DNA of 64,000 nt from an uncultured Bacteroidales bacterium. GTDB taxonomy: Bacteria > Bacteroidota > Bacteroidia > Bacteroidales > Paludibacteraceae. Position 1 is the first letter of the stretch. Every line of letters begins with the position of its first letter. Location: assembly GCA_902778935.1 (NCBI GenBank), contig CACYZT010000008.1, forward strand, positions 1 to 64,000, in the 5' to 3' direction. Of this stretch, positions 1 to 64,000 are shown piece after piece. The notes under the pieces are model-generated. The model saw only the letters and a program-made list of their open reading frames with translations, did no database searches and had not been told where the DNA came from. The position numbers and the translations under genes are program-made.

Positions 1-95
1 CCACGACGCTGCGGACAGCTGTCCAGAGCCGGGCTCTTCGACTTGTCCACCAGTTCTGCTCTTCCTTTTCTAACTAATTGTTGAATTGTAGGCAT
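1..95 (-). CDS. rpsL: 30S ribosomal protein S12 (5' part only)
   Basis: Only the first 31 codons lie in the window; the gene runs off the left edge. Read on the minus strand from the ATG at 93-95 the peptide begins [12 protein letters not shown] and continues to [13 protein letters not shown], the highly conserved N-terminus of ribosomal protein S12. S12 sits at the decoding centre of the 30S subunit and affects translational accuracy. A promoter of the Bacteroidetes type lies on the same strand at 215-245, giving a leader of about 110 bases. In most bacteria rpsG and fusA follow; that part would lie outside the window. Identification is secure despite the short length. Confidence 0.95.
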
Positions 96-214
96 TTTGT
101 TGTTTTAAATTTGTTTTTGTTTAACTTAAATATTCCACGCTCCCGCGCCTCTGTTCCCATGTTTTTATTACGCGTATATAGGCGTATGAGGGACGTTTCG
201 CGCGAAAAAGCTTG

Positions 215-245
215 CAAAGATACTGCTTTTTTTTGACATGACCAA
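215..245 (-). promoter_or_regulatory. Promoter for rpsL (TTG-N20-TATCTTTG)
   Basis: On the minus strand TTG is followed after exactly 20 bases by TATCTTTG, matching the Bacteroidetes primary sigma factor consensus (-33 TTTG, -7 TAnnTTTG). The stretch TTGGTCAT before an A-tract and GCAGTA closely resembles the promoters at 31422-31452 and 45244-45274. Confidence 0.75.
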
Positions 246-319
246 ATATTTTCTAAAGAAAAATCAAAAAAAATGCATTTTGCATGATTTATAAGGCATT
301 TTCAGTCCTTTTACCCTCC

Positions 320-385
320 AATACCGACTCATTTACGACTCATTCTCGACTCGTTACCGACTCATTCTCGACACATTACCTTTAG
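320..385. repeat. Intergenic 11-base-period array, six units
   Basis: Six consecutive 11-base units occupy this stretch of the 424-base gap between rpsL and udk. The consensus is ATTnnCGACTC: AATACCGACTC, ATTTACGACTC, ATTCTCGACTC, GTTACCGACTC, ATTCTCGACAC and the decayed ATTACCTTTAG. The period is exact. Two other gaps in the window (near 9.3 and 45.4 kb) hold arrays with the same period but different sequence. The rest of the gap holds the two divergent promoters and nothing else recognised. Confidence 0.8.
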
Positions 386-436
386 CCCTTTCGCCTTTAT
401 ACTTTTAGCCCTTACAAAAAAAATCTTGGATTTTTC

Positions 437-467
437 TTGCATAATTGAAAAAAAAGCAGTAACTTTG
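437..467 (+). promoter_or_regulatory. Promoter for udk operon (TTG-N20-TAACTTTG)
   Basis: TTG at 437-439 and TAACTTTG at 460-467 are separated by 20 bases with an A-tract and GCAG just before the -7 element. The start codon of udk lies about 50 bases downstream. Confidence 0.75.
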
Positions 468-519
468 CACCCCGAAATATAAATCGTACATAGTAAATTT
501 GTAAATTGTACATCTCTTT

Positions 520-1140
520 ATGTTTATCATCGGCATTGCGGGCGGTACCGGCTCGGGTAAAACAACGGTAGTCAAGAAGCTCATTGAGCGCCTTCCGAAA
601 GGAGAAGTGGTCGTTATTCCCCAAGACTCCTATTACAAGGACAGCAGCCATATACCCGTAGAGGAGCGGCAGTACATCAATTTCGACCATCCTGACGCTT
701 TCGATTGGCCGCTGTTAGCCAAGCATATCGAGATGCTCAAAGAGGGCAAGAGCGTTGAGCAACCTATCTATTCGTACATTACATGTACGCGCTCCAAAGA
801 GACCGTGCATATCGACCCCCGCGAAGTGATTATTGTTGAAGGAATCATGGCGCTACGTGAACCCAGAATGCGCCAGCAGATGGACCTGAAGATTTTCGTC
901 GATGCCGATGCCGACGACCGTCTGATTCGCGTCATGAAACGCGACGTGCTCGAGCGCGGCAGAAGTGCCGAACAGGTAATCGAACGATACCAGCGCGTTC
1001 TCAAACCGATGCACGAGCAGTTCATCGAACCCTGCAAACGATTCGCCGACGTCATTGTGCCGCAAGGCGGACATAACAACGCCGCTATCAACATGCTCGC
1101 CAAGTTCGTCAAGCAGCAGTTGAGAGAGAATAAAGAGTAG
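520..1140 (+). CDS. udk: Uridine kinase
   Basis: This 206-residue protein phosphorylates uridine (and cytidine) with a nucleoside triphosphate in pyrimidine salvage in the cytoplasm. The P-loop GGTGSGKT is at residues 8-15, followed by the family signature around QDSYYKD and the NFDHPDAFDW motif that contributes to uridine binding. Length matches the family (about 205-215 residues). The ATG is the first in frame after the promoter at 437-467. The stop codon overlaps the GTG start of the following chromate transporter gene by one base, so the three downstream-pointing genes are probably one transcript. Confidence 0.93.
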   Translation: MFIIGIAGGTGSGKTTVVKKLIERLPKGEVVVIPQDSYYKDSSHIPVEERQYINFDHPDAFDWPLLAKHIEMLKEGKSVEQPIYSYITCTRSKETVHIDPREVIIVEGIMALREPRMRQQMDLKIFVDADADDRLIRVMKRDVLERGRSAEQVIERYQRVLKPMHEQFIEPCKRFADVIVPQGGHNNAAINMLAKFVKQQLRENKE

Positions 1141-1706
1141 TGTTTTTTCAGCTTTTTTGGACATATCTCAAGATTGGTACCTTCACGCTCGGTGGAGGCT
1201 ATGCCATGTTACCGCTTATCCAACGGGAAGTAGTGGACCGCAAAGGATGGATTGACGAGCAGGAATTCCTTAATATGATTGCGCTCGCGCAAGCAGCGCC
1301 CGGACTGATAGCCGTTAATTCCGCTATCTTCATCGGCTGGCGCATAGGCGGTTGGCGAGGCGTCGCAGGAGCCGTTTTGGGCGCCGTTTTGCCTTCCTTT
1401 CTTATCATCCTCACCATCGCGGTAGTCTTTCGGGAATGGAAAGAACTGCCGGCTGTAGAAGCGGCGTTCAAAGGTATCCGGCCGGCCGTCGTGGCACTCA
1501 TCGCCGCTCCGCTGCTCAAGATGACCAAATCGGCTCTGAAAGCGAACGGAGGAAAGACCTCCAGCTCTCATCCCTGGCCGCTAATCATCAGCTTAATCTC
1601 CGCCCTGCTTATCTGGCTCGGACATGTGAATCCCGTCTGGGTAATCTTGGCCACCATCGTACTGACACTCTTGGCGGTGGACATCGCGGAAAGGAGGCAC
1701 AAATGA
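1140..1706 (+). CDS. chrA: Chromate transporter family protein, first half-size subunit
   Basis: The 188-residue protein is one CHR domain of the chromate ion transporter family. It shows the family N-terminus with FWTYLKIGTFTLGGGYAMLPLIQ, a WIDEQEF segment and several hydrophobic helices. Half-size members normally occur as adjacent pairs that act together, and a second copy starts at 1703. The start is a GTG at 1140 that overlaps the udk stop codon; no later in-frame start keeps the conserved N-terminus. Many pairs of this kind are annotated as chromate exporters, but the true substrate in gut Bacteroidales is not established. Confidence 0.85.
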   Translation: MFFQLFWTYLKIGTFTLGGGYAMLPLIQREVVDRKGWIDEQEFLNMIALAQAAPGLIAVNSAIFIGWRIGGWRGVAGAVLGAVLPSFLIILTIAVVFREWKELPAVEAAFKGIRPAVVALIAAPLLKMTKSALKANGGKTSSSHPWPLIISLISALLIWLGHVNPVWVILATIVLTLLAVDIAERRHK

Positions 1707-2245
1707 TCTATTTGCAGCTCTTTCTCAGCTTCTTCAAGATCGGTCTTTTCGGCTTCGGAGGCGGTCTGGCTATCCTCTCGCTCATCCAGATGGAAGTGCA
1801 GAAATACGGATGGATGGACCAACAGGAATTCATTGATATTGTGGCCGTTAGTCAAGTCACACCGGGACCGATAGGCATCAACTGCGCCACGTATGTCGGT
1901 TACACAACCGCCGGTTTCTGGGGTAGTGTTCTGGCAACCACAGCCATCGTGCTTCCCAGTCTGATTATCATGCTCAGTATATGCAAAGCCTATTTCTGGC
2001 TCAGCACACGTTTCAAAGGTAATCCGTACTACGAACAGACCTTGCGGATGTTGCGTTTCACGGTCCTCGGACTCATCGCCTCCGCGGCACTCATCCTCAT
2101 CAAACCAACCACCTTCATCGACTCGTACAGTTGGGTTATTTTCGCCCTTGTGGCATTCTGTGCCGTTTTGCCGAACAAAGTACTCAGTCACCCTATTCTG
2201 CTCATCATTCTCTCCGGCTTTGCCGGGTACTTCCTCTATCGCTAA
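1703..2245 (+). CDS. chrA: Chromate transporter family protein, second half-size subunit
   Basis: This 180-residue membrane protein is the partner of the preceding subunit: MIYLQLFLSFFKIGLFGFGGGLAILSL parallels its N-terminus. The conserved VSQVTPGPIGIN segment, typical of one member of each pair, is present at about residue 50. The ATG at 1703 overlaps the previous stop (ATGA) and follows AGGAGG at 1692-1697, one of very few clear Shine-Dalgarno sequences in the window. A longer reading frame from 1352 exists but only translates the previous gene in another frame. Both subunits probably sit in the inner membrane as an antiparallel pair, as is known for the family. Confidence 0.85.
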   Translation: MIYLQLFLSFFKIGLFGFGGGLAILSLIQMEVQKYGWMDQQEFIDIVAVSQVTPGPIGINCATYVGYTTAGFWGSVLATTAIVLPSLIIMLSICKAYFWLSTRFKGNPYYEQTLRMLRFTVLGLIASAALILIKPTTFIDSYSWVIFALVAFCAVLPNKVLSHPILLIILSGFAGYFLYR

Positions 2246-2248
2246 AAA

Positions 2249-2270
2249 AGGCTAAAAGAGCCTCTGTTTT
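2249..2270 (+). terminator. Possible weak terminator after the chromate transporter genes
   Basis: AGGCT-AAAAG-AGCCT (2249-2263) forms a five-pair hairpin followed by CTGTTTTG. It is short, so the call is tentative. Confidence 0.4.
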
Positions 2271-2332
2271 GCATCAACTGCCAACTCAACATGGAAAAAA
2301 TGCGAAACTTTAATAAATTTTTTATTAAAATC

Positions 2333-2363
2333 TTGTATATGTGAAAAAAAAAGTGTAATTTTG
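2333..2363 (+). promoter_or_regulatory. Promoter for mdh (TTG-N20-TAATTTTG)
   Basis: TTG at 2333-2335 and TAATTTTG at 2356-2363 with a 20-base spacer that contains a nine-base A-tract. The leader to the mdh ATG is about 60 bases. Confidence 0.75.
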
Positions 2364-2427
2364 CAGGCTGTTAGGTTGATAGCCTACAGATAATGGCGAA
2401 TATAAACTATAAAAATACATAACTATT

Positions 2428-3369
2428 ATGAGCAAAGTTACAGTTGTTGGCGCAGGAAACGTAGGTGCTACGTGCGCAAATGTGTTGGCGGTAAATGAGG
2501 TAGCCAACGAAGTATGTCTGATTGATATCAAGGAGGGTTTTGCAGAGGGCAAAGCGATGGATATCATGCAAACGGCTCAGTTGATGGGCTTCGACACCGT
2601 AGTAACCGGTGTGACGAACGATTACAGCAAGACCAGCGGTTCGGATGTAGTCATCATCACTTCCGGTCTGCCGCGTAAACCGGGTATGACGCGTGAGGAG
2701 TTGATCGGTGTGAATGCCGGTATCGTGAAGAGTGTGTGCGACCAGGTTCTCAAATACAGCCCGAACGCTATTCTGGTAGTTGTTTCGAACCCGATGGATA
2801 CGATGGCTTATCTGACGCTTCACGCGCTCAAGTTGCCGCGCAACCGCGTCATCGGTATGGGTGGCGCATTGGATAGCGCTCGTCTGAAATACTTCTTGAG
2901 CCAGGCTCTGAAGTGCAATGCGAACGACGTGGACGGTTTCGTCATCGGCGGTCACGGCGACACCACGATGATTCCTCTTACCAGCTACACTACCTACAAA
3001 GGTATCAACGTAAGCGAGTTCCTGAGCAAAGAGGAGCTGGAGAATGTAGTTAAGAGCACGATGGTAGGCGGTGCTACGCTGACCGGTCTGCTGGGTACTT
3101 CCGCATGGATGGCTCCGGGTGCTGCTGCTGCTTCGGTTGCCGAGGCTATTATCAAGGACCAGAAGAAGATGATTCCTTGCTCCGCTGCCCTCGAAGGCGA
3201 GTACGGCATGAAGGATATCACTATCGGCGTTCCGTGTATCATCGGCAAGAACGGTATTGAGAAGATTCTGGAGTTGAATATCAGCGAGGAAGAGCGCGCC
3301 AAACTGCATGAGAGCGAGGCTGCTGTCCGCAAGACTACTGCTATCCTCAAAGACCTCAACGTTCTTTAA
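2428..3369 (+). CDS. mdh: Malate dehydrogenase
   Basis: The 313-residue enzyme interconverts malate and oxaloacetate with NAD in the cytoplasm; in Bacteroidales it serves the reductive branch leading to succinate and propionate. The nucleotide-binding motif GAGNVG is at residues 8-13, the substrate arginines sit in GLPRKPGMTREEL near residue 85, and the catalytic histidine is in VIGGHGDTT near residue 175. Sequence and length fit the LDH-like malate dehydrogenases (MDH3 type). It has its own promoter and is a single gene, followed by a heptamer repeat tract. Codon use is strongly biased, consistent with high expression. Confidence 0.93.
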   Translation: MSKVTVVGAGNVGATCANVLAVNEVANEVCLIDIKEGFAEGKAMDIMQTAQLMGFDTVVTGVTNDYSKTSGSDVVIITSGLPRKPGMTREELIGVNAGIVKSVCDQVLKYSPNAILVVVSNPMDTMAYLTLHALKLPRNRVIGMGGALDSARLKYFLSQALKCNANDVDGFVIGGHGDTTMIPLTSYTTYKGINVSEFLSKEELENVVKSTMVGGATLTGLLGTSAWMAPGAAAASVAEAIIKDQKKMIPCSAALEGEYGMKDITIGVPCIIGKNGIEKILELNISEEERAKLHESEAAVRKTTAILKDLNVL

Positions 3370-3371
3370 TT

Positions 3372-3446
3372 GACGATTAGACGATTGACGAGGTACGCGG
3401 AAAAATCGTCAATAAATCGTTAAATCGTAAATCGTTAAATCGTAAA
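3372..3446. repeat. 7/8-base tandem repeat tract (GACGATT and AAATCGT units)
   Basis: GACGATT units at 3372-3393 are followed at about 3405-3446 by alternating 7- and 8-base AAATCGT/TAAATCGT units, filling nearly the whole mdh-to-SPT gap. The reverse complement of GACGATT, AATCGTC, is the unit of the tract before dnaG at 28485, so two distant gaps share the same unit. Confidence 0.8.
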
Positions 3447-3454
3447 TTATTCCT

Positions 3455-4648
3455 ATGGATTTATTTGAAAAATGCGACCATTTTGAGACCCTCAAGCAGG
3501 TTCGCAAATTAGGTATTTACCCTTATTTCCATGAGCTGGAGAGCCGCCAGGCGCCAATCGTGAAGATGGAGAACCACCGCGTGATTATGCTCGGTAGTAA
3601 CAACTACTTGGGTTTCACAGAGAACGAGGCGGTTATCAAAGCCGGACACGAAGCGCTGGATAAATACGGCACAGGCGTGAGCGGTAGCCGTTTCCTGAAC
3701 GGTACGCTCGACCTGCATCTTCAGCTGGAGAAAGAGATAGCAGCGTTCACGGGCTACGAAGAGGCGATGACCGTCTCGACGGGTTTCCAGACCAACCTCG
3801 CTATCATCTCCGCTATCTGTGGAAAGGATGATTACATCCTCAATGACCGTGAGAACCATGCTTCCATCTATGATGCGTGCCGACTGAGTTACGCAAAAGT
3901 GCTGCGTTACCGCCACTCGGACATGCAGGATTTGGAGCGTCAGTTGAAATCAATTCCGGACAATGCCGGCAAACTCATCATCACCGATGGTGTGTTCTCC
4001 ATGCGCGGCGATATATGCAAACTGCCGGAGATATGTGCGCTGGCTGAGAAATACGGCGCACGTGTGATGGTGGATGATGCGCACGGCTTCGGTGTGCTCG
4101 GTCCCGGCGGACGCGGTACAGCAGCGCATTTCGGGCTGACCGATAAAGTGGATATCACGATGCTTACGTTCTCGAAGTCGCTGGCTTCGATAGGCGGATG
4201 TATGTTAGCGAGCCACCGCGTAGCCGACTGGCTACGCCATGTGAGTCGTCCGTTCATCTTCTCCGCTTCTATCACGCCGTGCTCGGCTGCTACGGCTTTG
4301 GAGGCGCTGCATCAACTCATCCTCGACCCCGAGCGTCCGACGCGTCTGATGAATATCGCCAAGTACTTCCAGAAACAGCTTCTCGCTGCGGGAGTGAAGA
4401 TTATCGAGGCTCCGACGCCTATTGTGCCTATCTTCACCTACAAGACGCTGGACACGCTGTACTATGGCAAGAAACTGTTCGATGAGGGTGTGTATGTGAA
4501 CCCTGTTATGGCGCCGGCTTGCGTAGAAGGCGAATGTCTGCTGCGTACCACGCTGATGGCAACGCATACCGAGCCTGTCATTGACGAAGCGGTAGAAATC
4601 ATCGCTCGCGTACTGAGAGAAGGTGCGCCGGAAATGCAATTGGCATAA
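3455..4648 (+). CDS. spt: Serine palmitoyltransferase-like alpha-oxoamine synthase
   Basis: This 397-residue PLP enzyme belongs to the alpha-oxoamine synthase family (BioF, KBL, SPT). The PLP lysine is K241 in TFSKSLASIGG; DDAHGFGVLG precedes it and the NDRENHASIYD segment is present. The N-terminus LGIYPYFHELES and the segments GSRFLNGTLDLHLQLEKE and RPFIFSAS resemble the serine palmitoyltransferase of Bacteroides, which condenses serine with a long-chain acyl thioester as the first step of sphingolipid synthesis. The next gene is an SDR reductase that overlaps by one base, which fits the next step (3-ketosphinganine reduction). BioF or 2-amino-3-ketobutyrate ligase remain possible, but the absence of bio genes and the similarity to Bacteroides SPT favour SPT. 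A perfect 8-base-pair hairpin lies in the coding sequence at 4218-4237. Confidence 0.78.
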   Translation: MDLFEKCDHFETLKQVRKLGIYPYFHELESRQAPIVKMENHRVIMLGSNNYLGFTENEAVIKAGHEALDKYGTGVSGSRFLNGTLDLHLQLEKEIAAFTGYEEAMTVSTGFQTNLAIISAICGKDDYILNDRENHASIYDACRLSYAKVLRYRHSDMQDLERQLKSIPDNAGKLIITDGVFSMRGDICKLPEICALAEKYGARVMVDDAHGFGVLGPGGRGTAAHFGLTDKVDITMLTFSKSLASIGGCMLASHRVADWLRHVSRPFIFSASITPCSAATALEALHQLILDPERPTRLMNIAKYFQKQLLAAGVKIIEAPTPIVPIFTYKTLDTLYYGKKLFDEGVYVNPVMAPACVEGECLLRTTLMATHTEPVIDEAVEIIARVLREGAPEMQLA

Positions 4649-5454
4649 TGAAGACACTCGTTATTTCGGGCGGAAGCAGCGGTATAGGTAAAGCGACAGC
4701 CTCGCTCTTTGCGGAGCGGGGCTGGCGTGTTTTTGAGTTAAGCCGGTCGGGTACTCCCGACAGAGCGGACAACCATTCGGGCAAAGGTTCCATAACGCAT
4801 GTTAAATGCGATGTTTGCTCGGAAGAGAGTTGCCGCACGGCGATAGAAGAGGTATTGAAGCAGACCGACCATATCGATGTGGTCATCTCCAATGCCGGTT
4901 TCGGTATCTCGGGTTCGGTAGAGTTCACGGATATCAAGGAGGCGGAGCATCAGATGGATGTCAATTTCATGGGCGCTGTGCGATTCACGCAAGCCGTTCT
5001 GCCTCAGCTGCGTCAGCAGCGCTACGGACGTATCATCTATACTTCGTCTGTCGCTGCCATCTTGGCTGTTCCGTATCAGGCTTTCTATTCGGCGTCCAAA
5101 GCGGCTATCAATGCGATGGCGCTGGCGCTGGCGAACGAAGTGAAGGAGTTTGGCATCAGCGTGAGTGTGATGATGCCGGGTGACGTGCGTACGGGCTTCA
5201 CCGATGCGCGGCATAAGAGCACGGCGGGCGAAGAGGTATATACCGGTGCGAAGAAAGCTATCACCACGATGGAGCATGACGAGCGCGGAGGAATGAACCC
5301 GATGCAGATGGCGCAACTCTTCTATCATATCGCTACCTGCCGTAGTCCGCGGCCGCAGTACGTAGGCGGTTTCAGTTACCGCATCCTCTGTTTCCTTGAA
5401 CGTCTATTACCCAAGCGCTTTGTCAACTGGATTGAATACAAGGTTTATAGCTGA
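4648..5454 (+). CDS. Short-chain dehydrogenase/reductase, possible 3-ketosphinganine reductase
   Basis: The 268-residue protein is a classical SDR: the NAD(P)-binding motif GGSSGIGK is at residues 8-15, NAGFGISG near residue 90, and the catalytic YxxxK is Y147-K151 in FYSASKAA. C-terminal to it, MMPGDVRTGF is the usual SDR loop. The ATG overlaps the stop of the serine palmitoyltransferase-like gene (TAATG), so the two are translationally coupled. From this I infer, but cannot prove, that it reduces 3-ketosphinganine. A general SDR oxidoreductase role is the alternative. It is coupled in the same way to the S66 carboxypeptidase that follows. Confidence 0.82.
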   Translation: MKTLVISGGSSGIGKATASLFAERGWRVFELSRSGTPDRADNHSGKGSITHVKCDVCSEESCRTAIEEVLKQTDHIDVVISNAGFGISGSVEFTDIKEAEHQMDVNFMGAVRFTQAVLPQLRQQRYGRIIYTSSVAAILAVPYQAFYSASKAAINAMALALANEVKEFGISVSVMMPGDVRTGFTDARHKSTAGEEVYTGAKKAITTMEHDERGGMNPMQMAQLFYHIATCRSPRPQYVGGFSYRILCFLERLLPKRFVNWIEYKVYS

Positions 5455-6353
5455 TGAAGCATATTCGTATCATATCGCCGTCGGGAGTGATTGACTCTTC
5501 GTTCATCGAAGGGGCAAGTGCGCGTTTGCGCGCGTGGGGATATAAGGTGAGCGAAGGCGTTCACGCGCGTGACGCATGGGGACGCTTTGCCGGCAGGGAC
5601 GAAGACCGTCTGTCGGACTTGATAGAAGCACTCAATGACGCTTCGGTAGATTTTATCCTTTGTTCGCGCGGCGGATACGGACTACAGCGTATCATCGATC
5701 GTGTACCGGCTATCCACAAGCCCATCATCGGTTTCAGCGATATCACGGCTCTGCATCAACTTTCGGGTATCCATCATCAGCCCTCTGTGCACGGTATCAT
5801 GTGCAAGCATATCGCTTCGCTGCCGGAAGAGAGCGAACCGATACAAGCGCTGAAGAAACTGCTTTGTGGCGAAGGAATCGAATACCGCTGGGCGGCTCAT
5901 CGTCTGAACAGACCGGGCAAAGTTTCTGCGCCTCTCATCGGCGGAAACCTCTCCGTCCTCTACGGCCTGCAAGGCACAGCGTACGGACTGGCGTCCGTAA
6001 TTCAAAATTCAAGATTCAAGATTCAAAATTCAAGTCCGATATTGCTGATAGAAGATATCTGCGAGCGGCACTATCATATTGACCGGATGATGCGCAATCT
6101 GCGCATGAGCGGTGTGCTGGCTCGGTTGAGCGGATTGATTGTTGGTCAGTTCAGCGATTGTGATGACGACCCGCTCATGCAGCAAACGGTCTATGAGACC
6201 ATCAAAGAAGTAGTCGCTGACTACGACTACCCTGTTCTTTTCAACGCCCCGTTCGGGCATGTAGAGCACAATCTGCCGTTATGGCTGAATCATCATTCGA
6301 CCATCGAGTGTGACACGGATAGTGTCCTGCGCTTTGACGGCGTCCAGGTATAA
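5454..6353 (+). CDS. ldcA: S66 family LD-carboxypeptidase
   Basis: The 299-residue protein fits the LD-carboxypeptidase/MccF family, serine peptidases that trim the terminal D-alanine from murein tetrapeptides during peptidoglycan recycling. The N-terminus RIISPSGVID, CSRGGYGLQRIID near residue 70, the presumed nucleophile in GFSDIT (S95), the glutamate in LLIEDICE near residue 199 and the histidine in FGHVEHN near 269 match the Ser-Glu-His arrangement of the family. Residues about 182-193 (QNSRFKIQNSS) are encoded by five 7-base units and have no counterpart expected in the family; they precede the strand carrying the catalytic glutamate. The gene overlaps the previous stop and runs tail-to-tail into the next (-) gene by 75 bases. 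Confidence 0.85.
   Translation: MKHIRIISPSGVIDSSFIEGASARLRAWGYKVSEGVHARDAWGRFAGRDEDRLSDLIEALNDASVDFILCSRGGYGLQRIIDRVPAIHKPIIGFSDITALHQLSGIHHQPSVHGIMCKHIASLPEESEPIQALKKLLCGEGIEYRWAAHRLNRPGKVSAPLIGGNLSVLYGLQGTAYGLASVIQNSRFKIQNSSPILLIEDICERHYHIDRMMRNLRMSGVLARLSGLIVGQFSDCDDDPLMQQTVYETIKEVVADYDYPVLFNAPFGHVEHNLPLWLNHHSTIECDTDSVLRFDGVQV
5999..6033 (+). repeat. In-frame heptamer tract in the S66 gene (5 x 7 bases)
   Basis: Units AATTCAA, AATTCAA, GATTCAA, GATTCAA, AATTCAA. Three units equal seven codons, so the peptide repeats with a seven-residue period (IQNSRFK, IQNSS). Confidence 0.85.
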
Positions 6354-7073
6354 GCTGCGAATGAGCAGATCGCTTTTCCAATAATCAACGTACTGCGTTA
6401 GCGCCTCCATGTGGTCCGTTCCGCCGGCGAGATAATCGCTGGTTGCGACGGTGTATAGTTGCTTGGGGTTGACGGCTTTGCCGCCTACAGTCACGCTGGC
6501 AAGCGTATTGTCAATGATTTTCACACGCATACCTGCGACGCCTTGTGCGCCGTAACGGGCGAAGGACTCGCAGAGCTCGATAATCGACGAGCCTTTGAGC
6601 GTAAGCACGACGAGCAGGTTATCAAACGGCATAAGTTCGAACACATTGCCTTTGGTGACCGGTCCTTTGGGCCATGAGCAACGCATTCCGCCCATGTTGA
6701 CAATCGCGATATCGACACTGCCGGGATAGGCTTTCTTGGCGGCTTCCCACAAAGCATCGGTAGCCCAGTTGAGCATCGGGCACTCGGGTGAACCCACCCA
6801 CATATCCTCCGGCGCATAGCCTATCTGCACATTCATCGCTTTCTCCAGGTCCGCTTTGACAGGTGCCAACTCGCGGATGTAGGACGAGTCCTGAATAGCA
6901 TCAGACGAAGCGTTCACAGGGATGGCTTCGGTGGTAACCGATGTTACTTTGACGGGCTTATGGCAAGCCGGTAAAAGGACCGTGCAGAGCACTGTTAGAC
7001 CGATGGCAAGCCATCTGTTAGACCGCTTCGCTGTAAGACCGGTCTTCGACCTGTAGGATGTTATTTTTCGCAT
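6279..7073 (-). CDS. Lipoprotein with 5'-nucleotidase C-terminal domain
   Basis: The 264-residue product has a lipoprotein signal ending LLPAC (Cys near residue 36) and then the C-terminal, substrate-specificity domain of UshA-type 5'-nucleotidases: MLNWATDALWEA, VNMGGMRCSW, NVFELMPFDNLLVVLTLKG, and the late YTVATSDYLAGGTD. The catalytic metallophosphatase domain is absent; a separate gene at 37294-38169 encodes exactly that domain with a similar signal peptide. The gene overlaps psuG by 13 bases, so it is the third gene of a pseudouridine operon; release of nucleosides from nucleotides outside the inner membrane would feed that pathway. Much of the signal sequence (GLTAKRSNRWLAIGLTVL) is encoded by four ACAG-hairpin-CGGTCT repeat units. 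Confidence 0.85.
   Translation of the reverse strand: MRKITSYRSKTGLTAKRSNRWLAIGLTVLCTVLLPACHKPVKVTSVTTEAIPVNASSDAIQDSSYIRELAPVKADLEKAMNVQIGYAPEDMWVGSPECPMLNWATDALWEAAKKAYPGSVDIAIVNMGGMRCSWPKGPVTKGNVFELMPFDNLLVVLTLKGSSIIELCESFARYGAQGVAGMRVKIIDNTLASVTVGGKAVNPKQLYTVATSDYLAGGTDHMEALTQYVDYWKSDLLIRSLYLDAVKAQDTIRVTLDGRMMIQP
6976..7054 (-). repeat. ACAG-hairpin-CGGTCT repeat cluster, four units, in a signal peptide
   Basis: Read on the minus strand, four units follow each other. Each begins ACAG, carries a small self-complementary core (GTCGAAGAC, CGAAG, GATGGCTTGCCATC, GTGCTCTGCAC) and ends CGGTCT or CGGTCC. The cores differ in sequence but keep pairing, the pattern of compensatory change in a stem. 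Confidence 0.8.
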
Positions 7074-7978
7074 AGAGCTTTGGCTGTTTTCGCCGCAAGG
7101 CGGGCATTGTTAAGAACGAGTTGGATATTCGCCGCAAGGCTGTCTCCGCCGGTCAGGTCTTTGACCTTTGCCAGCAAGAACGGCGTACATTGTTTGCCGT
7201 GAATACCGGCTTGGTCCATCTGGCGAAGGGCTTCTTCGATAGCGGCATCGATGACGGCTTTCGGCATGGAGAACTCTTCGGGGATGGGGTTAGTAACAAG
7301 CATACCACCTTTGAGTCCGCAGTCTATCTTGGCGCGGAAAGCCGCAGCGAGTTCTTCCGGCGTGTCGATACGGTAGTCCACTTTGAATCCGCTGTGACGG
7401 GTATAGAACGCCGGCAGTTCCTCTGTTCCGAAACCGATGACGGGTACGCCTTTGGTCTCCAGATATTCGAGCGTCAGACCGAGGTCGAGAATCGATTTGG
7501 CTCCGGCACAGATGACCATAACGGGTGTCTGCGCGAGTTCCTCGAGGTCGGCTGAGATATCGAAGGTCTGCTGTGCGCCGCGATGAACGCCTCCTATGCC
7601 GCCTGTGGCGAAGACGCGTATTCCTGTCATGGCAGCAATAATCATGGTCGTGGTGACGGTGGTTGCGCCATCTTCCTTACGGGCGATGAGCACGGGCAGG
7701 TCGCGCCGCGAGGCTTTGATGACCGCCTGTCCTTTTTTACCGAGGTACTCTATCTCTTCGGGTGTACAGCCGGCTTTGAGTTTACCGCCGATGATAGCGA
7801 TAGTAGCGGGTGTAGCGCCGTTCTCACGGATGGTCTGTTCCACGCGCAGCGCGGTCTGTACGTTCTGCGGGTAAGGCATGCCGTGACTGATGATGGTTGA
7901 CTCAAGCGCGACAACAGGCTTTCCTGCCTCCAGCGCCTCTTTTACTTCTTTTGATAGTTCCAAATATTGATTCATCAT
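7061..7978 (-). CDS. psuG: Pseudouridine-5'-phosphate glycosidase
   Basis: The 305-residue enzyme reversibly cleaves the C-C glycosidic bond of pseudouridine 5'-phosphate to uracil and ribose 5-phosphate. Family hallmarks are ALESTIISHGMPYPQN at residues 24-39, ATGGIGGVHRGA near 124-135 and AGAKSILD, whose lysine K161 occupies the place of the Schiff-base lysine known in the E. coli enzyme; CAGAKSILDLG and PVIGFGTEELPAFY also fit. Length is normal. The start overlaps the stop of psuK by four bases and the end overlaps the nucleotidase-domain gene by 13 bases, so all three are translated from one message. Confidence 0.93.
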   Translation of the reverse strand: MMNQYLELSKEVKEALEAGKPVVALESTIISHGMPYPQNVQTALRVEQTIRENGATPATIAIIGGKLKAGCTPEEIEYLGKKGQAVIKASRRDLPVLIARKEDGATTVTTTMIIAAMTGIRVFATGGIGGVHRGAQQTFDISADLEELAQTPVMVICAGAKSILDLGLTLEYLETKGVPVIGFGTEELPAFYTRHSGFKVDYRIDTPEELAAAFRAKIDCGLKGGMLVTNPIPEEFSMPKAVIDAAIEEALRQMDQAGIHGKQCTPFLLAKVKDLTGGDSLAANIQLVLNNARLAAKTAKALCEK

Positions 7979-8871
7979 AACAGTATATTCGCTATTTCGG
8001 GGTTAACGGCTTTAGGGCTCATGAGCGCAGCGCGGGCAGCCATGAGTCCATACTGGGCTGTCTGCGGGAAGTCCATCCCTTTCGCATGGGCATAGACGAC
8101 ACCGGCGAGGAAAGCGTCTCCGGCTCCGGTGGTATTCACTATCTCTCCGGGCAGCGCAGGGAAGAGATACTCTTCCGCCGCGGTACGACAATACACTCCT
8201 TCTCCGCTGAGCGTTATATAGACGTGCGCCACACCAAGGTCGAGCAACACTTGCGCTGCCTCGCTGTAGGTAGCGGTTTGAGTGACAGCCAGTGCCTCTT
8301 TGAGGTTCAGCTTGAGGGTGTGGAGGTATGGCAGTTTGGCTTTGCGCAGAGCGTTAACCACACGGTGCGCTTTGGTCGAACTCACACCATCGATGAAGAG
8401 CGGCACGGTCACATTCTCCATCAGCCAGCGAATCGAGTCCTCCGTGAGGTTGGTATCCGCCACGACGAAATCGGACATGTTGATTTCTCCGCTTCGTTTG
8501 GCGAGCCAGTCGGTGGTAATAGAACGGATAGCCTCTGTGTCCGCGACGGCGGCAATCATCTCTCCGCCGTGGTTGTTGATGCATACATAGATACCCGACC
8601 GCATAGAGGAATTCCGTTCGGACAGATGGACGTCGATTCCTTGGTGCTTGCAGTAGTCATAGAGCAAACCGCCGAAGAGGTCTCCGCCGAAAATCGTAAG
8701 GAGTTGTGTTCGCGCGCCGAGCAAGGACAGGTTATGCGCTATGTTACGCGCGACACCACCGTAACCGATGTCTATATGCCCGGGATTCGAGTCCGCAGCA
8801 ATGAACGCGTCCGCGAGGGTTGCCGACAGGTCCACATTCGCACCGCCAATAACAGAAATAAGCGTTTCCAT
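7975..8871 (-). CDS. psuK: PfkB family carbohydrate kinase, pseudouridine kinase
   Basis: The 298-residue kinase of the PfkB/ribokinase family has the N-terminal ISVIGGANVD strand, GGVARNIAHNLSLLG, and the catalytic GAGDAF motif near the C-terminus (TTGAGDAFLAG). Directly upstream of and overlapping psuG, it is most likely the kinase that converts pseudouridine to pseudouridine 5'-phosphate. I place the start at the ATG at 8869-8871 (METLISVIGG) because the longer frame would begin with TTG only ten bases after the -7 promoter element. The promoter is at 8896-8926, giving a leader of under 25 bases. Confidence 0.9.
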   Translation of the reverse strand: METLISVIGGANVDLSATLADAFIAADSNPGHIDIGYGGVARNIAHNLSLLGARTQLLTIFGGDLFGGLLYDYCKHQGIDVHLSERNSSMRSGIYVCINNHGGEMIAAVADTEAIRSITTDWLAKRSGEINMSDFVVADTNLTEDSIRWLMENVTVPLFIDGVSSTKAHRVVNALRKAKLPYLHTLKLNLKEALAVTQTATYSEAAQVLLDLGVAHVYITLSGEGVYCRTAAEEYLFPALPGEIVNTTGAGDAFLAGVVYAHAKGMDFPQTAQYGLMAARAALMSPKAVNPEIANILL

Positions 8872-8895
8872 GATAGGTTTGTTCAATTATCGGTG

Positions 8896-8926
8896 CAAAG
8901 GTACGAAAAAAAAATGGAATATGCAA
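8896..8926 (-). promoter_or_regulatory. Promoter for the psuK-psuG operon (TTG-N20-TACCTTTG)
   Basis: Minus-strand TTGCATATTCC, a T-tract and TACCTTTGCA with 20-base spacing. The plus strand of the same spacer reads ATGGAATATGCAAAT, nearly identical to the ribD start region at 22993, which overlaps the analogous promoter of prmC. Confidence 0.75.
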
Positions 8927-9382
8927 ATTTTTGGGCTAAAAAGTTCTTATGCAATGTATGGCGCAAAAGTAAATAAACATAGATAAACACTTTTGAATGC
9001 TTTTGAGCTTCGCTCTATGCGTGCTTAGCTGCTAAAACTCACTTGTGTGCAAGCACCCAGATGACTTTTACCATCTAATCCCACACTCTAACGAGTTAAA
9101 GCCTTCAAAAGCAATAAACATAAATAAAATTCGCAGCTGTCACAAAGTATAAAGTAGAAAGTAAAAAGATCGGCTACGCCTGACAGACCATTGCATTGTT
9201 AGATGAAAGATGATAGATGATAGGCTTAGGGGGAAAGGGATGTCATACATGTAACCTAGGTATTACCTAGGTATCACCTACGTATAACCTAGGTTTGGGT
9301 TTGTTTTTGTCTTGTTTGCCTCTTACTTGCCCCTTACTTGCCCCTTACTTGCCCCTTACTTGATTCCTCGTTGCAGAAACAA
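8927..9382. other. Repeat-rich intergenic region without a gene
   Basis: No open reading frame here looks real. The gap holds two short heptamer tracts (9144-9171 AAAGTAT-like; 9202-9222 GATGATA-like), one lone ACAG-hairpin-CGGTCT-type unit (minus strand, 9169-9189, TCAGGCGTAGCCG flanked by GGTCTG), the 11-base arrays listed separately and a terminator. An AAACATAGATAAAC 14-mer at 8975-8988 recurs at 12037-12050 on the other side of the secreted-protein gene. It is the densest mixture of repeat types in the window. Confidence 0.7.
9252..9371. repeat. Two adjoining 11-base-period arrays
   Basis: 9252-9295 holds four units of TAACCTAGGTA type (each containing CCTAGG or CCTACG); after a 21-base spacer, 9317-9371 holds TGCCTCTTACT, three perfect TGCCCCTTACT units and a decayed fifth. 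Both have an exact 11-base period despite unrelated sequence. The CCTAGG units are palindromic. Confidence 0.85.
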
Positions 9383-9410
9383 AAAAGCAGACCCGCAAAG
9401 GTCTGCTTTT
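9383..9410 (-). terminator. Rho-independent terminator of the secreted-protein gene
   Basis: An 11-base-pair stem AAAAGCAGACC / GGTCTGCTTTT with a six-base loop, 20 bases past the stop codon of the minus-strand gene; on that strand it ends in a T-run. Confidence 0.85.
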
Positions 9411-9430
9411 GATTAGGATGTAGGGATAGG

Positions 9431-11833
9431 TTACTTGATTACCGTACCGAGAACGTTGTAACGAACGCCGTTCTTGATAATCACGATTTGTCCGTTCTCG
9501 ATAGCCTTAACGGTCTTGTCAGTGTCAAGAACATTGTCGAGAGAGGTAGCAGAATTCTTTTCAATGTAGAAAGTATGAGCGAACCAATCATCACCGCCTT
9601 CTCCCGCTTCATTGAAATAGATAGTTTTCAAATTTCCTGCGTGGTCTGCATCTACTACATAGTTAGCCCCTGCTGGTTTGAGGTCTCCCTCAAATGCATC
9701 ACAATAAACATATACGGCCTTAAATTCGTCGCCTTCTGCAAGTGAAGTAGTTAGCATGAACTCATGTTCATGTCCGACATTCGAAGTAAACTTCCTGTCT
9801 GCGGTCAATTCATTAATTGTCCATTTTTCTACATCACTAAATTCACCAACGAGATACCAGCCGTCCTCAAAAGTCTTATGCCGTTTATCCCAATAGCCGG
9901 CCTCCCAGTCTGTAATGACATATAAGTCTTTGTTGGCAACAAGCGTTTGGGTTGCTGATTGGGTGTAACACTTGCCTTCTCCCCAATCCGGTTTATCCAA
10001 AGCGCCATTGATACGGGCAAAAATGACTTGTGTATAACTTGCAAGGATAGTTGCTTTGTAGATATCGCCCTCATCCACAGTCATAAAGTCAGACCATGTA
10101 TCCGACAAGCTTCTGCTGTTGCTAAAGCACCATATTGCAAACTTCACTGGAGTTCCGGGATTTGTATTCCATAAGCCTGGGTTGAGGTACAAGGTACGAT
10201 ACTCGTCCAGATAGGTCAGCGTGATACCTGCTACTTTTCCAGATGACCACTCCTGAGTATTGCGGAGTTTAAGAGTATAGTCTCCAGCTGCAGGGAATGT
10301 AAGCTTTCCGTTCATATCAATCAATCCAGACCACCATTCTGCTCCACTCGGTTGTTCCAAAGAGCACAAAGAATCAGAGCCTTGATACAAATCCAACACA
10401 AAAATATGTCCTCCTTCCACTCCATTGAGTGTTCCGGTTACGACACATGGTTTCTCTACATGAATTGTCCAAGTAGCGGTTCCGTAATAATGGTTGCTAC
10501 CGCCATCACCATAGAGTTTATAAGCTTCATTTTTCCAGATAGCACCTTCAAGATGTGCCTTTTTACCCAGCAAGGTCAATGCAGAAGCAAAGTCTGTGCT
10601 TGGTTTAGCAGCTGCTGTAATAGTTACGGTACATGTATCTGATTTTGAACCTGCTGTAGCAATAATAGAGGCTGTTCCTATTGCTTTTCCTGAAACAAGA
10701 CCACCACTAACCTCAGCGATAGAGGTATTACTACTCGTCCAAGATACAGAAGGATCGGTCGCATTATCCGGAAGAACAGTAGCAGTAAGGAGTTCAACAT
10801 CATCAACTTCCAGACTTAGCGAAGTCTTATTCAATTCAATAGAAGTTACCTCAACAACTTCTGCCGGTTTCCAACTTGCGGGCCACCAACGCGGGTCACC
10901 AAGGTGCGTACCACCTACACCAGCTCCTTTTGCAGGAGAATTTTCTTCGTCAAGAGTGAAAATGCAATTTGCAGTATCAGCAAAAAGAGGATCTGCATTT
11001 TTGATACAATTATTTTTTGTTACATCGCCTTGCATACCCCAACCGGAATCAGCTGTATAATTAAAAACGAGGTTGTTGTTGGCAGTTACTTTGTCGCGAA
11101 TAGCTCTATAATTGCCACTTGCACTTGTTGGGAAAGCAAAGATACAGTTGGAAACAACAGCACCAGCAGTTTTCACTTTACCTACTGCGGCGTAGTCAGT
11201 GTTCATTGCCTGGACATTATAGAAAGTACAATTATCAACGCGGAAGTAGCCAGATGCTGCTCTTGAATCAATAAAACCAGCATAGTAACTATTAGTAACG
11301 GTAGCAATATTAGCGAAAGTCGAATTTGTAATCTTCACATTAACGGTACCCGTATTCTCAATAAAGATAAAACTTTTTGTGATATTATGTATGTAGCAGT
11401 TATTGACTATGAGAGAGTCTAATAAATAAGAACTACCGCATCTAATAAGAGCCTTGTTGGCAGTATCTCCATAAAACTCACAGTCTTCAAAATGCAAAAT
11501 AGTGGCATTCGTCTTATCCGCAGCAGAGAATAGATATTCTGTTACAGCTGAAGCATCAAACTTAACGCCCTCAAACCTAATGCTTTTTTGTCCCTGAGGA
11601 TAAAACACCTTAGCTTTGATGATAGGAGTTTTACCTTCAGCAGCCTTAATGGTTAGGTTCTTAGTAAGGTCAATGGAGGATGTCTCAATAAAGTCACCTG
11701 AATTGAGTTCGATAATAGCGCCATCACTTGCGGCACTAATGGCAGTACTCAACGCGCCTGTACCGGCATCAATTGCAGCGTTCATAGCAATGGCTACCAG
11801 CATTGCAGCGAAAAGAGTAAAAATTTTTTTCAT
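9431..11833 (-). CDS. Secreted beta-helix and Ig-like protein, 800 residues
   Basis: A Sec signal peptide (MKKIFTLFAAMLVAIAMNAA) is followed by a right-handed beta-helix region at about 20-320 with repeated strand motifs (ITNSTFANI, VDNCTFYNV, VSNCIFAFP), a Big_2-like bacterial Ig domain at about 330-410 (VTSIELNKTSLSLEVDDVELL and WTSSNTSIAEVSGGLV), a jelly-roll-like carbohydrate-binding region near 415-550, and a SusE/F-like module around DGWYLVGEFSDVEKW. The C-terminal tail KAIENGQIVIIKNGVRYNVLG resembles a degenerate type IX secretion sorting tail. The likely setting is the cell surface and polysaccharide or host-glycan binding; no catalytic residues can be named. Base composition is visibly more AT-rich than its neighbours, suggesting later acquisition. 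Confidence 0.75.
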   Translation of the reverse strand: MKKIFTLFAAMLVAIAMNAAIDAGTGALSTAISAASDGAIIELNSGDFIETSSIDLTKNLTIKAAEGKTPIIKAKVFYPQGQKSIRFEGVKFDASAVTEYLFSAADKTNATILHFEDCEFYGDTANKALIRCGSSYLLDSLIVNNCYIHNITKSFIFIENTGTVNVKITNSTFANIATVTNSYYAGFIDSRAASGYFRVDNCTFYNVQAMNTDYAAVGKVKTAGAVVSNCIFAFPTSASGNYRAIRDKVTANNNLVFNYTADSGWGMQGDVTKNNCIKNADPLFADTANCIFTLDEENSPAKGAGVGGTHLGDPRWWPASWKPAEVVEVTSIELNKTSLSLEVDDVELLTATVLPDNATDPSVSWTSSNTSIAEVSGGLVSGKAIGTASIIATAGSKSDTCTVTITAAAKPSTDFASALTLLGKKAHLEGAIWKNEAYKLYGDGGSNHYYGTATWTIHVEKPCVVTGTLNGVEGGHIFVLDLYQGSDSLCSLEQPSGAEWWSGLIDMNGKLTFPAAGDYTLKLRNTQEWSSGKVAGITLTYLDEYRTLYLNPGLWNTNPGTPVKFAIWCFSNSRSLSDTWSDFMTVDEGDIYKATILASYTQVIFARINGALDKPDWGEGKCYTQSATQTLVANKDLYVITDWEAGYWDKRHKTFEDGWYLVGEFSDVEKWTINELTADRKFTSNVGHEHEFMLTTSLAEGDEFKAVYVYCDAFEGDLKPAGANYVVDADHAGNLKTIYFNEAGEGGDDWFAHTFYIEKNSATSLDNVLDTDKTVKAIENGQIVIIKNGVRYNVLGTVIK

Positions 11834-11929
11834 AATACTAAAAGATTAAAAGTTAATAGATGTGTTTATTTTTGGTTTGGTTTATTAGTTTTGTCGGTTA
11901 TCCATAGCTCATACAAGCCTTTGCGAACG

Positions 11930-11960
11930 CAAAGGTACTACTTTTATTTGAAATGTGCAA
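11930..11960 (-). promoter_or_regulatory. Promoter for the secreted-protein gene (TTG-N20-TACCTTTG)
   Basis: Minus-strand TTGCACATTTC, 20-base spacing to TACCTTTGCG; leader of about 90 bases to the ATG at 11833. The -33 half resembles that of gltS at 33281-33311. Confidence 0.72.
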
Positions 11961-12070
11961 ATAAATGTTGATTTTTTTTTGTTTTTTGTTGATTTTTTTA
12001 TAGAAAATTGGTCTCAGACTCTTAAAAATTGAAAAAAAACATAGATAAACCTAAATAAAATTGTTTTGCA

Positions 12071-12091
12071 TAGACCGGGCTACGGCTGCCA
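12071..12091 (-). repeat. Single ACAG-hairpin-CGGTCT-type unit downstream of pepD
   Basis: Minus-strand GCAG-CCGTAGCC-CGGTCTA just past the pepD stop codon. It is the same unit plan as the coding clusters, here outside a gene. Confidence 0.6.
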
Positions 12092-12105
12092 GACAAGAGC
12101 AAGAG

Positions 12106-13659
12106 TTACAGCGATTGGAGGGTTTGGCAGAGCCAACGATAACAACGCTCGGTGGAGGGAATAGAGAGACGCTCCTGCGGCGAGTGAACACCGTACATCT
12201 GCGGACCAATAGAGACCATATCGAGATACGGATATTTCTCGAGGAAAAGTCCACACTCCAGTCCGGCATGGATAGCGAGCACTTGCGGTTCCGCCTTGAA
12301 GAGATCAGTATACGCTTTTTTGACCACCTCAAGCAGCGGCGAGTTCGGATTAGGTGCCCAACCCGGATAACCGTCTCCGTGCGTCACCTCATCACAAGCG
12401 AGCGAGAGCGCTTGCTCGACCGCCCATTTGAGATGATGCTTGCTGGTCTCTTTGGAAGACCTTTGAGAAGTATTGACCTCGATAACCCCTCTCCGGGATG
12501 TTCTACGACCGTCCACCGGACGATCGATCGAGCAAAGCTCTTCACCCGCACAAGGGAGAGAGGTTTCTTCATACATCTTAATGGAAGCGAGGTTGGTGGA
12601 GGTCTCGACGAGACCAGGCATGTCTTTCGACATGGCAATCATACCATGCGGGCACTCGCAGAGCGCCATGATAAGACGGTAAGCCTTCTCGGCAGGGATG
12701 AACGTCTCGGGCATGTCGGTTGTCTCGAGTTCGAGGCGCATGTCTTTCTCCACTTCGCCGAAGACACCTTCCATCTGCGCGACGTAATGGTTCCACTCAA
12801 TGCGAATCTGCTCTTTGTACGCCATCGGGATAGCGATGACGGCTTGCGCTTCGCGTGCTATAGCGTTGCGGAGATTACCTCCGTTGATAGAAGCGAGTTG
12901 GAGTTCGGTCTGCGGCCAGATACGGGCGAGGAACCAGACGAGCAGCTGGTTGGCGTTCGCACGGCCTTTGTTGATATCGTCGCCGGAGTGACCACCGAGC
13001 AGGCCGCTTACTCGCAGTTGGACTGCGAGCAGACCGCCCTTCGGGCTGACAGAAGACAGACCGCTTCGCTGACAGACCGCTTCGCTGACAGAAACGGGCT
13101 CATAGTGCATCTTGGCGAGAGTGTCGATACCTCCGGCACAACCGATGAAGATTTGTCCGTCGTCCTCGGAGTCGATATTGATAAGCCGTTTATGCTTGAG
13201 CACACCGTCCTTGAGTTTCATAGCTCCGGTGAGTCCTGTCTCTTCGTCCACGGTGAACAGACATTCGATAGCGGGGTGCGGAAGCGTCTTGTCCGTGATA
13301 GCCGCCAGCGCCATGGAGATACCGATACCGTCATCGGCTCCGAGCGTCGTTCCTTTGGCCTTGAGCCACTCGCCGTCCACGTAGGTCCGGATAGGGTCGT
13401 TCATGAAATCATGCTCGACATCGCCGTTCTTCTCGCACACCATATCCATGTGCGCCTGGAGGATGACGCCTTCGTGGTTCTCATATCCCGGCGTAGCGGG
13501 TACGCGCATGATCACATTCATCGCTTCATCCGCCATACACTCGATACCATGTGCTGCTGCGAAATCCTGCAGCCAGCGGCTGATTCGTTCTTCGTGCTTG
13601 GACGGACGGGGTACTTGGTTGATTTGGGCAAAAATGTCAAAAACTGCTTTGGGTTCCAT
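12106..13659 (-). CDS. pepD: Aminoacyl-histidine dipeptidase (M20 family)
   Basis: The 517-residue metallopeptidase hydrolyses Xaa-His and other dipeptides in the cytoplasm. PepD features are QAHMDMVCEK (metal-ligand His-Asp), the GTTLGADDGIG motif with the bridging Asp, FTVDEETGLTGA with the catalytic Glu-Glu pair, LGGHSGDDI and the late AIHAGLECGLF. Family members are about 485 residues; this one carries two extra stretches. Residues 190-220 hold a run of ACAG-hairpin-CGGTCT units just before the LGGHSG motif, and residues 365-392 (about CAGEELCSIDRPVDGRRTSR) come from an 82-base element with inverted ends. Both are in frame, and every catalytic motif is intact, so the enzyme is probably active. 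The gene start overlaps the MATE gene by 23 bases. Confidence 0.9.
   Translation of the reverse strand: MEPKAVFDIFAQINQVPRPSKHEERISRWLQDFAAAHGIECMADEAMNVIMRVPATPGYENHEGVILQAHMDMVCEKNGDVEHDFMNDPIRTYVDGEWLKAKGTTLGADDGIGISMALAAITDKTLPHPAIECLFTVDEETGLTGAMKLKDGVLKHKRLINIDSEDDGQIFIGCAGGIDTLAKMHYEPVSVSEAVCQRSGLSSVSPKGGLLAVQLRVSGLLGGHSGDDINKGRANANQLLVWFLARIWPQTELQLASINGGNLRNAIAREAQAVIAIPMAYKEQIRIEWNHYVAQMEGVFGEVEKDMRLELETTDMPETFIPAEKAYRLIMALCECPHGMIAMSKDMPGLVETSTNLASIKMYEETSLPCAGEELCSIDRPVDGRRTSRRGVIEVNTSQRSSKETSKHHLKWAVEQALSLACDEVTHGDGYPGWAPNPNSPLLEVVKKAYTDLFKAEPQVLAIHAGLECGLFLEKYPYLDMVSIGPQMYGVHSPQERLSIPSTERCYRWLCQTLQSL
12484..12565. repeat. Palindromic element of 82 bases, in frame in pepD
   Basis: Ends AACCCCTCTCC (12484-12494) and GGAGAGAGGTT (12555-12565) are inverted repeats with one mismatch. 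Inside are two more hairpins, GTCC-ACC-GGAC at 12511-12521 and GAGC-AAA-GCTC at 12530-12540, so a three-stem fold is possible. The element at 51556-51636 has the same plan, the same AACCCC end and nearly the same length. Confidence 0.72.
13001..13091 (-). repeat. ACAG-hairpin-CGGTCT repeat cluster in pepD
   Basis: On the minus strand two identical TCAGCGAAGCGGTCTG units are followed by one with the core CCCGAAGGG and a more distant one with the hairpin CTCGCAGT-CC-ACTGCGAG. The cluster adds about 30 residues in frame (pepD residues 190-220). Confidence 0.8.
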
Positions 13660-15046
13660 GTTCTATACGTTTTAGTTGTTTATTAAATCGAATGTGGAAA
13701 AGGACCGCCGGAATAGCGAGCGCGACGACAAAAGCCATCCACATACCTTTAGCTCCCAGTCCGGCAGGGAAAGTGAGCGCCAAGCCTAAGGGCAAGGCTA
13801 CGCCTATATAGGCGAAGAGAGCTATACGCATCGGTACACGCACATCCTGGATACCGCGTAGCATAGCTGCGCCGATACACTGGAGTCCGTCGGCGTACTG
13901 GAATGTGCCGGCGATGATGAGCAGCGTAGAAGCGATCGGTACGACATTCGGGTCGTCCGTGAAGATATACGGTATCACATTGCGGCCGAAAATCATAATC
14001 GCTGCGCCTATCGTATTCATCAGGAGGCATAGATGAACCGAAGCCCTACTCGCCATGCGCACAGCCTGCAGATCGCCCTTGCCCAACTGATGGGAGACGC
14101 GGATAGTGGTAGCCGAACCGATACCAAGCGCTAACATAAACGTGAGGTCCGCCATCTGATTCGCTATATGATGTGCGGCAAGTGCCTCCTTGCTAATCCA
14201 GCCGATGATGACAAACGAAGCGGTGAAAAGGAAAGCCTCGGCGAACGACTGAAGTCCAATCGGCACACCGATGGAGAATAGATGTTCTATCTCGCGGCGG
14301 GTGATAAGATGGCTACGCATAACAGACAGGTACAACCGCCATTCGTCCTTGCAGTTCAAAGCGATGAAGAAACAGACGGGCATGAGGCAGCGGGCAATGA
14401 GACTGGCCCAACCGGCGCCTTCGGCACCCATGGCATCAAAGCCGCAATGGCCGAATATGAAAATCCAGTTGAGGAAGATATTGAGCAGGTTGCAGCCCAG
14501 CGTGATGAGCATGGCGACGAGGGTGTTGCCGAGGCCTTCTAGGAACTGCTTGGAGAAGCAGAACAGCAGAAACGGCACGATGGAGAGCACTATAAGAATA
14601 TAGTACGGGCGCGCGCACGCAACGACTTCGGGTTCCTGTCCGAACGCATCGAGATACGGGATACAGGGCGCGAGCAGAGCCAGCGAGAGCAGACACATCA
14701 GAACGGTGAATACCAGTCCGTTAGCGAGATAGGAAGCGATTTGCTCGTGCTTATGGGCTATCTCCTCCGGCGTCGTACCCTGCGCAAGCAGTTTCTCCAA
14801 ACGCCCGTGTACATGTCCCACCAGCGGCGTGATACCCATTACCGCGCCCATCGAGAAAACCATGACGGTGAAAAAGAGCGCGTTCGAGAAACTGACCGCC
14901 GCCAAATCCGCCGTGCTATAGTGACCAACCATAATCGAATCCGCCAAGCCGACCATCGCAGCTCCAAGCTGGGTGAACATAACCGGAAAAGCAACCTTCA
15001 GATTGCGCTTGTAATAGGGCCAATATGCAGAAAAACGATAAGCCAT
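13637..15046 (-). CDS. MATE family efflux transporter
   Basis: The 469-residue inner-membrane protein has twelve predicted helices in two repeats: AFPVMFTQLGAAMVGLADSIMVGHYS opens the first, and GVPIGLQSFAEAFLFTASFVIIGWIS opens the second. MATE proteins export cationic drugs or metabolites in exchange for Na+ or H+. Length is typical of the family. The ATG at 15044-15046 follows a TAACTTTG promoter-like element at 15063-15070. It precedes pepD on the same strand and overlaps it by 23 bases, so the two are probably co-transcribed. Substrate cannot be inferred. Confidence 0.9.
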   Translation of the reverse strand: MAYRFSAYWPYYKRNLKVAFPVMFTQLGAAMVGLADSIMVGHYSTADLAAVSFSNALFFTVMVFSMGAVMGITPLVGHVHGRLEKLLAQGTTPEEIAHKHEQIASYLANGLVFTVLMCLLSLALLAPCIPYLDAFGQEPEVVACARPYYILIVLSIVPFLLFCFSKQFLEGLGNTLVAMLITLGCNLLNIFLNWIFIFGHCGFDAMGAEGAGWASLIARCLMPVCFFIALNCKDEWRLYLSVMRSHLITRREIEHLFSIGVPIGLQSFAEAFLFTASFVIIGWISKEALAAHHIANQMADLTFMLALGIGSATTIRVSHQLGKGDLQAVRMASRASVHLCLLMNTIGAAIMIFGRNVIPYIFTDDPNVVPIASTLLIIAGTFQYADGLQCIGAAMLRGIQDVRVPMRIALFAYIGVALPLGLALTFPAGLGAKGMWMAFVVALAIPAVLFHIRFNKQLKRIEHGTQSSF

Positions 15047-15062
15047 CTCTCAAAATCGGGTA

Positions 15063-15070
15063 CAAAGTTA
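15063..15070 (-). promoter_or_regulatory. Possible -7 element for the MATE-pepD operon
   Basis: Minus-strand TAACTTTG sits 17 bases upstream of the MATE start codon. No TTG is found at the usual 20-base spacing because the upstream DNA is a TTGAAAA heptamer tract, so this is a weaker call. Confidence 0.5.
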
Positions 15071-15080
15071 CAAAAAATAA

Positions 15081-15108
15081 TTGAAAATTGAAAATTGAAA
15101 ATTGAAAA
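15081..15108. repeat. Perfect heptamer tract (4 x TTGAAAA) between divergent promoters
   Basis: Four identical TTGAAAA units lie exactly between the -7 element of the MATE gene and the -33 element of the outward-facing beta-barrel gene. Gain or loss of units would change the spacing of the divergent promoters. Confidence 0.85.
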
Positions 15109-15109
15109 T

Positions 15110-15140
15110 TTGCATATTTCATAAAAAAATAGTAATTTTG
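15110..15140 (+). promoter_or_regulatory. Promoter for the beta-barrel gene at 15151 (TTG-N20-TAATTTTG)
   Basis: TTGCATATTTC at 15110 and TAATTTTG at 15133-15140 with 20-base spacing. The ATG begins only 11 bases after the -7 element, so the transcript would have a leader of only a few bases. Confidence 0.75.
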
Positions 15141-15150
15141 CAGCCGATTT

Positions 15151-15918
15151 ATGCAACGAATAGCGTACATAGTGCTTTGTTTGTGCCTCGGAGTGAGTAC
15201 TTTGTGGGCGCAGGACTTGGACAAACCGGCGCTTCAGATAGCCGATAACACGTTCTTCGACCCGACCAAGAAAGAGGTCAAGGAGGAGAAATACGAGTTC
15301 GGCGTCGAATACCGTCTGGAGGCAGGTTATGTGCAGCACTGGCAGCGTACGCGCAGCATCTCGTTCCGCGATATGTATCTGCACGGCGTGCGTTTGGGTG
15401 CTACCTTTACTTTCAAGCTGCCGCTTCATTTCGGTATTCAGACGGGCGTGCTCTATACGCTGGTCTATGGCCGCAACGAGCAGCACTGGCGCAGCATAGA
15501 CGCACCGAGCGTTCAGACCGAGTATATCAACCATCGCGTGCTGGAGCATAACCTCACTATTCCCGTGCGGATGTACTACACTATTCCGCTCTGGAAGCAG
15601 CTGAACCTCTTCTTCTACACCGGGCCGCAACTGCATATCGGTCTGGCGGAGAACGACTACATGCAGCTGCACCTGAGCGAAGGGACGAAGAACTGGCTCG
15701 CCACTCAAGGTATCCCGACCGAACCTTACGACCGGATGGCTGACGAAATCGTTCGCGCTAATATCCAATGGGGTCTGGGCGGCGGTCTGGAATGGGATTG
15801 CTATCGGTTGCAGAGCGGCTATGACTTCGGGCTGAATAATCTCGTCCGTCATCCGCTCGCCAAAGGACAGTATTTGTCCGAATGGGGATGGTTCGTTAGT
15901 TTCAGCTATCGTTTCTAA
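15151..15918 (+). CDS. Outer-membrane beta-barrel protein
   Basis: A 255-residue protein with a Sec signal peptide (MQRIAYIVLCLCLGVSTLWA), then alternating aromatic and polar segments typical of an eight-strand outer-membrane barrel, ending in a C-terminal aromatic (FSYRF). Segments such as LFFYTGPQLHIGLAEND and SGYDFGLNN recur in the protein at 27775 (TLYTGPTIQCGVG, GGYDFGLLN), so the two are paralogues of the PorT-like barrel class. Function is unknown. It has its own promoter and a strong terminator overlapping its stop codon, so it is a single-gene unit between divergent MATE and downstream feoB-like genes. Confidence 0.75.
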   Translation: MQRIAYIVLCLCLGVSTLWAQDLDKPALQIADNTFFDPTKKEVKEEKYEFGVEYRLEAGYVQHWQRTRSISFRDMYLHGVRLGATFTFKLPLHFGIQTGVLYTLVYGRNEQHWRSIDAPSVQTEYINHRVLEHNLTIPVRMYYTIPLWKQLNLFFYTGPQLHIGLAENDYMQLHLSEGTKNWLATQGIPTEPYDRMADEIVRANIQWGLGGGLEWDCYRLQSGYDFGLNNLVRHPLAKGQYLSEWGWFVSFSYRF

Positions 15919-15941
15919 AGGTCTTCGGACCTTTCTTTTTT
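15917..15941 (+). terminator. Terminator with UUCG tetraloop
   Basis: AAAGGTC-TTCG-GACCTTT followed by CTTTTTT. The stem begins inside the stop codon of the beta-barrel gene. Confidence 0.85.
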
Positions 15942-15956
15942 CCCCATAAATAGGTA

Positions 15957-15987
15957 TTGCATAGATTGAAAAAAAACAGTAATTTTG
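15957..15987 (+). promoter_or_regulatory. Promoter for the FeoB-like gene (TTG-N20-TAATTTTG)
   Basis: TTGCATAG at 15957, an A-tract, and TAATTTTGCA at 15980; the ATG is 20 bases past the -7 element. Confidence 0.75.
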
Positions 15988-16006
15988 CACCCGATTTTGG
16001 TAAAAC

Positions 16007-17719
16007 ATGAGTGAATTGCATAGAATAGCCGTCATCGGTCTGCCGCAGAGCGGGAAAAGTTCGCTCACGCGCGCCTTGCAAGACTTGGTCGAGCAGCGCC
16101 GTGCGAGCAAAGCTGCGAATGCGCATGACATTGAGTTCGTGGAGGTTCATAACCCCGACGAACTGCACGGACATTCATATGACGTAGTGCTGCAGGTGGT
16201 GGACTCCACGCGCCTGGAGGAGTCACTCATGCTCACGCCGCATATCATCGATGAGCACGAGAAAATCGTACTGGCTATCGGTCGCTACGACCTGCTGCTC
16301 AAAACGGACCACTCGCTCAACCTGCCCCGTTTGGAGCAACTGATCGGTGTACCGACTTGCCGCGTCTCGGTGCGACTCAACTACGGTCTGTCCAACTGTC
16401 TGGACATCGTAGAGGACACGATTCATAAACCCGCTTCCACAGCCCACCCCATCTACCACCTGCGGGACCAAGGCGATGAAGAAACCTATCGCGCGTACGT
16501 ACACGGTATATTAACGGAGACGCTCACGCACGCGAAGGACGACCAACACCAGACAACCCTCGAGCGCATCGATAAAGTGCTGACGAACCCATGGCTCGGA
16601 TTCCCTATTATGATGGCGCTGCTCTATTTCGTATTCTGGTGTACCTTCACCGTCGGAGCTTATCCGCAGGAATGGATAGCCGCCGGTATTGACAGCCTGT
16701 GCGAGTGGACAAGAGGCATGCTGACGGAGAACTGGTGGTCGTCCCTCATCATCGACGGCGTCATCCAAGGCGTCGGAGCCGTGCTCGCTTTCCTGCCTAA
16801 TATTATCATCCTCTTCTTCTTCATCTCGCTCATGGAGGACTCGGGTTACATGGCCCGTGAGGCGTTTATCATGGATAGCATCATGCACCGCATCGGTCTG
16901 CACGGACGTAGTTTTGTGCCGATGCTCATGGGCTTCGGCTGCAACGTACCGGCTATCATGGCGGCGAAAGATATCCAGAATCCCAAGGACCGCGTTCTGA
17001 CCATGCTCATGGTTCCGTTCATGTCCTGCTCGGCACGACTACCGGTATATATGTTGTTCGTGGATACTTTCTTTGCCGACCATAAAGCCCTCGTCATGAT
17101 TTCGCTCTACGCTATCGGAATATGTCTGTCAGTACTGTTTGCGCTTATCATGAAGCGGACCAAATGGTTCAAACAAGATGCGGACGATACCGTCAACGAG
17201 TTGCCGGTGTTCAAACTGCCGAAACTGCGCGTCGCCATAGCCCATATATGGGAGAAAGTGGCGGACTATCTGCAGAAGATATGCACGGTCATCATCTGGG
17301 CAAGTATCATCATCTGGGCTCTCGAGTATTTCCCGACGCAGGACCTCAACGACCTGGAGAACTCGTATCTGGCGTCTATCGGCCAATTCGTCTCGCCGTT
17401 GTTGGAACCGCTGGGCTTTGACTGGAAGATGTCCGTCTGTCTGCTGACAGGTCTGCCGGCGAAGGAAGCGATCGTCTCTACACTCGCCATCCTCTATGGC
17501 GGAGACATCAGTGCCGCCGGCTTCACGCCGCTCACAGCTTTCACGTTTATGCTGTTCGTGCTGCTCTATTTCCCCTGCGTGGCAACCATCGTCACGCTCC
17601 GACGCGAAGCAGGACGTCAGTGGGCATGGTTCACCGTCTTCCATTCCCTTATCCTGGCTTGGCTCGTTTCCTTCGCGGTCTATCAGATAGGATGGCTCGT
17701 CATGAACGGCTTGTCATAA
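16007..17719 (+). CDS. feoB: FeoB-like metal transporter with a degenerate G domain
   Basis: The 570-residue protein has the membrane core of ferrous iron transporter FeoB: FLPNIIILFFFISLMEDSGYMAREAF, LMGFGCNVPAIMA with the conserved Cys, FMSCSARLPVY, LTGLPAKEAIVSTL and YFPCVATI. Its N-terminal domain (about 165 residues) is a shrunken G protein. The P-loop GLPQSGKS (residues 11-18) survives, but the G3 motif DLPG is replaced by HNPD in a much shortened segment, and the G4 motif NxxD is replaced by GRYD (residues 92-95). The G5-like SVR remains. FeoB proteins are usually above 650 residues and depend on GTP hydrolysis, so this may transport by another energy source, use another nucleotide, or carry another divalent metal. 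No feoA is nearby. The frame is continuous, so this is not a frameshift. Confidence 0.82.
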   Translation: MSELHRIAVIGLPQSGKSSLTRALQDLVEQRRASKAANAHDIEFVEVHNPDELHGHSYDVVLQVVDSTRLEESLMLTPHIIDEHEKIVLAIGRYDLLLKTDHSLNLPRLEQLIGVPTCRVSVRLNYGLSNCLDIVEDTIHKPASTAHPIYHLRDQGDEETYRAYVHGILTETLTHAKDDQHQTTLERIDKVLTNPWLGFPIMMALLYFVFWCTFTVGAYPQEWIAAGIDSLCEWTRGMLTENWWSSLIIDGVIQGVGAVLAFLPNIIILFFFISLMEDSGYMAREAFIMDSIMHRIGLHGRSFVPMLMGFGCNVPAIMAAKDIQNPKDRVLTMLMVPFMSCSARLPVYMLFVDTFFADHKALVMISLYAIGICLSVLFALIMKRTKWFKQDADDTVNELPVFKLPKLRVAIAHIWEKVADYLQKICTVIIWASIIIWALEYFPTQDLNDLENSYLASIGQFVSPLLEPLGFDWKMSVCLLTGLPAKEAIVSTLAILYGGDISAAGFTPLTAFTFMLFVLLYFPCVATIVTLRREAGRQWAWFTVFHSLILAWLVSFAVYQIGWLVMNGLS

Positions 17720-17746
17720 ACGGATTTCCACTATATGAAACCACAA

Positions 17747-17775
17747 AAAATAGACGCCCGTCGGACGTCTATTTT
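17747..17775. terminator. Bidirectional terminator between the feoB-like gene and gapA
   Basis: A ten-base-pair stem AAAATAGACG / CGTCTATTTT with a nine-base loop lies between two convergent stop codons and has A and T runs on both sides, so it can serve both genes. Confidence 0.85.
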
Positions 17776-17796
17776 GTTTAGCAGTTTAACGCTGTA

Positions 17797-18864
17797 TTAC
17801 TTCAGCTCTGCGAGGTACTTAATCGTACGAACCATCTGGCTGGTGTAGCTGTTCTCGTTGTCGTACCAGCTAACAACCTGTACCTGATAGGTGTCGTCGT
17901 CAATCTTAGCTACCATCGTCTGGGTTGCATCGAAGAGCGAACCGAACTTCATACCGATAACATCGCTCGAAACGATCTCATCCTCGGTGTAACCGAAGCT
18001 CTCGGTCTGAGCAGCCTTCATAGCTGCGTTGATACCCTCTTTGGTGATGTCTTTACCCTTAACAACTGCTACGAGGATAGTGGTCGAACCGGTCGGCGTC
18101 GGAACGCGCTGTGCGCTACCGATGAGTTTACCGTTCAGCTCAGGGATAACGAGACCGATAGCCTTGGCTGCACCGGTGCTGTTCGGAACGATGTTCTGTG
18201 CACCTGCACGGCTACGACGGAGATCACCCTTACGTTGCGGACCATCGAGAATCATCTGGTCACCGGTGTAAGCGTGGATAGTGCTCATGATACCACTCTG
18301 AATCGGAGCGTATTTGTGCAGAGCAGCTGCCATCGGAGCGAGACAGTTGGTCGTACAAGAAGCAGCGGAGATAACTTTATCAGCCGGAGTCAGCGTCTTG
18401 TGGTTAACATTGTAAACGATGGTCGGAAGGTCGTTTCCTGCCGGAGCAGAGATAACTACTTTCTTTGCACCTGCCTGGATATGAGCCTCAGCTTTAGCCT
18501 TGCTGGTATAGAAACCGGTGCACTCCAGAACAACATCGATACCGAGCTTGCCCCAAGGCAGGTCTGCTGCGTTCGGCATAGCGTAGATAGTAATCTCCTT
18601 GCCGTCAACGATAATCGAACCCGGTACGAGAACGGTCTTGCCATCCTCAGCGAGCTGAGCATCTTTGTAAGTTACAGTGTGCTTGCCCTCACCGAACTTG
18701 CCTGCGAAACCACCCTGAGCGGTGTCGTATTTCAGAAGGTGAGCCAACATCTTCGGGCTGGTCAAGTCGTTGATTGCGACTACCTCATAACCCTCAGCCT
18801 CAAACATCTGACGGAATGCCAGACGACCAATACGGCCAAAGCCGTTAATTGCTACTTTTGTCAT
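17797..18864 (-). CDS. gapA: Glyceraldehyde-3-phosphate dehydrogenase, type I
   Basis: The 355-residue NAD-dependent enzyme of glycolysis converts glyceraldehyde 3-phosphate to 1,3-bisphosphoglycerate. It has the NAD motif INGFGRIGR at residues 4-12, the catalytic cysteine C170 in [12 protein letters not shown], and the C-terminal [13 protein letters not shown]. The sequence [16 protein letters not shown] and an extended loop make it slightly longer than the 335-residue average, which is usual for the Bacteroides enzyme. It has its own promoter at 18941-18971 and a shared terminator, and shows the strong codon bias of a highly expressed gene. Confidence 0.95.
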
Positions 18865-18940
18865 AATTGTGTAATAATTTTAGTTATTTGTGTATAAATT
18901 GTTTTTCTTGTCAAAGGACACAAGTTCTCAATTGCGAGTG

Positions 18941-18971
18941 CAAAGTTACTATATTTTTTTAATATACGAAA
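18941..18971 (-). promoter_or_regulatory. Promoter for gapA (TTT-N20-TAACTTTG)
   Basis: Minus-strand TAACTTTGCA with TTTCGTATAT at the usual 20-base distance (TTT instead of TTG). The leader is about 70 bases. Confidence 0.7.
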
Positions 18972-19022
18972 AAAATTCGTATAAAAAAATAGATTTTGTC
19001 ATATTTCTTTAGCAAAACAGGC

Positions 19023-19454
19023 CTATTTACGCCCAAAATCAGCGGGAATCTCCCCCCAGGCTTTCGTGTCCCATTTGTAGATAGGCGTTGTCCAGGTGTT
19101 ATCGTGCAGCCACATTTCCGCCTTGCGAACCATCATAAACAGGTCCTGGTTCGACGCATTCCACTCCATCTTCGATTTGCAGCGTTTCTGTCGCACCCAC
19201 GCGAGCGCTGTCACGCTATCCGTATATATTACCCAATTGAGATTGTATTTCTTGATATACGCGAGCCCCAAGACCAACGCAAGAAACTCGCCGATATTGT
19301 TCGTCCCCTGCACAAACGGACCGCGGTGGAAGACCTCGGTACCCGTGTCCGCTATCACTCCGCGAAACTCCATGACACCCGGATTGCCGCTACACGCAGC
19401 ATCTACCGCCAAAGCCGGTAATATGGGTTTAGCAGTGTGAGGGGAATTCGCCAT
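19023..19454 (-). CDS. rnhA: Ribonuclease H family protein
   Basis: The 143-residue protein has the RNase H fold: VDAACSGNPG supplies the first catalytic Asp, NNIGEFLAL the Glu, YTDSVTALAW the second Asp, and WDTKAWGEIPADFGRK the C-terminal WxxxxxGExPADfG segment with the last Asp. It removes RNA from RNA-DNA hybrids, such as R-loops and primers. I choose the ATG at 19452-19454; the longer frame starts with TTG. It overlaps the end of the DUF2461 gene by 26 bases, so the two are translationally coupled. Confidence 0.85.
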   Translation of the reverse strand: MANSPHTAKPILPALAVDAACSGNPGVMEFRGVIADTGTEVFHRGPFVQGTNNIGEFLALVLGLAYIKKYNLNWVIYTDSVTALAWVRQKRCKSKMEWNASNQDLFMMVRKAEMWLHDNTWTTPIYKWDTKAWGEIPADFGRK

Positions 19455-20145
19455 ATTCTTCAAAAGTATAATTTAAGAAATCATTCATCGGCTTGGCTGC
19501 CTTAGCAATATCAATCAGATGATCCATAAAATCGGGCGCACATATTTCCCGATCGCTGATAGGAGTGGAGAACGTGTACATCTTATGCTTTAACCACTCA
19601 GCATGCTTGAAGTCAGGGTCAAAACCGGCAGGAACTCGTTTGAGTCCCGAGTTCCAAAAATCATCAAAGTCTTGCGCGAAATACTTCTTCCATTGTTTTG
19701 AAGCCATGATTTCTTCGACTTCTTCGTAGTTCGCCTCTATCTCCGTTCGTAGCGCTTTGAGCAGTTCCTTACCCGGATCCCAGATACCTCCGGAGAAAGC
19801 ACATTGACCGGGTTGAATATGCACATAGAAGCATCCACGCATGGATTTGCGTCCCCATGTCTTAGGCTGACCGGGCACTCCTGCGGCGGGACAACAACCG
19901 AAATATTCTTTATAGGGGCGCTTGTCCGGAGAAAAACGAATATCACGATAGATACGCCAAACACAATCCTTGGGTTGAAGAACCGCTAAATCTGGATCCA
20001 CTTCTGCAGATAATCTGCGTAAGTACTGCGCACAAAAATCAAGGAAATGTCGATTACACTCCACATACCGGTCTTTGTGTTCGGCAAACCACTCGCGGTT
20101 ATTGTTCGCCGATAACTCTTTTAGAAATTGTAAAATCTCTTTCAT
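19429..20145 (-). CDS. DUF2461 family protein
   Basis: The 238-residue cytoplasmic protein matches the DUF2461 family by its conserved opening LQFLKELSANNNREWFAEHKDRY, the RIYRDIRFSPDKRPYKEYFG motif near residues 64-84, and GCFYVHIQPGQCAFSGGIWDP in the middle. Its biochemical role is not known. It starts five bases past a tRNA-Arg gene and overlaps the RNase H gene downstream. The tRNA may lie on the same transcript. Confidence 0.82.
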   Translation of the reverse strand: MKEILQFLKELSANNNREWFAEHKDRYVECNRHFLDFCAQYLRRLSAEVDPDLAVLQPKDCVWRIYRDIRFSPDKRPYKEYFGCCPAAGVPGQPKTWGRKSMRGCFYVHIQPGQCAFSGGIWDPGKELLKALRTEIEANYEEVEEIMASKQWKKYFAQDFDDFWNSGLKRVPAGFDPDFKHAEWLKHKMYTFSTPISDREICAPDFMDHLIDIAKAAKPMNDFLNYTFEEYGEFPSHC

Positions 20146-20149
20146 CGTA

Positions 20150-20224
20150 TGGTGACTCGCCCGGGAATCGAACCCGGATTTGAGCTTTAGGAGAGCCCCG
20201 TTCTATCCATTGAACTAGCAAGTC
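20150..20224 (-). tRNA. tRNA-Arg (anticodon CCT)
   Basis: On the minus strand the acceptor GACTTGC pairs with GCGAGTC (one G-T pair), followed by A and an encoded CCA at 20150-20152. The D arm is GTTC/GAAC, the anticodon stem GGGCT/AGCTC with loop CTCCTAA, and the T arm CCGGG-TTCGATT-CCCGG. The anticodon CCT reads AGG codons. Confidence 0.93.
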
Positions 20225-20225
20225 C

Positions 20226-20253
20226 TTTTTCAATTTTCAACCTTCAACTTCTC
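20226..20253. repeat. Heptamer tract at the rfbD 3' end
   Basis: TTTTTCA, ATTTTCA, ACCTTCA, ACTTCTC: four 7-base units spanning the rfbD stop codon and encoding its last residues (EKLKVEN). Confidence 0.7.
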
Positions 20254-21099
20254 CATACACCGCTGCAGACCGTCGAGCCAATAGGGTATCGTAACGCCGA
20301 AGGTCTTTTTGAACTTCGACTTATCCAATACGCTATAGTGCGGACGGGGTGTCTTATACACATATTCTTCCGATGAAATCGGGGAAACAGGGCATTTGGT
20401 GATACCCGCCAGCGACAGAATGGCTATCGTAAAATCGTACCATGAGCAGACCCCTTCGTTCGTGAAATGATAGATTCCCGGATGCCATACCGGCGACTCG
20501 ATAACTGTAAAAATCGCCCACGCAAGGTCCGCCGCATAAGTAGGAGTGCCAATCTGGTCAAAGACCACACCGAGTTTGTCCTTCTCCTTGCCCAAACGAA
20601 TCATCGTCTTCACGAAATTATTGCCATACGGCGAGTAGAGCCACGCTGTACGCAGAATGACGGCATCGGGACAAACAGCCAGCAATCGCTTCTCTCCCTC
20701 GTACTTAGTACGACCGTACACCGTACGCGGAGCTACAGGGTCGCTCTCTTTGCAGGGCTTATGCTCGTCGCCCGAGAACACATAGTCGGTACTCACATGT
20801 ATCACCTTCACTCCCTGACTGCCTAACACACTCAGCGCATCGGCATTGATCTTCATCGCCGTAGCCTCGTCCTCCTCCGCCTTATCGACATTCGTATAAG
20901 CGGCGCAGTTGACGATGAGATCTATGGCATGAGTCTGCACGAACGCCGAGACTGCGGTCTTGTCCGTGATATCGAGTGTTTGTACGCCGTCCGCTGCTAT
21001 GACGTCCGTGAAAAAATACTGATGCTTGGGATGCTCCGCACTAAGCGTACGCATCTCTGTACCTAACTGGCCGTTACTGCCTGTAATAAGTATATTCAT
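20230..21099 (-). CDS. rfbD: dTDP-4-dehydrorhamnose reductase
   Basis: The 289-residue reductase makes dTDP-L-rhamnose, the last step of rhamnose precursor synthesis for surface polysaccharides. It has the NADPH motif ITGSNGQLG at the N-terminus, VIHVSTDYVFSGD, and the catalytic YGRTKYEGE (YxxxK). The ATG at 21097-21099 (MNILITGSNG) matches the family start; the frame is open three codons further. It lies downstream of rfbC with a heptamer tract between them. The other two genes of the pathway (rfbA, rfbB) are not in the window. Confidence 0.92.
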   Translation of the reverse strand: MNILITGSNGQLGTEMRTLSAEHPKHQYFFTDVIAADGVQTLDITDKTAVSAFVQTHAIDLIVNCAAYTNVDKAEEDEATAMKINADALSVLGSQGVKVIHVSTDYVFSGDEHKPCKESDPVAPRTVYGRTKYEGEKRLLAVCPDAVILRTAWLYSPYGNNFVKTMIRLGKEKDKLGVVFDQIGTPTYAADLAWAIFTVIESPVWHPGIYHFTNEGVCSWYDFTIAILSLAGITKCPVSPISSEEYVYKTPRPHYSVLDKSKFKKTFGVTIPYWLDGLQRCMEKLKVEN

Positions 21100-21100
21100 A

Positions 21101-21128
21101 AATCTCAAATATCAAATTTCAAATGTTA
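21101..21128. repeat. Heptamer tract between rfbC and rfbD
   Basis: AATCTCA, AATATCA, AATTTCA, AATGTTA: four 7-base units that fill the rfbC-rfbD junction and reach into the rfbC stop codon. The same AATCTCA and AATTTCA units occur at 48971-49005. Confidence 0.8.
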
Positions 21129-21674
21129 AAATGGTGATTGGAAATCACCGAACGTGGGATGCTTGGTATCCTTCTCGCTGATGATGCGGAGCTGCTCCGG
21201 CACTTGCCAGTCGATAGCGAGACTCGGGTCACTCAGTAGCAGACCACCATCCGCCTCCGGATGATAGAGGTTGTCGCATTTATAGGTAAAGATGGCTTGG
21301 TCGCTGAGTACGGAAAAACCATGTGCAAAACCGCGAGGAATGAAGAACTGACGTTTGTTCTCCTCGCTTAGCTCCACGCTATACCATTGTCCGAATGTAG
21401 GGCTGTCTTTGCGCAAATCCACCGCCACGTCCAATACACGGCCTACGGTACAGCAGACAAGCTTCGCCTGACTATAAGGCGGACGCTGGAAATGCAAGCC
21501 GCGAACCACACCATAAGACGAACAGGACTGATTATCCTGCACAAACTGCGCATCTATACCCGCTTCGCGGTAACGTTTCTCATTGTATGTCTCCACGAAA
21601 TATCCGCGGGCATCCTTGAAAACCATCGGCTCAATTACCAAGAGCCCTTCGATAGGAGTTTTAATAATATTCAT
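21126..21674 (-). CDS. rfbC: dTDP-4-dehydrorhamnose 3,5-epimerase
   Basis: The 182-residue cupin-fold enzyme epimerises dTDP-4-keto-6-deoxyglucose in dTDP-rhamnose synthesis. It shows FKDARGYFVETYNEKRY, FVQDNQSCSSYGVVRGLHFQ with the catalytic His, the DVAVDLRKDSPTFGQW segment with the catalytic Asp, and FIPRGFAHGFSVLSD. The start MNIIKTPIEG at 21674 is chosen because the longer frame would begin inside the -7 promoter element. It is the first gene of the rfbC-rfbD pair. Confidence 0.93.
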   Translation of the reverse strand: MNIIKTPIEGLLVIEPMVFKDARGYFVETYNEKRYREAGIDAQFVQDNQSCSSYGVVRGLHFQRPPYSQAKLVCCTVGRVLDVAVDLRKDSPTFGQWYSVELSEENKRQFFIPRGFAHGFSVLSDQAIFTYKCDNLYHPEADGGLLLSDPSLAIDWQVPEQLRIISEKDTKHPTFGDFQSPF

Positions 21675-21695
21675 AGCGATTATCAAAAAGCGGTG

Positions 21696-21726
21696 CAAAT
21701 TTACTGCTTTTTTTCGACATACGCAA
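21696..21726 (-). promoter_or_regulatory. Promoter for rfbC-rfbD (TTG-N20-TAAATTTG)
   Basis: Minus-strand TTGCGTATGTCG, A-tract, GCAG and TAAATTTGCA with exact 20-base spacing. It lies directly behind the recX stop codon. Confidence 0.75.
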
Positions 21727-21730
21727 GCAA

Positions 21731-22162
21731 TTAGGCATATTTTTTTACTTCGTCATATGTAAAACCGCGTTGAAGCAGGAATCGCAGCAGTTTATCCTGC
21801 GAATCCGATTTACGCTGACGAATGAGGTTTTGCAAATTGGAGAAGTACTGATTTTCGTCGATTTCGTCGATGGCAATGCGTATAGAAGACTCCGGCAATT
21901 GAAGAGCACGCAAGCCTGCCTGTATCTTTACCCTTCCCCAGGACTGATAAACCACTTTATCGTGTACATAGGCACGGCAAAAACGGGCATCGTTGAGAAA
22001 ATCACGGGCATAAAGACTTTGTTCTATCGGTTCAAACACATCGGCAGGTGCTTGCCATTCATATAACTTGCGCCGCACATCCGCTGCGCAGTGTTCGGCA
22101 CGGGCGCAATATGCCTCTGCCTTATCCAACCATTCGGCCTTCGATAATTCGCGGTTTGCCAT
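21731..22162 (-). CDS. recX: RecX-like regulatory protein
   Basis: The 143-residue helical protein matches RecX, which binds RecA filaments and limits recombination. Features are the repeated three-helix units: DKAEAYCARAEHCAADVRRKLYEW, LYARDFLNDARFCRAYVHDKV, WGRVKIQAGLRALQLPESSI and the C-terminal LLRFLLQRGFTYDEVKKY. Members in Bacteroidetes are about 150 residues. It overlaps the end of prmC by 41 bases and is probably translated from the prmC message. recA is not in the window. Confidence 0.85.
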   Translation of the reverse strand: MANRELSKAEWLDKAEAYCARAEHCAADVRRKLYEWQAPADVFEPIEQSLYARDFLNDARFCRAYVHDKVVYQSWGRVKIQAGLRALQLPESSIRIAIDEIDENQYFSNLQNLIRQRKSDSQDKLLRFLLQRGFTYDEVKKYA

Positions 22163-22970
22163 AGATATCGTTTGTTATTTGGATGTCTGTATAGTTATTT
22201 TGGCGCAATAAACGCTCGATTTCATCGGGGAAATGTTCGTTAATCTCAAAGAAAAGAAAGAAACCCAAACGCAGAGAAGCGATGCGTCGATAGAACAACA
22301 ATGGATCTTCGTCCGGGACAAAGAGTGCCGAGGCCGGCTCGTAATCCAATACATTCCTTCGCATCGATTTTTTCTCGCTCTCGCATATATAGGGAGGATT
22401 GCTGACCACCAAGTCAAAAAAATGTCCGTTGAAACCGGAGGAATCAAATATATCCGCTGTTAGGAAGGTAACATCCGCCTCGTTTCGAACGGCATTCTCT
22501 TTTGCCACCTCGATAGCTTCCGCAGAAAGATCAATACCCGTCACGTCCCACTCCGGATGATGTTTCTTGAGAGCGATAGCAATACAGCCGCTTCCTGTCC
22601 CTATGTCCAACACGCGAACGGGTCTTCCTTTCGCAAGCAAATCGGTCTTTTCTCGCTGCGCAAAGCGGTCTATCTGTTCCACCAGTTCTGCCGTCTCAGG
22701 ACGAGGGATTAGCGTTGCCGGAGTCACTTTGAGGTCGAGTCCTGCCCATAAAGTGTGCCCAAAAATGTACTGAATCGGCTCAAAATGCAATAATCTGTCT
22801 ATTTGCTCTTGCAAATTTGAAAAATTTGTTGTACCTTTGCACCCGATTTGCAGTTGAGTACGGCTCAAGCCGGTGGATTCTTCCATAATCCACCATGCCA
22901 AAGCCTCCGCTTCGTCAGCCGGATAAACGGCTTGTAATCGGGTCGCTATTTCCTTTACGATTGATTTCAC
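22122..22970 (-). CDS. prmC: Release factor glutamine methyltransferase
   Basis: The 282-residue enzyme methylates the GGQ glutamine of peptide release factors. The N-terminal helical domain contains EALAWWIMEESTGLSRTQL; then come PTLIPRPETAELVE-like sequence (PATLIPRPETAEL), the SAM motif DIGTGSGCIAIAL and the substrate motif SNPPYI. The start codon is GTG at 22968-22970, only five bases after the -7 promoter element, so the mRNA could be leaderless. A plus-strand promoter for ribD lies inside the gene at 22809-22839. Confidence 0.92.
   Translation of the reverse strand: MKSIVKEIATRLQAVYPADEAEALAWWIMEESTGLSRTQLQIGCKGTTNFSNLQEQIDRLLHFEPIQYIFGHTLWAGLDLKVTPATLIPRPETAELVEQIDRFAQREKTDLLAKGRPVRVLDIGTGSGCIAIALKKHHPEWDVTGIDLSAEAIEVAKENAVRNEADVTFLTADIFDSSGFNGHFFDLVVSNPPYICESEKKSMRRNVLDYEPASALFVPDEDPLLFYRRIASLRLGFFLFFEINEHFPDEIERLLRQNNYTDIQITNDIYGKPRIIEGRMVG
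22809..22839 (+). promoter_or_regulatory. Promoter for ribD operon, inside prmC on the opposite strand
   Basis: TTG at 22809-22811 and TACCTTTG at 22832-22839 with exact 20-base spacing, followed by GCA. Given that ribD starts only 23 bases from prmC, a promoter within prmC is expected; the leader would be about 150 bases. Confidence 0.65.
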
Positions 22971-22974
22971 GCTG

Positions 22975-23005
22975 CAAAGGTACGAAAAAAAAATGGAATA
23001 CGCAA
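22975..23005 (-). promoter_or_regulatory. Promoter for prmC-recX, overlapping the ribD start codon
   Basis: Minus-strand TTGCGTATTCC, T-tract, TACCTTTGCA, 20-base spacing. The spacer and -33 element read on the other strand are the first codons of ribD (ATGGAATACGCAAAT). Confidence 0.75.
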
Positions 23006-24030
23006 ATTATATTGCATATTGTATCGAAATTGCCCGTCGTGGGGAGTATTATGTGGCGCCTAATCCGATGGTGGGTGCCGTATTAGTTGACGCGGACGGA
23101 CAAATCATAGCGGAAGGATGGCATCAGAAATACGGCGAGGCACACGCGGAGGTGAATTGCTTCCGTCATCTCGAAGCATCGGAGCATCGGGATATCGACT
23201 TGTCGAAATGCACTCTTTTCGTCAGTTTGGAGCCGTGTAGCCATTACGGCAAAACACCTCCGTGCGCCAAACTGATTATCGAGAAAAAAGTAGGACGTGT
23301 CGTCGTGGGGATGCTTGATCCGAACCCGCTGGTAGCCGGCAAAGGTGTGCAGATGTTGCGGGACGCAGGGATAGAAGTGATCGTTGGGGTGCTGGAGAAC
23401 GAGTGCCGCGAACTGAACAAACGTTTTCTCTCTCTGCACGAGAAACACAGACCGTACGTGGTTCTGAAATGGGCGCAGACCGGAGACGGATTTGTGGACC
23501 GCAAGCGAGCAGTGGACAATGGACGATGGACCATGGACAATGGACACCTGAACGGCGCACTGGCTATCTCAACGGCAGAGACGAAGAAACTGGTACATAA
23601 GATGCGGGCGGAGAATATGGCGATTATGGTAGGGACGAACACCGTACTGATGGACAACCCGCGGTTGCTGAATACCCATTGGGAAGGCAGAAACCCGATA
23701 CGCGTCACCTTGGACAGACACGGAGTCATACCTGCCGATGCACGTATTTTATCCGATGAATCCGAGACAATTGTCTATCGCGAGCATACCGATTGGCCCT
23801 TCGTTCTGGACGACTTGGCGAAACGCAACATCCATTCCATCCTGGTGGAAGGCGGACCTACCCTCCTCCGGCATATTATTGAAACCGGCATTTGGGATGA
23901 GATGCATATCGAGGTAGCACCCGAATTGAACATCGGCGACGGAGTAGCCGCACCGGACATTACGCTACCTGACGAATACGAGACCATCGACGGACATCGG
24001 TTATACACCATAATGAACAGCGAAATATGA
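22993..24030 (+). CDS. ribD: Bifunctional riboflavin deaminase/reductase
   Basis: The 345-residue protein performs two steps of riboflavin synthesis: deamination and then reduction of the pyrimidine intermediate. The N-terminal deaminase has APNPMVGAVLV, the zinc ligand motif HAEVN and PCSHYGKTPPC; the C-terminal reductase begins near residue 155 and has GTNTVLMDNPRL and LVEGGPTLL. Residues 174-185 (VDNGRWTMDNGH) are encoded by five 7-base GGACnAT units and lie where homologues have a short loop. Its first codons double as the promoter of the divergent prmC. The stop overlaps the next gene (ATGA), starting an operon that runs into surA- and OstA-like genes. Confidence 0.92.
   Translation: MEYANYIAYCIEIARRGEYYVAPNPMVGAVLVDADGQIIAEGWHQKYGEAHAEVNCFRHLEASEHRDIDLSKCTLFVSLEPCSHYGKTPPCAKLIIEKKVGRVVVGMLDPNPLVAGKGVQMLRDAGIEVIVGVLENECRELNKRFLSLHEKHRPYVVLKWAQTGDGFVDRKRAVDNGRWTMDNGHLNGALAISTAETKKLVHKMRAENMAIMVGTNTVLMDNPRLLNTHWEGRNPIRVTLDRHGVIPADARILSDESETIVYREHTDWPFVLDDLAKRNIHSILVEGGPTLLRHIIETGIWDEMHIEVAPELNIGDGVAAPDITLPDEYETIDGHRLYTIMNSEI
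23514..23548 (+). repeat. In-frame heptamer tract in ribD (GGACnAT x 5)
   Basis: GGACAAT, GGACGAT, GGACCAT, GGACAAT, GGACACC. The reverse complement unit ATTGTCC occurs in the OstA-like gene at 26237, and GGACAAA/GGACAAT units recur at 59157 and 62122. Confidence 0.88.
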
Positions 24031-24860
24031 AAAGTAAAATGATTATACTAACTGCTTTGGCAGGGTTTTTGTTGAGCGGTTGTGCAGCGTACGAGAAAAA
24101 GAACCAATCCGGCGCAGCAGTGGATGTGAATGGACATTATTTGTACCGCTCCACCTTGGATTCGCTGACGCTCGGCATGTCGAGCGAAGACAGCCTGCGT
24201 TTTGTACAGCAATATGTGAGCCAGTGGGCGAAAGACATTCTGATGTACGACAAGGCTAAAGTTCGGACGAATAGCGCCATCGATGCGCTGGTAGAGGATT
24301 ACCGCCGCACGTTGTATGTGCATGCTTATGAGCAGTACCTTGTGGACTACAGAATGCCCAAAGCAGTACCGGATTCGACCGTGCAACAGGTGTACGACCA
24401 GATGCCCGACCGCTTTCTCCTGGACGAGAGTATAGTGAAAGGTATCTTGGTGGTTGTGCCTAACGACGCACCGCATATCGCCAAACTGCGCGGATGGATG
24501 GCGAAAGTGGAATTGGATAACATCGAGAAATATGCGTACCAGAACGCCAGCGGATACGAACTATTCGTGGACAGATGGCTTACTGCAACCGATTTGATTA
24601 CCAATATCCCCTTGCTCCGCGCCGACCTCGAGAATATGCTCCGCAACAAGGACCAGATAGAAGTTTCCGATTCCACCAAGACTTACCTCTTGCAGATCAC
24701 GGAGAAACACCTGCGCGGAGCGAAGATGCCGCTCGATTATGCACGGCCGGAGATAGAGAAAATCATTTTGAACGAACGGCAAGTGGAGTTCTTGCAAAAA
24801 GAACGCGAAAGGCTGTATAACGAAGCAATACAAGAAAAGAAAATACAATTCTATGAGTAG
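24027..24860 (+). CDS. Lipoprotein with SurA-N-like helical region
   Basis: The 277-residue product has a lipoprotein signal (ALAGFLLSGC, Cys at residue 19) followed by a mostly helical protein with DSTVQQVYDQMPDRFLLDESIVKGILVVVP, the arrangement seen in PPIase-type chaperones of the SurA group, but it lacks a recognisable parvulin catalytic domain. It stands between ribD and a two-parvulin-domain SurA-like gene, overlapping both by a few bases. In Bacteroidales, neighbouring genes of this kind serve outer-membrane protein folding. I infer a periplasmic chaperone role. Confidence 0.65.
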   Translation: MKSKMIILTALAGFLLSGCAAYEKKNQSGAAVDVNGHYLYRSTLDSLTLGMSSEDSLRFVQQYVSQWAKDILMYDKAKVRTNSAIDALVEDYRRTLYVHAYEQYLVDYRMPKAVPDSTVQQVYDQMPDRFLLDESIVKGILVVVPNDAPHIAKLRGWMAKVELDNIEKYAYQNASGYELFVDRWLTATDLITNIPLLRADLENMLRNKDQIEVSDSTKTYLLQITEKHLRGAKMPLDYARPEIEKIILNERQVEFLQKERERLYNEAIQEKKIQFYE

Positions 24861-26205
24861 AAAAATATTACTTTTGCTATTGGCTATTGGCTACTGGCAA
24901 TTGGTTTACGCGGAAAGTGTGATTGATGAAGTCATCTGGGTGGTAGGCGACGAGGCTATCTTGCGCAGCGAAGTGGAAGAAGAGCGTTTGCGTGCGCAGT
25001 ACGAAGGACAACAGATTCACGGCGACCCCTATTGCGTCATTCCCGAGCAGATAGCGGTTCAGAAACTGTTCCTCCACCAGGCGGTACTCGACTCTGTGGA
25101 AGCAAACGAATCGAGCGTAAGCCACCAGGTGGATATGCGACTCAATTATTACATCAACCAAATCGGTTCGAAAGAAAAGATGGAAGAGTACTTCCGCAAA
25201 CCGAGTAGCGAGATTCGCGAAGAAATGATGACCACCGTCCGCAATCAGATGATTATCCAGCAGATGCAAGCCAAACTGACAGCGGATATCAAACCGACAC
25301 CGGCGGATATACGTCGTTATTACAACTCCCTCCCTATGGATTCAATACCGATGATGCCGGCGCAAGTAGAGGTTCAGATTCTTAGTTTCGAACCGCCCGT
25401 GCCCGTTGAGGAGACCGAGCGTATCAAACAGCGCTTGCGTGAGTTCACAGAGCGTGTTCAGAACGGGACGGCGGACTTTAGTATGCTCGCCCGTCTCTAT
25501 TCGGAGGACACCGAGAGTGCCAAACGAGGCGGAGAGTTGGGATTCGTCGGACGAGGCCAGCTTGTTTCGGAGTTCGCCGAAGTGGCGTTTAACCTCAATG
25601 ACCCAAAACGCGTCAGCCGAATCGTGCAAACGGAGTACGGATACCATATCATCCAACTCATTGAGAAAAAAGGCGAACGTATCAACTGCCGTCATATCCT
25701 CCTTCGTCCCCGTATCAGCGCTTCGGATAAGATTCGCGCTATTGAGCGACTCGATAGTATTCGCCATCAGATATTGGCGGACAGCCTGCAGTTTGAGCAA
25801 GCCGTCATCCGCTTCTCGCAGGACAAGAACACCGTCATGAACGCCGGTCTGATGATTAACCCGAACACCGGAAGTAGCCGGTTTGAGTACCAGGACTTGG
25901 CTCCGGAGATAGCCAAGCAGATTTACAGCCTCAACGAAGGCGATATCTCGCAGCCTTTTGTGATGATGGACCAGACCAAGAATCGCGAAGTGTGCGCTAT
26001 CGTACGGGTGAAGAAGAAAACGGATGTGCATCGGGCTAACCTCACCGATGATTTCCAGGCTATCAAGGCGATGCTCGAGCAACAGATGAGTACCGAACTA
26101 CTGCACAACTGGATTTTGAAAAAACAGAAAACCACCTTCATACAGATTGACCCGGAGTGGCAAGGTTGCGACTTCGAATACCCCGGATGGATTCACGAGA
26201 AATGA
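24853..26205 (+). CDS. surA: SurA-like periplasmic peptidyl-prolyl isomerase
   Basis: The 450-residue protein carries a Sec signal peptide, an N-terminal chaperone region (VIDEVIWVVGDEAILRSEVEEE, a typical SurA opening), and two parvulin domains at about 170-275 (LYSEDTESAKRGGELGFVGRGQLVSEFAEVAF, GYHIIQL) and 276-385 (RHILLRPRISASDK, ISQPFVMMD). SurA escorts outer-membrane barrel proteins across the periplasm. The hydrophobic core of the signal peptide (LLAIGYWQL) is encoded by four 7-base GCTATTG-type units. The gene overlaps both neighbours, and the next is an OstA-like LPS transport gene, so the operon serves outer-membrane assembly. Confidence 0.88.
   Translation: MSRKILLLLLAIGYWQLVYAESVIDEVIWVVGDEAILRSEVEEERLRAQYEGQQIHGDPYCVIPEQIAVQKLFLHQAVLDSVEANESSVSHQVDMRLNYYINQIGSKEKMEEYFRKPSSEIREEMMTTVRNQMIIQQMQAKLTADIKPTPADIRRYYNSLPMDSIPMMPAQVEVQILSFEPPVPVEETERIKQRLREFTERVQNGTADFSMLARLYSEDTESAKRGGELGFVGRGQLVSEFAEVAFNLNDPKRVSRIVQTEYGYHIIQLIEKKGERINCRHILLRPRISASDKIRAIERLDSIRHQILADSLQFEQAVIRFSQDKNTVMNAGLMINPNTGSSRFEYQDLAPEIAKQIYSLNEGDISQPFVMMDQTKNREVCAIVRVKKKTDVHRANLTDDFQAIKAMLEQQMSTELLHNWILKKQKTTFIQIDPEWQGCDFEYPGWIHEK
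24876..24903 (+). repeat. Heptamer tract encoding the SurA-like signal peptide
   Basis: GCTATTG, GCTATTG, GCTACTG, GCAATTG: four 7-base units that encode part of the hydrophobic core. A similar GCTATTG unit ends the tract in ileS at 48884-48918. Confidence 0.82.
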
Positions 26206-27767
26206 GAATTCGTTTCTACATAGTACTTATAGGTCTATTGTCCTTTGTCCTTTGTCCTATGTCCTTCAGCCAGACCATGGTGTATCTGGAGCGGGCTGAG
26301 CACTTGAATTTCGACCAAGAGCGAATAGCCGACGCCCAGATTCTCACGGGTAATGTGCTGTTTCGTCACGACGATGCGCTGATGTATTGCGATAGTGCCT
26401 ATTTCTATGAGAACAGCAATTCGCTCGATGCCTACGGACATGTGCGGCTGGTACAAGGCGATACCGTAATGGGCTTTGGTGACAAACTGTTCTATGACGG
26501 GAATACGAAAGTAGCCCGTCTGAGACGTCATGTGAAATTCATTCACGGCCGCGCGGATGAGAACCCCACCATCCTAACGACGGATAGCCTGAACTACGAC
26601 CGTGCTGCGGGTGTCGCTTATTATTTCACGGGAGGAACGGTTAGAGACTCGCTCAACACCTTAACCTCCGTGCGCGGCAATTACCGTCCGAATACCAAAA
26701 AAGCAATCTTTAGCAAGGAAGTCAAATTGGTGAATCCGAAATTCATTCTCACGAGCGATACCCTGCTCTACGACACAGGTACTAAAGTGGCGGACATCAT
26801 CAGTCCGACTGACATCGTCTATGAAGAAGAGACGGATATCGCTTCCTCGCGAGGCTGGTACAATACGGATAACGAGCAATCGATGTTACTGGACCGCTCT
26901 ACTATCCACCACGTGGACGGGCGGTTCCTCACCGGTGATACGATCTATTACGACAAGCGCATCGGTTTCGGCGATATCATCGGAAATATGGTCATGATTG
27001 ATTCCTCGCAAAATGCAACCCTATACGGCCAGTACGGCCAGATGTGGGAGGAAGACAGCCGCGGTTACGCTACGGACAGCGCACTCATGGTCGATTGGTC
27101 CGATACGGCGCACATGACGTATATCCACGCAGACACGCTCTATACACGCGAACTACACTATACCGATAGTGCTCTGGCGGATAGCACCTATCGCCGAGTC
27201 CGGGCTTATTACGGAGTGCGCGTCTATAGGGACGACATGCAGATGGTCTGCGATTCGATGGTCTATCTCGGTTCGGACTCTACTATGCATCTCTATATCA
27301 AACCGATTTGCTGGACGGAGAACCAGCAGATATCGGCGGATAGCATCATTGTCTATATTGTCAACAATACCGTGGAGCACGCCGTTGGAAACGGAAACGC
27401 ACTCTGCGTGATTGAGGACTCGCTCGATTATTACAACCAGATGAGCGGAAAAGAAGTGACGATGTATATCCGGGATGATGAATTGCGCTTAATCGACATG
27501 AGCGGCAATGCGCTCACTATCTATTATGCCAAAGAGAACGACGGCGAATATGTGGGACTCAATACCACCGAAAGCAGTTTTATCCGGATGTTCCTCGAGG
27601 AGCAGAAAATACACCATATTCGCTTTACCAAAGAGACGACAGGTGTGCTCTACCCCATGGACCAGATTCCTCCGGGTGGAGACCGGCTGGCGCTCTTCTT
27701 CTGGGCGAACGAACAACGCCCTACCGACCCGCAGGACGTGTTCCGAAAAGTAAATAATGAAAAATAG
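26202..27767 (+). CDS. OstA-like lipopolysaccharide transport protein
   Basis: The 521-residue secreted protein has an N-terminal signal (FYIVLIGLLSFVLCPMSFSQ) and then OstA/LptA-like beta-jelly-roll repeats, seen as alternating segments such as DALMYCDSAYFYENSNSLDAYGHV, GDTVMGFGDKLFYDG and DTIYYDKRIGFGDIIGNM. Such proteins form the periplasmic bridge or plug that carries LPS to the outer membrane. The start at the ATG overlapping the SurA-like stop (ATGA at 26202) is preferred; the longer frame begins inside the previous gene. The signal peptide core is encoded by four 7-base ATTGTCC-type units. Confidence 0.82.
   Translation: MRIRFYIVLIGLLSFVLCPMSFSQTMVYLERAEHLNFDQERIADAQILTGNVLFRHDDALMYCDSAYFYENSNSLDAYGHVRLVQGDTVMGFGDKLFYDGNTKVARLRRHVKFIHGRADENPTILTTDSLNYDRAAGVAYYFTGGTVRDSLNTLTSVRGNYRPNTKKAIFSKEVKLVNPKFILTSDTLLYDTGTKVADIISPTDIVYEEETDIASSRGWYNTDNEQSMLLDRSTIHHVDGRFLTGDTIYYDKRIGFGDIIGNMVMIDSSQNATLYGQYGQMWEEDSRGYATDSALMVDWSDTAHMTYIHADTLYTRELHYTDSALADSTYRRVRAYYGVRVYRDDMQMVCDSMVYLGSDSTMHLYIKPICWTENQQISADSIIVYIVNNTVEHAVGNGNALCVIEDSLDYYNQMSGKEVTMYIRDDELRLIDMSGNALTIYYAKENDGEYVGLNTTESSFIRMFLEEQKIHHIRFTKETTGVLYPMDQIPPGGDRLALFFWANEQRPTDPQDVFRKVNNEK
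26237..26264 (+). repeat. Heptamer tract encoding the OstA-like signal peptide
   Basis: ATTGTCC, TTTGTCC, TTTGTCC, TATGTCC; reverse complement of the GGACAAW unit used in ribD and in the signal peptides at 59157 and 62122. Confidence 0.88.
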
Positions 27768-27774
27768 AAGATAT

Positions 27775-28485
27775 ATGAAAAAGAGTTTTGTAACACTTTT
27801 AGTTTTGTTTGTAGCCGTCAGTGCGATGGCTGTGGACCTGCCCAAACAGGGTTTTGGTTTGCAGGTCGGATGGGCGCAACCTATCTTACGTATCAATGAT
27901 GCAACTCATAAGGATACGCTCAATAATGTCATTAAGATGAACGGCTTGAAAGTCGGTGTACTGTATGACGCCAGTTATATAGCCGGATTCGGTAGTACGA
28001 TGGGTATCAACTACACGCTCGGTATCTACAATGGCGGATGGAAATCCACCAACGCCTACGGTATGCCTTATCCGCGGAGCCGTACCATAATTTCGTACCA
28101 TCAGATGGAAGTGTTCGTAGATTGGCAGTATAAGTTCGAGATTGCCAAGGAGACCTATCTCACCCTCTATACCGGCCCGACAATCCAGTGCGGCGTCGGA
28201 CTTTCCATGCGCGTGGACAAGCAAGAGGATGAAGGTATCCCGTACGAGACGATGCGTTACGATGGTTATACCAACGATGTACACGACCAGCAGTTCAAGC
28301 GACTCAATGTCACTTGGGGCGTCGGAGCCGCTTTCCAGTACAAACGCTATTTCTTGCGCGGTGGATATGATTTCGGTCTCTTGAATCCGCATAAATATGT
28401 CGATTATGAGAGTGGCATACACTCCCGCGGAAGACTCGACCAGTGGAGCATCAAAATCGGTATGTTCCTCTGGTACGCAAACTAA
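27775..28485 (+). CDS. Outer-membrane beta-barrel protein, paralogue of 15151
   Basis: The 236-residue protein has a Sec signal peptide (MKKSFVTLLVLFVAVSAMA) and a barrel-like pattern, with TLYTGPTIQCGVGLSM and GGYDFGLLNPHKY resembling the protein at 15151. I choose the ATG at 27775 because the residues before the lysines in the longer frame do not improve the signal. It lies between the OstA-like gene and dnaG, with a heptamer tract immediately after its stop codon. The function is unknown; it may be a client or partner of the assembly factors in the same operon. Confidence 0.72.
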   Translation: MKKSFVTLLVLFVAVSAMAVDLPKQGFGLQVGWAQPILRINDATHKDTLNNVIKMNGLKVGVLYDASYIAGFGSTMGINYTLGIYNGGWKSTNAYGMPYPRSRTIISYHQMEVFVDWQYKFEIAKETYLTLYTGPTIQCGVGLSMRVDKQEDEGIPYETMRYDGYTNDVHDQQFKRLNVTWGVGAAFQYKRYFLRGGYDFGLLNPHKYVDYESGIHSRGRLDQWSIKIGMFLWYAN

Positions 28486-28519
28486 ATCGTCAATCGTCAA
28501 TCGTCAAATCGTCAATCCC
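28485..28519 (+). repeat. Heptamer tract directly before the dnaG start
   Basis: AATCGTC, AATCGTC, AATCGTC, AAATCGTC, AATCCCT. It occupies the position of a ribosome-binding site and ends at the TTG start codon of dnaG. Confidence 0.82.
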
Positions 28520-30490
28520 TTGATTCCTCGCGAAACCATAGAAAAAATCTACGCGGCGGCAAAAATAGAAGAGGTCGTCAGCGATTATGTCACGCTTCGC
28601 AAGCGTGGCGCTAACCTCATCGGTCTGTGTCCTTTCCATAACGAGAAAACAGGCTCCTTCACCGTCAGCCCGTCCAAAGGAATATACAAATGCTTCGGTT
28701 GCGGTGCCAGCGGACACGCCGTCGGTTTTATCATGGAGATTGAGCAATGCAGCTATGTCGATGCGCTCAAACAACTCGGTAAGAAATACCATATCGAGAT
28801 TGAGGAACGCGAATTGACCGTCGAGGAGCAGCAACGGCAAGACAACCGCGAGTCCATGTTCGTCGTCAATGAGTTTGCCAACAAATGGTTCCAGGAGCAA
28901 CTATGGGACACACCCGAAGGACAGGCTATCGGACTTAAATATTTCCGTGAACGGGGACTGCGGGACGATATCATCCGAAAATACCAGCTCGGTTACTCGC
29001 CGGAGAAAGGCAATCCGCTGGCGAAAGCGCTGCAAGCCAAGGGTTTCAAAGAGGAGTTTATCACCAATGATGTCGATACGAAGATAGGCGTCGGCGTCGT
29101 GGGAAAAAGTGAAGACGGACGACTCTACGACCGCTTCCGGGACCGCGTCATCTTTCCTATCTTCACCGTCAGCGGCAAACCCGTCGCTTTCGCCGGACGT
29201 ATTCTCAAAAAGAAGGACAATGTCGGCAAGTACGTCAACTCGCCGGACTCTATCATCTATTCCAAAACCAACGAACTGTACGGACTCTTCCAAGCCAAAC
29301 AGGCTATCTCGCGTACCGACAGATGTTACCTCGTCGAGGGACAGATGGACGTCATCTCCATGCATCAGTCGGGCATTGAGAACGTGGTGGCGAGTGGCGG
29401 AACGGCGCTTACCAAACCGCAGATACGCCTCATTCAGCGCTTCACTTCCAATATCACTGTCCTCTATGATGGCGATGCCGCAGGTATTCATGCCGCCCTC
29501 CGAGGTATAGACATGTTCCTCGAGGAAGGATTCAAAGTCAAAGTAGTACTCCTTCCCGATGGCGAAGACCCGGACAGCTATGCCCAGAACCATGACTCCG
29601 CGGAGTTTATCCAATATATCGAGGACCATCAGACGGACTTCATCCGATTCAAGTCTGCGCTCCTGAGCAAAGATGCCGGCGATGACCCGCAAAAACGCGC
29701 TACGCTCATCAAAGATATTACAGCTTCTATCGCTATCATACCCGATATCATAACCCGACAGGTGTATATCAAAGATTGCGCTGAGCGGTTGCATATCGGA
29801 GAGAAAGTGCTTACCAACGAAGTCATCAACCTGCGCCGCAAGAAAGCTGAAGAACGCGCGAAAAACAAAGAACGCGAAGAACAGGAACAAGCCCAAACAG
29901 TAGAGCCAACGGCTAACAGTCCGCAGGACGGTCAAACAGCGCAGCGGTCTAATAGCGTAGCGGGCAAACAGCGCAGCGGTCTGGAAGCCAACTACTACAA
30001 TCTCATGCAACTCGTCATTCGCTACGGCGAACGACCTATTGAGGTCGAGGGCTCCATTTATACCATCGGGGAAGTCATCGTCTATACCCTCGAGAACGAC
30101 GGAATTCAACCGCCGCAACCCGTTTACCAGACGATGATTGACGAGTTCAAACAGCATTTCAGAGACGAAGGATTCAAAGCCGAAACGTTCTTTAAGTTCC
30201 ATCCCGACCCGAATGTCAGCGCACTCGCCATTGACATGATTGCCGAGAAATACCGCTTCGTCAAACCTGAGCACGAAGCTCAATTGGGCGAACTCGTCAC
30301 ACAGCTCCTCTACGAAATCAAACTAACCGTCATCAATAGCCAAATTGCCGAACTCGAAGAACAACTCAAACAAGCGCAGGAGCAAGGCAACTGGGATAGA
30401 CAAATGGACCTGCTGGCGCAGCAACCGCAGTTGTTATCTACCAGAAACGAAATATGTAAAATCCTCGGCAACCGAGTTATCAATATATAA
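28520..30490 (+). CDS. dnaG: DNA primase
   Basis: The 656-residue primase makes RNA primers at the replication fork. The N-terminal zinc ribbon uses C37, H40, C58 and C61 (CPFH, CFGC); the catalytic TOPRIM fold follows with CYLVEGQMDVISMH and LYDGDAAGIHA; the C-terminal helicase-binding domain is at about 490-656. I place the start at TTG 28520 (reading MIPRETIEKI) because DnaG begins at this point in relatives; ATG codons further upstream all lie within the previous gene. Residues 460-488, in the linker between catalytic and helicase-binding domains, are encoded by five ACAG-hairpin-CGGTCT units. Confidence 0.9.
   Translation: MIPRETIEKIYAAAKIEEVVSDYVTLRKRGANLIGLCPFHNEKTGSFTVSPSKGIYKCFGCGASGHAVGFIMEIEQCSYVDALKQLGKKYHIEIEERELTVEEQQRQDNRESMFVVNEFANKWFQEQLWDTPEGQAIGLKYFRERGLRDDIIRKYQLGYSPEKGNPLAKALQAKGFKEEFITNDVDTKIGVGVVGKSEDGRLYDRFRDRVIFPIFTVSGKPVAFAGRILKKKDNVGKYVNSPDSIIYSKTNELYGLFQAKQAISRTDRCYLVEGQMDVISMHQSGIENVVASGGTALTKPQIRLIQRFTSNITVLYDGDAAGIHAALRGIDMFLEEGFKVKVVLLPDGEDPDSYAQNHDSAEFIQYIEDHQTDFIRFKSALLSKDAGDDPQKRATLIKDITASIAIIPDIITRQVYIKDCAERLHIGEKVLTNEVINLRRKKAEERAKNKEREEQEQAQTVEPTANSPQDGQTAQRSNSVAGKQRSGLEANYYNLMQLVIRYGERPIEVEGSIYTIGEVIVYTLENDGIQPPQPVYQTMIDEFKQHFRDEGFKAETFFKFHPDPNVSALAIDMIAEKYRFVKPEHEAQLGELVTQLLYEIKLTVINSQIAELEEQLKQAQEQGNWDRQMDLLAQQPQLLSTRNEICKILGNRVINI
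29897..29983 (+). repeat. ACAG-hairpin-CGGTCT repeat cluster in the dnaG linker
   Basis: Five units, including ACAG-TCCGCAGGA-CGGTCAA, ACAG-CGCAG-CGGTCTA, ATAG-CGTAG-CGGGCAA and ACAG-CGCAG-CGGTCTG. The span is 87 bases, exactly 29 codons. Confidence 0.8.
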
Positions 30491-30514
30491 AATCGTCTAA
30501 TCGTCTAATCGTCA
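30491..30514 (+). repeat. 8-base tandem tract between dnaG and the radical SAM gene
   Basis: AATCGTCT, AATCGTCT, AATCGTCA. It is related to the 7-base AATCGTC units in front of dnaG, showing that one unit sequence can exist with a 7- or 8-base period. Confidence 0.8.
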
Positions 30515-30521
30515 ATTGCCT

Positions 30522-31337
30522 ATGCTTTTTCAAAGCATCATATATGGCCCTATTCATAGCCGACGCTTGGGTACCAGCCTCGGCGTTGAACTGATGCCTT
30601 TGGACCACAAATTGTGTTCCTTCAACTGCGTCTATTGCGAGTGCGGATGGAATACACCCGTCTCGCATCCCAAACTCCCTACACGCGAAGAGGTCAAAGC
30701 CGCCATGGAAAAAAAACTGATAAGTCTTACAGCGAAGCGGTCTGTCAGTGAAACGGTCTGTCAGTGTAACGGTCTGTCAGGCGAAGCCGGTCCTATTGAT
30801 GTCATTACCTTCTCCGGAAACGGCGAACCCACTCTCCATCCGGACTTCCTCGGCATCATCCAAGACACAATCGCCTTGCGTGACCGCTATTGCCCGAATG
30901 CCAAAGTGTCGGTTTTGTCGAACTCCACACAACTCGGACGACCCGAAGTAGTTCAAGCGCTCAGACTCTGCGACAACCGCATCCTCAAACTCGATGCCGG
31001 CACAGACACGATGATGCGCCGTATTGACTTGCCCGTGAACACCAACCTCACGGTAGAGCAAATCATACGATGGCTGGCGCAGTTCAATGGAGACTTCACC
31101 CTGCAAACTTGCTTCCTAAAAGGAGAGCACAACGGCGAAATCATAGACAATACCACCGATGAAGAGCTGACAGCGTGGTATCGTGCCGTTGAAACACTCC
31201 GCCCCAAGCAAATCATGATTTATGTCATTGACCGCAAGACACCCGAGGAACATCTATCCAAGATTTCACGCGAACAAATGGAAGCTATTGCCGCTCCGCT
31301 CATCGACAAAGGATTCAATGTATCCATCTCCGCATAA
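30522..31337 (+). CDS. Radical SAM protein
   Basis: The 271-residue protein carries the radical SAM cluster motif CxxxCxxC at residues 32-39 (CSFNCVYC), GNGEPTLHPDF (the GGEP-like SAM-binding motif) and a TIM-barrel-like remainder. The opening IIYGPIHSRRLGTSLGVELMP is typical of a widespread subfamily related to wyosine-type and Moa-like enzymes, but its reaction is unknown. The ATG at 30522 is preferred over the TTG two codons upstream. Residues 70-91 (LTAKRSVSETVCQCNGLSGE) are encoded by four repeat units, 66 bases, inserted between the cluster-binding loop and the second strand. Confidence 0.83.
   Translation: MLFQSIIYGPIHSRRLGTSLGVELMPLDHKLCSFNCVYCECGWNTPVSHPKLPTREEVKAAMEKKLISLTAKRSVSETVCQCNGLSGEAGPIDVITFSGNGEPTLHPDFLGIIQDTIALRDRYCPNAKVSVLSNSTQLGRPEVVQALRLCDNRILKLDAGTDTMMRRIDLPVNTNLTVEQIIRWLAQFNGDFTLQTCFLKGEHNGEIIDNTTDEELTAWYRAVETLRPKQIMIYVIDRKTPEEHLSKISREQMEAIAAPLIDKGFNVSISA
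30724..30794 (+). repeat. ACAG-hairpin-CGGTCT repeat cluster in the radical SAM gene
   Basis: ACAGCGAAGCGGTCTG, TCAGTGAAACGGTCTG, TCAGTGTAACGGTCTG and TCAGGCGAAGCCGGTCCT: 16+16+16+18 = 66 bases, a multiple of three, so the reading frame is kept. The last core GC-GAA-GC keeps pairing through a change on both sides. Confidence 0.85.
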
Positions 31338-31421
31338 GCCTTTTTCACACGTACACACGCACGAAAATTATAAGGTATAGAGGCTAAATTGCATTTTTTT
31401 TGCAAAAAAGTACAGATTTTT

Positions 31422-31452
31422 TTGGTCATATCAAAAAAAAGCAGTACCTTTG
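31422..31452 (+). promoter_or_regulatory. Promoter for tRNA-Glu and rpsT (TTG-N20-TACCTTTG)
   Basis: TTGGTCATATC, A8-tract, GCAG, TACCTTTGCA with 20-base spacing. It is nearly identical to the promoter at 45244-45274 and to that of rpsL, which suggests a shared form for translation genes. Confidence 0.8.
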
Positions 31453-31470
31453 CACGCTTTTTCGTCACGA

Positions 31471-31542
31471 GGTGCCATCGTATAACGGTTAGTACTCAAG
31501 ATTTTCATTCTTGCAATAGGGGTTCGATTCCCCTTGGCACTA
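31471..31542 (+). tRNA. tRNA-Glu (anticodon TTC)
   Basis: Acceptor GGTGCCA pairs with TGGCACT (one G-T pair) followed by discriminator A; CCA is not encoded. The D arm is GTAT/GTAC with loop AACGGTTA, the anticodon stem CAAGA/TCTTG with loop TTTTCAT, and the T arm AGGGG-TTCGATT-CCCCT. The anticodon TTC reads GAA and GAG. Confidence 0.95.
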
Positions 31543-31648
31543 CAAGACCTTCCCTAAAGTCAATTCCTGAGGCCGATCCTCTCAAAGCCAAAGGATAGTA
31601 ACAAAACCGCTTAGGCTTACATGCCAAAGCACAAAACAAACAAACAAG

Positions 31649-31903
31649 ATGGCAAACCACAAATCATCTTTGAAGCGTATTCGCCAAACGGCAGCGCGCA
31701 AAGCACACAACCATTATTATGCGAAAACCGCACGTAACGCTGTGCGTGACTTGCGCAAGACAACTGACAAAGCTGCAGCTGCTGCTGCGCTTCCGAAAGT
31801 TAGCTCTATGCTTGACAAACTGGCTAAACGTCATATCATTCATGTCAACAAAGCGGCTAACCTCAAGTCGAAGCTCGCTCGTTTTGTAAACAAAATGGCG
31901 TAA
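31649..31903 (+). CDS. rpsT: 30S ribosomal protein S20
   Basis: The 84-residue basic, helical protein matches S20: [21 protein letters not shown], then [18 protein letters not shown], and the late [22 protein letters not shown]20 binds 16S rRNA early in 30S assembly. Length is normal. It follows tRNA-Glu by 106 bases with no promoter between, so both probably come from the promoter at 31422-31452, and the terminator at 31947 ends the transcript. Confidence 0.95.
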
Positions 31904-31946
31904 TACACAGGCCGAAGCAGTTCATAGCTGCATGGCAAGAAGGTTC

Positions 31947-31972
31947 AGGGCACTCATCCGAGTGCCCTTTCT
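31947..31972 (+). terminator. Terminator after rpsT
   Basis: AGGGCACTC-ATCC-GAGTGCCCT, a nine-base-pair stem, followed by TTCTT. Confidence 0.88.
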
Positions 31973-31985
31973 TGTCGCTTAAACG

Positions 31986-33260
31986 CTACAGAAGACTCAA
32001 AAAGAAAGTAATGATGGCGGCGTTAATCAGGTCCGTAAACATACTGCCTACGATGGGAACGATGATAAACGGCTTGGCAGTATAGTGGTATTTATAGCAT
32101 ATAGCACTCATGTTCGCCATCGCATTGGGTGTGGCGCCTAAACCGAAACCGCACAGACCCGCACACAGCACTGCCGCATCGTAGGTGCGGCCTAACATCC
32201 GAAAGGCGAGGAAATAGACAAAGGCAGCCATCATTACCACCTGGGATACCAAGATAACAATGAGCGGAAGAGCCAGACTCTTCAGTTCCCATAGTTTAAG
32301 AGTTATCATCGCCATTCCGAGAAATACGGACAGACAGATATTGCCTACGCTGATGATGCGGTCCATATCAAGCAGCTTGTCTGCTTTTACCCGCTCGCCG
32401 TTTTCCTTATAGTGGAAAAGACCTAAGATATTGCGCACGAAAGCGGCTAATAGCAACGAACCGAAATAGGGAGGAAACGTGACGCCCGTCTTGGCGAGCA
32501 ACCAACTCACCAGAGTACCGCCGCCCATTACCAGGATAACGCAATAGCACGCCTTCGCATATTGCTGAAACTCCTGCTCGTTGGAACTGATACGCGTGGC
32601 ACGGCCTGCCGGAGAAGCCTCGTCACTCTCGATACCCGCCATGGCAGGGTCTATCTCTATCTCTTGCTGCTGTTTCTGCTCGTGAGTCAATTTCTTACGG
32701 ATGATAAAATCTGCCAACGGACCGCCAAGCATCGAACCTGCCACCAGACCGAATGTAGCTGCTGCCATGCCGATGGAATCAGCGCCTTTCAGTCCCATTC
32801 CCTCTAACACACCGGCAAAGCCTCCTGCCGTTCCGTGACCACCCGTCATCGACACACTGCCTGCCGTGATACCAAGCAAAGGATCGACATCCATAATCCG
32901 CGTAATACCGAGAGACAACAGGTTCTGAAAGGTAATCATTATAACCAGTAGAACCAGCATAATCAGCAAGGGTTTACCACCCTTTTTGAGCAGTTTCAGG
33001 TCGCACTGGAAACCGACGCACGTGAAGAAAGCGAGCATAAATATCTTCATCAGCGTGTCGTCAAACGATATCTCCATATGGAACCAACCGTACAATGCCA
33101 ATGTGCATAAGGAGAAAAGCAGACCGCCGGTAACCGGCGATGGGATGCAGAATCTCTGCAGAAAGCCCACCTTGCGCGTTAATATCATACCGACCATAAG
33201 CGCCAAAGCACCTACTCCGGCTGTCTGAAGCATATCCAGTTCAATACTGCTCATAATCAT
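31986..33260 (-). CDS. gltS: Sodium/glutamate symporter
   Basis: The 424-residue inner-membrane protein matches GltS, which imports glutamate with Na+. It has the family motifs FCIPSPVTGGLLFSL in the first half and AVLCAGLCGFGLGATPNAMANM in the second (the two inverted re-entrant regions), plus SVSMTGGHGTAGGFA. About ten helices are apparent. A cytoplasmic loop near residue 195-235 is long and charged (KKLTHEQKQQQEIEIDP). It is a single gene with its own promoter at 33281-33311. Confidence 0.92.
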   Translation of the reverse strand: MIMSSIELDMLQTAGVGALALMVGMILTRKVGFLQRFCIPSPVTGGLLFSLCTLALYGWFHMEISFDDTLMKIFMLAFFTCVGFQCDLKLLKKGGKPLLIMLVLLVIMITFQNLLSLGITRIMDVDPLLGITAGSVSMTGGHGTAGGFAGVLEGMGLKGADSIGMAAATFGLVAGSMLGGPLADFIIRKKLTHEQKQQQEIEIDPAMAGIESDEASPAGRATRISSNEQEFQQYAKACYCVILVMGGGTLVSWLLAKTGVTFPPYFGSLLLAAFVRNILGLFHYKENGERVKADKLLDMDRIISVGNICLSVFLGMAMITLKLWELKSLALPLIVILVSQVVMMAAFVYFLAFRMLGRTYDAAVLCAGLCGFGLGATPNAMANMSAICYKYHYTAKPFIIVPIVGSMFTDLINAAIITFFLSLL

Positions 33261-33280
33261 TACCGTTTATGTTTCGCCCG

Positions 33281-33311
33281 CAAAGGTACTACAATTTTTT
33301 GAAATGTGCAA
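33281..33311 (-). promoter_or_regulatory. Promoter for gltS (TTG-N20-TACCTTTG)
   Basis: Minus-strand TTGCACATTTC and TACCTTTGCG with 20-base spacing; about 15 bases of leader before the ATG. Confidence 0.75.
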
Positions 33312-33464
33312 GATTTTATATAAAAAAAACTTATCCTCTTCCTCCACCTCGCTATAGCCATCGCCATAGTGTATTATTGCGTGCAAACCGAGGTTTTCAC
33401 TACGTAAAAAAAAGATACGATTATTAAGATTTCTTCTTTTTTTTCAAAAAAAAGTCAATTTTAT

Positions 33465-33495
33465 TTGCGTATATGAAAAAATATTACTAACTTTG
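33465..33495 (+). promoter_or_regulatory. Promoter for the TPR lipoprotein operon (TTG-N20-TAACTTTG)
   Basis: TTGCGTATATG at 33465 and TAACTTTGCA at 33488 with exact 20-base spacing. Confidence 0.78.
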
Positions 33496-33540
33496 CAGTC
33501 GAAATATGTAAATATACAAAATTAATAATTTTATATGCAT

Positions 33541-35226
33541 ATGAAAAAAGGTTTATTTCTTAGCCTCATTGCTGCAGTAGCAATGTTGGCATCGTGCAAC
33601 AAAACGTTGCCTAATCCCGAACAAATCACTGTTAATCCGAGCCCGCTGGAGGTTAAAGGCGGTAAGGTTAATGCTGACATCACCGGTACTTTCCCCGAGA
33701 AGAAATTCGTGAAGAAAGGTGTGCTGGTTGTTACTCCGGTTCTCAAGTATGGCGACCAGGAAGTGCTTGGCGAGCCTGTTACCTATGTAGGTGAGAAAGC
33801 TGCTGAGAACGGCAAGACCGTTAACTACAAGAATGGTGGTACCTACAGCCAGAGCTGCTCGTTCGACTATGTTCCCGCTATGCGCAAATCCGAACTCTAC
33901 CTGCGCTTCGAGGGTAAAATCGGCAAGAAAGAGATTGAGATTCCTGACCTCAAGATTGCTGACGGTGTCGTTGCTACCGCTGAGTTGGCTAATGCCAAGG
34001 ACAACAAAACAGCTGCTACTCCCGACAAGTTCCAACGCGTTATTCAGGAGTTGACCGAGGCTGACATTAAGTTCCTCATCCAGAGCTCAGAACTCCGCTC
34101 CAAAGAGACCAAGAGCGACGAGATGAAAGCTCTCCAGGCTGCTATCAAGGACGCCAAAGAGGCTGAGCGCAAAGAGATTAACAAAATCGAAGTTGCCGGC
34201 TACGCATCTCCGGATGGTGGTATGGATCTCAACGAGAAACTCGCTCAGAACCGTCAGAAAGTGGCTGCTAACTTCCTCAAGAACGACCTCAAGAAAAACA
34301 AGGTGACGAACGCTATCGAGTCGAATATCACCGCTGAGGACTGGGAAGGCTTCCAGAAAGCTATGGAGAACAGCAACATGCGTGACAAAGACCTCGTTCT
34401 GCGCGTGCTCTCTATGTACAGCGATCCCGAGGAGCGCGAAGCACAAATCAAGAACCTGAGCTCCGTTTACGGTACTATCGCAGAGGAGATCCTTCCTGCT
34501 CTCCGTCGCAGCCGCCTCATCCTCACTACCGACCTCATCGGTAAGAGCGATGACGAAATCAAGAAACTCGCGAAGGAAGATCCGTCGCAACTCAGCGTTG
34601 AGGAGCTGCTCTATGCTGCTACCCTGACCGACGACAAGGCTGAGCAAATGGCTATCTATAAGAAAGCTGCTGAGCTCTACAATGACTACCGCGCTTACAA
34701 CGGTATGGGCCAACTCTACTTCGAGGACGGCAATATCGCAGAGGCTCGTCGTTGCTATGCTAAAGCGCTGGAGATTCAACCGAACGATCCGGACGTGAAC
34801 TACAACGCAGGTGTGGCTGCTATGGCTGACGGTGACCTCGCTAAGGCAGAGGAATACCTCGGCAAGGCTGCCGGCACGAAGGCTAACCTCAATGCCGCTC
34901 TGGGTACGCTCTACACGCAGAAGGGTGACTATGCTGCTGCCAAGAAAGCTTACGGCGACACTCCGTCGAACAACGCTGCCGTTCAGCAGATCCTCAACGA
35001 GGACTATGCAGGAGCTGCCAAGACGCTTGACGCCGTTAAGGAGCCGAACGCAACGACCGCTTACCTCAAGGCTGTTGTAGGTGCTCGCACCAACGATAAA
35101 GCAACTGTGTATGCTAACCTCAAATCGGCTATCGCACAGGACGCTTCCTTCAAGGCTCGCGCTGCTCAGGACATCGAGTTCGCTAAGTTTGCTGAGGAAG
35201 CTGAGTTCCAAGCTATCGTTAAATAA
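33541..35226 (+). CDS. Lipoprotein with OmpA-like and TPR regions
   Basis: The 561-residue protein has a lipoprotein signal (LSLIAAVAMLASC), an N-terminal beta-rich part with FPEKKFVKKGVLVVTPVLKY, an OmpA-like peptidoglycan-binding segment near residues 220-265 (KIEVAGYASPDGGMDLNEKLAQNRQKVA), and TPR repeats from about 380 to 490 (AYNGMGQLYFEDGNIAEARRCYAKALEI, DVNYNAGVAAMADGDLAKAEEYLGKA). It probably links the outer membrane to peptidoglycan, possibly as a type IX secretion or gliding-type accessory. Codons are strongly biased and the promoter is strong, so it should be abundant. The ATG at 33541 is preferred to one two codons upstream. Confidence 0.78.
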   Translation: MKKGLFLSLIAAVAMLASCNKTLPNPEQITVNPSPLEVKGGKVNADITGTFPEKKFVKKGVLVVTPVLKYGDQEVLGEPVTYVGEKAAENGKTVNYKNGGTYSQSCSFDYVPAMRKSELYLRFEGKIGKKEIEIPDLKIADGVVATAELANAKDNKTAATPDKFQRVIQELTEADIKFLIQSSELRSKETKSDEMKALQAAIKDAKEAERKEINKIEVAGYASPDGGMDLNEKLAQNRQKVAANFLKNDLKKNKVTNAIESNITAEDWEGFQKAMENSNMRDKDLVLRVLSMYSDPEEREAQIKNLSSVYGTIAEEILPALRRSRLILTTDLIGKSDDEIKKLAKEDPSQLSVEELLYAATLTDDKAEQMAIYKKAAELYNDYRAYNGMGQLYFEDGNIAEARRCYAKALEIQPNDPDVNYNAGVAAMADGDLAKAEEYLGKAAGTKANLNAALGTLYTQKGDYAAAKKAYGDTPSNNAAVQQILNEDYAGAAKTLDAVKEPNATTAYLKAVVGARTNDKATVYANLKSAIAQDASFKARAAQDIEFAKFAEEAEFQAIVK

Positions 35227-35462
35227 TGTCGGTATTATTTCCGAAAGTACCAAAACCCCGTGAGTGGGACTATCGCCCCATTTACTTTGATAAGGAAAAG
35301 GAGGCGCGCAAGGATAAAAAACTTGCGCGTCTTCGTCGCGGGGCTTTTCGTGAAGAGCACGAAAAGAACATGACCGAACTGCGCAAAAAGAAACAGTCCA
35401 AGCTCGTCCTGTGGCTTGTGCTGCTCGGTTTGCTCATCTTCGGCGTATATATACTCCTTTAA
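35226..35462 (+). CDS. Small membrane protein, unknown function
   Basis: The 78-residue protein has a basic, charged N-terminal part (about 55 residues, rich in KEARKDKKLARLRRG and KNMTELRKKKQ) and one C-terminal transmembrane helix (LVLWLVLLGLLIFGVYILL). The ATG overlaps the stop of the TPR lipoprotein gene (TAATG). It looks like a tail-anchored inner-membrane protein with a cytoplasmic basic region. It precedes mutL in a manner seen in other Bacteroidales, but I know of no role. Confidence 0.7.
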   Translation: MSVLFPKVPKPREWDYRPIYFDKEKEARKDKKLARLRRGAFREEHEKNMTELRKKKQSKLVLWLVLLGLLIFGVYILL

Positions 35463-35494
35463 TATATAACAAGGAGTAATCCGTTTGTGTCCTT

Positions 35495-35510
35495 TTAGCA
35501 AAGCGGTCTT
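35495..35510 (+). repeat. Single ACAG-hairpin-CGGTCT-type unit just before mutL
   Basis: TTAG-CAAAG-CGGTCTT ends two bases before the mutL ATG, in the place of a ribosome-binding site. Confidence 0.6.
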
Positions 35511-35512
35511 AT

Positions 35513-37279
35513 ATGGATATCATTCATCTTTTACCGGACAGCGTAGCGAATCAAATCGCAGCAGGAGAGGTCATACAAAGGCCTGCTTCCTGTCTGAAGG
35601 AACTCGTCGAGAACAGCTTGGATGCCGGCGCAAAGCGCATCCAGGTCATCGTTCGCGACGCAGGGCGCACGTTGCTGCAGGTCATAGACGATGGTATCGG
35701 AATGAGCGAAATGGATGCCCGTCTGGCATTCGAGAGACACGCAACCAGTAAGATTCGCGAAGCGCAGGACCTGTTCTCCCTCCGTACGATGGGTTTTCGC
35801 GGAGAGGCACTCGCTTCTATTTGCGCAGTCGCACAGGTAGAGATGACCACCCGCAGAGCCGAAGACGAAACGGGTACGCTCATTGAGATTCACGGCTCAG
35901 ATGTCGTTCGGCAGGAACCGTGTTCCTGTCCCGTAGGCACGAACATCAAAGTGAGCAATCTTTTCTTTAATGTACCCGTTCGGCGTAAGTTCCTCAAGAC
36001 CGACCAGACGGAGTTACGCAATCTGCTCAACGAGTTCTACCATATCGTGCTTGTCTATCCGAAAGTAGCCTTTACCTTCGTTCACAATGACGAAATCCTG
36101 CTTGAGTTGCCTGTAGGCACAGAGAAACAACGTATCGAAGCCGTCTTCGGCAACCCGAAGAAAAACAGTTACACTTCCGCCTTTGTGGATATCAACACAC
36201 AGACCGAACTGGTGTCCATCCGCGGATTCGTCATCAAACCGGAGAACGCTACCAGAAAAGCGGAGCAGTATTTCTTCGTTAACGGCCGATATATGCGCCA
36301 TCCGTACTTCCTCAAAGCCGTCTTAACGGCTTATTCAGGTATGTTACCGGCGGATTACCAGCCTTCGTTCTTCATCTATTTTGACATTAATCCGGAGTCG
36401 ATAGATGTCAACATCCATCCGACGAAAACGGAGATCAAGTTCGCCGATGAGCAAACTATCTTCCAGATACTCATGGCCTCGGTACGCGAAGCGCTGGGTA
36501 AGTTCACACTGGCTCCGCAGATAGACTTCGATACCTCCGGCAATATAGACATCCCTGCGCAAACGAACGAACCGGTAAGCAAGCCGCAGATACATGTCGA
36601 TACGACCTACAACCCCTTCCATACACGCGGCACTATCTATCCCGATAAGCCAACCAAAGGCTGGGAGAACTTGTTTGCACCCGATTTGCTGATGACCGAC
36701 CAAACGCCGATGGATGCCGATTCCCGCCCGATATGGCAATATGGCGGCAAGTACATCCTTATGCCGACGGAGGAGGGACTAATGTTTATCAACCAGCATC
36801 GCGCTCATGTAGCCGTGCTCTATGCGCAGTTCCTTGAGCAGTTGGCGCAGACACAAGGAGCGATGCAGCAGTTACTGTTCCCGGAAGTGCTGACTTTGCC
36901 TCAAGACGAACTTGTGCTGCTCGGACAACTGTTGCCTGACCTGCAAGCGATCGGTTTTGACATCGAGCAACTCAGTCCGGACAGCTATTCGATACAAGGC
37001 GTTCCGGCGCAATTATCCACTCTATCGCCACTTCCGGTCCTACAGCATATCCTTCACCAAGTACGGGAGATAGGCGCAAACACTCAGAACGAATGGCGCG
37101 AACAGATTGCATTGGGCTTGGCGGAGAGTGCCGCCATTCCGTATGGAAAAACGATGACCGAACCGGAAATGCGGGACCTCGTGAACCGAATGATGCAACT
37201 TCCCAATTACCGCCGCACAGCAGACGGAAAGACGATTGTCTCGCTGCTGACCGATGACGAACTGAATAAACGGTTCTAA
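35513..37279 (+). CDS. mutL: DNA mismatch repair protein MutL
   Basis: The 588-residue MutL has the N-terminal GHKL ATPase: ELVENSLDAGAK with the catalytic Glu and Asn, DDGIGM, FRGEALASI, and the dimer arm KFLKTDQTELRNLL. The C-terminal region has LMFINQHRAHVAVLYAQF where endonuclease-type MutL has DQHAxxERxxYE; the Asp and both Glu are replaced, so the classical nicking motif is not intact. Relatives in Bacteroidetes may also deviate here, so strand discrimination by another nuclease is possible. One repeat unit lies directly upstream of the ATG. Confidence 0.92.
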   Translation: MDIIHLLPDSVANQIAAGEVIQRPASCLKELVENSLDAGAKRIQVIVRDAGRTLLQVIDDGIGMSEMDARLAFERHATSKIREAQDLFSLRTMGFRGEALASICAVAQVEMTTRRAEDETGTLIEIHGSDVVRQEPCSCPVGTNIKVSNLFFNVPVRRKFLKTDQTELRNLLNEFYHIVLVYPKVAFTFVHNDEILLELPVGTEKQRIEAVFGNPKKNSYTSAFVDINTQTELVSIRGFVIKPENATRKAEQYFFVNGRYMRHPYFLKAVLTAYSGMLPADYQPSFFIYFDINPESIDVNIHPTKTEIKFADEQTIFQILMASVREALGKFTLAPQIDFDTSGNIDIPAQTNEPVSKPQIHVDTTYNPFHTRGTIYPDKPTKGWENLFAPDLLMTDQTPMDADSRPIWQYGGKYILMPTEEGLMFINQHRAHVAVLYAQFLEQLAQTQGAMQQLLFPEVLTLPQDELVLLGQLLPDLQAIGFDIEQLSPDSYSIQGVPAQLSTLSPLPVLQHILHQVREIGANTQNEWREQIALGLAESAAIPYGKTMTEPEMRDLVNRMMQLPNYRRTADGKTIVSLLTDDELNKRF

Positions 37280-37293
37280 TAAAATCAAATACT

Positions 37294-38169
37294 ATGAAAA
37301 AATCTTACAGCGTAAGCGGTCTTACAGCAAAGCGGTCTTACAGGCTATTTATAGCCGGTCTTACAGTGTTAACGGTCTTTTGTCTAAGTTCCTGTACGCC
37401 GCAGGACCATCTGACCATCCTGCATACGAACGATACTCATTCGCAAGTGGAGCCCAAAGCGAATAACGAAGGCGGATATGCCCGCCGAATGGGACTAATC
37501 AAAGAGGAGCGAAAAAGAGACCGCCATTTGCTGCTCGTCGATGCCGGCGACTTCTGTCAAGGCACACCCTATTTCAATTTCTATCACGGCCGTGTCGAAC
37601 TCAACGCCATGAACCGAATGGGCTACGATGCCGCTACGCTTGGTAACCATGAGTTTGACAACGGACTGGATACCCTTGCCGCGGTGCTTCAAACGGCGAA
37701 CTTCCCTATCGTCTGCTCCAACTATGACTTCACGGGCACAGCGATGGAAGGCGTGACTCAATCGTTCGCTATCCTTCATAAAGGCGGTCTCAAGATAGGC
37801 ATTTTCGGATTAGGATGCGACCCGAAAGGCATCATCTCCGACAAGAACTTCGAACCCGCCAAATACCTTGACCCCGTTTCGGTAGCACAGGCGATGGCAG
37901 ACACCTTAAACGCGCTTAACTGCGACGTGGTCGTTTGTCTGAGCCATCTCGGTACCTTCGGCAAGGCCGAAGAAGATATATGCGATGCAACGGTCGCCCG
38001 CAAAACGCGCGGTATTGATGTATTCGTTGGCGGTCACACCCATAAAATGTATGACCATTTGCGTGTAGCCAACCTCGACGGCTATTCCATTCCTCTCTGC
38101 CAAATGGGTAAGAGCGGCGTGTATTTGGGCAAAATAATGTTAACTTTGAGTGACAAAAACGAAAAATAA
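37294..38169 (+). CDS. Lipoprotein with 5'-nucleotidase metallophosphatase domain
   Basis: The 291-residue product has a lipoprotein signal ending CLSSC and then the metallophosphatase domain of UshA-type 5'-nucleotidases: LTILHTNDTHSQ, LLVDAGDFCQGTP, TLGNHEFDNG and VFVGGHTHKMY, which supply the two-metal site. The C-terminal specificity domain is missing and is encoded at 6279-7073. The signal sequence GLTAKRSYRLFIAGLTVL matches that of the other half (GLTAKRSNRWLAIGLTVL) and is encoded by four repeat units. The two may form a heteromeric enzyme at the cell surface or in the periplasm. It follows mutL by 14 bases. Confidence 0.88.
   Translation: MKKSYSVSGLTAKRSYRLFIAGLTVLTVFCLSSCTPQDHLTILHTNDTHSQVEPKANNEGGYARRMGLIKEERKRDRHLLLVDAGDFCQGTPYFNFYHGRVELNAMNRMGYDAATLGNHEFDNGLDTLAAVLQTANFPIVCSNYDFTGTAMEGVTQSFAILHKGGLKIGIFGLGCDPKGIISDKNFEPAKYLDPVSVAQAMADTLNALNCDVVVCLSHLGTFGKAEEDICDATVARKTRGIDVFVGGHTHKMYDHLRVANLDGYSIPLCQMGKSGVYLGKIMLTLSDKNEK
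37307..37379 (+). repeat. ACAG-hairpin-CGGTCT repeat cluster in a signal peptide
   Basis: Four units: ACAG-CGTAAG-CGGTCTT, ACAG-CAAAG-CGGTCTT, ACAG-GCTATTTATAGC-CGGTCTT (a clear GCTAT/ATAGC hairpin) and ACAG-TGTTAA-CGGTCTT. They encode most of the signal peptide. Confidence 0.88.
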
Positions 38170-38180
38170 GGCAGAAAAAT

Positions 38181-38211
38181 TTGTTTATTTCAAAAAAAAG
38201 CAGTAATTTTG
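38181..38211 (+). promoter_or_regulatory. Promoter for acpP-fabF (TTG-N20-TAATTTTG)
   Basis: TTGTTTATTTC, A8-tract, GCAG, TAATTTTGCA with 20-base spacing; leader about 75 bases. Confidence 0.78.
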
Positions 38212-38293
38212 CAGCGATTTTGCGAAGTAGGCGAAATTCAAGAAATACGAAACGTATATACAAACAATAAAAACACACTAAAATTTTAGTATT

Positions 38294-38533
38294 ATGGCAG
38301 AAATTGAAGCTAAAGTGAAAGCAATCATTGCTGATAAGCTTGGTGTAGAAGAGTCTCAGGTTACCAACGAGGCTAATTTCCAAACCGATCTGGGTGCTGA
38401 TTCGCTCGACACAGTCGAGATGATTATGGAGTTCGAGAAGGAATTCAACATTGAGATTCCTGACGAGGATACCCAGAAGATTGCTACCGTAGGCGATGCT
38501 ATCGCTTATGTAGAGAAGAAAGTTGCGAAATAA
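38294..38533 (+). CDS. acpP: Acyl carrier protein
   Basis: The 79-residue acidic protein carries growing acyl chains in fatty acid synthesis on a phosphopantetheine arm attached to S37 in GADSLDTVE. The helices and length are standard. It has its own promoter, a strong hairpin after its stop codon, and fabF directly downstream, the usual arrangement. Confidence 0.96.
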
Positions 38534-38554
38534 ATTTCTTTTCACATTAGTTTG

Positions 38555-38594
38555 CGAGTTTACGGGAAACCTGTAAACTCGTATGCTTTTTATT
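38555..38594 (+). terminator. Hairpin between acpP and fabF, partial terminator
   Basis: CGAGTTTACGGG-AAA-CCTGTAAACTCG forms a 12-pair stem (one G-T) followed by TATGCTTTTTATT. No promoter lies between it and fabF, so it probably lets only part of the transcripts through, keeping acpP above fabF. Confidence 0.7.
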
Positions 38595-38610
38595 AGTACT
38601 TTAGATATAT

Positions 38611-39870
38611 ATGCAGTTAAGACGTGTAGTCATAACGGGTCTTGGAGCCCTCACTCCGGTAGGAAATTCAGCTCCCGAGACTTGGGCAGCGCTGATAGTA
38701 GGCAAGAATGGGATTGAGCCTATCACCGCCTTTGATGCTACGCTCTTCAAGACGCATTTTGCGGGCGAGGTAAAGAATTTTAATCCTGAGTTGGTTATTG
38801 ACCGCAAAGAAGTGCGCAAGATGGACCGCTATTCTCAGTTCTCGGTATGCGTAGCCGATGAGGCGCTGAAGGACAGCGGTCTGGATTTGGAGAAAGAAGA
38901 CCGTAGTCGTGTTGGTGTGATTTGGGGAAGCGGAATGGGCGGATTGCAATCCACGGAGTCTGAAATCATCGATTTTGCAAAAGGCGACGGAGTGCCCCGT
39001 TTCAATCCGTTCATGATTCCCAAAGCCATTCCGAGTATCGCGGCAGGGCATATATCCATCCGTTTCGGTCTGGGCGGTCCGAGTTTCTCGGTTAGTACCG
39101 CTTGTTCCTCTTCGTCGCACGCTGTAGGCACGGCGTTTGACCAGATTCGTCTCGGTCACGCGGATGTACTTCTCACGGGCGGCGCGGATGCGGATGTGAC
39201 CTACACCGGTATTGGTGGTTTCAACTCGCTGCATGCTCTCTCTACGCGCAACGACAGTCCTCAGACGGCGAGTCGTCCGTTCTCCAAGTCCCGTGACGGT
39301 TTCGTACTGGGAGAAGGCGCAGCCTGTCTGATACTCGAAGAGTACGAGCACGCCAAAGCACGCGGAGCGAAGATATATGCGGAGATGTTAGGCGAAGGAA
39401 TGACTTCCGATGCCTACCATATGACCGCGCCGGACCCGGAAGGCAAAGGCGCAGAGCGTGTGATGAGACTTGCGCTGCGGGATGCCGGGCTGCAACCGGA
39501 ACAGATTGATTACATCAATACGCACGGCACATCCACTCCGCTTGGCGATGTGACCGAACTGAACGCTATCATGCGTGTGTTCGGCGAACATGTGTATGAG
39601 ATGAATCTCGATTCGACGAAGTCGATGACAGGACACATGATCGGAGCTACCGGAGCTGTGGAAGCCCTCACGTGTATCATGGCGCTCAAGGATGGTATCA
39701 TCCCTCCGACGATCAACCATGACCCGGATGACACGGACGAGAATATCGACTATCGTATTAACTTCACATTCGACAAAGCACAGAAACGCGACATTCGCTA
39801 TGCGCTAAGCAACACCTTCGGTTTCGGCGGACACAATGCATGTCTGATATTCAAGAAATGGGAGGATTAA
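38611..39870 (+). CDS. fabF: 3-oxoacyl-ACP synthase II
   Basis: The 419-residue condensing enzyme extends fatty acyl-ACP with malonyl-ACP. The catalytic cysteine C165 is in STACSSSSHA; the two histidines are in NTHGTSTPLGD and TGHMIGATGA, and the lysine in STKSMTGH. The opening RRVVITGLGALTPVGN and closing NTFGFGGHNACLIF are standard. It follows acpP in a typical fatty acid synthesis pair. Confidence 0.96.
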   Translation: MQLRRVVITGLGALTPVGNSAPETWAALIVGKNGIEPITAFDATLFKTHFAGEVKNFNPELVIDRKEVRKMDRYSQFSVCVADEALKDSGLDLEKEDRSRVGVIWGSGMGGLQSTESEIIDFAKGDGVPRFNPFMIPKAIPSIAAGHISIRFGLGGPSFSVSTACSSSSHAVGTAFDQIRLGHADVLLTGGADADVTYTGIGGFNSLHALSTRNDSPQTASRPFSKSRDGFVLGEGAACLILEEYEHAKARGAKIYAEMLGEGMTSDAYHMTAPDPEGKGAERVMRLALRDAGLQPEQIDYINTHGTSTPLGDVTELNAIMRVFGEHVYEMNLDSTKSMTGHMIGATGAVEALTCIMALKDGIIPPTINHDPDDTDENIDYRINFTFDKAQKRDIRYALSNTFGFGGHNACLIFKKWED

Positions 39871-39952
39871 GAGCCGGCGAAGGAAAACATACAGGGATCA
39901 GCGCCCCTTAAAAGCGCTGTTTAGTCACAACAATTTATTTAAGGTTAAGGTT

Positions 39953-40147
39953 ATGATTACAAAAATTGGTGAGAATGCAGGCCTCGTTTGGGGTGCTCTG
40001 CAGAGCGGTGCTAAAGATTTGAAGGCACTGAAGAAAGCAACAAAGCTTAAAAACGACGAGTTGTTCTTGGCTCTGGGCTGGTTGGCACGTGAAGGCAAAC
40101 TGACCTTTGCAGCAAAAGGCGAAGAGACCGTCGTAGCCTTGGCGTAA
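39953..40147 (+). CDS. DUF2582 winged helix protein
   Basis: The 64-residue protein ([23 protein letters not shown]...) matches the small winged-helix DUF2582 family: three helices and a wing ending [15 protein letters not shown]. Such proteins are widespread in Bacteroidetes; a DNA-binding or protein-interaction role is assumed but unproved. It lies between fabF and asd and is separated from asd by two bases, so it is co-transcribed with it. Confidence 0.85.
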
Positions 40148-40149
40148 TT

Positions 40150-41151
40150 ATGGTCATTGCAATTGTAGGCGCCTCAGGCGCCGTCGGACAGGAATTGCTG
40201 GCTGTCCTCGAACAGCGGCAATTTCCTGTAACCGAACTAAGGCTCTTCGGTTCAGAACGAAGTGCCGGAACCAAGTATCAATTCTGCTGCAAAGCGTACG
40301 AAGTACAAGAGCTGCAGCACAACGACGCTTTCAAGGGCGTCGATATTGCGTTTGTCTCCGCGGGCGCGAGTGTGTCACGTGCGTATGCAGAGGATATCAC
40401 CCGTTTCGGGACTGTGATGATTGATAACTCATCGGCCTTCCGTATGGATGCAGATGTGCCGTTGGTAGTCCCCGAAGTGAACGCGTCAGACGCACTTAAT
40501 CGTCCTCGTAACATCATCGCCAACCCTAACTGCACAACCATTCAGATGGTCGTAGCCCTTCAGGCGATAGAGCGCTTGAGTCATATCAAGCGTGTGCATG
40601 TATCGACCTATCAAGCGGCATCCGGTGCCGGCGCACAGGCGATGAAAGAACTCGAGACACAATACCGTCAGGTGCTGAACGGAGAAGAAGTGACGGTAAA
40701 CAAATTCGCGTACCAATTGGCATACAATCTCATTCCTCATATCGATGTGTTTACTGAAAACGGTTACACGAAAGAGGAGTTGAAGATGTTCAACGAGACG
40801 CGCAAAATCATGCACTCGGATATCAAGGTCAGCGCCACATGTGTGCGTGTGCCTTCGCTTCGGGCGCACAGCGAGAGTATTTGGGTAGAGACCGAACGTC
40901 CGATTAGTGTAGAGGAAGCCCAAACGGCTTTTGTAAACGCAGAGGGTTGCATACTGATGGATGAACCGGAGAAGAAGATTTATCCTATGCCGCTCTTCCT
41001 GAGCGGAAAAGACGAAGTGTTCATCGGTCGTGTGCGCAAAGACCTGACGGACGAGAACGGACTGAGTTTCTGGTGCGTGAGCGACCAGATTCGCAAAGGT
41101 GCGGCCCTCAATGCCGTACAGATAGCGGAATACCTGTTACATCAACCATGA
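40150..41151 (+). CDS. asd: Aspartate-semialdehyde dehydrogenase
   Basis: The 333-residue NADPH enzyme reduces aspartyl phosphate to the semialdehyde, the branch point to lysine, diaminopimelate, threonine and methionine. It has [14 protein letters not shown] at the N-terminus, the catalytic C128 in [10 protein letters not shown], and the active-site histidine in [17 protein letters not shown]. Length is normal. The stop codon overlaps the ATG of the U32 gene, beginning a series of overlapping genes through trmD. Confidence 0.94.
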
Positions 41152-42413
41152 GCCATCGTTCATCCGACATAGAAATAATGGCGCCGGTAGGGTGCTGGGA
41201 GAGTTTGGCTGCGGCTATACAAGCCGGTGCCACTTCTGTCTATTTCGGTATCGAGCACCTTAACATGCGTGCCCGCAGTTCGGTCAATTTCACGACAGCC
41301 GACATGGCAACTATTGTAGCGACATGCCGTGAAGCGGGTGTGAAGACCTATCTGACCGTCAATACCGTCATGTATCCCGAAGACCTGCCGTTGATGAGCG
41401 AGATTGTCGATAAGGCGCACGAGGTGGGTGTGGATGCTATTATTGCGAGCGATATCGCTGTGATGCAATATGCCAATTCCATCGGTCAGGAGGTTCATCT
41501 GTCCACCCAACTCAATATTGCGAACACAGAGGCGCTGAAGTTCTATGCGCAGTTTGCGGACGTGGTTGTTCTGGCCCGCGAACTGAACATGACACAAGTA
41601 GCGTCCATCTACCAGGATATCCAGGAGCAACATATATGCGGACGAAGCGGACAGCCGATACGCATTGAGATGTTCTGCCACGGCGCACTATGTATGGCCG
41701 TGAGCGGGAAATGCTATCTGAGCCTCAACAACTACGGTCTTTCCGCCAATCGGGGGGCGTGCGTTCAGGTCTGCCGGCGCGGTTACACGGTGAAGGACAA
41801 GTCTTCGGATTTGGAACTCGACATCGATAACCAATATATCATGAGCCCGAAGGACCTGAAGACCATTCATTTCCTGAACAAAATGCTGGACGCCGGTGTC
41901 CGTGTGCTGAAGATAGAAGGGCGTGCCCGCGGAGCGGAGTACGTCAGCACCGTTGTTCGCTGTTATAAAGAAGCCGTGGAAGCATGGCAGAAGGGCGAGT
42001 ATGCAGATGACGCGGTGATTGAACCGAAGATTGCGGACTGGAACGAACGGTTGAGCCGTGTATTCAACCGCGGTTTCTGGGACGGCTATTATCAAGGTCA
42101 GAAACTGGGCGAATGGACTCATTCGTACGGCAACAAGGCGACACGCAAGAAAGTGTATGCCGCCAAGTGTACCAATTTCTTCAAGAACCTGAGCGTGGCA
42201 GAGTTCATCGTAGAGGCGGTGGATGCCATTGAAGAAGGGCAGGAACTGCTCATCACAGGCGAGACGACGGGTGTGTATGAATGTACGGCTCAGGACCTCC
42301 ATGACACGAACGGTCACCCGACCAAACGGGTGGAACAAGGGCAGTATTTCTCGCTCAAAACCGACCGTCTCGTACGCAGAGGTGACAAACTGTTTTTATG
42401 GGTGAAGGAATAG
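41148..42413 (+). CDS. U32 family protein, TrhP-like
   Basis: The 421-residue protein is a U32 family member: [27 protein letters not shown], then [38 protein letters not shown] with the conserved cysteines, and [14 protein letters not shown]. Although called peptidases, well-studied members (TrhP, RlhA) are needed for hydroxylation of tRNA or rRNA bases with an iron-sulfur cluster; the cysteines here fit that role. The start is the ATG at 41148 overlapping the asd stop; the longer frame translates asd in another frame. Confidence 0.85.
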
Positions 42414-43054
42414 CACATATTATCTCTCCTCTGAGCGCACCCTGGTGCGGTTGGGTAATGTTAGGACTGCTGTTCTGCGGCATCCTAAGTGAGTATTTCC
42501 AACCGGGTGTTATTACTCAGTCAACGGACTCTCTGCGTGTTCGCGCGGAGCGTTCGTACAAGGATGCGCCGACCAATTTCTTCGGTCAGGTATATCTTAA
42601 CCTGTTCCGCTTGGGCACGTTGGCTATGCTGCTTTGTTTGTGTTTCAGTCCCGCAGGCGAGTTCTCCTTCCTTACCTATCTGGCGGTGAACGGAGTTATC
42701 CTGGCGGTGATGATTGTCAAGATGTTATGCAATGTGATTATCGATTATACGTTCCAACTCTCGCGTCGTTTCGGAGCTGTGTACGAGCACTACTCGAATA
42801 TCGCTACGATGACCGGACTGCTTCTCTGGCCGGTATTGTTAGTGCTGCTTCATGTGGGCGACACGGTAGTCAACCGCTGGGCGTTAGGCATCACAGCTTT
42901 GCTTTTTATGGTGCTGTGGATATACCGTAGTGCCGCTCAATATATCAAGTCACCGATGGCTATCGGCTATATGCTCATCTATTGGTGTACTCTGGAGATG
43001 TTGCCGTTGGCAGCAATCATATATGTTTCAGAAAAAACGATTTCCATCCTATGA
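42398..43054 (+). CDS. DUF4271 membrane protein
   Basis: The 218-residue inner-membrane protein has about six helices and the SYKDAPTNFFGQVYLNLFRLGTLAMLLCL segment typical of DUF4271. In Bacteroidetes it stands directly before hemD, as here; the two genes overlap (ATGA at 43051). The association suggests a role in haem synthesis or trafficking, but this is inference. It overlaps the end of the U32 gene by 16 bases. Confidence 0.83.
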   Translation: MGEGIAHIISPLSAPWCGWVMLGLLFCGILSEYFQPGVITQSTDSLRVRAERSYKDAPTNFFGQVYLNLFRLGTLAMLLCLCFSPAGEFSFLTYLAVNGVILAVMIVKMLCNVIIDYTFQLSRRFGAVYEHYSNIATMTGLLLWPVLLVLLHVGDTVVNRWALGITALLFMVLWIYRSAAQYIKSPMAIGYMLIYWCTLEMLPLAAIIYVSEKTISIL

Positions 43055-43797
43055 TAGACAAGATTCTCATTTCCCAACCGCGCCCGGAAACGGCGCACAA
43101 TCCGTACACCCGTTTGGAGTCACAGTACTATGTTCATTGTGATTTCTATCAGTTCATTCATATTGAAGGACTCTCGGCGCGCGAGTTTCGTCAGCAGCAC
43201 ATCAATCCGCTGGAGTATTCCGCCGTTATTCTGAACTCCCGTTTGGGTGCCGAGCACTACTTCCGTATGTGCGAAGAGATGCGTATCAATGTGCCGGACT
43301 CGATGCACTATTACTGCAATTCCGAGCAGGTAGGATTGTATCTGCAGAAGTTCATTAACTACCGCAAGCGCAAGGTCTTTTTCCCTGAGTCGGGTAATAA
43401 ATTCGAAGACCTGCTGCCGGCGATGCATCGTCGTCCGAACGAGAAATATATGATGGTTCTGTCCGACATTCACACGGACGAGCAAATCAACATGTTCGCG
43501 GAGAACGGTATAGAGGTCACTCCGGCTATTATGTACCGCACGGTGACGACGCCGTGGGAGAAAGAGCGTCCGTTCGACTACGATATGATAGCTCTCTTCA
43601 CGCCGGCCGGTGTAACCTCTCTGCGCGAGAATTTCCCGGACTGGAAGCAAGGCAAGACTGTCATTGCCGCTTTTGGCGAAGGTACTATCCGTGCGCTGGA
43701 AGAGAACGGTTTCCGCGTGGATATCAAGGCTGCACCGGGCAGAGAGTTCGCTTCCCTGCCAATGGCTATCGGCGATTATCTGGAGAAGAACCAATAG
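43051..43797 (+). CDS. hemD: Uroporphyrinogen-III synthase
   Basis: The 248-residue enzyme closes and inverts ring D of hydroxymethylbilane in tetrapyrrole synthesis. Sequence is poorly conserved across the family, but MIDKILISQPRPETAHNPYTRL, ALFTPAGVTSLRENFPDW and VIAAFGEGTIRALEENGFRVD match the two-domain fold and the Bacteroidetes type. The start overlaps the DUF4271 stop. Other haem genes are not in the window, so precursors may come from elsewhere on the chromosome or from uptake. Confidence 0.83.
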   Translation: MIDKILISQPRPETAHNPYTRLESQYYVHCDFYQFIHIEGLSAREFRQQHINPLEYSAVILNSRLGAEHYFRMCEEMRINVPDSMHYYCNSEQVGLYLQKFINYRKRKVFFPESGNKFEDLLPAMHRRPNEKYMMVLSDIHTDEQINMFAENGIEVTPAIMYRTVTTPWEKERPFDYDMIALFTPAGVTSLRENFPDWKQGKTVIAAFGEGTIRALEENGFRVDIKAAPGREFASLPMAIGDYLEKNQ

Positions 43798-43805
43798 ATT
43801 GACGA

Positions 43806-44168
43806 TTGAACACGTTTCCCAAACATAGCAGATTGTGCGGACAGGAACGTATTACGGCGCTGTATAAGCAAGGCAAGCGTTTCACGTCATGGCCGCTACG
43901 CGTGACGTGGCAGCCCGCAGAAGGCGAGACACAAGTGCTGGTTTGGGCTCCCAAGTCGCTTTTCAAGCGCGCCGTGAAACGCAATCATCTCCGTCGATTG
44001 ATGCGCGAAGCCTACCGGTTACATCAAGAGCTCGCGGGAGAAGGACATTACCTGCTGGCATTCAATTATATAGACAAAGACGAACAGCCGTTCGCAGTTA
44101 TCGAAAAAGCGATATGCAAAGCACTAACCAAAATAGCGAGCCAAGGTCCAACGAACCACGTCCAATGA
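43806..44168 (+). CDS. rnpA: Ribonuclease P protein component
   Basis: The 120-residue basic protein helps RNase P RNA trim tRNA 5' ends. The opening [25 protein letters not shown] and the RNR-like [19 protein letters not shown] match the family. The start is TTG at 43806, eight bases after the hemD stop; no ATG precedes the conserved TFPK. Its last codons are written in four 7-base CCAAnGA-type units (44141-44168), the last of which contains the ATG of yidD. Confidence 0.88.
44141..44168 (+). repeat. Heptamer tract across the rnpA-yidD overlap
   Basis: CCAAGGT, CCAACGA, ACCACGT, CCAATGA. The overlapping stop/start ATGA is the end of the fourth unit. Confidence 0.65.
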
Positions 44169-44401
44169 CCGATGAGAAATGGAAGATTGCTCTGCGCAAA
44201 CTGTTCCTTCTGCCGGTTTATTTCTACCGCGTGTTCATTTCTCCGCTGACACCTCCTTCGTGCCGCTACACGCCTACTTGCAGCCAATATATGGTAGAAG
44301 CGGTTCTCAAATACGGCATTTTCAAAGGCGGTTGGCTGGGCATCAAGCGTATCCTTCGCTGCCATCCGTGGGGTGGTTCGGGTTACGACCCTGTGCCTTA
44401 A
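44165..44401 (+). CDS. yidD: Membrane protein insertion efficiency factor YidD
   Basis: The 78-residue protein has the YidD signature: [27 protein letters not shown] followed by [23 protein letters not shown]. It assists YidC-mediated insertion of inner-membrane proteins from the cytoplasmic face. The ATG at 44165 overlaps the rnpA stop (ATGA). The rnpA-yidD neighbourhood is widespread in bacteria. Confidence 0.93.
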
Positions 44402-44416
44402 TGGTGACTTCGTCAC

Positions 44417-44472
44417 GTTAAAGTGTTAAAGCGTTAAACTGTTAAAGCGTTAAACTGTTAATTTGTTAAAGC
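44417..44472 (+). repeat. 8-base tandem tract (GTTAAAGC x 7) before trmD
   Basis: GTTAAAGT, GTTAAAGC, GTTAAACT, GTTAAAGC, GTTAAACT, GTTAATTT, GTTAAAGC: seven consecutive 8-base units fill the yidD-trmD gap up to five bases from the trmD ATG. Confidence 0.9.
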
Positions 44473-44476
44473 GTAT

Positions 44477-45157
44477 ATGCGAATAGATATTATCACATGT
44501 TGTCCGGAATTGCTGGAGTCGCCTCTCAACCACTCCATCATCCAACGCGCGAAGAGCAAAGGTCTTTGCGAGATATACGTACATAATCTCCGCGACTGGA
44601 CGCTTGACAAGCATCGTAAGGTAGATGACTATGCCTTCGGTTTCGGCGCAGGAATGGTGCTGCAGATTGAACCGATAGACCGCCTGATTTCGCATCTGAA
44701 ATCGGAGCGCGAATACGATGAGATTATTTTCACAGCCCCTGACGGCGACCGTTTTGACCAAAAGGCAGCCAATGAGTTGTCTCTCAAGCAGAACATCATC
44801 ATCCTCTGCGGCCATTACAAAGGTGTGGACCAACGCGTGCGCGACCATCTTATCACGCGCGAATACAGTATTGGCGATTTTGTGCTGACGGGCGGCGAGA
44901 TGCCGGCAGCGATGATGACGGACGCCATCGTTCGTCTGTTACCCGGCGCACTCGGGGACGTGGAGTCCGCTTTGAATGACTCTTTTCAGGACGGACTGTT
45001 AGAAGCGGGTGTCTATACCCGTCCGGCGGAATACAAAGGATGGAAAGTACCGGATATCCTGTTGTCCGGCCATCAGGCAAAGATAGAAGAATGGCAATAT
45101 GAACAGTCCATCGCCCACACAAGGGAAAGAAGACCGGATTTACTAAATGAGGAATAA
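44477..45157 (+). CDS. trmD: tRNA (guanine-N1)-methyltransferase
   Basis: The 226-residue SPOUT enzyme methylates G37 in tRNAs to prevent frameshifting. Features are [42 protein letters not shown], the knot segment [12 protein letters not shown] and [25 protein letters not shown]. Length is normal. It closes the asd-to-trmD run; the tandem repeat directly before its ATG occupies the place where a ribosome-binding site would lie. Confidence 0.94.
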
Positions 45158-45243
45158 AATTGTGTATTTTAGGACGATTTACTGTCTTTTTGTAAACTTA
45201 ATGTAGCAAAAATATGTTTTATAGCATTTTTTTTGCAAAATAT

Positions 45244-45274
45244 TTGGTCATATTGACAAAAAGCAGTACTTTTG
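45244..45274 (+). promoter_or_regulatory. Orphan promoter (TTG-N20-TACTTTTG)
   Basis: TTGGTCATATTG, A-tract, GCAG, TACTTTTGCA: nearly the same as the promoter of tRNA-Glu. The next large gene, ileS, has its own promoter at 45516. Confidence 0.75.
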
Positions 45275-45280
45275 CACCGT

Positions 45281-45350
45281 GTTTTTCATGGTATTAGATT
45301 TAAGGTTAAGTAAAAAGGTTGGGTTGTCGGGAGACAACCTTCTTTGTTTT
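45281..45350 (+). ncRNA. Possible small RNA or leader peptide with terminal hairpin
   Basis: A transcript from the orphan promoter would start near 45280 and reach GGTTGTC-GGGA-GACAACC (45322-45339) followed by TTCTTTGTTTT, a plausible terminator, after about 70 bases. The same stretch also contains an ATG-led frame of 23 codons (45288-45359, MVLDLRLSKKVGLSGDNLLC...). Either a small RNA or a short peptide is possible. Confidence 0.4.
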
Positions 45351-45383
45351 ATGTACTAAAAAAGATTTCTATAACCCAAAAGT

Positions 45384-45438
45384 GTAGTCGGTTTAGTATC
45401 GGTTTAGTATCGGTTTTGAGTCGGTTTTGAGTCGGTTT
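45384..45438. repeat. Intergenic 11-base-period array, five units
   Basis: GTAGTCGGTTT, AGTATCGGTTT twice, TGAGTCGGTTT twice. The period is exact; the sequence is unrelated to the arrays near 9.3 kb, though GAGTCGG is close to the reverse complement of the CCGACTC in the array at 320. Confidence 0.88.
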
Positions 45439-45515
45439 TCCCCTTACCACGCTGCGCACATTTTTGACTAAGGTGCATGTTTTGGGCATAAAAAATCAAT
45501 TATGCACAAAAATTT

Positions 45516-45546
45516 TTGCACAAGTCATTTTTTTTTTGTACCTTTG
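45516..45546 (+). promoter_or_regulatory. Promoter for ileS (TTG-N20-TACCTTTG)
   Basis: TTGCACAAGTC, a ten-base T-tract and TACCTTTGCA with 20-base spacing; leader about 35 bases. Confidence 0.78.
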
Positions 45547-45584
45547 CAGCCGTTTTACGGCTTGCAAAAGATTAACAACATAAT

Positions 45585-48500
45585 ATGAAGAAATTTAACG
45601 AGTACAAAGGATTGAATTTGCCGGCACTGAGTAAAGAGGTGCTGGAGCAGTGGGAGAAAGAAGGGTTGTTCGAGAAGAGCATATCGACCCGCGAGGGACA
45701 TCCGCAGTTCCTGTTCTTCGAGGGACCGCCTTCGGCGAACGGAATGCCGGGTATTCACCATGTGATGGCGCGCACGATAAAAGACACCTTCTGCCGCTTC
45801 AAGACGATGCAGGGCTATCAGGTTCGCCGCAAGGCCGGTTGGGACACACACGGTCTGCCGGTAGAGCTGGGCGTGGAGAAGATGCTGGGTATCACCAAAG
45901 AAGATATCGGCAAGAAAATCAGCGTAGATGAATACAACGCTGCCTGCCGTCGCGAGGTGATGAAATACACGGCGGAGTGGACCAACCTGACCAAACAAAT
46001 GGGATATTGGGTGGACCTTGACAACCCCTATATCACGTATGACAACAAGTATATCGAGACGCTGTGGTACCTGCTCAAAGAGCTGTACAAGAAAGGCTAT
46101 CTGTATAAGGGTTACACTATTCAGCCCTATTCGCCGGCTGCCGGAACGGGTTTGAGTTCGCATGAGTTGAACCAACCGGGCTGTTACCGCGATGTGAAGG
46201 ACCTTACGTGCACGGCACGGTTCAAATTAAAAGTTAAAAATTCAACATTAAAAATTGAGGCGCCGACATATATCATCGCGTGGACCACAACGCCTTGGAC
46301 GCTGCCGTCCAACACCGCTTTGTGTGTAGGACCGAAGATTGACTACGTGGAGGTGGAGACACCGGCGGGTGACCATATCATCCTTGCCGAAGCACGTCTC
46401 GATGCCTATAAGAAAGAGCTCTGCGGCGTTGATGCTGATGGTAACTTACTGGAGCCGAAAATCATTGCGCGCTACAAAGGTACGGAACTCGTCGGCCTGG
46501 AGTACGAACCTCTCTTCCCGTGGGTGAACCCGGGTAAAGGAGCCTTCCGTGTTATTCCGGGCGACTACGTGACGACCGAAGACGGTACAGGTATCGTCCA
46601 TATCGCGCCTACCTTCGGTGCAGACGATAAGAAAGTGGGTGACGCAGCCGGCGTGCCGGGACTGTATATGCAGACCAAGAACTACGGTCCGCGTCCGATG
46701 GTTGATTTCACCGGTAAATACTGGAAAGTGGAAGACCTGGACGAGGCATGGTATCAAGCGAACGTGAACGATGCGCTCTATAGCAAATACGCCGGTCGAT
46801 GGGTGAAGAACGCCTACGACCCGCAGTTTACCGTGGACGGGAAATATGACGAAGCCGCAGCCGGCAAAGCCGAGACATTGGATTTGCACCTCTGCCTGGA
46901 GATGAAAGCCGACGGCCGTCTGCTACGCAGCGAGAAGCATGTGCACACCTATCCCCACTGCTGGCGTACCGATAAACCTGTGCTTTACTACCCGCTGGAT
47001 AGTTGGTTCATCCAGTCCACCAAAGCGCGCGATGAGATGATAGCGCTCAACAAGACCATCAACTGGCAACCCGAATCCACCGGCACAGGCCGCTTCGGCA
47101 AATGGCTGGAGAACCTGAACGACTGGAACCTGAGCCGCTCGCGTTATTGGGGTACTCCGCTGCCTATCTGGCGTACCGAAGACGGCAAAGAGGAGATTTG
47201 TATCGGTTCTATTGCAGAGCTGTTCGCTGAGATAGACAAGTCCGTGAAGGCAGGCTTTATGAAAGCCAACCCGTGGCCGAAACACAAGGTGGGCGATTAC
47301 AGCAAAGCGAACTACGATCCTTCCGTCATCGACCTGCACCGTCCGTACGTGGACGCTATCATCCTCGTTTCGCCGAGCGGCAAGCCGATGAAGCGTGAGC
47401 TGGACCTCATCGATGTTTGGTTCGACAGCGGCGCGATGCCTTATGCACAGAACCACTATCCGTTCGAGAACGCCGACCTGCCGCGTACCGCGGATTTCAT
47501 CTCCGAAGGTGTGGACCAGACACGCGGTTGGTTCTTCACGCTGCATGCCATCCACACGATGATTGAAGGCACGGTGGCGTACAAAAACGTCATTTCCAAT
47601 GGTCTTGTGCTCGATAAGAACGGCAATAAGATGTCCAAACGTCTGGGCAATGCGGTAGATCCGTTCGGCGCACTGGACAAATACGGAGCTGACGCCGTAC
47701 GCTGGTATATGCTGACCAATTCCAGTCCGTGGGAGAACCTCAAGTTCGACCCCGAAGGCGTGGATGAGGTGCGCCGTAAGTTCTTCGGAACGCTCTATAA
47801 CACCTACGGTTTCTTCGCACTCTATGCGAACGTGGACAATTGGGAACCCACAACCGGCGCCAAAGCTGAATTCTCCGAGATTGACAAATGGATTCTCTCC
47901 AAACTCAATTCGCTCATCAAAGAGGTGACGGAAGCCTATGAGGCCTATGAACCGACAAAAGCCGGACGTGCTATCTCTGATTTTGTGCAGGACGACCTGA
48001 GCAACTGGTATGTGCGTCTGAACCGTAAGCGTTTCTGGGGCGGTGAGATGAATGCCGACAAACAGGCAGCGTACGAAACGCTATACACCTGTCTGAAGAC
48101 CGTGGCACAACTGATGGCACCGAACGCACCGTTCTATGCCGACAGACTATACCGCGATTTAACCGGAGAAACGGTTCACCTCAGCCAATGGCCAACAGCC
48201 AACGCCAAAGCCATCGACGCAGTCTTAGAGCGCCAGATGTACCTGGCTCAACAGGCTACATCTATGATTCTCAGTCTGCGTAAGCGTGCGGAGAAGAACG
48301 TGCGCCAACCTCTGCAGAAAGCCGTTATTCCTACTCCCGACCAAGAAACGACGAACGCCCTCTTGCACGTAGCCGACCTCATCAAGAGCGAAGTGAACGT
48401 GAAGGAGCTGGTCATCGTGCCGGCTGAGCAGAGCGAAATCAAGCTGGTCAAGAAAATCAAACCGAACTTCAAAGTGCTCGGTAAGAAAGTAGGCGCCAAC

Positions 48501-48962
48501 ATGAAAGCCGTTGCCGCAGAGATCAACGCGATGAGCCAAGACCAGATTGCTAAAATGGAGACCGAAGGCAACTATCAATTGACAACAGTTGACTACCAAC
48601 TTATCGCAGAGGACGTAGAAATCGTGACGGAAGATATGCCGGGTTGGCTCGTAGCGAACAACGGAATCCTCACCATCGCACTCGATATCGAACTGACGGA
48701 CGAACTGATAGAAGAAGGTATCGCGCGCGAACTGATTAACCGCATTCAGAACCTCCGTAAATCGTCCGGTCTGGAGATAACCGACCGTATCACCATTGAG
48801 CTTGAAGACCGTCCGGAGATTCACAACGCCGTGCTCCACTGCGGCGACTATATCGCTTCGCAAGTCCTGGCTACCAAGCTGGAGCTAACGGCTGATAGCC
48901 AACTATCAACGGCTATTGAGATGGACGGTTATAACGTAGGTATCAATATTCAAAAAGCATAA
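45585..48962 (+). CDS. ileS: Isoleucyl-tRNA synthetase
   Basis: The 1125-residue class I synthetase charges tRNA-Ile. The HIGH motif appears as GIHH in PPSANGMPGIHHVMAR (about residue 57), the editing domain has TTTPWTLPSN, and KMSKR is at residues 682-686 (NKMSKRLGNAVDP). It belongs to the longer, eukaryote-like IleS type without a C-terminal zinc finger. Four heptamer tracts lie inside the coding sequence: residues 214-225 (KNSTLKIEAP region), 867-873, 995-1006 and 1100-1111, all in variable loops or the C-terminal domain and none in a catalytic motif. Confidence 0.95.
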   Translation: MKKFNEYKGLNLPALSKEVLEQWEKEGLFEKSISTREGHPQFLFFEGPPSANGMPGIHHVMARTIKDTFCRFKTMQGYQVRRKAGWDTHGLPVELGVEKMLGITKEDIGKKISVDEYNAACRREVMKYTAEWTNLTKQMGYWVDLDNPYITYDNKYIETLWYLLKELYKKGYLYKGYTIQPYSPAAGTGLSSHELNQPGCYRDVKDLTCTARFKLKVKNSTLKIEAPTYIIAWTTTPWTLPSNTALCVGPKIDYVEVETPAGDHIILAEARLDAYKKELCGVDADGNLLEPKIIARYKGTELVGLEYEPLFPWVNPGKGAFRVIPGDYVTTEDGTGIVHIAPTFGADDKKVGDAAGVPGLYMQTKNYGPRPMVDFTGKYWKVEDLDEAWYQANVNDALYSKYAGRWVKNAYDPQFTVDGKYDEAAAGKAETLDLHLCLEMKADGRLLRSEKHVHTYPHCWRTDKPVLYYPLDSWFIQSTKARDEMIALNKTINWQPESTGTGRFGKWLENLNDWNLSRSRYWGTPLPIWRTEDGKEEICIGSIAELFAEIDKSVKAGFMKANPWPKHKVGDYSKANYDPSVIDLHRPYVDAIILVSPSGKPMKRELDLIDVWFDSGAMPYAQNHYPFENADLPRTADFISEGVDQTRGWFFTLHAIHTMIEGTVAYKNVISNGLVLDKNGNKMSKRLGNAVDPFGALDKYGADAVRWYMLTNSSPWENLKFDPEGVDEVRRKFFGTLYNTYGFFALYANVDNWEPTTGAKAEFSEIDKWILSKLNSLIKEVTEAYEAYEPTKAGRAISDFVQDDLSNWYVRLNRKRFWGGEMNADKQAAYETLYTCLKTVAQLMAPNAPFYADRLYRDLTGETVHLSQWPTANAKAIDAVLERQMYLAQQATSMILSLRKRAEKNVRQPLQKAVIPTPDQETTNALLHVADLIKSEVNVKELVIVPAEQSEIKLVKKIKPNFKVLGKKVGANMKAVAAEINAMSQDQIAKMETEGNYQLTTVDYQLIAEDVEIVTEDMPGWLVANNGILTIALDIELTDELIEEGIARELINRIQNLRKSSGLEITDRITIELEDRPEIHNAVLHCGDYIASQVLATKLELTADSQLSTAIEMDGYNVGINIQKA
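46224..46258 (+). repeat. In-frame heptamer tract in ileS, editing domain
   Basis: AAATTAA, AAGTTAA, AAATTCA, ACATTAA, AAATTGA (5 x 7). It is clearly more AT-rich than the gene around it. Confidence 0.82.
48184..48204 (+). repeat. Short heptamer tract in ileS
   Basis: GCCAATG, GCCAACA, GCCAACG (3 x 7), followed by CCAAAGC; encodes WPTANAK. Confidence 0.6.
48569..48603 (+). repeat. Degenerate heptamer tract in ileS
   Basis: CAACTAT, CAATTGA, CAACAGT, TGACTAC, CAACTTA (5 x 7), encoding NYQLTTVDYQLI, itself a visible peptide repeat. Confidence 0.72.
48884..48918 (+). repeat. Degenerate heptamer tract in ileS near the C-terminus
   Basis: GCTAACG, GCTGATA, GCCAACT, ATCAACG, GCTATTG (5 x 7), encoding LTADSQLSTAIE. 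Confidence 0.65.
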
Positions 48963-48964
48963 GT

Positions 48965-49432
48965 ATGAAAAATTTCAAATCTCAAATCTCAAATTTCAAA
49001 TTATTGCTTGTAGCAATATTGGGCGTAGCGCTCAGCAGTTGTAACATGCTCCCGGAGCAACCCGAGTATCGTCTGTCGGACCTTCAGGCGTTATGGCTGG
49101 AGAACGGAACGGAGCACTACGTGCGGTTCACCACCGAGCAGAGTGACGAAGCCGGCTATCAGTACGGCCGCGAATGGGACGAAGCGGAGGATATCACCGA
49201 GCAGGACCTCATCGACGCTCGCCAGGAATTGGGTCACCCGGGTAACGGTTGGTTCAAGTACCAATTCGAGACCAAAGGTAATCTGACGGAGATTCACCTC
49301 ATGGATAACGGCGGAGCGGAGATACCCAAGGTGTATGTGGTATCCAAACTGACCAGCACCGAACTGGAGTACTACGAGAAAGACTATAAGAATATCAAGT
49401 TTTCGTTCTCTAAAGTCGTTACGGCAAAATGA
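48965..49432 (+). CDS. Small lipoprotein, unknown function
   Basis: The 155-residue protein has a lipoprotein signal (LLLVAILGVALSSC, Cys near 26) and a mature part beginning NMLPEQPEYRLSDLQALWLENGTEHYVRFT, with EWDEAEDITEQDLIDA and a C-terminal KFSFSKVV. No known domain is recognised. The first 13 codons (KNFKSQISNFK) are encoded by five 7-base units. It starts two bases after ileS and overlaps the AsmA-like gene (ATGA), so it may act with that protein at the envelope. Confidence 0.68.
   Translation: MKNFKSQISNFKLLLVAILGVALSSCNMLPEQPEYRLSDLQALWLENGTEHYVRFTTEQSDEAGYQYGREWDEAEDITEQDLIDARQELGHPGNGWFKYQFETKGNLTEIHLMDNGGAEIPKVYVVSKLTSTELEYYEKDYKNIKFSFSKVVTAK
48971..49005 (+). repeat. Heptamer tract encoding the lipoprotein N-terminus
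   Basis: AATTTCA, AATCTCA, AATCTCA, AATTTCA, AATTATT (5 x 7). The same units occur between rfbC and rfbD at 21101-21128. Confidence 0.88.
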
Positions 49433-52400
49433 AAGCGCTAAAGATCATCGGTTGGACGCTGCTGGGCTTAGTGCTGACGGTGATTGTGGTCGCTTGTATC
49501 GCGATGTACATCATCTTCACGCCCGAACGTCTGACACCCGTTGCCCGTCAGGCTGCGGATAAGTTCATTGCCTGCAAGTATGAGATAGGAGAGGTCGATC
49601 TGACTTTCTTCTCCACCTTTCCGCGTTTCGGTCTCCGTGCCGACGGACTGCTGCTCATCAATCCCAAAGAGGGAGCACAGAACGACACTGTGGTGGAGGC
49701 GAAACATCTCGTGGCAACAGTAGATGTAGCGGAGTTTCTCAACCATCAGAACCTGCATGTTTACGAGGCTATTCTCGATGATGCTTCCGTCAATTTCTAC
49801 ATCGCACCGGACGGCACGACGAACCTGAGCGGGGCGTTCATCACTTCGCCCGACACTGTGGAGGAGATAGATACCACCGCGTTCTCCCTGCCGTTCGACG
49901 AACTGCGTGTGGACGGGCTGCGTATCAAGGCGAACGCTATCACTTTCGTCGATGCCAAAGATACCATCGAGGCTTCGCTGGGCGAGACCGAACTGAGTGC
50001 GAAAGCGGAGAGTTGGGACGACATGCTCATCGGACTGGAAGCAAAAGACGTGTGTGCTCGTCTCAAAGGCGAGACCTATGCTGATAATCTGCATGTCGAA
50101 CTCATTGCACCGATGGCGATGAACCTTGACTCCATGCATTTCGCCTTCGATGGCGCTTATCTGTCTGTCAATGAGTTCGGTATCCGCTTGGAAGGAGACA
50201 TCACTTTGGGCGATGCCATTGATATGGACGCCCGTCTGACAACCGACACTTGGGATATCGAGTCGGTGATGGCGATTGTACCGAAACGTTTCACGAAGTC
50301 CATCGAGGCATACAAGTTACAAGGCGACATCACATTGGATGCCACCGCCAAAGGCACCTACAGCGACAGCTCTATGCCCGTGGTGACGCTGCACCAACTC
50401 AAAGCCAACCTCTGGAAATCGCAACTCGAAGCCAAAGGAACCATCAGCGACATAGAGAAAGATATGTTGCTCGACCTGCACCTGGCGCTGAATGCCAACC
50501 TGCCGGACTTCAAAGCCTTCCTGCCGAAAGCGATGACGCTGACAGGCAAGACCAAAGGTACGGCGAACGCCAAGATTCATCTGTCCGACCTCACGGAGAT
50601 GAGGTTGCACAAAGGTAAGATAGGTGCGGACCTGACGCTCAAGGACATCCATTACGCGATGGATAGCATGATTGCCGACCTACCTGCCACGCACGCTGTC
50701 ATTCAGATACCGAACAGCAAACCGTCCAAACCAAAGGTTAACTGGGCGCGTATTGATCTCGAGACCGACAAGCTCGACTTCTCAATGGCCACACCGCTGA
50801 AAGCGGCACTCAAGAAATCGTCCATTCAGTTGGAGGCTGGTAATGTGCTGTCCAACGACCCTGTGCTCTATGCGGCAGTAGGCTTGCAATCCGAGCGTCC
50901 GATAGAGGTGGAGATGGACTCGATGGGAGGAACCATCGATGCGCCCAAACTCAAAGCGTACGCCGAGTATAACACCAAGGATACTACCGTCATGCCTGTG
51001 CTGCAGGCGAGTATCGACTGCGATGCGTTGGACGGCTTCTTCAAGGATATCACGGCAGACCTGAAGGCTTCCCAATTGGAAGCATCGCTCAGCGGCGGAC
51101 GCAAGGACAAGTCTGCTCCGCGACTCAAAGCCAAACTCAATACGCAGGCACTCAATGCCCGAATGGGTGAGGAGCTGAAAGCGAAAACAGGTAAACTGGC
51201 ACTCGAAGTGGGTGCTCGCTACAACAAAAACGGCGAGAACGTGTTGCTACAATGGAACCCGCGTCTGAATATCAACCTCAAGGACGGCGAAGTGAATATA
51301 CCTGAACGACTGCCCGAACCGGTGTTTATCCCGTCGATTGAGTTCAGTTATTCCAACCGCGAGATGAATATCGCCAACTCGCGCATCGAACTGGGGAACT
51401 CCGACCTCAATCTGAAGGGTAACGTGCAGAATATCGGTAAGTGGTTCCGCCATGAGGACATCCTTGTCGGCGAACTCGATATCGTCTCCAACCACTGCGA
51501 TGCCAACCAGCTCCTCGCATGGTTCTCTGCCGATGAGGGCAGCGAAGAAGAAAATAACCCCACCCCTTCCCTCCCCACAGGAGAGGGAGAAAAGACTGTC
51601 ACTACCACCTCCCCTGAGGGGAGGACGGGTGGGGTTTCCGACTCCGACCCCTTCCTCGTTCCGACCGATGTCGATCTGGCGCTCAATACCCACATGCAGT
51701 CCGTGGACATCTTCAACCAGAATGCCAAGGACCTCAAGGGCGGTATTTATGTACGAAACGGCATCCTGATTTTGGACGAAGTCGGATTTGTATGCCGTGC
51801 AGCTAAGTTACAACTCACCGGTATGTACCGCACCCCGCGGCGTAACCACCTCTATGCGGGATTTGACTACCATATGATTGATGTCGATATAGACGAACTG
51901 CTGACGATGATACCTGACCTCGAGCAGATGATGCCTATGCTCAGTTCGTTCAAGGGTGCAGCAGAGTTCCACTTGGCAGCGGAGACCTATCTCAACAGCC
52001 AGTACAAGCCGAAGATGAGTACGCTCCGCGGAGCGGCTTCACTGACGGGCAAGGACCTCGTAGTGCTGGACGGAGAGACCTTCTCCAAAATCAGCAAACT
52101 GCTGCTGTTCAACAAGAAAACCGAGAACAAGATTGACTCTATCAATGCGGAGATAACCATCTATAAGAACGAGATAGACGTCTATCCGCTCTGTGTGCAG
52201 ATGGACAATTACATGGTCGCGCTCGGAGGACGGCACAATACCAACATGACCTTCGATTACGACATCAATGTGCTCAGTCCTATCTACCTCGGCGTGAACG
52301 TAAGCGGCACGATAGATGACCTGCAAATCAAACTCGCCAAGTGCAAGTTCGCTCAGGATTTCCGTCCGCGCTGGTTTGACAAGACGGACACCCAGTCCCG

Positions 52401-52455
52401 CGAGCTGCGCGAGCGCATTAAGCAATCAATGGAGAAAAACGTACGAATCAAATAA
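49429..52455 (+). CDS. AsmA-like envelope protein, 1008 residues
   Basis: The protein begins with one transmembrane helix (IIGWTLLGLVLTVIVVACIAMYIIF) and continues as a long periplasmic beta-rich AsmA-type repeat: FSTFPRFGLRADGLLLINPKE, VDVAEFLNHQNLHVYEAILDDASVNFYIAPDGTTNLS near the start and SPIYLGVNVSGTIDDLQIKLAKCKF near the end. AsmA-like proteins are thought to bridge the periplasm and move phospholipids to the outer membrane. Residues 710-736 (beginning NPTPSLPTGEGEK) are encoded by an 81-base palindromic element; the stretch is Pro/Gly/Thr-rich and probably a surface loop. Confidence 0.82.
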   Translation: MKALKIIGWTLLGLVLTVIVVACIAMYIIFTPERLTPVARQAADKFIACKYEIGEVDLTFFSTFPRFGLRADGLLLINPKEGAQNDTVVEAKHLVATVDVAEFLNHQNLHVYEAILDDASVNFYIAPDGTTNLSGAFITSPDTVEEIDTTAFSLPFDELRVDGLRIKANAITFVDAKDTIEASLGETELSAKAESWDDMLIGLEAKDVCARLKGETYADNLHVELIAPMAMNLDSMHFAFDGAYLSVNEFGIRLEGDITLGDAIDMDARLTTDTWDIESVMAIVPKRFTKSIEAYKLQGDITLDATAKGTYSDSSMPVVTLHQLKANLWKSQLEAKGTISDIEKDMLLDLHLALNANLPDFKAFLPKAMTLTGKTKGTANAKIHLSDLTEMRLHKGKIGADLTLKDIHYAMDSMIADLPATHAVIQIPNSKPSKPKVNWARIDLETDKLDFSMATPLKAALKKSSIQLEAGNVLSNDPVLYAAVGLQSERPIEVEMDSMGGTIDAPKLKAYAEYNTKDTTVMPVLQASIDCDALDGFFKDITADLKASQLEASLSGGRKDKSAPRLKAKLNTQALNARMGEELKAKTGKLALEVGARYNKNGENVLLQWNPRLNINLKDGEVNIPERLPEPVFIPSIEFSYSNREMNIANSRIELGNSDLNLKGNVQNIGKWFRHEDILVGELDIVSNHCDANQLLAWFSADEGSEEENNPTPSLPTGEGEKTVTTTSPEGRTGGVSDSDPFLVPTDVDLALNTHMQSVDIFNQNAKDLKGGIYVRNGILILDEVGFVCRAAKLQLTGMYRTPRRNHLYAGFDYHMIDVDIDELLTMIPDLEQMMPMLSSFKGAAEFHLAAETYLNSQYKPKMSTLRGAASLTGKDLVVLDGETFSKISKLLLFNKKTENKIDSINAEITIYKNEIDVYPLCVQMDNYMVALGGRHNTNMTFDYDINVLSPIYLGVNVSGTIDDLQIKLAKCKFAQDFRPRWFDKTDTQSRELRERIKQSMEKNVRIK
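51556..51636. repeat. Palindromic element of 81 bases, in frame in the AsmA-like gene
   Basis: Perfect inverted ends AACCCCACCC (51556-51565) and GGGTGGGGTT (51627-51636) enclose TCCCTC/GAGGGA (51568-51573 with 51583-51588) and CCTCCCC-TGA-GGGGAGG (51608-51624). The length is 27 codons. A similar three-stem layout is found in pepD at 12484-12565. Confidence 0.82.
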
Positions 52456-52462
52456 CATTATT

Positions 52463-54562
52463 ATGAAAAAAATCATTATTTTAGGAGCATTGGCTATGAG
52501 TTTGTTAGCTTGCAACAAATCGAATCCTCTGTTAGAGCAGCCGAATACACCGTACGGCGTGCCGGCGTTTGACCAAATCAAGTTAGAACATTATATTCCT
52601 GCTTTCGAAGCAGCTATAGCCGAGCAAAAAGCCGAAGTAGAGGCTATCGCCAACAACGAAGCCGAACCGACCTTCCAGAACACCATCGAGGCACTTGACC
52701 GCACCGGTCTGTTGCTTGACCGCGTAGTAGGCGTGTTCTTCAATGTGCTCGAAGCGGACGGTAACGATGAGATGAATGCTATCGCCGAGCAGGTAAGCCC
52801 GATGCTGAGCGAACTGAGCGACGGTATCATCCTTAACGACAAACTGTTCCAGCGCGTTAAGTTCGTCTATGACCAGCGCGAACAACTCGGTCTTAACCCC
52901 GAGCAGATGAGACTGGTGACCGAGACCTATAAGCACTTCGCCGACAACGGAGCCAACCTGCCGGAGGACAAGAAAGAACGCCTCAAAGAGATAAACCAGG
53001 AACTGGCACTGCTCTCGCTCAAATTTGGTAACAACGTCGTTGCCGAGACCAACAGCGATGATGTGAAGCGCTTTATCACGGACGAGGCGGAGCTGGCAGG
53101 TCTGCCGGAGAGCGCCAAAGCCGCAGCCGCAGAAGAAGCAGCCGCAGCCGGTCATCCGGGCGAATGGCTCTTCACGCCGAAGCGCACCTCTTTCACGCCG
53201 GTACTGCAGTACTGCGAGAACCGCGACCTGCGCAAACAGCTGCTCATGGACTACACCACCCGCGGTAACCGCGGCAATGAGAACGACAACAAAGCCGTCA
53301 TCATCCGTGAGATGGAGCTCCGTATCGAGAAAGCCAAGTTGTTCGGTTACGACAACCCTGCCGACTATATCCTCTCGGACTGCATGGCGAAGAACCATCA
53401 GACCGTTGATGCTTTCCTCGCCTCCGTTTGGGCTCCGTCCTTAGAGGCTGCCAAACGCGAAGCCGCTGAATTGCAGAAACTGCTGGACGAAGACCTGCCG
53501 GGCGAGAAACTCCAGCCCTGGGACTGGTGGTACTATGCCGAGAAACTGCGCAAAGCGAAGTATGCACTCGACGAGGAGGAAATCAAACCGTATTTCGAGC
53601 TTTCCAATGTCCGCAAAGGTGCGTTTGGCGTGGCTACCAAACTGTACGGCCTGCAGTTCGAGAAACTGGAGAACATGCCGGTCTATAACCCCGAGGTGGA
53701 GGTATTCAAAGTGACGGAGGCTGACGGTTCACTCGTCGGCATTCTCTACACCGATTATTTCCCGCGTGCCGGCAAACGTCCGGGTGCTTGGATGAACCAA
53801 ATCCTGCCGCAGTATATCGATGCACAAGGCGTTGACCACCGTCCGACGATTATCAATGTAGGTAACTTCAACAAGCCGACAGCCGGCAATCCGTCGCTGC
53901 TCTCGATGGACGATGTAGAGACGCTGTTCCATGAGTTCGGTCACGCCCTGCACGGTCTGCTGAGTAAAGCGCACTACAAGAGCCTGAGCGGTACTAATAC
54001 TCCGCGTGATTTTGTAGAACTGCCGTCTCAGTTCATGGAGAACTATGCGTACGAACCGGAGGTACTGAAGACCTATGCTTTCCATTACCAGACGGGCGAA
54101 GTGATACCTGACGAACTGATTGCCAAGATTAACGCGGCCGGCAAGTTCAACCAGGGCTTCGTGACCACCGAGCTCCTCTCGGCTTCTATCCTCGATATGG
54201 ATTTCCATGAGTTGACCACCGCCGAAGGACTGGATGTGGATGCGTTCGAGAAAGCGAGCCTCGAGAAGATGAACATGATTGACGAGATTATCGTTCGCTA
54301 TCGTCCGACCTTCTACAACCATATTTTCACCACGGGCTACGAAGCCGGCTATTACAGCTATACATGGGCAGCCGTACTCGACGCCGACGCGTTCGCAGCA
54401 TTCAAAGAGACTGGTGACCTGTTTGACGCAGAGACCGCCAAGCGTTTCCGTCATCTGCTGGAGCAAGGCGGTACACGCGACGCACAAGAGCTGTATATCG
54501 AGTTCCGCGGCAAAGAGGCAGACCCGAAGAATCTGCTTCGCCGCAAAGGATTTATTGAATGA
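52463..54562 (+). CDS. dcp: M3 family peptidyl-dipeptidase, lipoprotein
   Basis: The 699-residue zinc peptidase has the HEFGH motif with H490 and H494 (ETLFHEFGHALHGLLS) and the family C-terminal HIFTTGYEAGYYSYTWAAVLDADAF that closes the active site. An N-terminal lipoprotein signal (ILGALAMSLLAC) indicates export and membrane anchoring, unlike cytoplasmic E. coli Dcp. It probably removes C-terminal dipeptides from peptides in the periplasm. The ATG at 52463 is chosen for the signal peptide; the longer frame starts inside the AsmA-like gene. It overlaps the next gene by ATGA. Confidence 0.9.
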   Translation: MKKIIILGALAMSLLACNKSNPLLEQPNTPYGVPAFDQIKLEHYIPAFEAAIAEQKAEVEAIANNEAEPTFQNTIEALDRTGLLLDRVVGVFFNVLEADGNDEMNAIAEQVSPMLSELSDGIILNDKLFQRVKFVYDQREQLGLNPEQMRLVTETYKHFADNGANLPEDKKERLKEINQELALLSLKFGNNVVAETNSDDVKRFITDEAELAGLPESAKAAAAEEAAAAGHPGEWLFTPKRTSFTPVLQYCENRDLRKQLLMDYTTRGNRGNENDNKAVIIREMELRIEKAKLFGYDNPADYILSDCMAKNHQTVDAFLASVWAPSLEAAKREAAELQKLLDEDLPGEKLQPWDWWYYAEKLRKAKYALDEEEIKPYFELSNVRKGAFGVATKLYGLQFEKLENMPVYNPEVEVFKVTEADGSLVGILYTDYFPRAGKRPGAWMNQILPQYIDAQGVDHRPTIINVGNFNKPTAGNPSLLSMDDVETLFHEFGHALHGLLSKAHYKSLSGTNTPRDFVELPSQFMENYAYEPEVLKTYAFHYQTGEVIPDELIAKINAAGKFNQGFVTTELLSASILDMDFHELTTAEGLDVDAFEKASLEKMNMIDEIIVRYRPTFYNHIFTTGYEAGYYSYTWAAVLDADAFAAFKETGDLFDAETAKRFRHLLEQGGTRDAQELYIEFRGKEADPKNLLRRKGFIE

Positions 54563-55038
54563 AACGAAACACACAAGTAACATTATACTACCTGCTGCCG
54601 GCAATCTTCTGGTTGCTGGCAGTAGGTAGTAGTGTGCTCTTCTATCACGACTGGCCCGGATATGTCGTCACGGCTTTGGTCCTCTTCTGCATCCTCATTC
54701 TCGGCCGAATCAAACCCTATACGATGGTGGTAGAGCAGAGTTTTCAGATTGCTCTGTTAATGGGCATAGCCTCTTATTGGATGCCCTCCGCCCTGTTTCT
54801 GATAGTCCCCGCCGTGGGGTTTCTTATTTTCCGCAGACTATTTAATCTCCGCACCTTTCTCGCCCTGCTGATAGGCTTTGCGGCTGTGGCTATTTGGCTC
54901 GTGCTATTGAGCCGTCTGTCTATTCTCGACTATTCTTTCTCGCTAACAAAAAACGCCCTTGGTTGGATACCAATAGGCGCTTTTGTTGCAGCGTGGCTGG
55001 CTTCTACCATCGTACGGCAAAACCTGCGTGTACGTTGA
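54559..55038 (+). CDS. Membrane protein with about five helices, unknown function
   Basis: The 159-residue hydrophobic protein has helices at about residues 10-27, 35-50, 62-90, 98-118 and 133-152, with short charged loops (FRRLFNLR, GRIKPYTMVVEQSF). I do not recognise the family. The start overlaps the M3 peptidase stop, so it is translated with it; the last 35 bases overlap the convergent TonB receptor gene. Confidence 0.6.
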   Translation: MKRNTQVTLYYLLPAIFWLLAVGSSVLFYHDWPGYVVTALVLFCILILGRIKPYTMVVEQSFQIALLMGIASYWMPSALFLIVPAVGFLIFRRLFNLRTFLALLIGFAAVAIWLVLLSRLSILDYSFSLTKNALGWIPIGAFVAAWLASTIVRQNLRVR

Positions 55039-57208
55039 TGCCCGCTTGAGGGAAATACCACACGTACGTTCCGTCCGTTCCGCCGTTATTCACGTATTTG
55101 GCATTGAAGATATTGTTGAGCTGGCATTTCAATGTGATGTCAGGTATATTCCGTGCGTTGCTCAGTTTATGGAACGGCAGAGCGTAAGTCATCATCAGGT
55201 TCGTCACTGAATAGGTCTTCAGCGTTGCGTTCGGGTCTTCATCATTGCTCAAATACTGGCGGCTGACTATCAGCGTCTGGATATCCGCATTGAAACCGGC
55301 TGCGTGGAAAGAGAACATATTACCGGCAGTCCAGTCAGGCGAGAAGGAAATCGTACGCCAACGGCTTGCGTCTTTCCATTTATTGCGGCTCCATGTCACA
55401 TTGCCTTTCCAACTGAACCATTTCGTCCATTCCACACCGAACTGGAACTCTGCACCTACGCGATAGGAGTCTTTGACATTGACGGTATTGATATATCCTA
55501 CGCTGCTGACGGTACCGGTAGCAATCAACTGATTGTCATAATCCATCATATAGAGGTTCAGTCCTATCGTCCATGGGATTGCATAGCCACTATTGAGCAG
55601 TCCTGCAGAACGGTAACTATAACCTAATTCATAGTCATACAGTCTCTCGGGTTTCGGGTCCTCGGGACCTGCGGCAAGCACGAAATTATTACGTGTCGGT
55701 TCGCGGTGCGCCATCGCAAACGTAGCCGAAAGGCGGTGGCCGCTGTTATCGTACGTCAGACCTGCTTTCGGGTTAAAGAAATGCCAGGTATGATGCTTGT
55801 TGATGGCTTCGGGGAGATCAAGAACGCTTGTCTCTTCGTTATCGCCCCATATTCTGTAGTCCACCATCCGGTATTGGATATCGCCGTATAAACTCAGTTT
55901 CTCCGAACCTCTGTGCAATATACGCCAATTGGCTTTCGCATAGATATTACCGTCTGTTTTCAGACCAAATCCTTTATAATAAGGAATAAACGCGTGCGCG
56001 GTACATGTAGTGTCTATATTGCCATACTGAAGTCCTCGGTACTGGTTCAGCGCAATACCCATCTGCACATCCACTTTCTCGTGTACATACTTGCTGCTCA
56101 ATATACCGCCGTAGAAATGGTTGCGGAGTCCTTTCTGTGTGATATTATCCGCCAGGTAGGTGTCATAATCGGGCATCAGCATCTCATAATACCCTTTACC
56201 GAAGGTGTAGTGAGCGGTTGCCGAGAGCGTCCAATGCATATTGAAGCGATGACCTATATGCAGGTGAACATGGTGTTGCTGATAGTTATCGGTCTGATTG
56301 TCGTAGTAGGCGATATTGCCGTCCTTGTCTATATATTCACCGGCAGGGTTGTATCGTCTGTTGGCTCCGGCTAAGCCGTAGGCGGTGTTGTAATCCACGC
56401 CATACCATGCCATGTATGTCCGTTCTTTTCCGCCGAAAGCGGTCAGCGTGACGGCACTCTTCATGTTCTGCCAACCCACCTCACCTTGGTAACTGAGCAG
56501 ATCGGATGCGGCACGCTCTATATATCCGTCCGAATTGACTTTCGAGAAACGGCCGCCTATATGCCACGCCCCTTTCTTATCCGTTCGGTCGCCTAAATAC
56601 ACATCGGCTTTGACCATCTCGCGGAAGGTATTGTACATACCTCCATTGAAATCCAACTCCACGCGCACAGGTCCGGGATGAAGGCTCTGCGGAATCGATG
56701 CATCCAATGTATGCATGTTGACACTCGCGCCAAAACTACTGCCTCCGTTGGCACTCGTTCCCACGCCGCGCTGTACTACCAAACGGTTCACACCGCTTAC
56801 CATGTCGGTCAAGTTAACCCAGAACACCGCCTGACTCTCCGCGTCATTGAGCGGCACATCATTCATCGTCATGTTGATACGCGTCTGGTCGGTTCCGCGG
56901 ATATGAAAATAGGTGTAACCGATTCCCAGACCATCGTCACTGGTGGTCACCACAGAAGGCGTCACGCTCAACAAATACGGCAGGTTTTGCCCCGTGTTGT
57001 CGCGGTTCAACTCCTCGTGAGTCATCTGCTCTTTGCTCACCGTCGTCTGCATGACGGGAGCGCTCACCACGATCTCCTGGATTTGAAAATCACTCGTGGA
57101 CAGGGTGTCCACCTTCTCCTGCGCACTCATCAGCACAGGTACTACGAACGCGCTCGCGCTCGCAAGAATCAACCGTGCATGGTTGATAAAAAAAGATGAT
57201 TGTTTCAT
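55004..57208 (-). CDS. TonB-dependent receptor under TPP riboswitch control, probable thiamine transporter
   Basis: The 734-residue outer-membrane receptor has a signal peptide, a plug domain (TSDFQIQEIVVSAPV as a TonB-box-like region, QNLPYLLSVTPSVVTTSDDGLGIGYTYFHIRG, RLVVQRGVGTSANGGSSFGASVNM) and a 22-strand barrel ending INVHAGFAVRW. The TPP riboswitch directly upstream indicates that it takes up thiamine or a precursor, as known for TPP-regulated TonB receptors of Bacteroidetes. The start must be the ATG at 57206-57208; the ATG fifteen bases upstream lies within the conserved riboswitch core. It follows the beta-barrel gene on the same strand by 93 bases. Confidence 0.88.
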   Translation of the reverse strand: MKQSSFFINHARLILASASAFVVPVLMSAQEKVDTLSTSDFQIQEIVVSAPVMQTTVSKEQMTHEELNRDNTGQNLPYLLSVTPSVVTTSDDGLGIGYTYFHIRGTDQTRINMTMNDVPLNDAESQAVFWVNLTDMVSGVNRLVVQRGVGTSANGGSSFGASVNMHTLDASIPQSLHPGPVRVELDFNGGMYNTFREMVKADVYLGDRTDKKGAWHIGGRFSKVNSDGYIERAASDLLSYQGEVGWQNMKSAVTLTAFGGKERTYMAWYGVDYNTAYGLAGANRRYNPAGEYIDKDGNIAYYDNQTDNYQQHHVHLHIGHRFNMHWTLSATAHYTFGKGYYEMLMPDYDTYLADNITQKGLRNHFYGGILSSKYVHEKVDVQMGIALNQYRGLQYGNIDTTCTAHAFIPYYKGFGLKTDGNIYAKANWRILHRGSEKLSLYGDIQYRMVDYRIWGDNEETSVLDLPEAINKHHTWHFFNPKAGLTYDNSGHRLSATFAMAHREPTRNNFVLAAGPEDPKPERLYDYELGYSYRSAGLLNSGYAIPWTIGLNLYMMDYDNQLIATGTVSSVGYINTVNVKDSYRVGAEFQFGVEWTKWFSWKGNVTWSRNKWKDASRWRTISFSPDWTAGNMFSFHAAGFNADIQTLIVSRQYLSNDEDPNATLKTYSVTNLMMTYALPFHKLSNARNIPDITLKCQLNNIFNAKYVNNGGTDGTYVWYFPQAGINVHAGFAVRW

Positions 57209-57280
57209 TTTCTTTAACAGCATTACCTGTTCAAGTTCGACGGGTTTTATCTCAGCCTAAGCACCCCGAATGAAGATTGA
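57204..57280 (-). promoter_or_regulatory. TPP (thiamine pyrophosphate) riboswitch
   Basis: On the minus strand the core elements appear in order: TTCATTCGGGGTGC, GGCTGAGATAAAACCC, GAACTTGAACAGG and TAATGCTG-TTAAAGAA. These match the THI box consensus. The closing P1 stem can form between TTCATT (57269-57274) and AATGAA (57204-57209), which includes the receptor's ATG, so ligand binding would hide the start codon. Confidence 0.88.
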
Positions 57281-57301
57281 CAGAATGTTATTTAGTTGTT
57301 A

Positions 57302-59251
57302 TTAAAATTTATAGCTTACGCCTATCAAGCCGTTGATACCTTGGGAACGATAGCCGTAATATAGTTCGTTTTTGCGATGAAGCCAGTTATTGATTTGCAG
57401 GAAGAGCGTCAGGTTCGGCTTGGTTTCCGGCCGTAGGATATGGGCGTCGGCATTCGTCTTACTTTTGGCTTTTCCCACCCACATACGGTATTCGACACCG
57501 AGGTCGAGGTCAATCGTCGGCTTGAGGATATGCTCGCCGTCGGACGCAAGCGCGAGACGGCTACCCTTAAACCGGTTGTCCGAATAGAGCGACCAATGTT
57601 TGTCGATACGTCCGTCGATACGCAATCCCAACTGCCAGTTAGCCCGGTCATAAACGGTTGTATTCGTTCCGGCATTGACAGCATTGATCTCTTCGCAGGG
57701 ATAAGCAAAGAGATAGCCCACTTTCTCGTGTTCAAACGCATTCCAGAAATAATAGTCACCATGGAGGTTGATGCGCACGATATCGCAATAGTGATAGTTC
57801 AGCTGTCCGCCTATCTTTCCGCAGCCGTAGTCGCTATAGGTATAGGCGAAATCGCCGGACATCATAGCGACCGTATTTCCATTCTTGAGCGGATAAATCG
57901 TCGAACCCTGCTCTGTATTGGCGATTAGCGTCATGTTGTCGTACTGGAGTGCATAACCGCCGTGTATCTCGAGCAGCAGGTCACTGTGAGGACGGATATG
58001 GAAGCCCAGTTCGGCATCGACCGGCGTATAACTCGCAGCATGGTGAGAGACGACACCCGGGTGAATAAGACGGTATCGGTTCGACTCCATATAGCTCTCC
58101 AAACTACCCAAACCATGACTGCCCGTCACATCGGCGTAGAGCGTGAGCCATTGTTTGGCTATCTGTGCCTCAAGATTGATATGGGGCGAAGGAGCAAACG
58201 TCAGGTTTTTGATGCCAGACAGGCTGTTCTGTCCGCGACCGATGTTCATATCCAGATTGACTCCTACATGGAGACGAATGCGGTTTCCTTCGTACGCATA
58301 GTATGGCTCAAAGCGGATGTTATGACGACTGTTGTACAGCGAGTCATCAATAGCCTGGGACAAAGAACCCAACTGCAGGAAGTTATTTTGCACATACGCT
58401 TTCGCTCCCACGTGATGGGCTTCGCTATGCCAGTCAAACGAGGCATGAGTACGCACTTGATGCTCCGTCACCGCACCGGGTTTGGAGAAGAGGTTATAAC
58501 CGGTCTGAACCTTGTACTGGACATCCTGCTTGGCGTTCGCTTTAATACCGACAAACACCTCCGCTGTCCAAAGGGACGTCTTGTCCATATCGGTTATCGT
58601 GTGCGGTGCGGGATACGCCATATCGTTCTTGGTCCACAACCCGAAACTGCGTGTCACGCCATCTGCGGCAGACGAACCGGCATAATCGTAGAAATGGCCG
58701 TACTTATGATAGTAAATATTCCCTCCGTTCACTCCAAAATAGAGATTGCAGGTCGAGAAAGTATGGGTGAAATTCATCCCTAACTTACTCTTGCTCAGCG
58801 TCGCAAGTCCCCACTCCGCCTTATGGTGGGCATAGATATCGAGGATGGAGTTCTTGCCGTCATCATGGCGATAACCGAAGTCGAACAAGGTATTGGGGTG
58901 TCCTAAACCCGCACGGATATAGCCATGGAAGGGTTGCGCAGCCGCAAAACGAGTCGGTTGGGACAGCAGGGGATGGAAAGCGGACGAAGGAGTCACCTCC
59001 GCCGTATAATCGGAGTACTCCACCGGCGCCGGTTCGATGGTCGTTTCCACCACCGCGGGTTTGGTCGAAACCTTACCTGCCGCCTGGATGACGGGCTGGA
59101 AATCCCGCTCCACGGTTACCGAACGGTTGAGCGCACTGTCGTTCTGCGCATATATAGGACAAAGGTAGAAGGACAATAGACACAGGACTAAAATGAGTCG
59201 TCCTATCGAATTTTGTCTTTCAGCGTAGCTGTCTATATTATTCCTCTTCAT
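57302..59251 (-). CDS. Outer-membrane beta-barrel protein, TonB-receptor-like without a plug
   Basis: The 649-residue protein has a signal peptide (LILVLCLLSFYLCPIYAQ), a short periplasmic N-terminal part (SVTVERDFQPVIQAAGKVSTKP, reminiscent of proline-rich linkers) and a long beta-barrel with many aromatic-flanked strands, ending GLIGVSYKF. No plug domain is visible. It overlaps the TPR gene by 14 bases and probably works with it as a two-component envelope complex. The signal peptide core is encoded by a 7-base tract nearly identical to that of the TPR gene. Confidence 0.72.
   Translation of the reverse strand: MKRNNIDSYAERQNSIGRLILVLCLLSFYLCPIYAQNDSALNRSVTVERDFQPVIQAAGKVSTKPAVVETTIEPAPVEYSDYTAEVTPSSAFHPLLSQPTRFAAAQPFHGYIRAGLGHPNTLFDFGYRHDDGKNSILDIYAHHKAEWGLATLSKSKLGMNFTHTFSTCNLYFGVNGGNIYYHKYGHFYDYAGSSAADGVTRSFGLWTKNDMAYPAPHTITDMDKTSLWTAEVFVGIKANAKQDVQYKVQTGYNLFSKPGAVTEHQVRTHASFDWHSEAHHVGAKAYVQNNFLQLGSLSQAIDDSLYNSRHNIRFEPYYAYEGNRIRLHVGVNLDMNIGRGQNSLSGIKNLTFAPSPHINLEAQIAKQWLTLYADVTGSHGLGSLESYMESNRYRLIHPGVVSHHAASYTPVDAELGFHIRPHSDLLLEIHGGYALQYDNMTLIANTEQGSTIYPLKNGNTVAMMSGDFAYTYSDYGCGKIGGQLNYHYCDIVRINLHGDYYFWNAFEHEKVGYLFAYPCEEINAVNAGTNTTVYDRANWQLGLRIDGRIDKHWSLYSDNRFKGSRLALASDGEHILKPTIDLDLGVEYRMWVGKAKSKTNADAHILRPETKPNLTLFLQINNWLHRKNELYYGYRSQGINGLIGVSYKF
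59157..59191 (-). repeat. Heptamer tract encoding the beta-barrel signal peptide
   Basis: Plus-strand units GGACAAA, GGTAGAA, GGACAAT, AGACACA, GGACTAA. The tract at 62122 differs at only two positions over 35 bases. Confidence 0.88.
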
Positions 59252-62186
59252 CGTTTTCCTCCTTTGTTACAGGTTTCTCTAATGCATCGAGTTGAGCGAG
59301 CCGTGCGCTGATAAGCGCGGGTATATCATCGCCGGTAGCGGTGTAGTTCTGCTGCAGAACCAGCAGGTACTGCCGTGCCTGGAACAGTTCGCCCCGCTCG
59401 CGGTTGATATCGCTGAGCAGTACTAACGCACGCGCCAGCCAATACTGCTGCTGCGTATTCATCCGAGTGAAGGACATCACCTCTTCTTCCGCAGCATCAA
59501 GGTCTTTGGCTTCGAAATAACTCTGCGCGAGCAGGTACTTAGCCTCAGCTCCCTGCGCTGTGCGCACTTCCTGGGACAGGACCTTCAAGTCCGGTTGCGC
59601 TTTGCTCCATTGTTTCATGGCGACATAGGCTTTCGCACGGCCGTAGAGTGCTTCGTTCTTCGTCTCCTCGCTTACGGGCGTGTCGCTCAATATCTGCTCG
59701 GCTATGTCAATCACCGCCTGATGACGACCGAGAGCCTGCGAGCAGCGAAGGATACCCAGTCGGGCCACCGTCAGGTTCTCACGCGTCGAAGCCAAGGAAT
59801 GCATGCGATAGAAAGCCTCCAGCGCACAAGCATAATCGCCTTTGTCATAGCATAGTTCCGCTACGCGGGTAGCCGCTTCCTCCTGATAGGGGTTAGCACT
59901 CATCTCCGCCAGCACGCGGTATTGGGCGAGCGCATCGTCGTTCTTGCCAAGGCGATAGTAAGAGTCCGCCAGGTAATAGCGCGCCGAGGTGCAATAACGT
60001 CCTCCGGCACAATACTTGGTGATATAATTGCTCAGGGAGACGGACGCTTTCCGGTAGGCAGCCTGCATGTACTGCATCTCGGCGGCGGCATAGAGCAACG
60101 AGTCCTCGGCGGTGGTGACATTCATATTCATCTTCGCGAGGTTCTTCGTATAAGCGAGATACTCGTTCACATTACCGGACTCGACATACAGCGTCTGGAG
60201 GGCATCGAGAGCCGTATAAGCCTCCTCGGTAGCCGGATATTTCTCGATTGTCTGACGGTAGGCTGTAATCGCCTGGTCGTTCTGGCCTAAGTTACGATAA
60301 AGCATAGCCCGTTCGAGCGAAGCCTTGCGCGCCAAGGTCGAGTGCGGATAAGCAGCAAGCATACTCTCATAGCTCTTGATGGCTCCGCTTTGGTCATTGA
60401 GTTGTAACTGGGCACGCGCGATCTCGTACATACCATCGTCAGCGTAATCCGATTTCGGATAGCGCTTCACCAACTCACGAAGCACACTGATTTTATCATT
60501 GTATTTATGCTGCAAGCCGAGCGCATAACCGCGTTGAAAGAGCGCATAGTCGGTTCCGGCTGCCTGCAGATTGCTCACCTGTGTATAGTAGGTAATCGCC
60601 TGCGGGAACTGACGGGCATTGAAATGGCAGTCACCCAACCGATTGAGTGCATCCGCATACGTCGGTTCGGTAGCCAACGCATCATCGATATACTGCGAGA
60701 AGGCATTACGCGCCTTGTCGTACTGCGCCTGCGAGAAACAGGTATAACCCTGCAGATAGCGAGCTATCGAATAATTGTCCGAGCGCTTGGCGTCCGGACG
60801 GGCGAAGAAGGCACTGAGGTCTTTCTCGCACTCGCTGTAGTTGCGCAGACGATAGTTAGCCTCCGCCCGCACATAGTATGCTTCGGTCGTATATTTGGAC
60901 GACTCGCCGGTATGGGCAATCACTTCGCTCATCCAGATAACCGACTCCTGCATTTTGCCTTGGAGGAAATTATCCACTCCCAGTTGATAGCGCAGGTATT
61001 GCTTCGTCTCGCGCATCTTAGGTGTAGGACGGTCAATCGAATCGAGCGTAGCGATGGCAGCCGCATAGTTCTTACTCTGCATCAAGGCATCGCTCAGCAG
61101 CTGATAAACCTTGCTCTCATGCTTGGAGTCGGGATACTGCTGCAAGAAGTCATTGAATGCCCGTACGGACTCTCCCAGCGCGCTGGAAGACTGATAGGTA
61201 CAGAGCGCATAGTTATACGCTGCCTCTTCGGTGATGGCAGGAGTAATCTTATAGTTCGTAGCAGCCTGGTAGGACAGTTTCGCCTGTTCGGGTTGACCGA
61301 GTTGGCGGTAGGCGTTACCCATCGTCAGACAAGCGGACTCGGACAGCGAATCGGGTTCCTGCTTCATCTGCTTGAGCGAGTTAACCGCCGCCTGGTAGTT
61401 ACCCAAGCGGTACTGCGCCATGCCGAGCATGAAGAGATCGTTTCGAACCAATTCCTCTTTGTTCGCCAACGCCGTCTGACGGTAACTGTCAAAATGGTCC
61501 ACCGCTGTGTGGTAGTCCTGCTTGCGATAACTCATCTCACCCAATATACGATGAAGCTCCGCATTATTGGGACTGTCGGGATAAGCGAAGAGCAAGTCAT
61601 TGGCGCGTTTCTCCGCCTCCTCGTAGTTACCCTGCGCATAGTAGATCTGCGTGATGTAATACGGTACGGTCTTGGCGTACGCAGGTTCATTCTCCAGCGT
61701 CTCCAAAGCCGGCAAAGCTTTGTCGTAACGCTCGAGTTTGTACATACAATAGGCGTAGTAATACGTTCCGCGTACTTTGTACCGGCTGTCCCCTTTGCTC
61801 AGATGGCTGAAGAAGAGAGAAGCACGCAGGTACTCCTGCATCATGAGATAGGCGTATCCGCGGTAGAACTGGTAGTCATCCTGATGCGCACGGCTCAGTT
61901 TCTTGGGTTCCACCGTCTCCAATATCTTCAGCGCCTGTTTGTAATGCCCTTTCTCCACCTGCAGCACGCCTTGCATGAACTTCACCTCATCCGTAAACGT
62001 GGTATAAGGGAAAGCCTGCAGGTACGCTTTGAGATCACGCTGTAACAATTTGTCGCGCCCGTCAAAACGAGCCTCCAGTTCGTTATAGCGCTGCTCCATC
62101 GGAGTTGTCTGGGCATACGAAGGACAAAGGTAGAAGGACAACAGACAAAGGACTAAAACAGCTCTTTGAGCGAAGCGGTCTAACAT
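59238..62186 (-). CDS. Large periplasmic TPR protein, 982 residues
   Basis: After a signal peptide (VLVLCLLSFYLCPSYAQ) the protein consists almost entirely of tetratricopeptide repeats, for example GHYKQALKILETVEPKKLS, YDKALPALETLENEPAYAK, YEEAEKRANDLLFAYPDSPNN, YRLGNYQAAVNSLKQM and YKSYESMLAAYPHSTLARKASLERA, about 20 in all. It ends in an acidic tail (TKEENDEEE). Such scaffolds bind other envelope proteins. It sits between potD and the beta-barrel gene, overlapping both, so a role together with them is likely. Its first codons contain one ACAG-hairpin-CGGTCT unit. Confidence 0.85.
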   Translation of the reverse strand: MLDRFAQRAVLVLCLLSFYLCPSYAQTTPMEQRYNELEARFDGRDKLLQRDLKAYLQAFPYTTFTDEVKFMQGVLQVEKGHYKQALKILETVEPKKLSRAHQDDYQFYRGYAYLMMQEYLRASLFFSHLSKGDSRYKVRGTYYYAYCMYKLERYDKALPALETLENEPAYAKTVPYYITQIYYAQGNYEEAEKRANDLLFAYPDSPNNAELHRILGEMSYRKQDYHTAVDHFDSYRQTALANKEELVRNDLFMLGMAQYRLGNYQAAVNSLKQMKQEPDSLSESACLTMGNAYRQLGQPEQAKLSYQAATNYKITPAITEEAAYNYALCTYQSSSALGESVRAFNDFLQQYPDSKHESKVYQLLSDALMQSKNYAAAIATLDSIDRPTPKMRETKQYLRYQLGVDNFLQGKMQESVIWMSEVIAHTGESSKYTTEAYYVRAEANYRLRNYSECEKDLSAFFARPDAKRSDNYSIARYLQGYTCFSQAQYDKARNAFSQYIDDALATEPTYADALNRLGDCHFNARQFPQAITYYTQVSNLQAAGTDYALFQRGYALGLQHKYNDKISVLRELVKRYPKSDYADDGMYEIARAQLQLNDQSGAIKSYESMLAAYPHSTLARKASLERAMLYRNLGQNDQAITAYRQTIEKYPATEEAYTALDALQTLYVESGNVNEYLAYTKNLAKMNMNVTTAEDSLLYAAAEMQYMQAAYRKASVSLSNYITKYCAGGRYCTSARYYLADSYYRLGKNDDALAQYRVLAEMSANPYQEEAATRVAELCYDKGDYACALEAFYRMHSLASTRENLTVARLGILRCSQALGRHQAVIDIAEQILSDTPVSEETKNEALYGRAKAYVAMKQWSKAQPDLKVLSQEVRTAQGAEAKYLLAQSYFEAKDLDAAEEEVMSFTRMNTQQQYWLARALVLLSDINRERGELFQARQYLLVLQQNYTATGDDIPALISARLAQLDALEKPVTKEENDEEE
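62122..62182 (-). repeat. Heptamer tract plus one hairpin unit at the TPR gene start
   Basis: Plus-strand heptamers GGACAAA, GGTAGAA, GGACAAC, AGACAAA, GGACTAA (62122-62156) are followed at 62158-62182 by ACAG-CTCTTTGAG-CGAAG-CGGTCTA. Two repeat classes adjoin and together encode residues 2-22. Confidence 0.82.
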
Positions 62187-63430
62187 TATCTTGCTAATTT
62201 AATCTCATTCCACATCTCGAGCAACATCTCCTGGCTCTCGCCTGCGTCGTGCATGAGCGCACAGCGGTCGATGACACTCTTGTCTGCATAGTAAACGGGG
62301 TTGAGGTGCAGTGCGTGCGGGTCGAGCATTTCGCCGTCCACCTCAATGGGTTCGTCTCCAAAGAAATAGGAAGCATCCACGGTCTCCGGCCATTCCTCGT
62401 CATCGTTCTGCTCCTCGAGAATGTCAGCTGCAGCCAACGGACCGCCGGCACAGGAGACATAACCTATCTCATCCATGTTTGCCAACGCGTTCTCCGCCTT
62501 GCACATATAATCGATGAAATAAGTAGCGGCTTTCGTGTTCTTGGCGTACTTCGGGATTACCCATCCGTCAAACCAAACGTTCGAGCCCTCTTGCGGCACG
62601 ATATAATCGAGCATGACGCCCATCTCGGCTGCCTCTTCGATAGCGAACTGCGCATCGCCGGACCAGCTGAGGTTCATCCATGCCTTGCCTTTGGTCATCT
62701 CTTCCTTGCCGAAATCGACTTCCCATCCGCATATCTGTTTCTTGGCCTTGAGCAGTACCTCTTTGACGGCTGCCACGCGCTCGGGAGTGATGTCACGGAC
62801 AAGTTCGTCACGAGTAACCTCACCGCGCTCGATGGCATCCGAGAAAGCGTAAAGCACCAGCACCGAATAGACATCGCGGAAAGCATCCTTCATCAGGATA
62901 CGGTTCTCAAACTGAGGATTGAGAACAGCCGCCCAGCTGACGAGGTCCTCGCGATTGACGAACTGCGGGTTATAGATGAAGCCCGTTGTGCCCCACATAT
63001 AACCGGCGGTGTAGTCGCTCACTTTGACATCCGCCGAAGGTGCCATCTGCTGGAATTTCTCCGCTACGAACGGTGATATATTGTCGAAATAGTAAATGCT
63101 GTCAGGAATCAGGTCTTTCTGAATGGGCAGCACCAAACCTTTTTTGAGCATACGCTCAATGATATACTCGGACGGGCAGAACACATCGTAGTCCTCGTGT
63201 CCCACTTCAATCTTGGTGAGCGCTGTCTCGTTGATGTCGAAGGTCTCGTACACCAACTCTACTTTTTCGCCGGTCTGCTCATAGTACCATTGTTCGAAGT
63301 TCGTCTTGACACCTTCGTCAATATAGTCCGCCCAGTTGAGCACTTTCAGTTGATGTGCGCGGTCCGAACCGCCACAGGAAGATAAAACGATGGCTGCAAG
63401 AGCCAAAACAGACATTAATACTTTTTTCAT
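62186..63430 (-). CDS. potD: Spermidine/putrescine-binding lipoprotein
   Basis: The 414-residue protein is the solute-binding component of a polyamine ABC importer. It has a lipoprotein signal with C19, the opening LKVLNWADYIDEGVKTNFEQWY typical of PotD/PotF, and EDYDVFCPSEYIIERM and GTTGFIYNPQFVNREDLVSWA in the middle. It is longer than E. coli PotD (348 residues), with additional loops in the second lobe (EEQNDDEEWPETVDASYFF). It overlaps potC by four bases and the TPR gene by one. Confidence 0.92.
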   Translation of the reverse strand: MKKVLMSVLALAAIVLSSCGGSDRAHQLKVLNWADYIDEGVKTNFEQWYYEQTGEKVELVYETFDINETALTKIEVGHEDYDVFCPSEYIIERMLKKGLVLPIQKDLIPDSIYYFDNISPFVAEKFQQMAPSADVKVSDYTAGYMWGTTGFIYNPQFVNREDLVSWAAVLNPQFENRILMKDAFRDVYSVLVLYAFSDAIERGEVTRDELVRDITPERVAAVKEVLLKAKKQICGWEVDFGKEEMTKGKAWMNLSWSGDAQFAIEEAAEMGVMLDYIVPQEGSNVWFDGWVIPKYAKNTKAATYFIDYMCKAENALANMDEIGYVSCAGGPLAAADILEEQNDDEEWPETVDASYFFGDEPIEVDGEMLDPHALHLNPVYYADKSVIDRCALMHDAGESQEMLLEMWNEIKLAR

Positions 63431-64000
63431 TTTTCTTGTTGTTTATTGTTACGAATGTTGATTATTATCAAAGCCACTAACATCACTAAAAGGATGAGGG
63501 TGAAAAGAGGTCTCAGTTCGGGCGTCAGACCTCCTTTGCGGGCATCGGAGTAGATGAAGGTACTGAGCGTCTCGAGTCCGCCGGAACCTTTGGTGAAGAA
63601 GGTGACGCCGAAGTCATCAACGGAGAGGGTGAGCGCCAGGATAAATCCGCTCAGCATACCCGGCCATAGTTCGGGCAGCATGACCATCCGAAGGGCTTGT
63701 CCGGGCGTAGCACCGAGGTCGAGTGCCGCTTCGTAGGTATTAGGGTTCATTCGGCTCAGTCGGGGCAGAACACTCAGCACCACGTACGGCGTACAGAACA
63801 CTACATGGGCGATACAAACAGTGGCCAGTCCCTGGCTCATGCCCAGCGCCACGAAGAGCAGGAAGAGCGATATACCGGTGATGATATCAGGGTTAATCAT
63901 CGGCACGGAGTTGAGCAGCGAGACCGCCTTCCGCGAAGCGGCACGCATGTTATAGATACCGATGGCTGCCAGGGTACCGAGTATCGTTGAGCAGACGGCT
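63427..64000 (-). CDS. potC: Polyamine ABC transporter permease (3' part)
   Basis: The frame is open to the right edge, so the gene continues beyond the window; the ATG at 63948 is internal. The visible 190 residues have four helices and the EAA loop EAALDLGATPGQALRMVMLPELWPG that docks to the ATPase, followed by LSVDDFGVTFFTKGSGG, which marks the PotC type of permease. It overlaps potD (ATGA). potA and potB should lie beyond the edge. Confidence 0.9.
   Translation of the reverse strand, partial: AVCSTILGTLAAIGIYNMRAASRKAVSLLNSVPMINPDIITGISLFLLFVALGMSQGLATVCIAHVVFCTPYVVLSVLPRLSRMNPNTYEAALDLGATPGQALRMVMLPELWPGMLSGFILALTLSVDDFGVTFFTKGSGGLETLSTFIYSDARKGGLTPELRPLFTLILLVMLVALIIINIRNNKQQEK

Follow-up and report, generated by a model that had tools for sequence, protein, structure and literature searches.

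Results

The window, by which we mean the whole 64-kb stretch of DNA analysed here, holds dnaG and genes for LD-carboxypeptidase, RibD-like, PPIC-domain and OstA-like proteins and a class I tRNA synthetase, and short tandem arrays lie within and between genes (Table 1). The source organism is a rumen bacterium. Gene calls came from a simple script of our own, which missed some genes and starts. The sequence-only reading had listed 21 tracts of 7- or 8-bp units. Fourteen exceed chance, in that fewer than one such run at lag 7 or lag 8 would be expected in the window (5999, 9144, 9202, 15081, 20226, 21101, 23514, 24876, 26237, 28485, 30491, 44417, 46224 and 48971); the tract at 46224 is weak, with 0.7 runs expected. 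The other seven (3372, 44141, 48184, 48569, 48884, 59157 and 62122) are not above chance at the period given to them. The first of these adjoins the 15-bp array at 3413-3447, the tract at 48569 corresponds to a clean TTTCAAC array in the orthologue of relative G005, and those at 59157-59191 and 62122-62156 share 33 of their 35 bases across a distance of 3 kb. On the coordinates of ORFs and called genes, some six of the 14 (5999, 23514, 24876, 26237, 46224 and 48971) are genic, in agreement with the earlier estimate of roughly half. The array at 15079-15110 is overlapped by other ORFs, for example 14998-16131 on the minus strand.

Table 1. Tandem arrays and related tracts in the window; G numbers denote other genomes.
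Feature	Position	Strand	Context
TAAATCGT/TAAATCG (7+8), 15-bp array	3413..3447	+	in spacer
AATTCAA x5, period 7	5999..6033	+	inside LD-carboxypeptidase (peptidase S66) gene
AAAGTAN, period 7	9144..9168	.	intergenic
GATGATA, period 7	9201..9223	.	intergenic
Two period-11 arrays (9254-9291, 9316-9362)	9254..9362	.	spacer common to both
AATTGAA x4.6, period 7, perfect	15079..15110	.	intergenic by own gene call
Period-7 array	21100..21124	-	fills spacer of two minus-strand genes (called ends 21099, 21126)
TGGACAA, period 7	23513..23546	+	inside RibD-like gene; G003 array similar
GCTATTG, period 7	24876..24904	+	near 5' end of PPIC-domain gene
TTGTCCT, period 7	26238..26266	+	5' end of OstA-like gene; unit identical in G003
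AATCGTC, period 7	28485..28517	+	~34 bp insertion between upstream gene's stop codon and dnaG
Period-16 array	29929..29981	+	inside dnaG; common to G003
AATCGTCT, period 8	30491..30513	+	directly 3' of dnaG stop
GTTAAAGC, period 8/16/24	44417..44474	+	
AGTCGGTTTTG, period 11	45386..45439	.	
Weak period-7 tract	46224..46258	+	inside class I tRNA synthetase gene; G003 similar
AAATTTC/AAATCTC, period 7	48970..49002	+	start of ORF 48965-49432
Degenerate heptamer-like tract, array not above chance	59157..59191	-	5' end of ORF 57302-59251
Second copy of the 59157 tract	62122..62156	-	5' end of ORF 59238-62186

Across 864 kb of the source genome, 263 arrays of all periods were counted, compared with 7.3 in shuffled sequence. 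Period 7 leads with 66 arrays, followed by 8 (29), 11 (25), 15 and 16 (21 each), 22 (15) and 14 (8); periods 9 (5), 10 (3), 12 (2) and 13 (0) are weak, as are 5 and 6 with at most five each. The shuffles yielded none at period 7, 1.3 at 8 and none at 11. The sequence-only observation largely holds, with array counts at period 7 far above those at 5, 6, 9 and 10 and those of the shuffles; its claim of a constant period is wrong in part, since 8, 11, 15/16 and 22 peak as well. Within the window, runs scoring at least 12 number ten at period 7, two at 8, four at 11 and five at 16, against a mean of 0.0 at each of these periods in 20 shuffles of codon blocks. Plain autocorrelation over the whole window is uninformative, giving no lag-7 excess (0.2508, the values for lags 5 and 8 being 0.248 and 0.2486), because the arrays occupy little of it. 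Genus mates, counted without shuffles, also have a sharp period spectrum in which heptamers are most abundant. Exact two-copy duplications had no period spectrum beyond that of the arrays.

Arrays are densest in short co-directional spacers and are also present in length-variable protein loops. The 141 co-directional spacers of 30-100 bp contain 55 arrays and the 29 divergent ones of 100-300 bp contain 4; spacers above 300 bp hold 41 arrays (69 co-directional) and 11 (17 divergent), at a lower density per kb. Well inside genes, 65 arrays have period 7, compared with 5 at period 6, 11 at 9 and 12 at 12, so that 7 leads and these arrays are not mainly of periods divisible by three. A homologous protein from another genome spans 50 of the 78 period-7/8 arrays in this class on both sides. 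Slippage by a single 7-bp unit would break a gene, yet coding arrays are common, which argues that simple slippage is insufficient. Some arrays at gene 5' ends resemble signal peptides by eye.

Orthologous places were compared using one genome per species. Among 165 adjacent-gene pairs, an array (period 7, 8 or 14-16) was present in both species in 17, in the source only in 27, in the relative only in 17 and in neither in 104. The 17 shared cases derive from 10 source-genome spacers, and by eye two clearly have the same unit, about two more have similar units and the remainder differ. For orthologous spacers 20-150 bp long, the joint presence of arrays (14/10/9/20) is only borderline, with a Fisher p of 0.057 for pairs that are not independent. 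The dnaG region is illustrative: the array at 28485 is absent from G003, G002 and G021, G014 has another array there (TTGTACA-like), and the place directly after dnaG (30491) has other heptamers in G014, G017 and G021. Different heptamers likewise occupy the PPIC-domain gene position (24876) in G002 and G014, and in G014 the RibD-like protein is shorter by 36 bp near 23513-23546. In the alignment at the 44417 array, a 24-bp block and a further 5 bp are missing from G003, whose counterpart of the 48970 array is shorter and without periodicity. One loop of a TtcA-like protein has a period-8 array in the source genome and a period-7 or period-14 array in four of 29 other loci, two of these four with similar units. 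At a conserved place (30 loci listed), arrays adjoin the rubrerythrin gene in some species and are absent in others. Earlier reports of unit replacement at orthologous places were not found in a limited literature search.

Period-7 and period-8 arrays together number 87-280 per Mb in the source genome and six close relatives; six further members of the genus have 0-37 and seven other-family genomes 0-17, and a 50-kb E. coli control had none. In a tree of 21 Pol I proteins the seven dense genomes group together with support 1.000. No repair defect accounts for the clade, and loss of repair genes as the only cause was rejected: MutS1 and RecJ were found in 30 of 31 genomes each, and of 41 genomes 38 have the ExoVII large subunit, 34 a Y-family polymerase and 39 the Pol I 5' nuclease domain. 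SbcC and SbcD were not found in the source genome and 15 of 18 genus mates, several of these genomes being incomplete, and no SbcC match among the 31 genomes searched reached the curated cut-off. The other-family genomes G026, G031 and G032 lack SbcCD and have no period-7 or period-8 arrays in the 40-60 kb scanned in each, and SbcCD loss is therefore not sufficient. The Pol I 3'-5' exonuclease domain, searched with Pfam in five proteins, had no match in the source genome and G013, a partial match in G010 and a full match in G026 and G031. Short forms of Pol I also occur in G011, G013, G015 and G016, where array density is low, so that Pol I state and arrays are at best correlated, and this inside a single clade.

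Discussion

The arrays described here keep their period, whereas their unit is in many cases another one in another species, a pattern that suggests a copying error of inherent step size and not an inherited element. This change of unit at a kept period, together with an array density in one clade that far exceeds that of its relatives, supports the proposal of the sequence-only reading that a shared generating process, and not descent from one repeat, underlies the tracts. We favour, as rather probable, a lineage-specific mutational process in which slippage or reiterative copying keeps to a register of 7-8 nt and the products are mostly neutral. According to this model, the growing strand would slip back or be copied reiteratively during DNA synthesis, preferably in steps of 7-8 nt but also of 11, periods 15/16 and 22 being likely compounds, and several tandem units would be made from whichever sequence is present locally. 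The products would survive where sequence is free, namely in co-directional stop-start gaps, at gene 5' ends and in protein loops of variable length, from which all but in-frame products would be lost. Arrays would then decay by substitution and be replaced, so that sister species could share place and period with different units. The step would reside in the polymerase, several units would often arise at once and most arrays would be functionless.

It is possible, if unlikely, that slippage merely trims ready-made multi-unit arrays that spread by copy and paste within a few kb and mainly in a single orientation, for instance through template switching where the replication fork is single-stranded. 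Among 171 array pairs less than 3.5 kb apart, 14 have a unit in common on the same strand (permutation mean 3.5; none of 2000 permutations reaches 14), and flanking homology is absent in 14 of the 15 pairs listed. The array at C2 5150 of the source genome was left out of the unit-sharing permutation tests because it lies inside a tandem gene duplication. The excess of shared units between near neighbours counts for the favoured process as well. The near-identical degenerate tracts at 59157 and 62122 and the recurrence of an AGTCGAA unit in two adjacent coding genes of G014 are consistent with such copying, as is the requirement of coding period-7 arrays for in-frame multi-unit gains. However, 157 of the 171 pairs have no unit in common, and the excess weakens once contig G003 C20, which supplies six of the 14 sharing pairs, is removed (8 of 152; mean 2.5; 4 of 2000 permutations reach 8). 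No pair shares a unit in opposite orientation, as in 218 of 2000 permutations, but a looser search within 3 kb found 37 opposite-strand matches against 86 on the same strand. The differing units emphasised by the sequence-only reading are thus many but not fully independent, since some neighbours share one and the 16-bp arrays at 13055, 29929, 30730 and 37303 resemble, by eye, a single sequence family. A limited literature search found no earlier report of local unit sharing or of period 7 leading inside genes. Tentatively, and with considerable doubt, one may go further: a replication-linked process in this clade would write ready-made multi-unit arrays in a fixed 7-8 nt register from local sequence and recopy them, mostly on the same strand within about 3 kb, rewriting spacers and loops between species. 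Pol I without its proofreading domain, together with the absence of SbcCD, might enable such a process.

Less likely still, the arrays may be functional mRNA spacers, providing for example stops in three frames and an A-rich start region, and selected for period and place rather than sequence. The 108 arrays in co-directional spacers of up to 200 bp start a median of 1 bp past the stop codon and end a median of 8 bp from the next start; a short spacer filled by an array would, however, be expected to show this span anyway. Of 136 arrays in co-directional spacers, 70 have three-frame stops on the coding strand; the opposite strand has them in 49, and permuting the unit columns yields 36.7 percent. 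This excess is too modest for such stops to be the main explanation. A translational role was suggested for TAACTGA arrays (MacGregor, 2015; PMC4679880, in the excerpts available), but many orthologous spacers have no array, and arrays are also found inside genes and between convergent genes.

That the arrays reflect a general bacterial tendency towards heptamers, with nothing special about the lineage, is very improbable: periods 7 (27) and 8 (17) do lead in 75 loci of other Bacteroidota, but density is about 33 per Mb there against 110 in the source genome, and the other-family genomes fall lower still. An artefact of metagenome assembly is scarcely credible, for although the nearest named relatives, and probably the source genome, are metagenome assemblies, most arrays are shorter than about 70 bp, many coding arrays keep frame, and separately assembled genus mates carry arrays, some at orthologous places.

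The STRR repeats of filamentous cyanobacteria are, like the arrays described here, dispersed degenerate heptanucleotide tandem repeats, but have a few fixed sequences. The sequence-only reading knew of no such system in Bacteroidales, but the phenomenon is not new to Bacteroidetes: TAACTGA heptamer arrays have been described in five Bacteroidetes, with two sets in Paludibacter propionicigenes, and some of the five carry other heptamer repeats too (MacGregor, 2015; PMC4679880, as excerpted). Those repeats, known from Beggiatoaceae, Cyanobacteria and some Bacteroidetes, resemble ours in being intergenic heptamers near start codons, some overlapping the preceding gene's stop codon and some genic, but were studied as one fixed unit where the arrays listed here have very many (PMC4679880, same excerpts). 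The GGGAATC and GGGGA(T/C)T repeats of Xanthomonas and Nostoc likewise occupy matching gene gaps of sister species with variable length and sequence, but form a single G-rich family with G-quadruplex potential, whereas our units are many and mostly A+T-rich (PMC4692102, available portions). An element with a minisatellite is described in Porphyromonas gingivalis (PMC4596501, in part).

Heptamers are the commonest category of long SSR in most genomes (Mrazek et al., 2007, as cited in the available text of PMC4679880), and have been ascribed to slippage of a polymerase that contacts about 7 nt (Mrazek et al., 2007, via excerpts of PMC4679880 and PMC4692102). The source genome, too, has tandem units of 5-11 bp that run longer than chance, with the same dominance of heptamers. 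As quoted in those excerpts, however, coding-region repeats are most likely to be multiples of three (Mrazek et al., 2007), whereas period 7 leads even inside genes here; the peaks at 15/16 and 22 lie beyond the 1-11 range of that survey, and the present arrays mark one dense clade with other units at orthologous places. With both heptamer dominance in bacteria and heptamer arrays in Bacteroidetes published (PMC4679880, in part), the kind of array is already known. Polymerase contact length is the proposed answer to why heptamers dominate, and no test of it was found in the limited literature searched. A dense clade whose spacers and loops can be set side by side in dozens of species opens this question to test, and the arrays also show how short repeats can come to rewrite the spacers between genes and the loops of proteins.

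Results

The window comes from a 2.18 Mb genome in 41 contigs whose nearest DnaG proteins (77-81 percent identity) belong to four rumen-type Bacteroidales assemblies, one of them a Paludibacteraceae from sheep. Arrays were scored at each lag with +1 for a match and -2 for a mismatch, and codon blocks shuffled inside short windows served as controls. At a score of at least 12 the window holds 10 arrays of period 7, two of period 8, four of period 11 and five of period 16, against a mean of 0.0 at these periods in 20 shuffles. The sequence-only reading had listed 21 tracts of a constant period of 7 (8 in two of them); 14 of these pass, but those at 3372, 44141, 48184, 48569, 48884, 59157 and 62122 fail at the period assigned to them.

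Across 864 kb of the source genome 263 arrays were found over all periods, against a mean of 7.3 in three shuffles. Period 7 leads its neighbours, with 66 arrays against 29 at 8 and at most five at each of 5, 6, 9 and 10. Constancy of period holds only in part: the main step is 7-8, but there is a second step at 11 (25 arrays) and there are further counts at 14 (8), 15 (21), 16 (21) and 22 (15), with at most five at each of 12, 13 and 17-21. Periods 14-16 probably represent two steps of 7 or 8. Raw, unshuffled counts were 64 at 7, 11 at 8, 17 at 11 and 12 at 14 in six genus mates (493 kb), and 27 at 7, 17 at 8, 12 at 22 and 12 at 33 at 75 loci of other Bacteroidota (1.32 Mb).

Arrays in intergenic spacers by gene orientation and spacer length, as arrays/spacers (our own simple gene calls; periods 4-24, score at least 11)
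Orientation	<30 bp	30-100 bp	100-300 bp	>300 bp
Co-directional	8/240	55/141	22/77	41/69
Divergent		0/4	4/29	11/17
Convergent	2/20	2/9	3/10	6/15

Per kilobase, arrays are most frequent in short co-directional and convergent spacers (the convergent classes with two arrays each) and least frequent in long ones. The 108 arrays in co-directional spacers of up to 200 bp begin a median of 1 bp from the stop codon and end a median of 8 bp before the next start. Deep in genes 7 is the commonest period (65 arrays, versus 5 at 6, 13 at 8, 11 at 9, 12 at 12 and 21 at 16). A homologous protein of another genome spans 50 of 78 such period-7/8 arrays; among these 50, 39 have one or more relatives with a shorter sequence around the array, a count biased upward by use of the largest length difference, and 11 have none. 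Since one 7-bp step shifts the reading frame, coding arrays would have been acquired either in a single block or by unit numbers divisible by three.

The same place can carry different units in different species. In the spacer 3' of dnaG, compared at 17 loci, the source genome has AATCGTCT, G014 TACTGAA, G017 TTTAGTG and G021 TTTAGAG; TTTCAAC-like and AAATCTC-like tracts occur in G024 and G003 and a weak 15-bp tract in locus L022. The spacer is all but absent in G002, G005, L023, L024 and L113, and no array is evident in the other five loci. Upstream of dnaG about 34 bp of AATCGTC in the source genome are lacking in G003, G002 and G021; G014 has a TTGTACA-like array there. A loop of a TtcA-like protein (top NCBIfam match TtcA, under its cut-off), aligned at 30 loci, carries a period-8 array in the source genome, period 7 in G002, G014 and G042 and period 14 in G045, the units of G002 and G045 being alike; weak runs of some other period appear in four further loci, and none in 21.

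Among 165 orthologous gene pairs from 11 relatives, an array is present in both species in 17 (10 source-genome spacers), in just the source genome in 27, in just the relative in 17 and in neither in 104 (Fisher p 0.001, the pairs not being independent); with spacers of 20-150 bp in both species the counts are 14/10/9/20 (p 0.057). Some arrays keep their unit: it is shared with G003 at 23513 and 26238 and also in one spacer, where G003 has fewer copies.

Some neighbouring arrays share a unit. Less than 3 kb apart, 16 of 147 pairs do so on the same strand and none on opposite strands, while beyond 50 kb on one contig same-strand sharing is 1.4 percent of 1226. With one array within a tandem gene duplication left out, 14 of 171 pairs below 3.5 kb share a unit, among them the tracts at 59157 and 62122 (33 of 35 bases equal), against a permutation mean of 3.5, and none of 2000 permutations reaches 14. 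Contig C20 of G003 supplies six of the 14; without it 8 of 152 pairs share a unit (mean 2.5; 4 of 2000 permutations reach 8). Opposite-strand sharing is zero here, but 218 of 2000 permutations give the same result, which leaves the strand effect insecure when taken alone; a looser criterion (14-16 bases, two mismatches, below 3 kb) gives 86 same-strand and 37 opposite-strand matches. In 14 of 15 pairs, mostly picked for a common unit, each 40-base flank matches at 7-16 of 40 positions, and the sole pair with matching flanks is a gene duplication.

Features located in the window and at other loci
Sequence	Position	Feature
Window	13055-13092; 29929-29981; 30730-30780; 37303-37343	16-bp arrays
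L023	10368-10428	16-bp array
L024	13431-13486	16-bp array
Window	28397-28530	dnaG start, probably the TTG just 3' of the array, not ATG 28397, because G003 and G002 have ATG at the corresponding position (by eye)
Window	45279-45353	Rfam match, Bacteroidetes FopS small RNA family, 32 bases 5' of the next entry
Window	45386-45439	Period-11 array
Window, minus strand	57193-57278	TPP riboswitch, Rfam score barely over threshold
L005	3509-5319	Two adjoining genes, glycosyltransferase-like by eye, that share a period-8 array and have flanks almost the same; a probable tandem gene duplication
L020	7618-9975	Pol I of the source genome

By eye, the 16-bp arrays resemble a single dispersed sequence family, approximately GCGGTCTNACAGCGAA, rather than many units. 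One sits within dnaG in both the source genome and G003. In G049 (locus L189) the TtcA loop seems to be filled by a related sequence.

Period-7 and -8 arrays reach 110 per Mb in the source genome, 87 in G002, 107 in G003, 273 in G005, 280 in G014, 200 in G017 (20 kb only) and 107 in G021. Other genus members have 25 (G010), 0 (G011), 33 (G013 and G016) and 37 (G015 and G018), and other families 17 (G027) or 0 (G025, G026, G028, G029, G031, G032); apart from the source genome and G017 the samples span 40-167 kb, so the low densities rest on few arrays. E. coli, sampled over 50 kb, had none. On a tree built from 21 Pol I proteins, the seven dense genomes fall into a single group (support 1.000).

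Discussion

The arrays are real and dense; they belong to a known kind of repeat and show features that are new for it. The sequence-only reading knew of no such system in Bacteroidales, a view overtaken by PMC4679880, which describes TAACTGA arrays in five Bacteroidetes. According to the same paper, Mrazek et al. (2007) found that heptamers are the most abundant class of repeat in most genomes. PMC4692102 reports that heptamer repeats of two Xanthomonas species lie mostly between the same genes with much variation in length and sequence, and restates the hypothesis of Mrazek et al. of slippage with a polymerase contact of about 7 nt. A limited keyword search of the open-licence literature did not find a change of unit between orthologous sites, the sharing of units by nearby arrays or the lead of period 7 inside genes.

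MutS, RecJ, ExoVII and the Pol I 5' nuclease were found in nearly all genomes searched. SbcC and SbcD were not found in the source genome or in 15 of 18 sampled genus mates (three have both), nor in outgroups without period-7/8 arrays. The source-genome Pol I gave no match to the 3'-5' exonuclease domain; short forms occur in the dense clade and some sparse relatives, and some genus mates have intermediate forms. Both absences are leads, not causes.

It seems doubtful that a replication-linked process writes multi-unit arrays in a 7-8 nt register and re-copies them, mostly on the same strand, within about 3 kb, a reading slightly weakened when a check showed the same-strand effect to be less firm. 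Most likely, the arrays arise by a lineage-specific mutational process and are mostly neutral.
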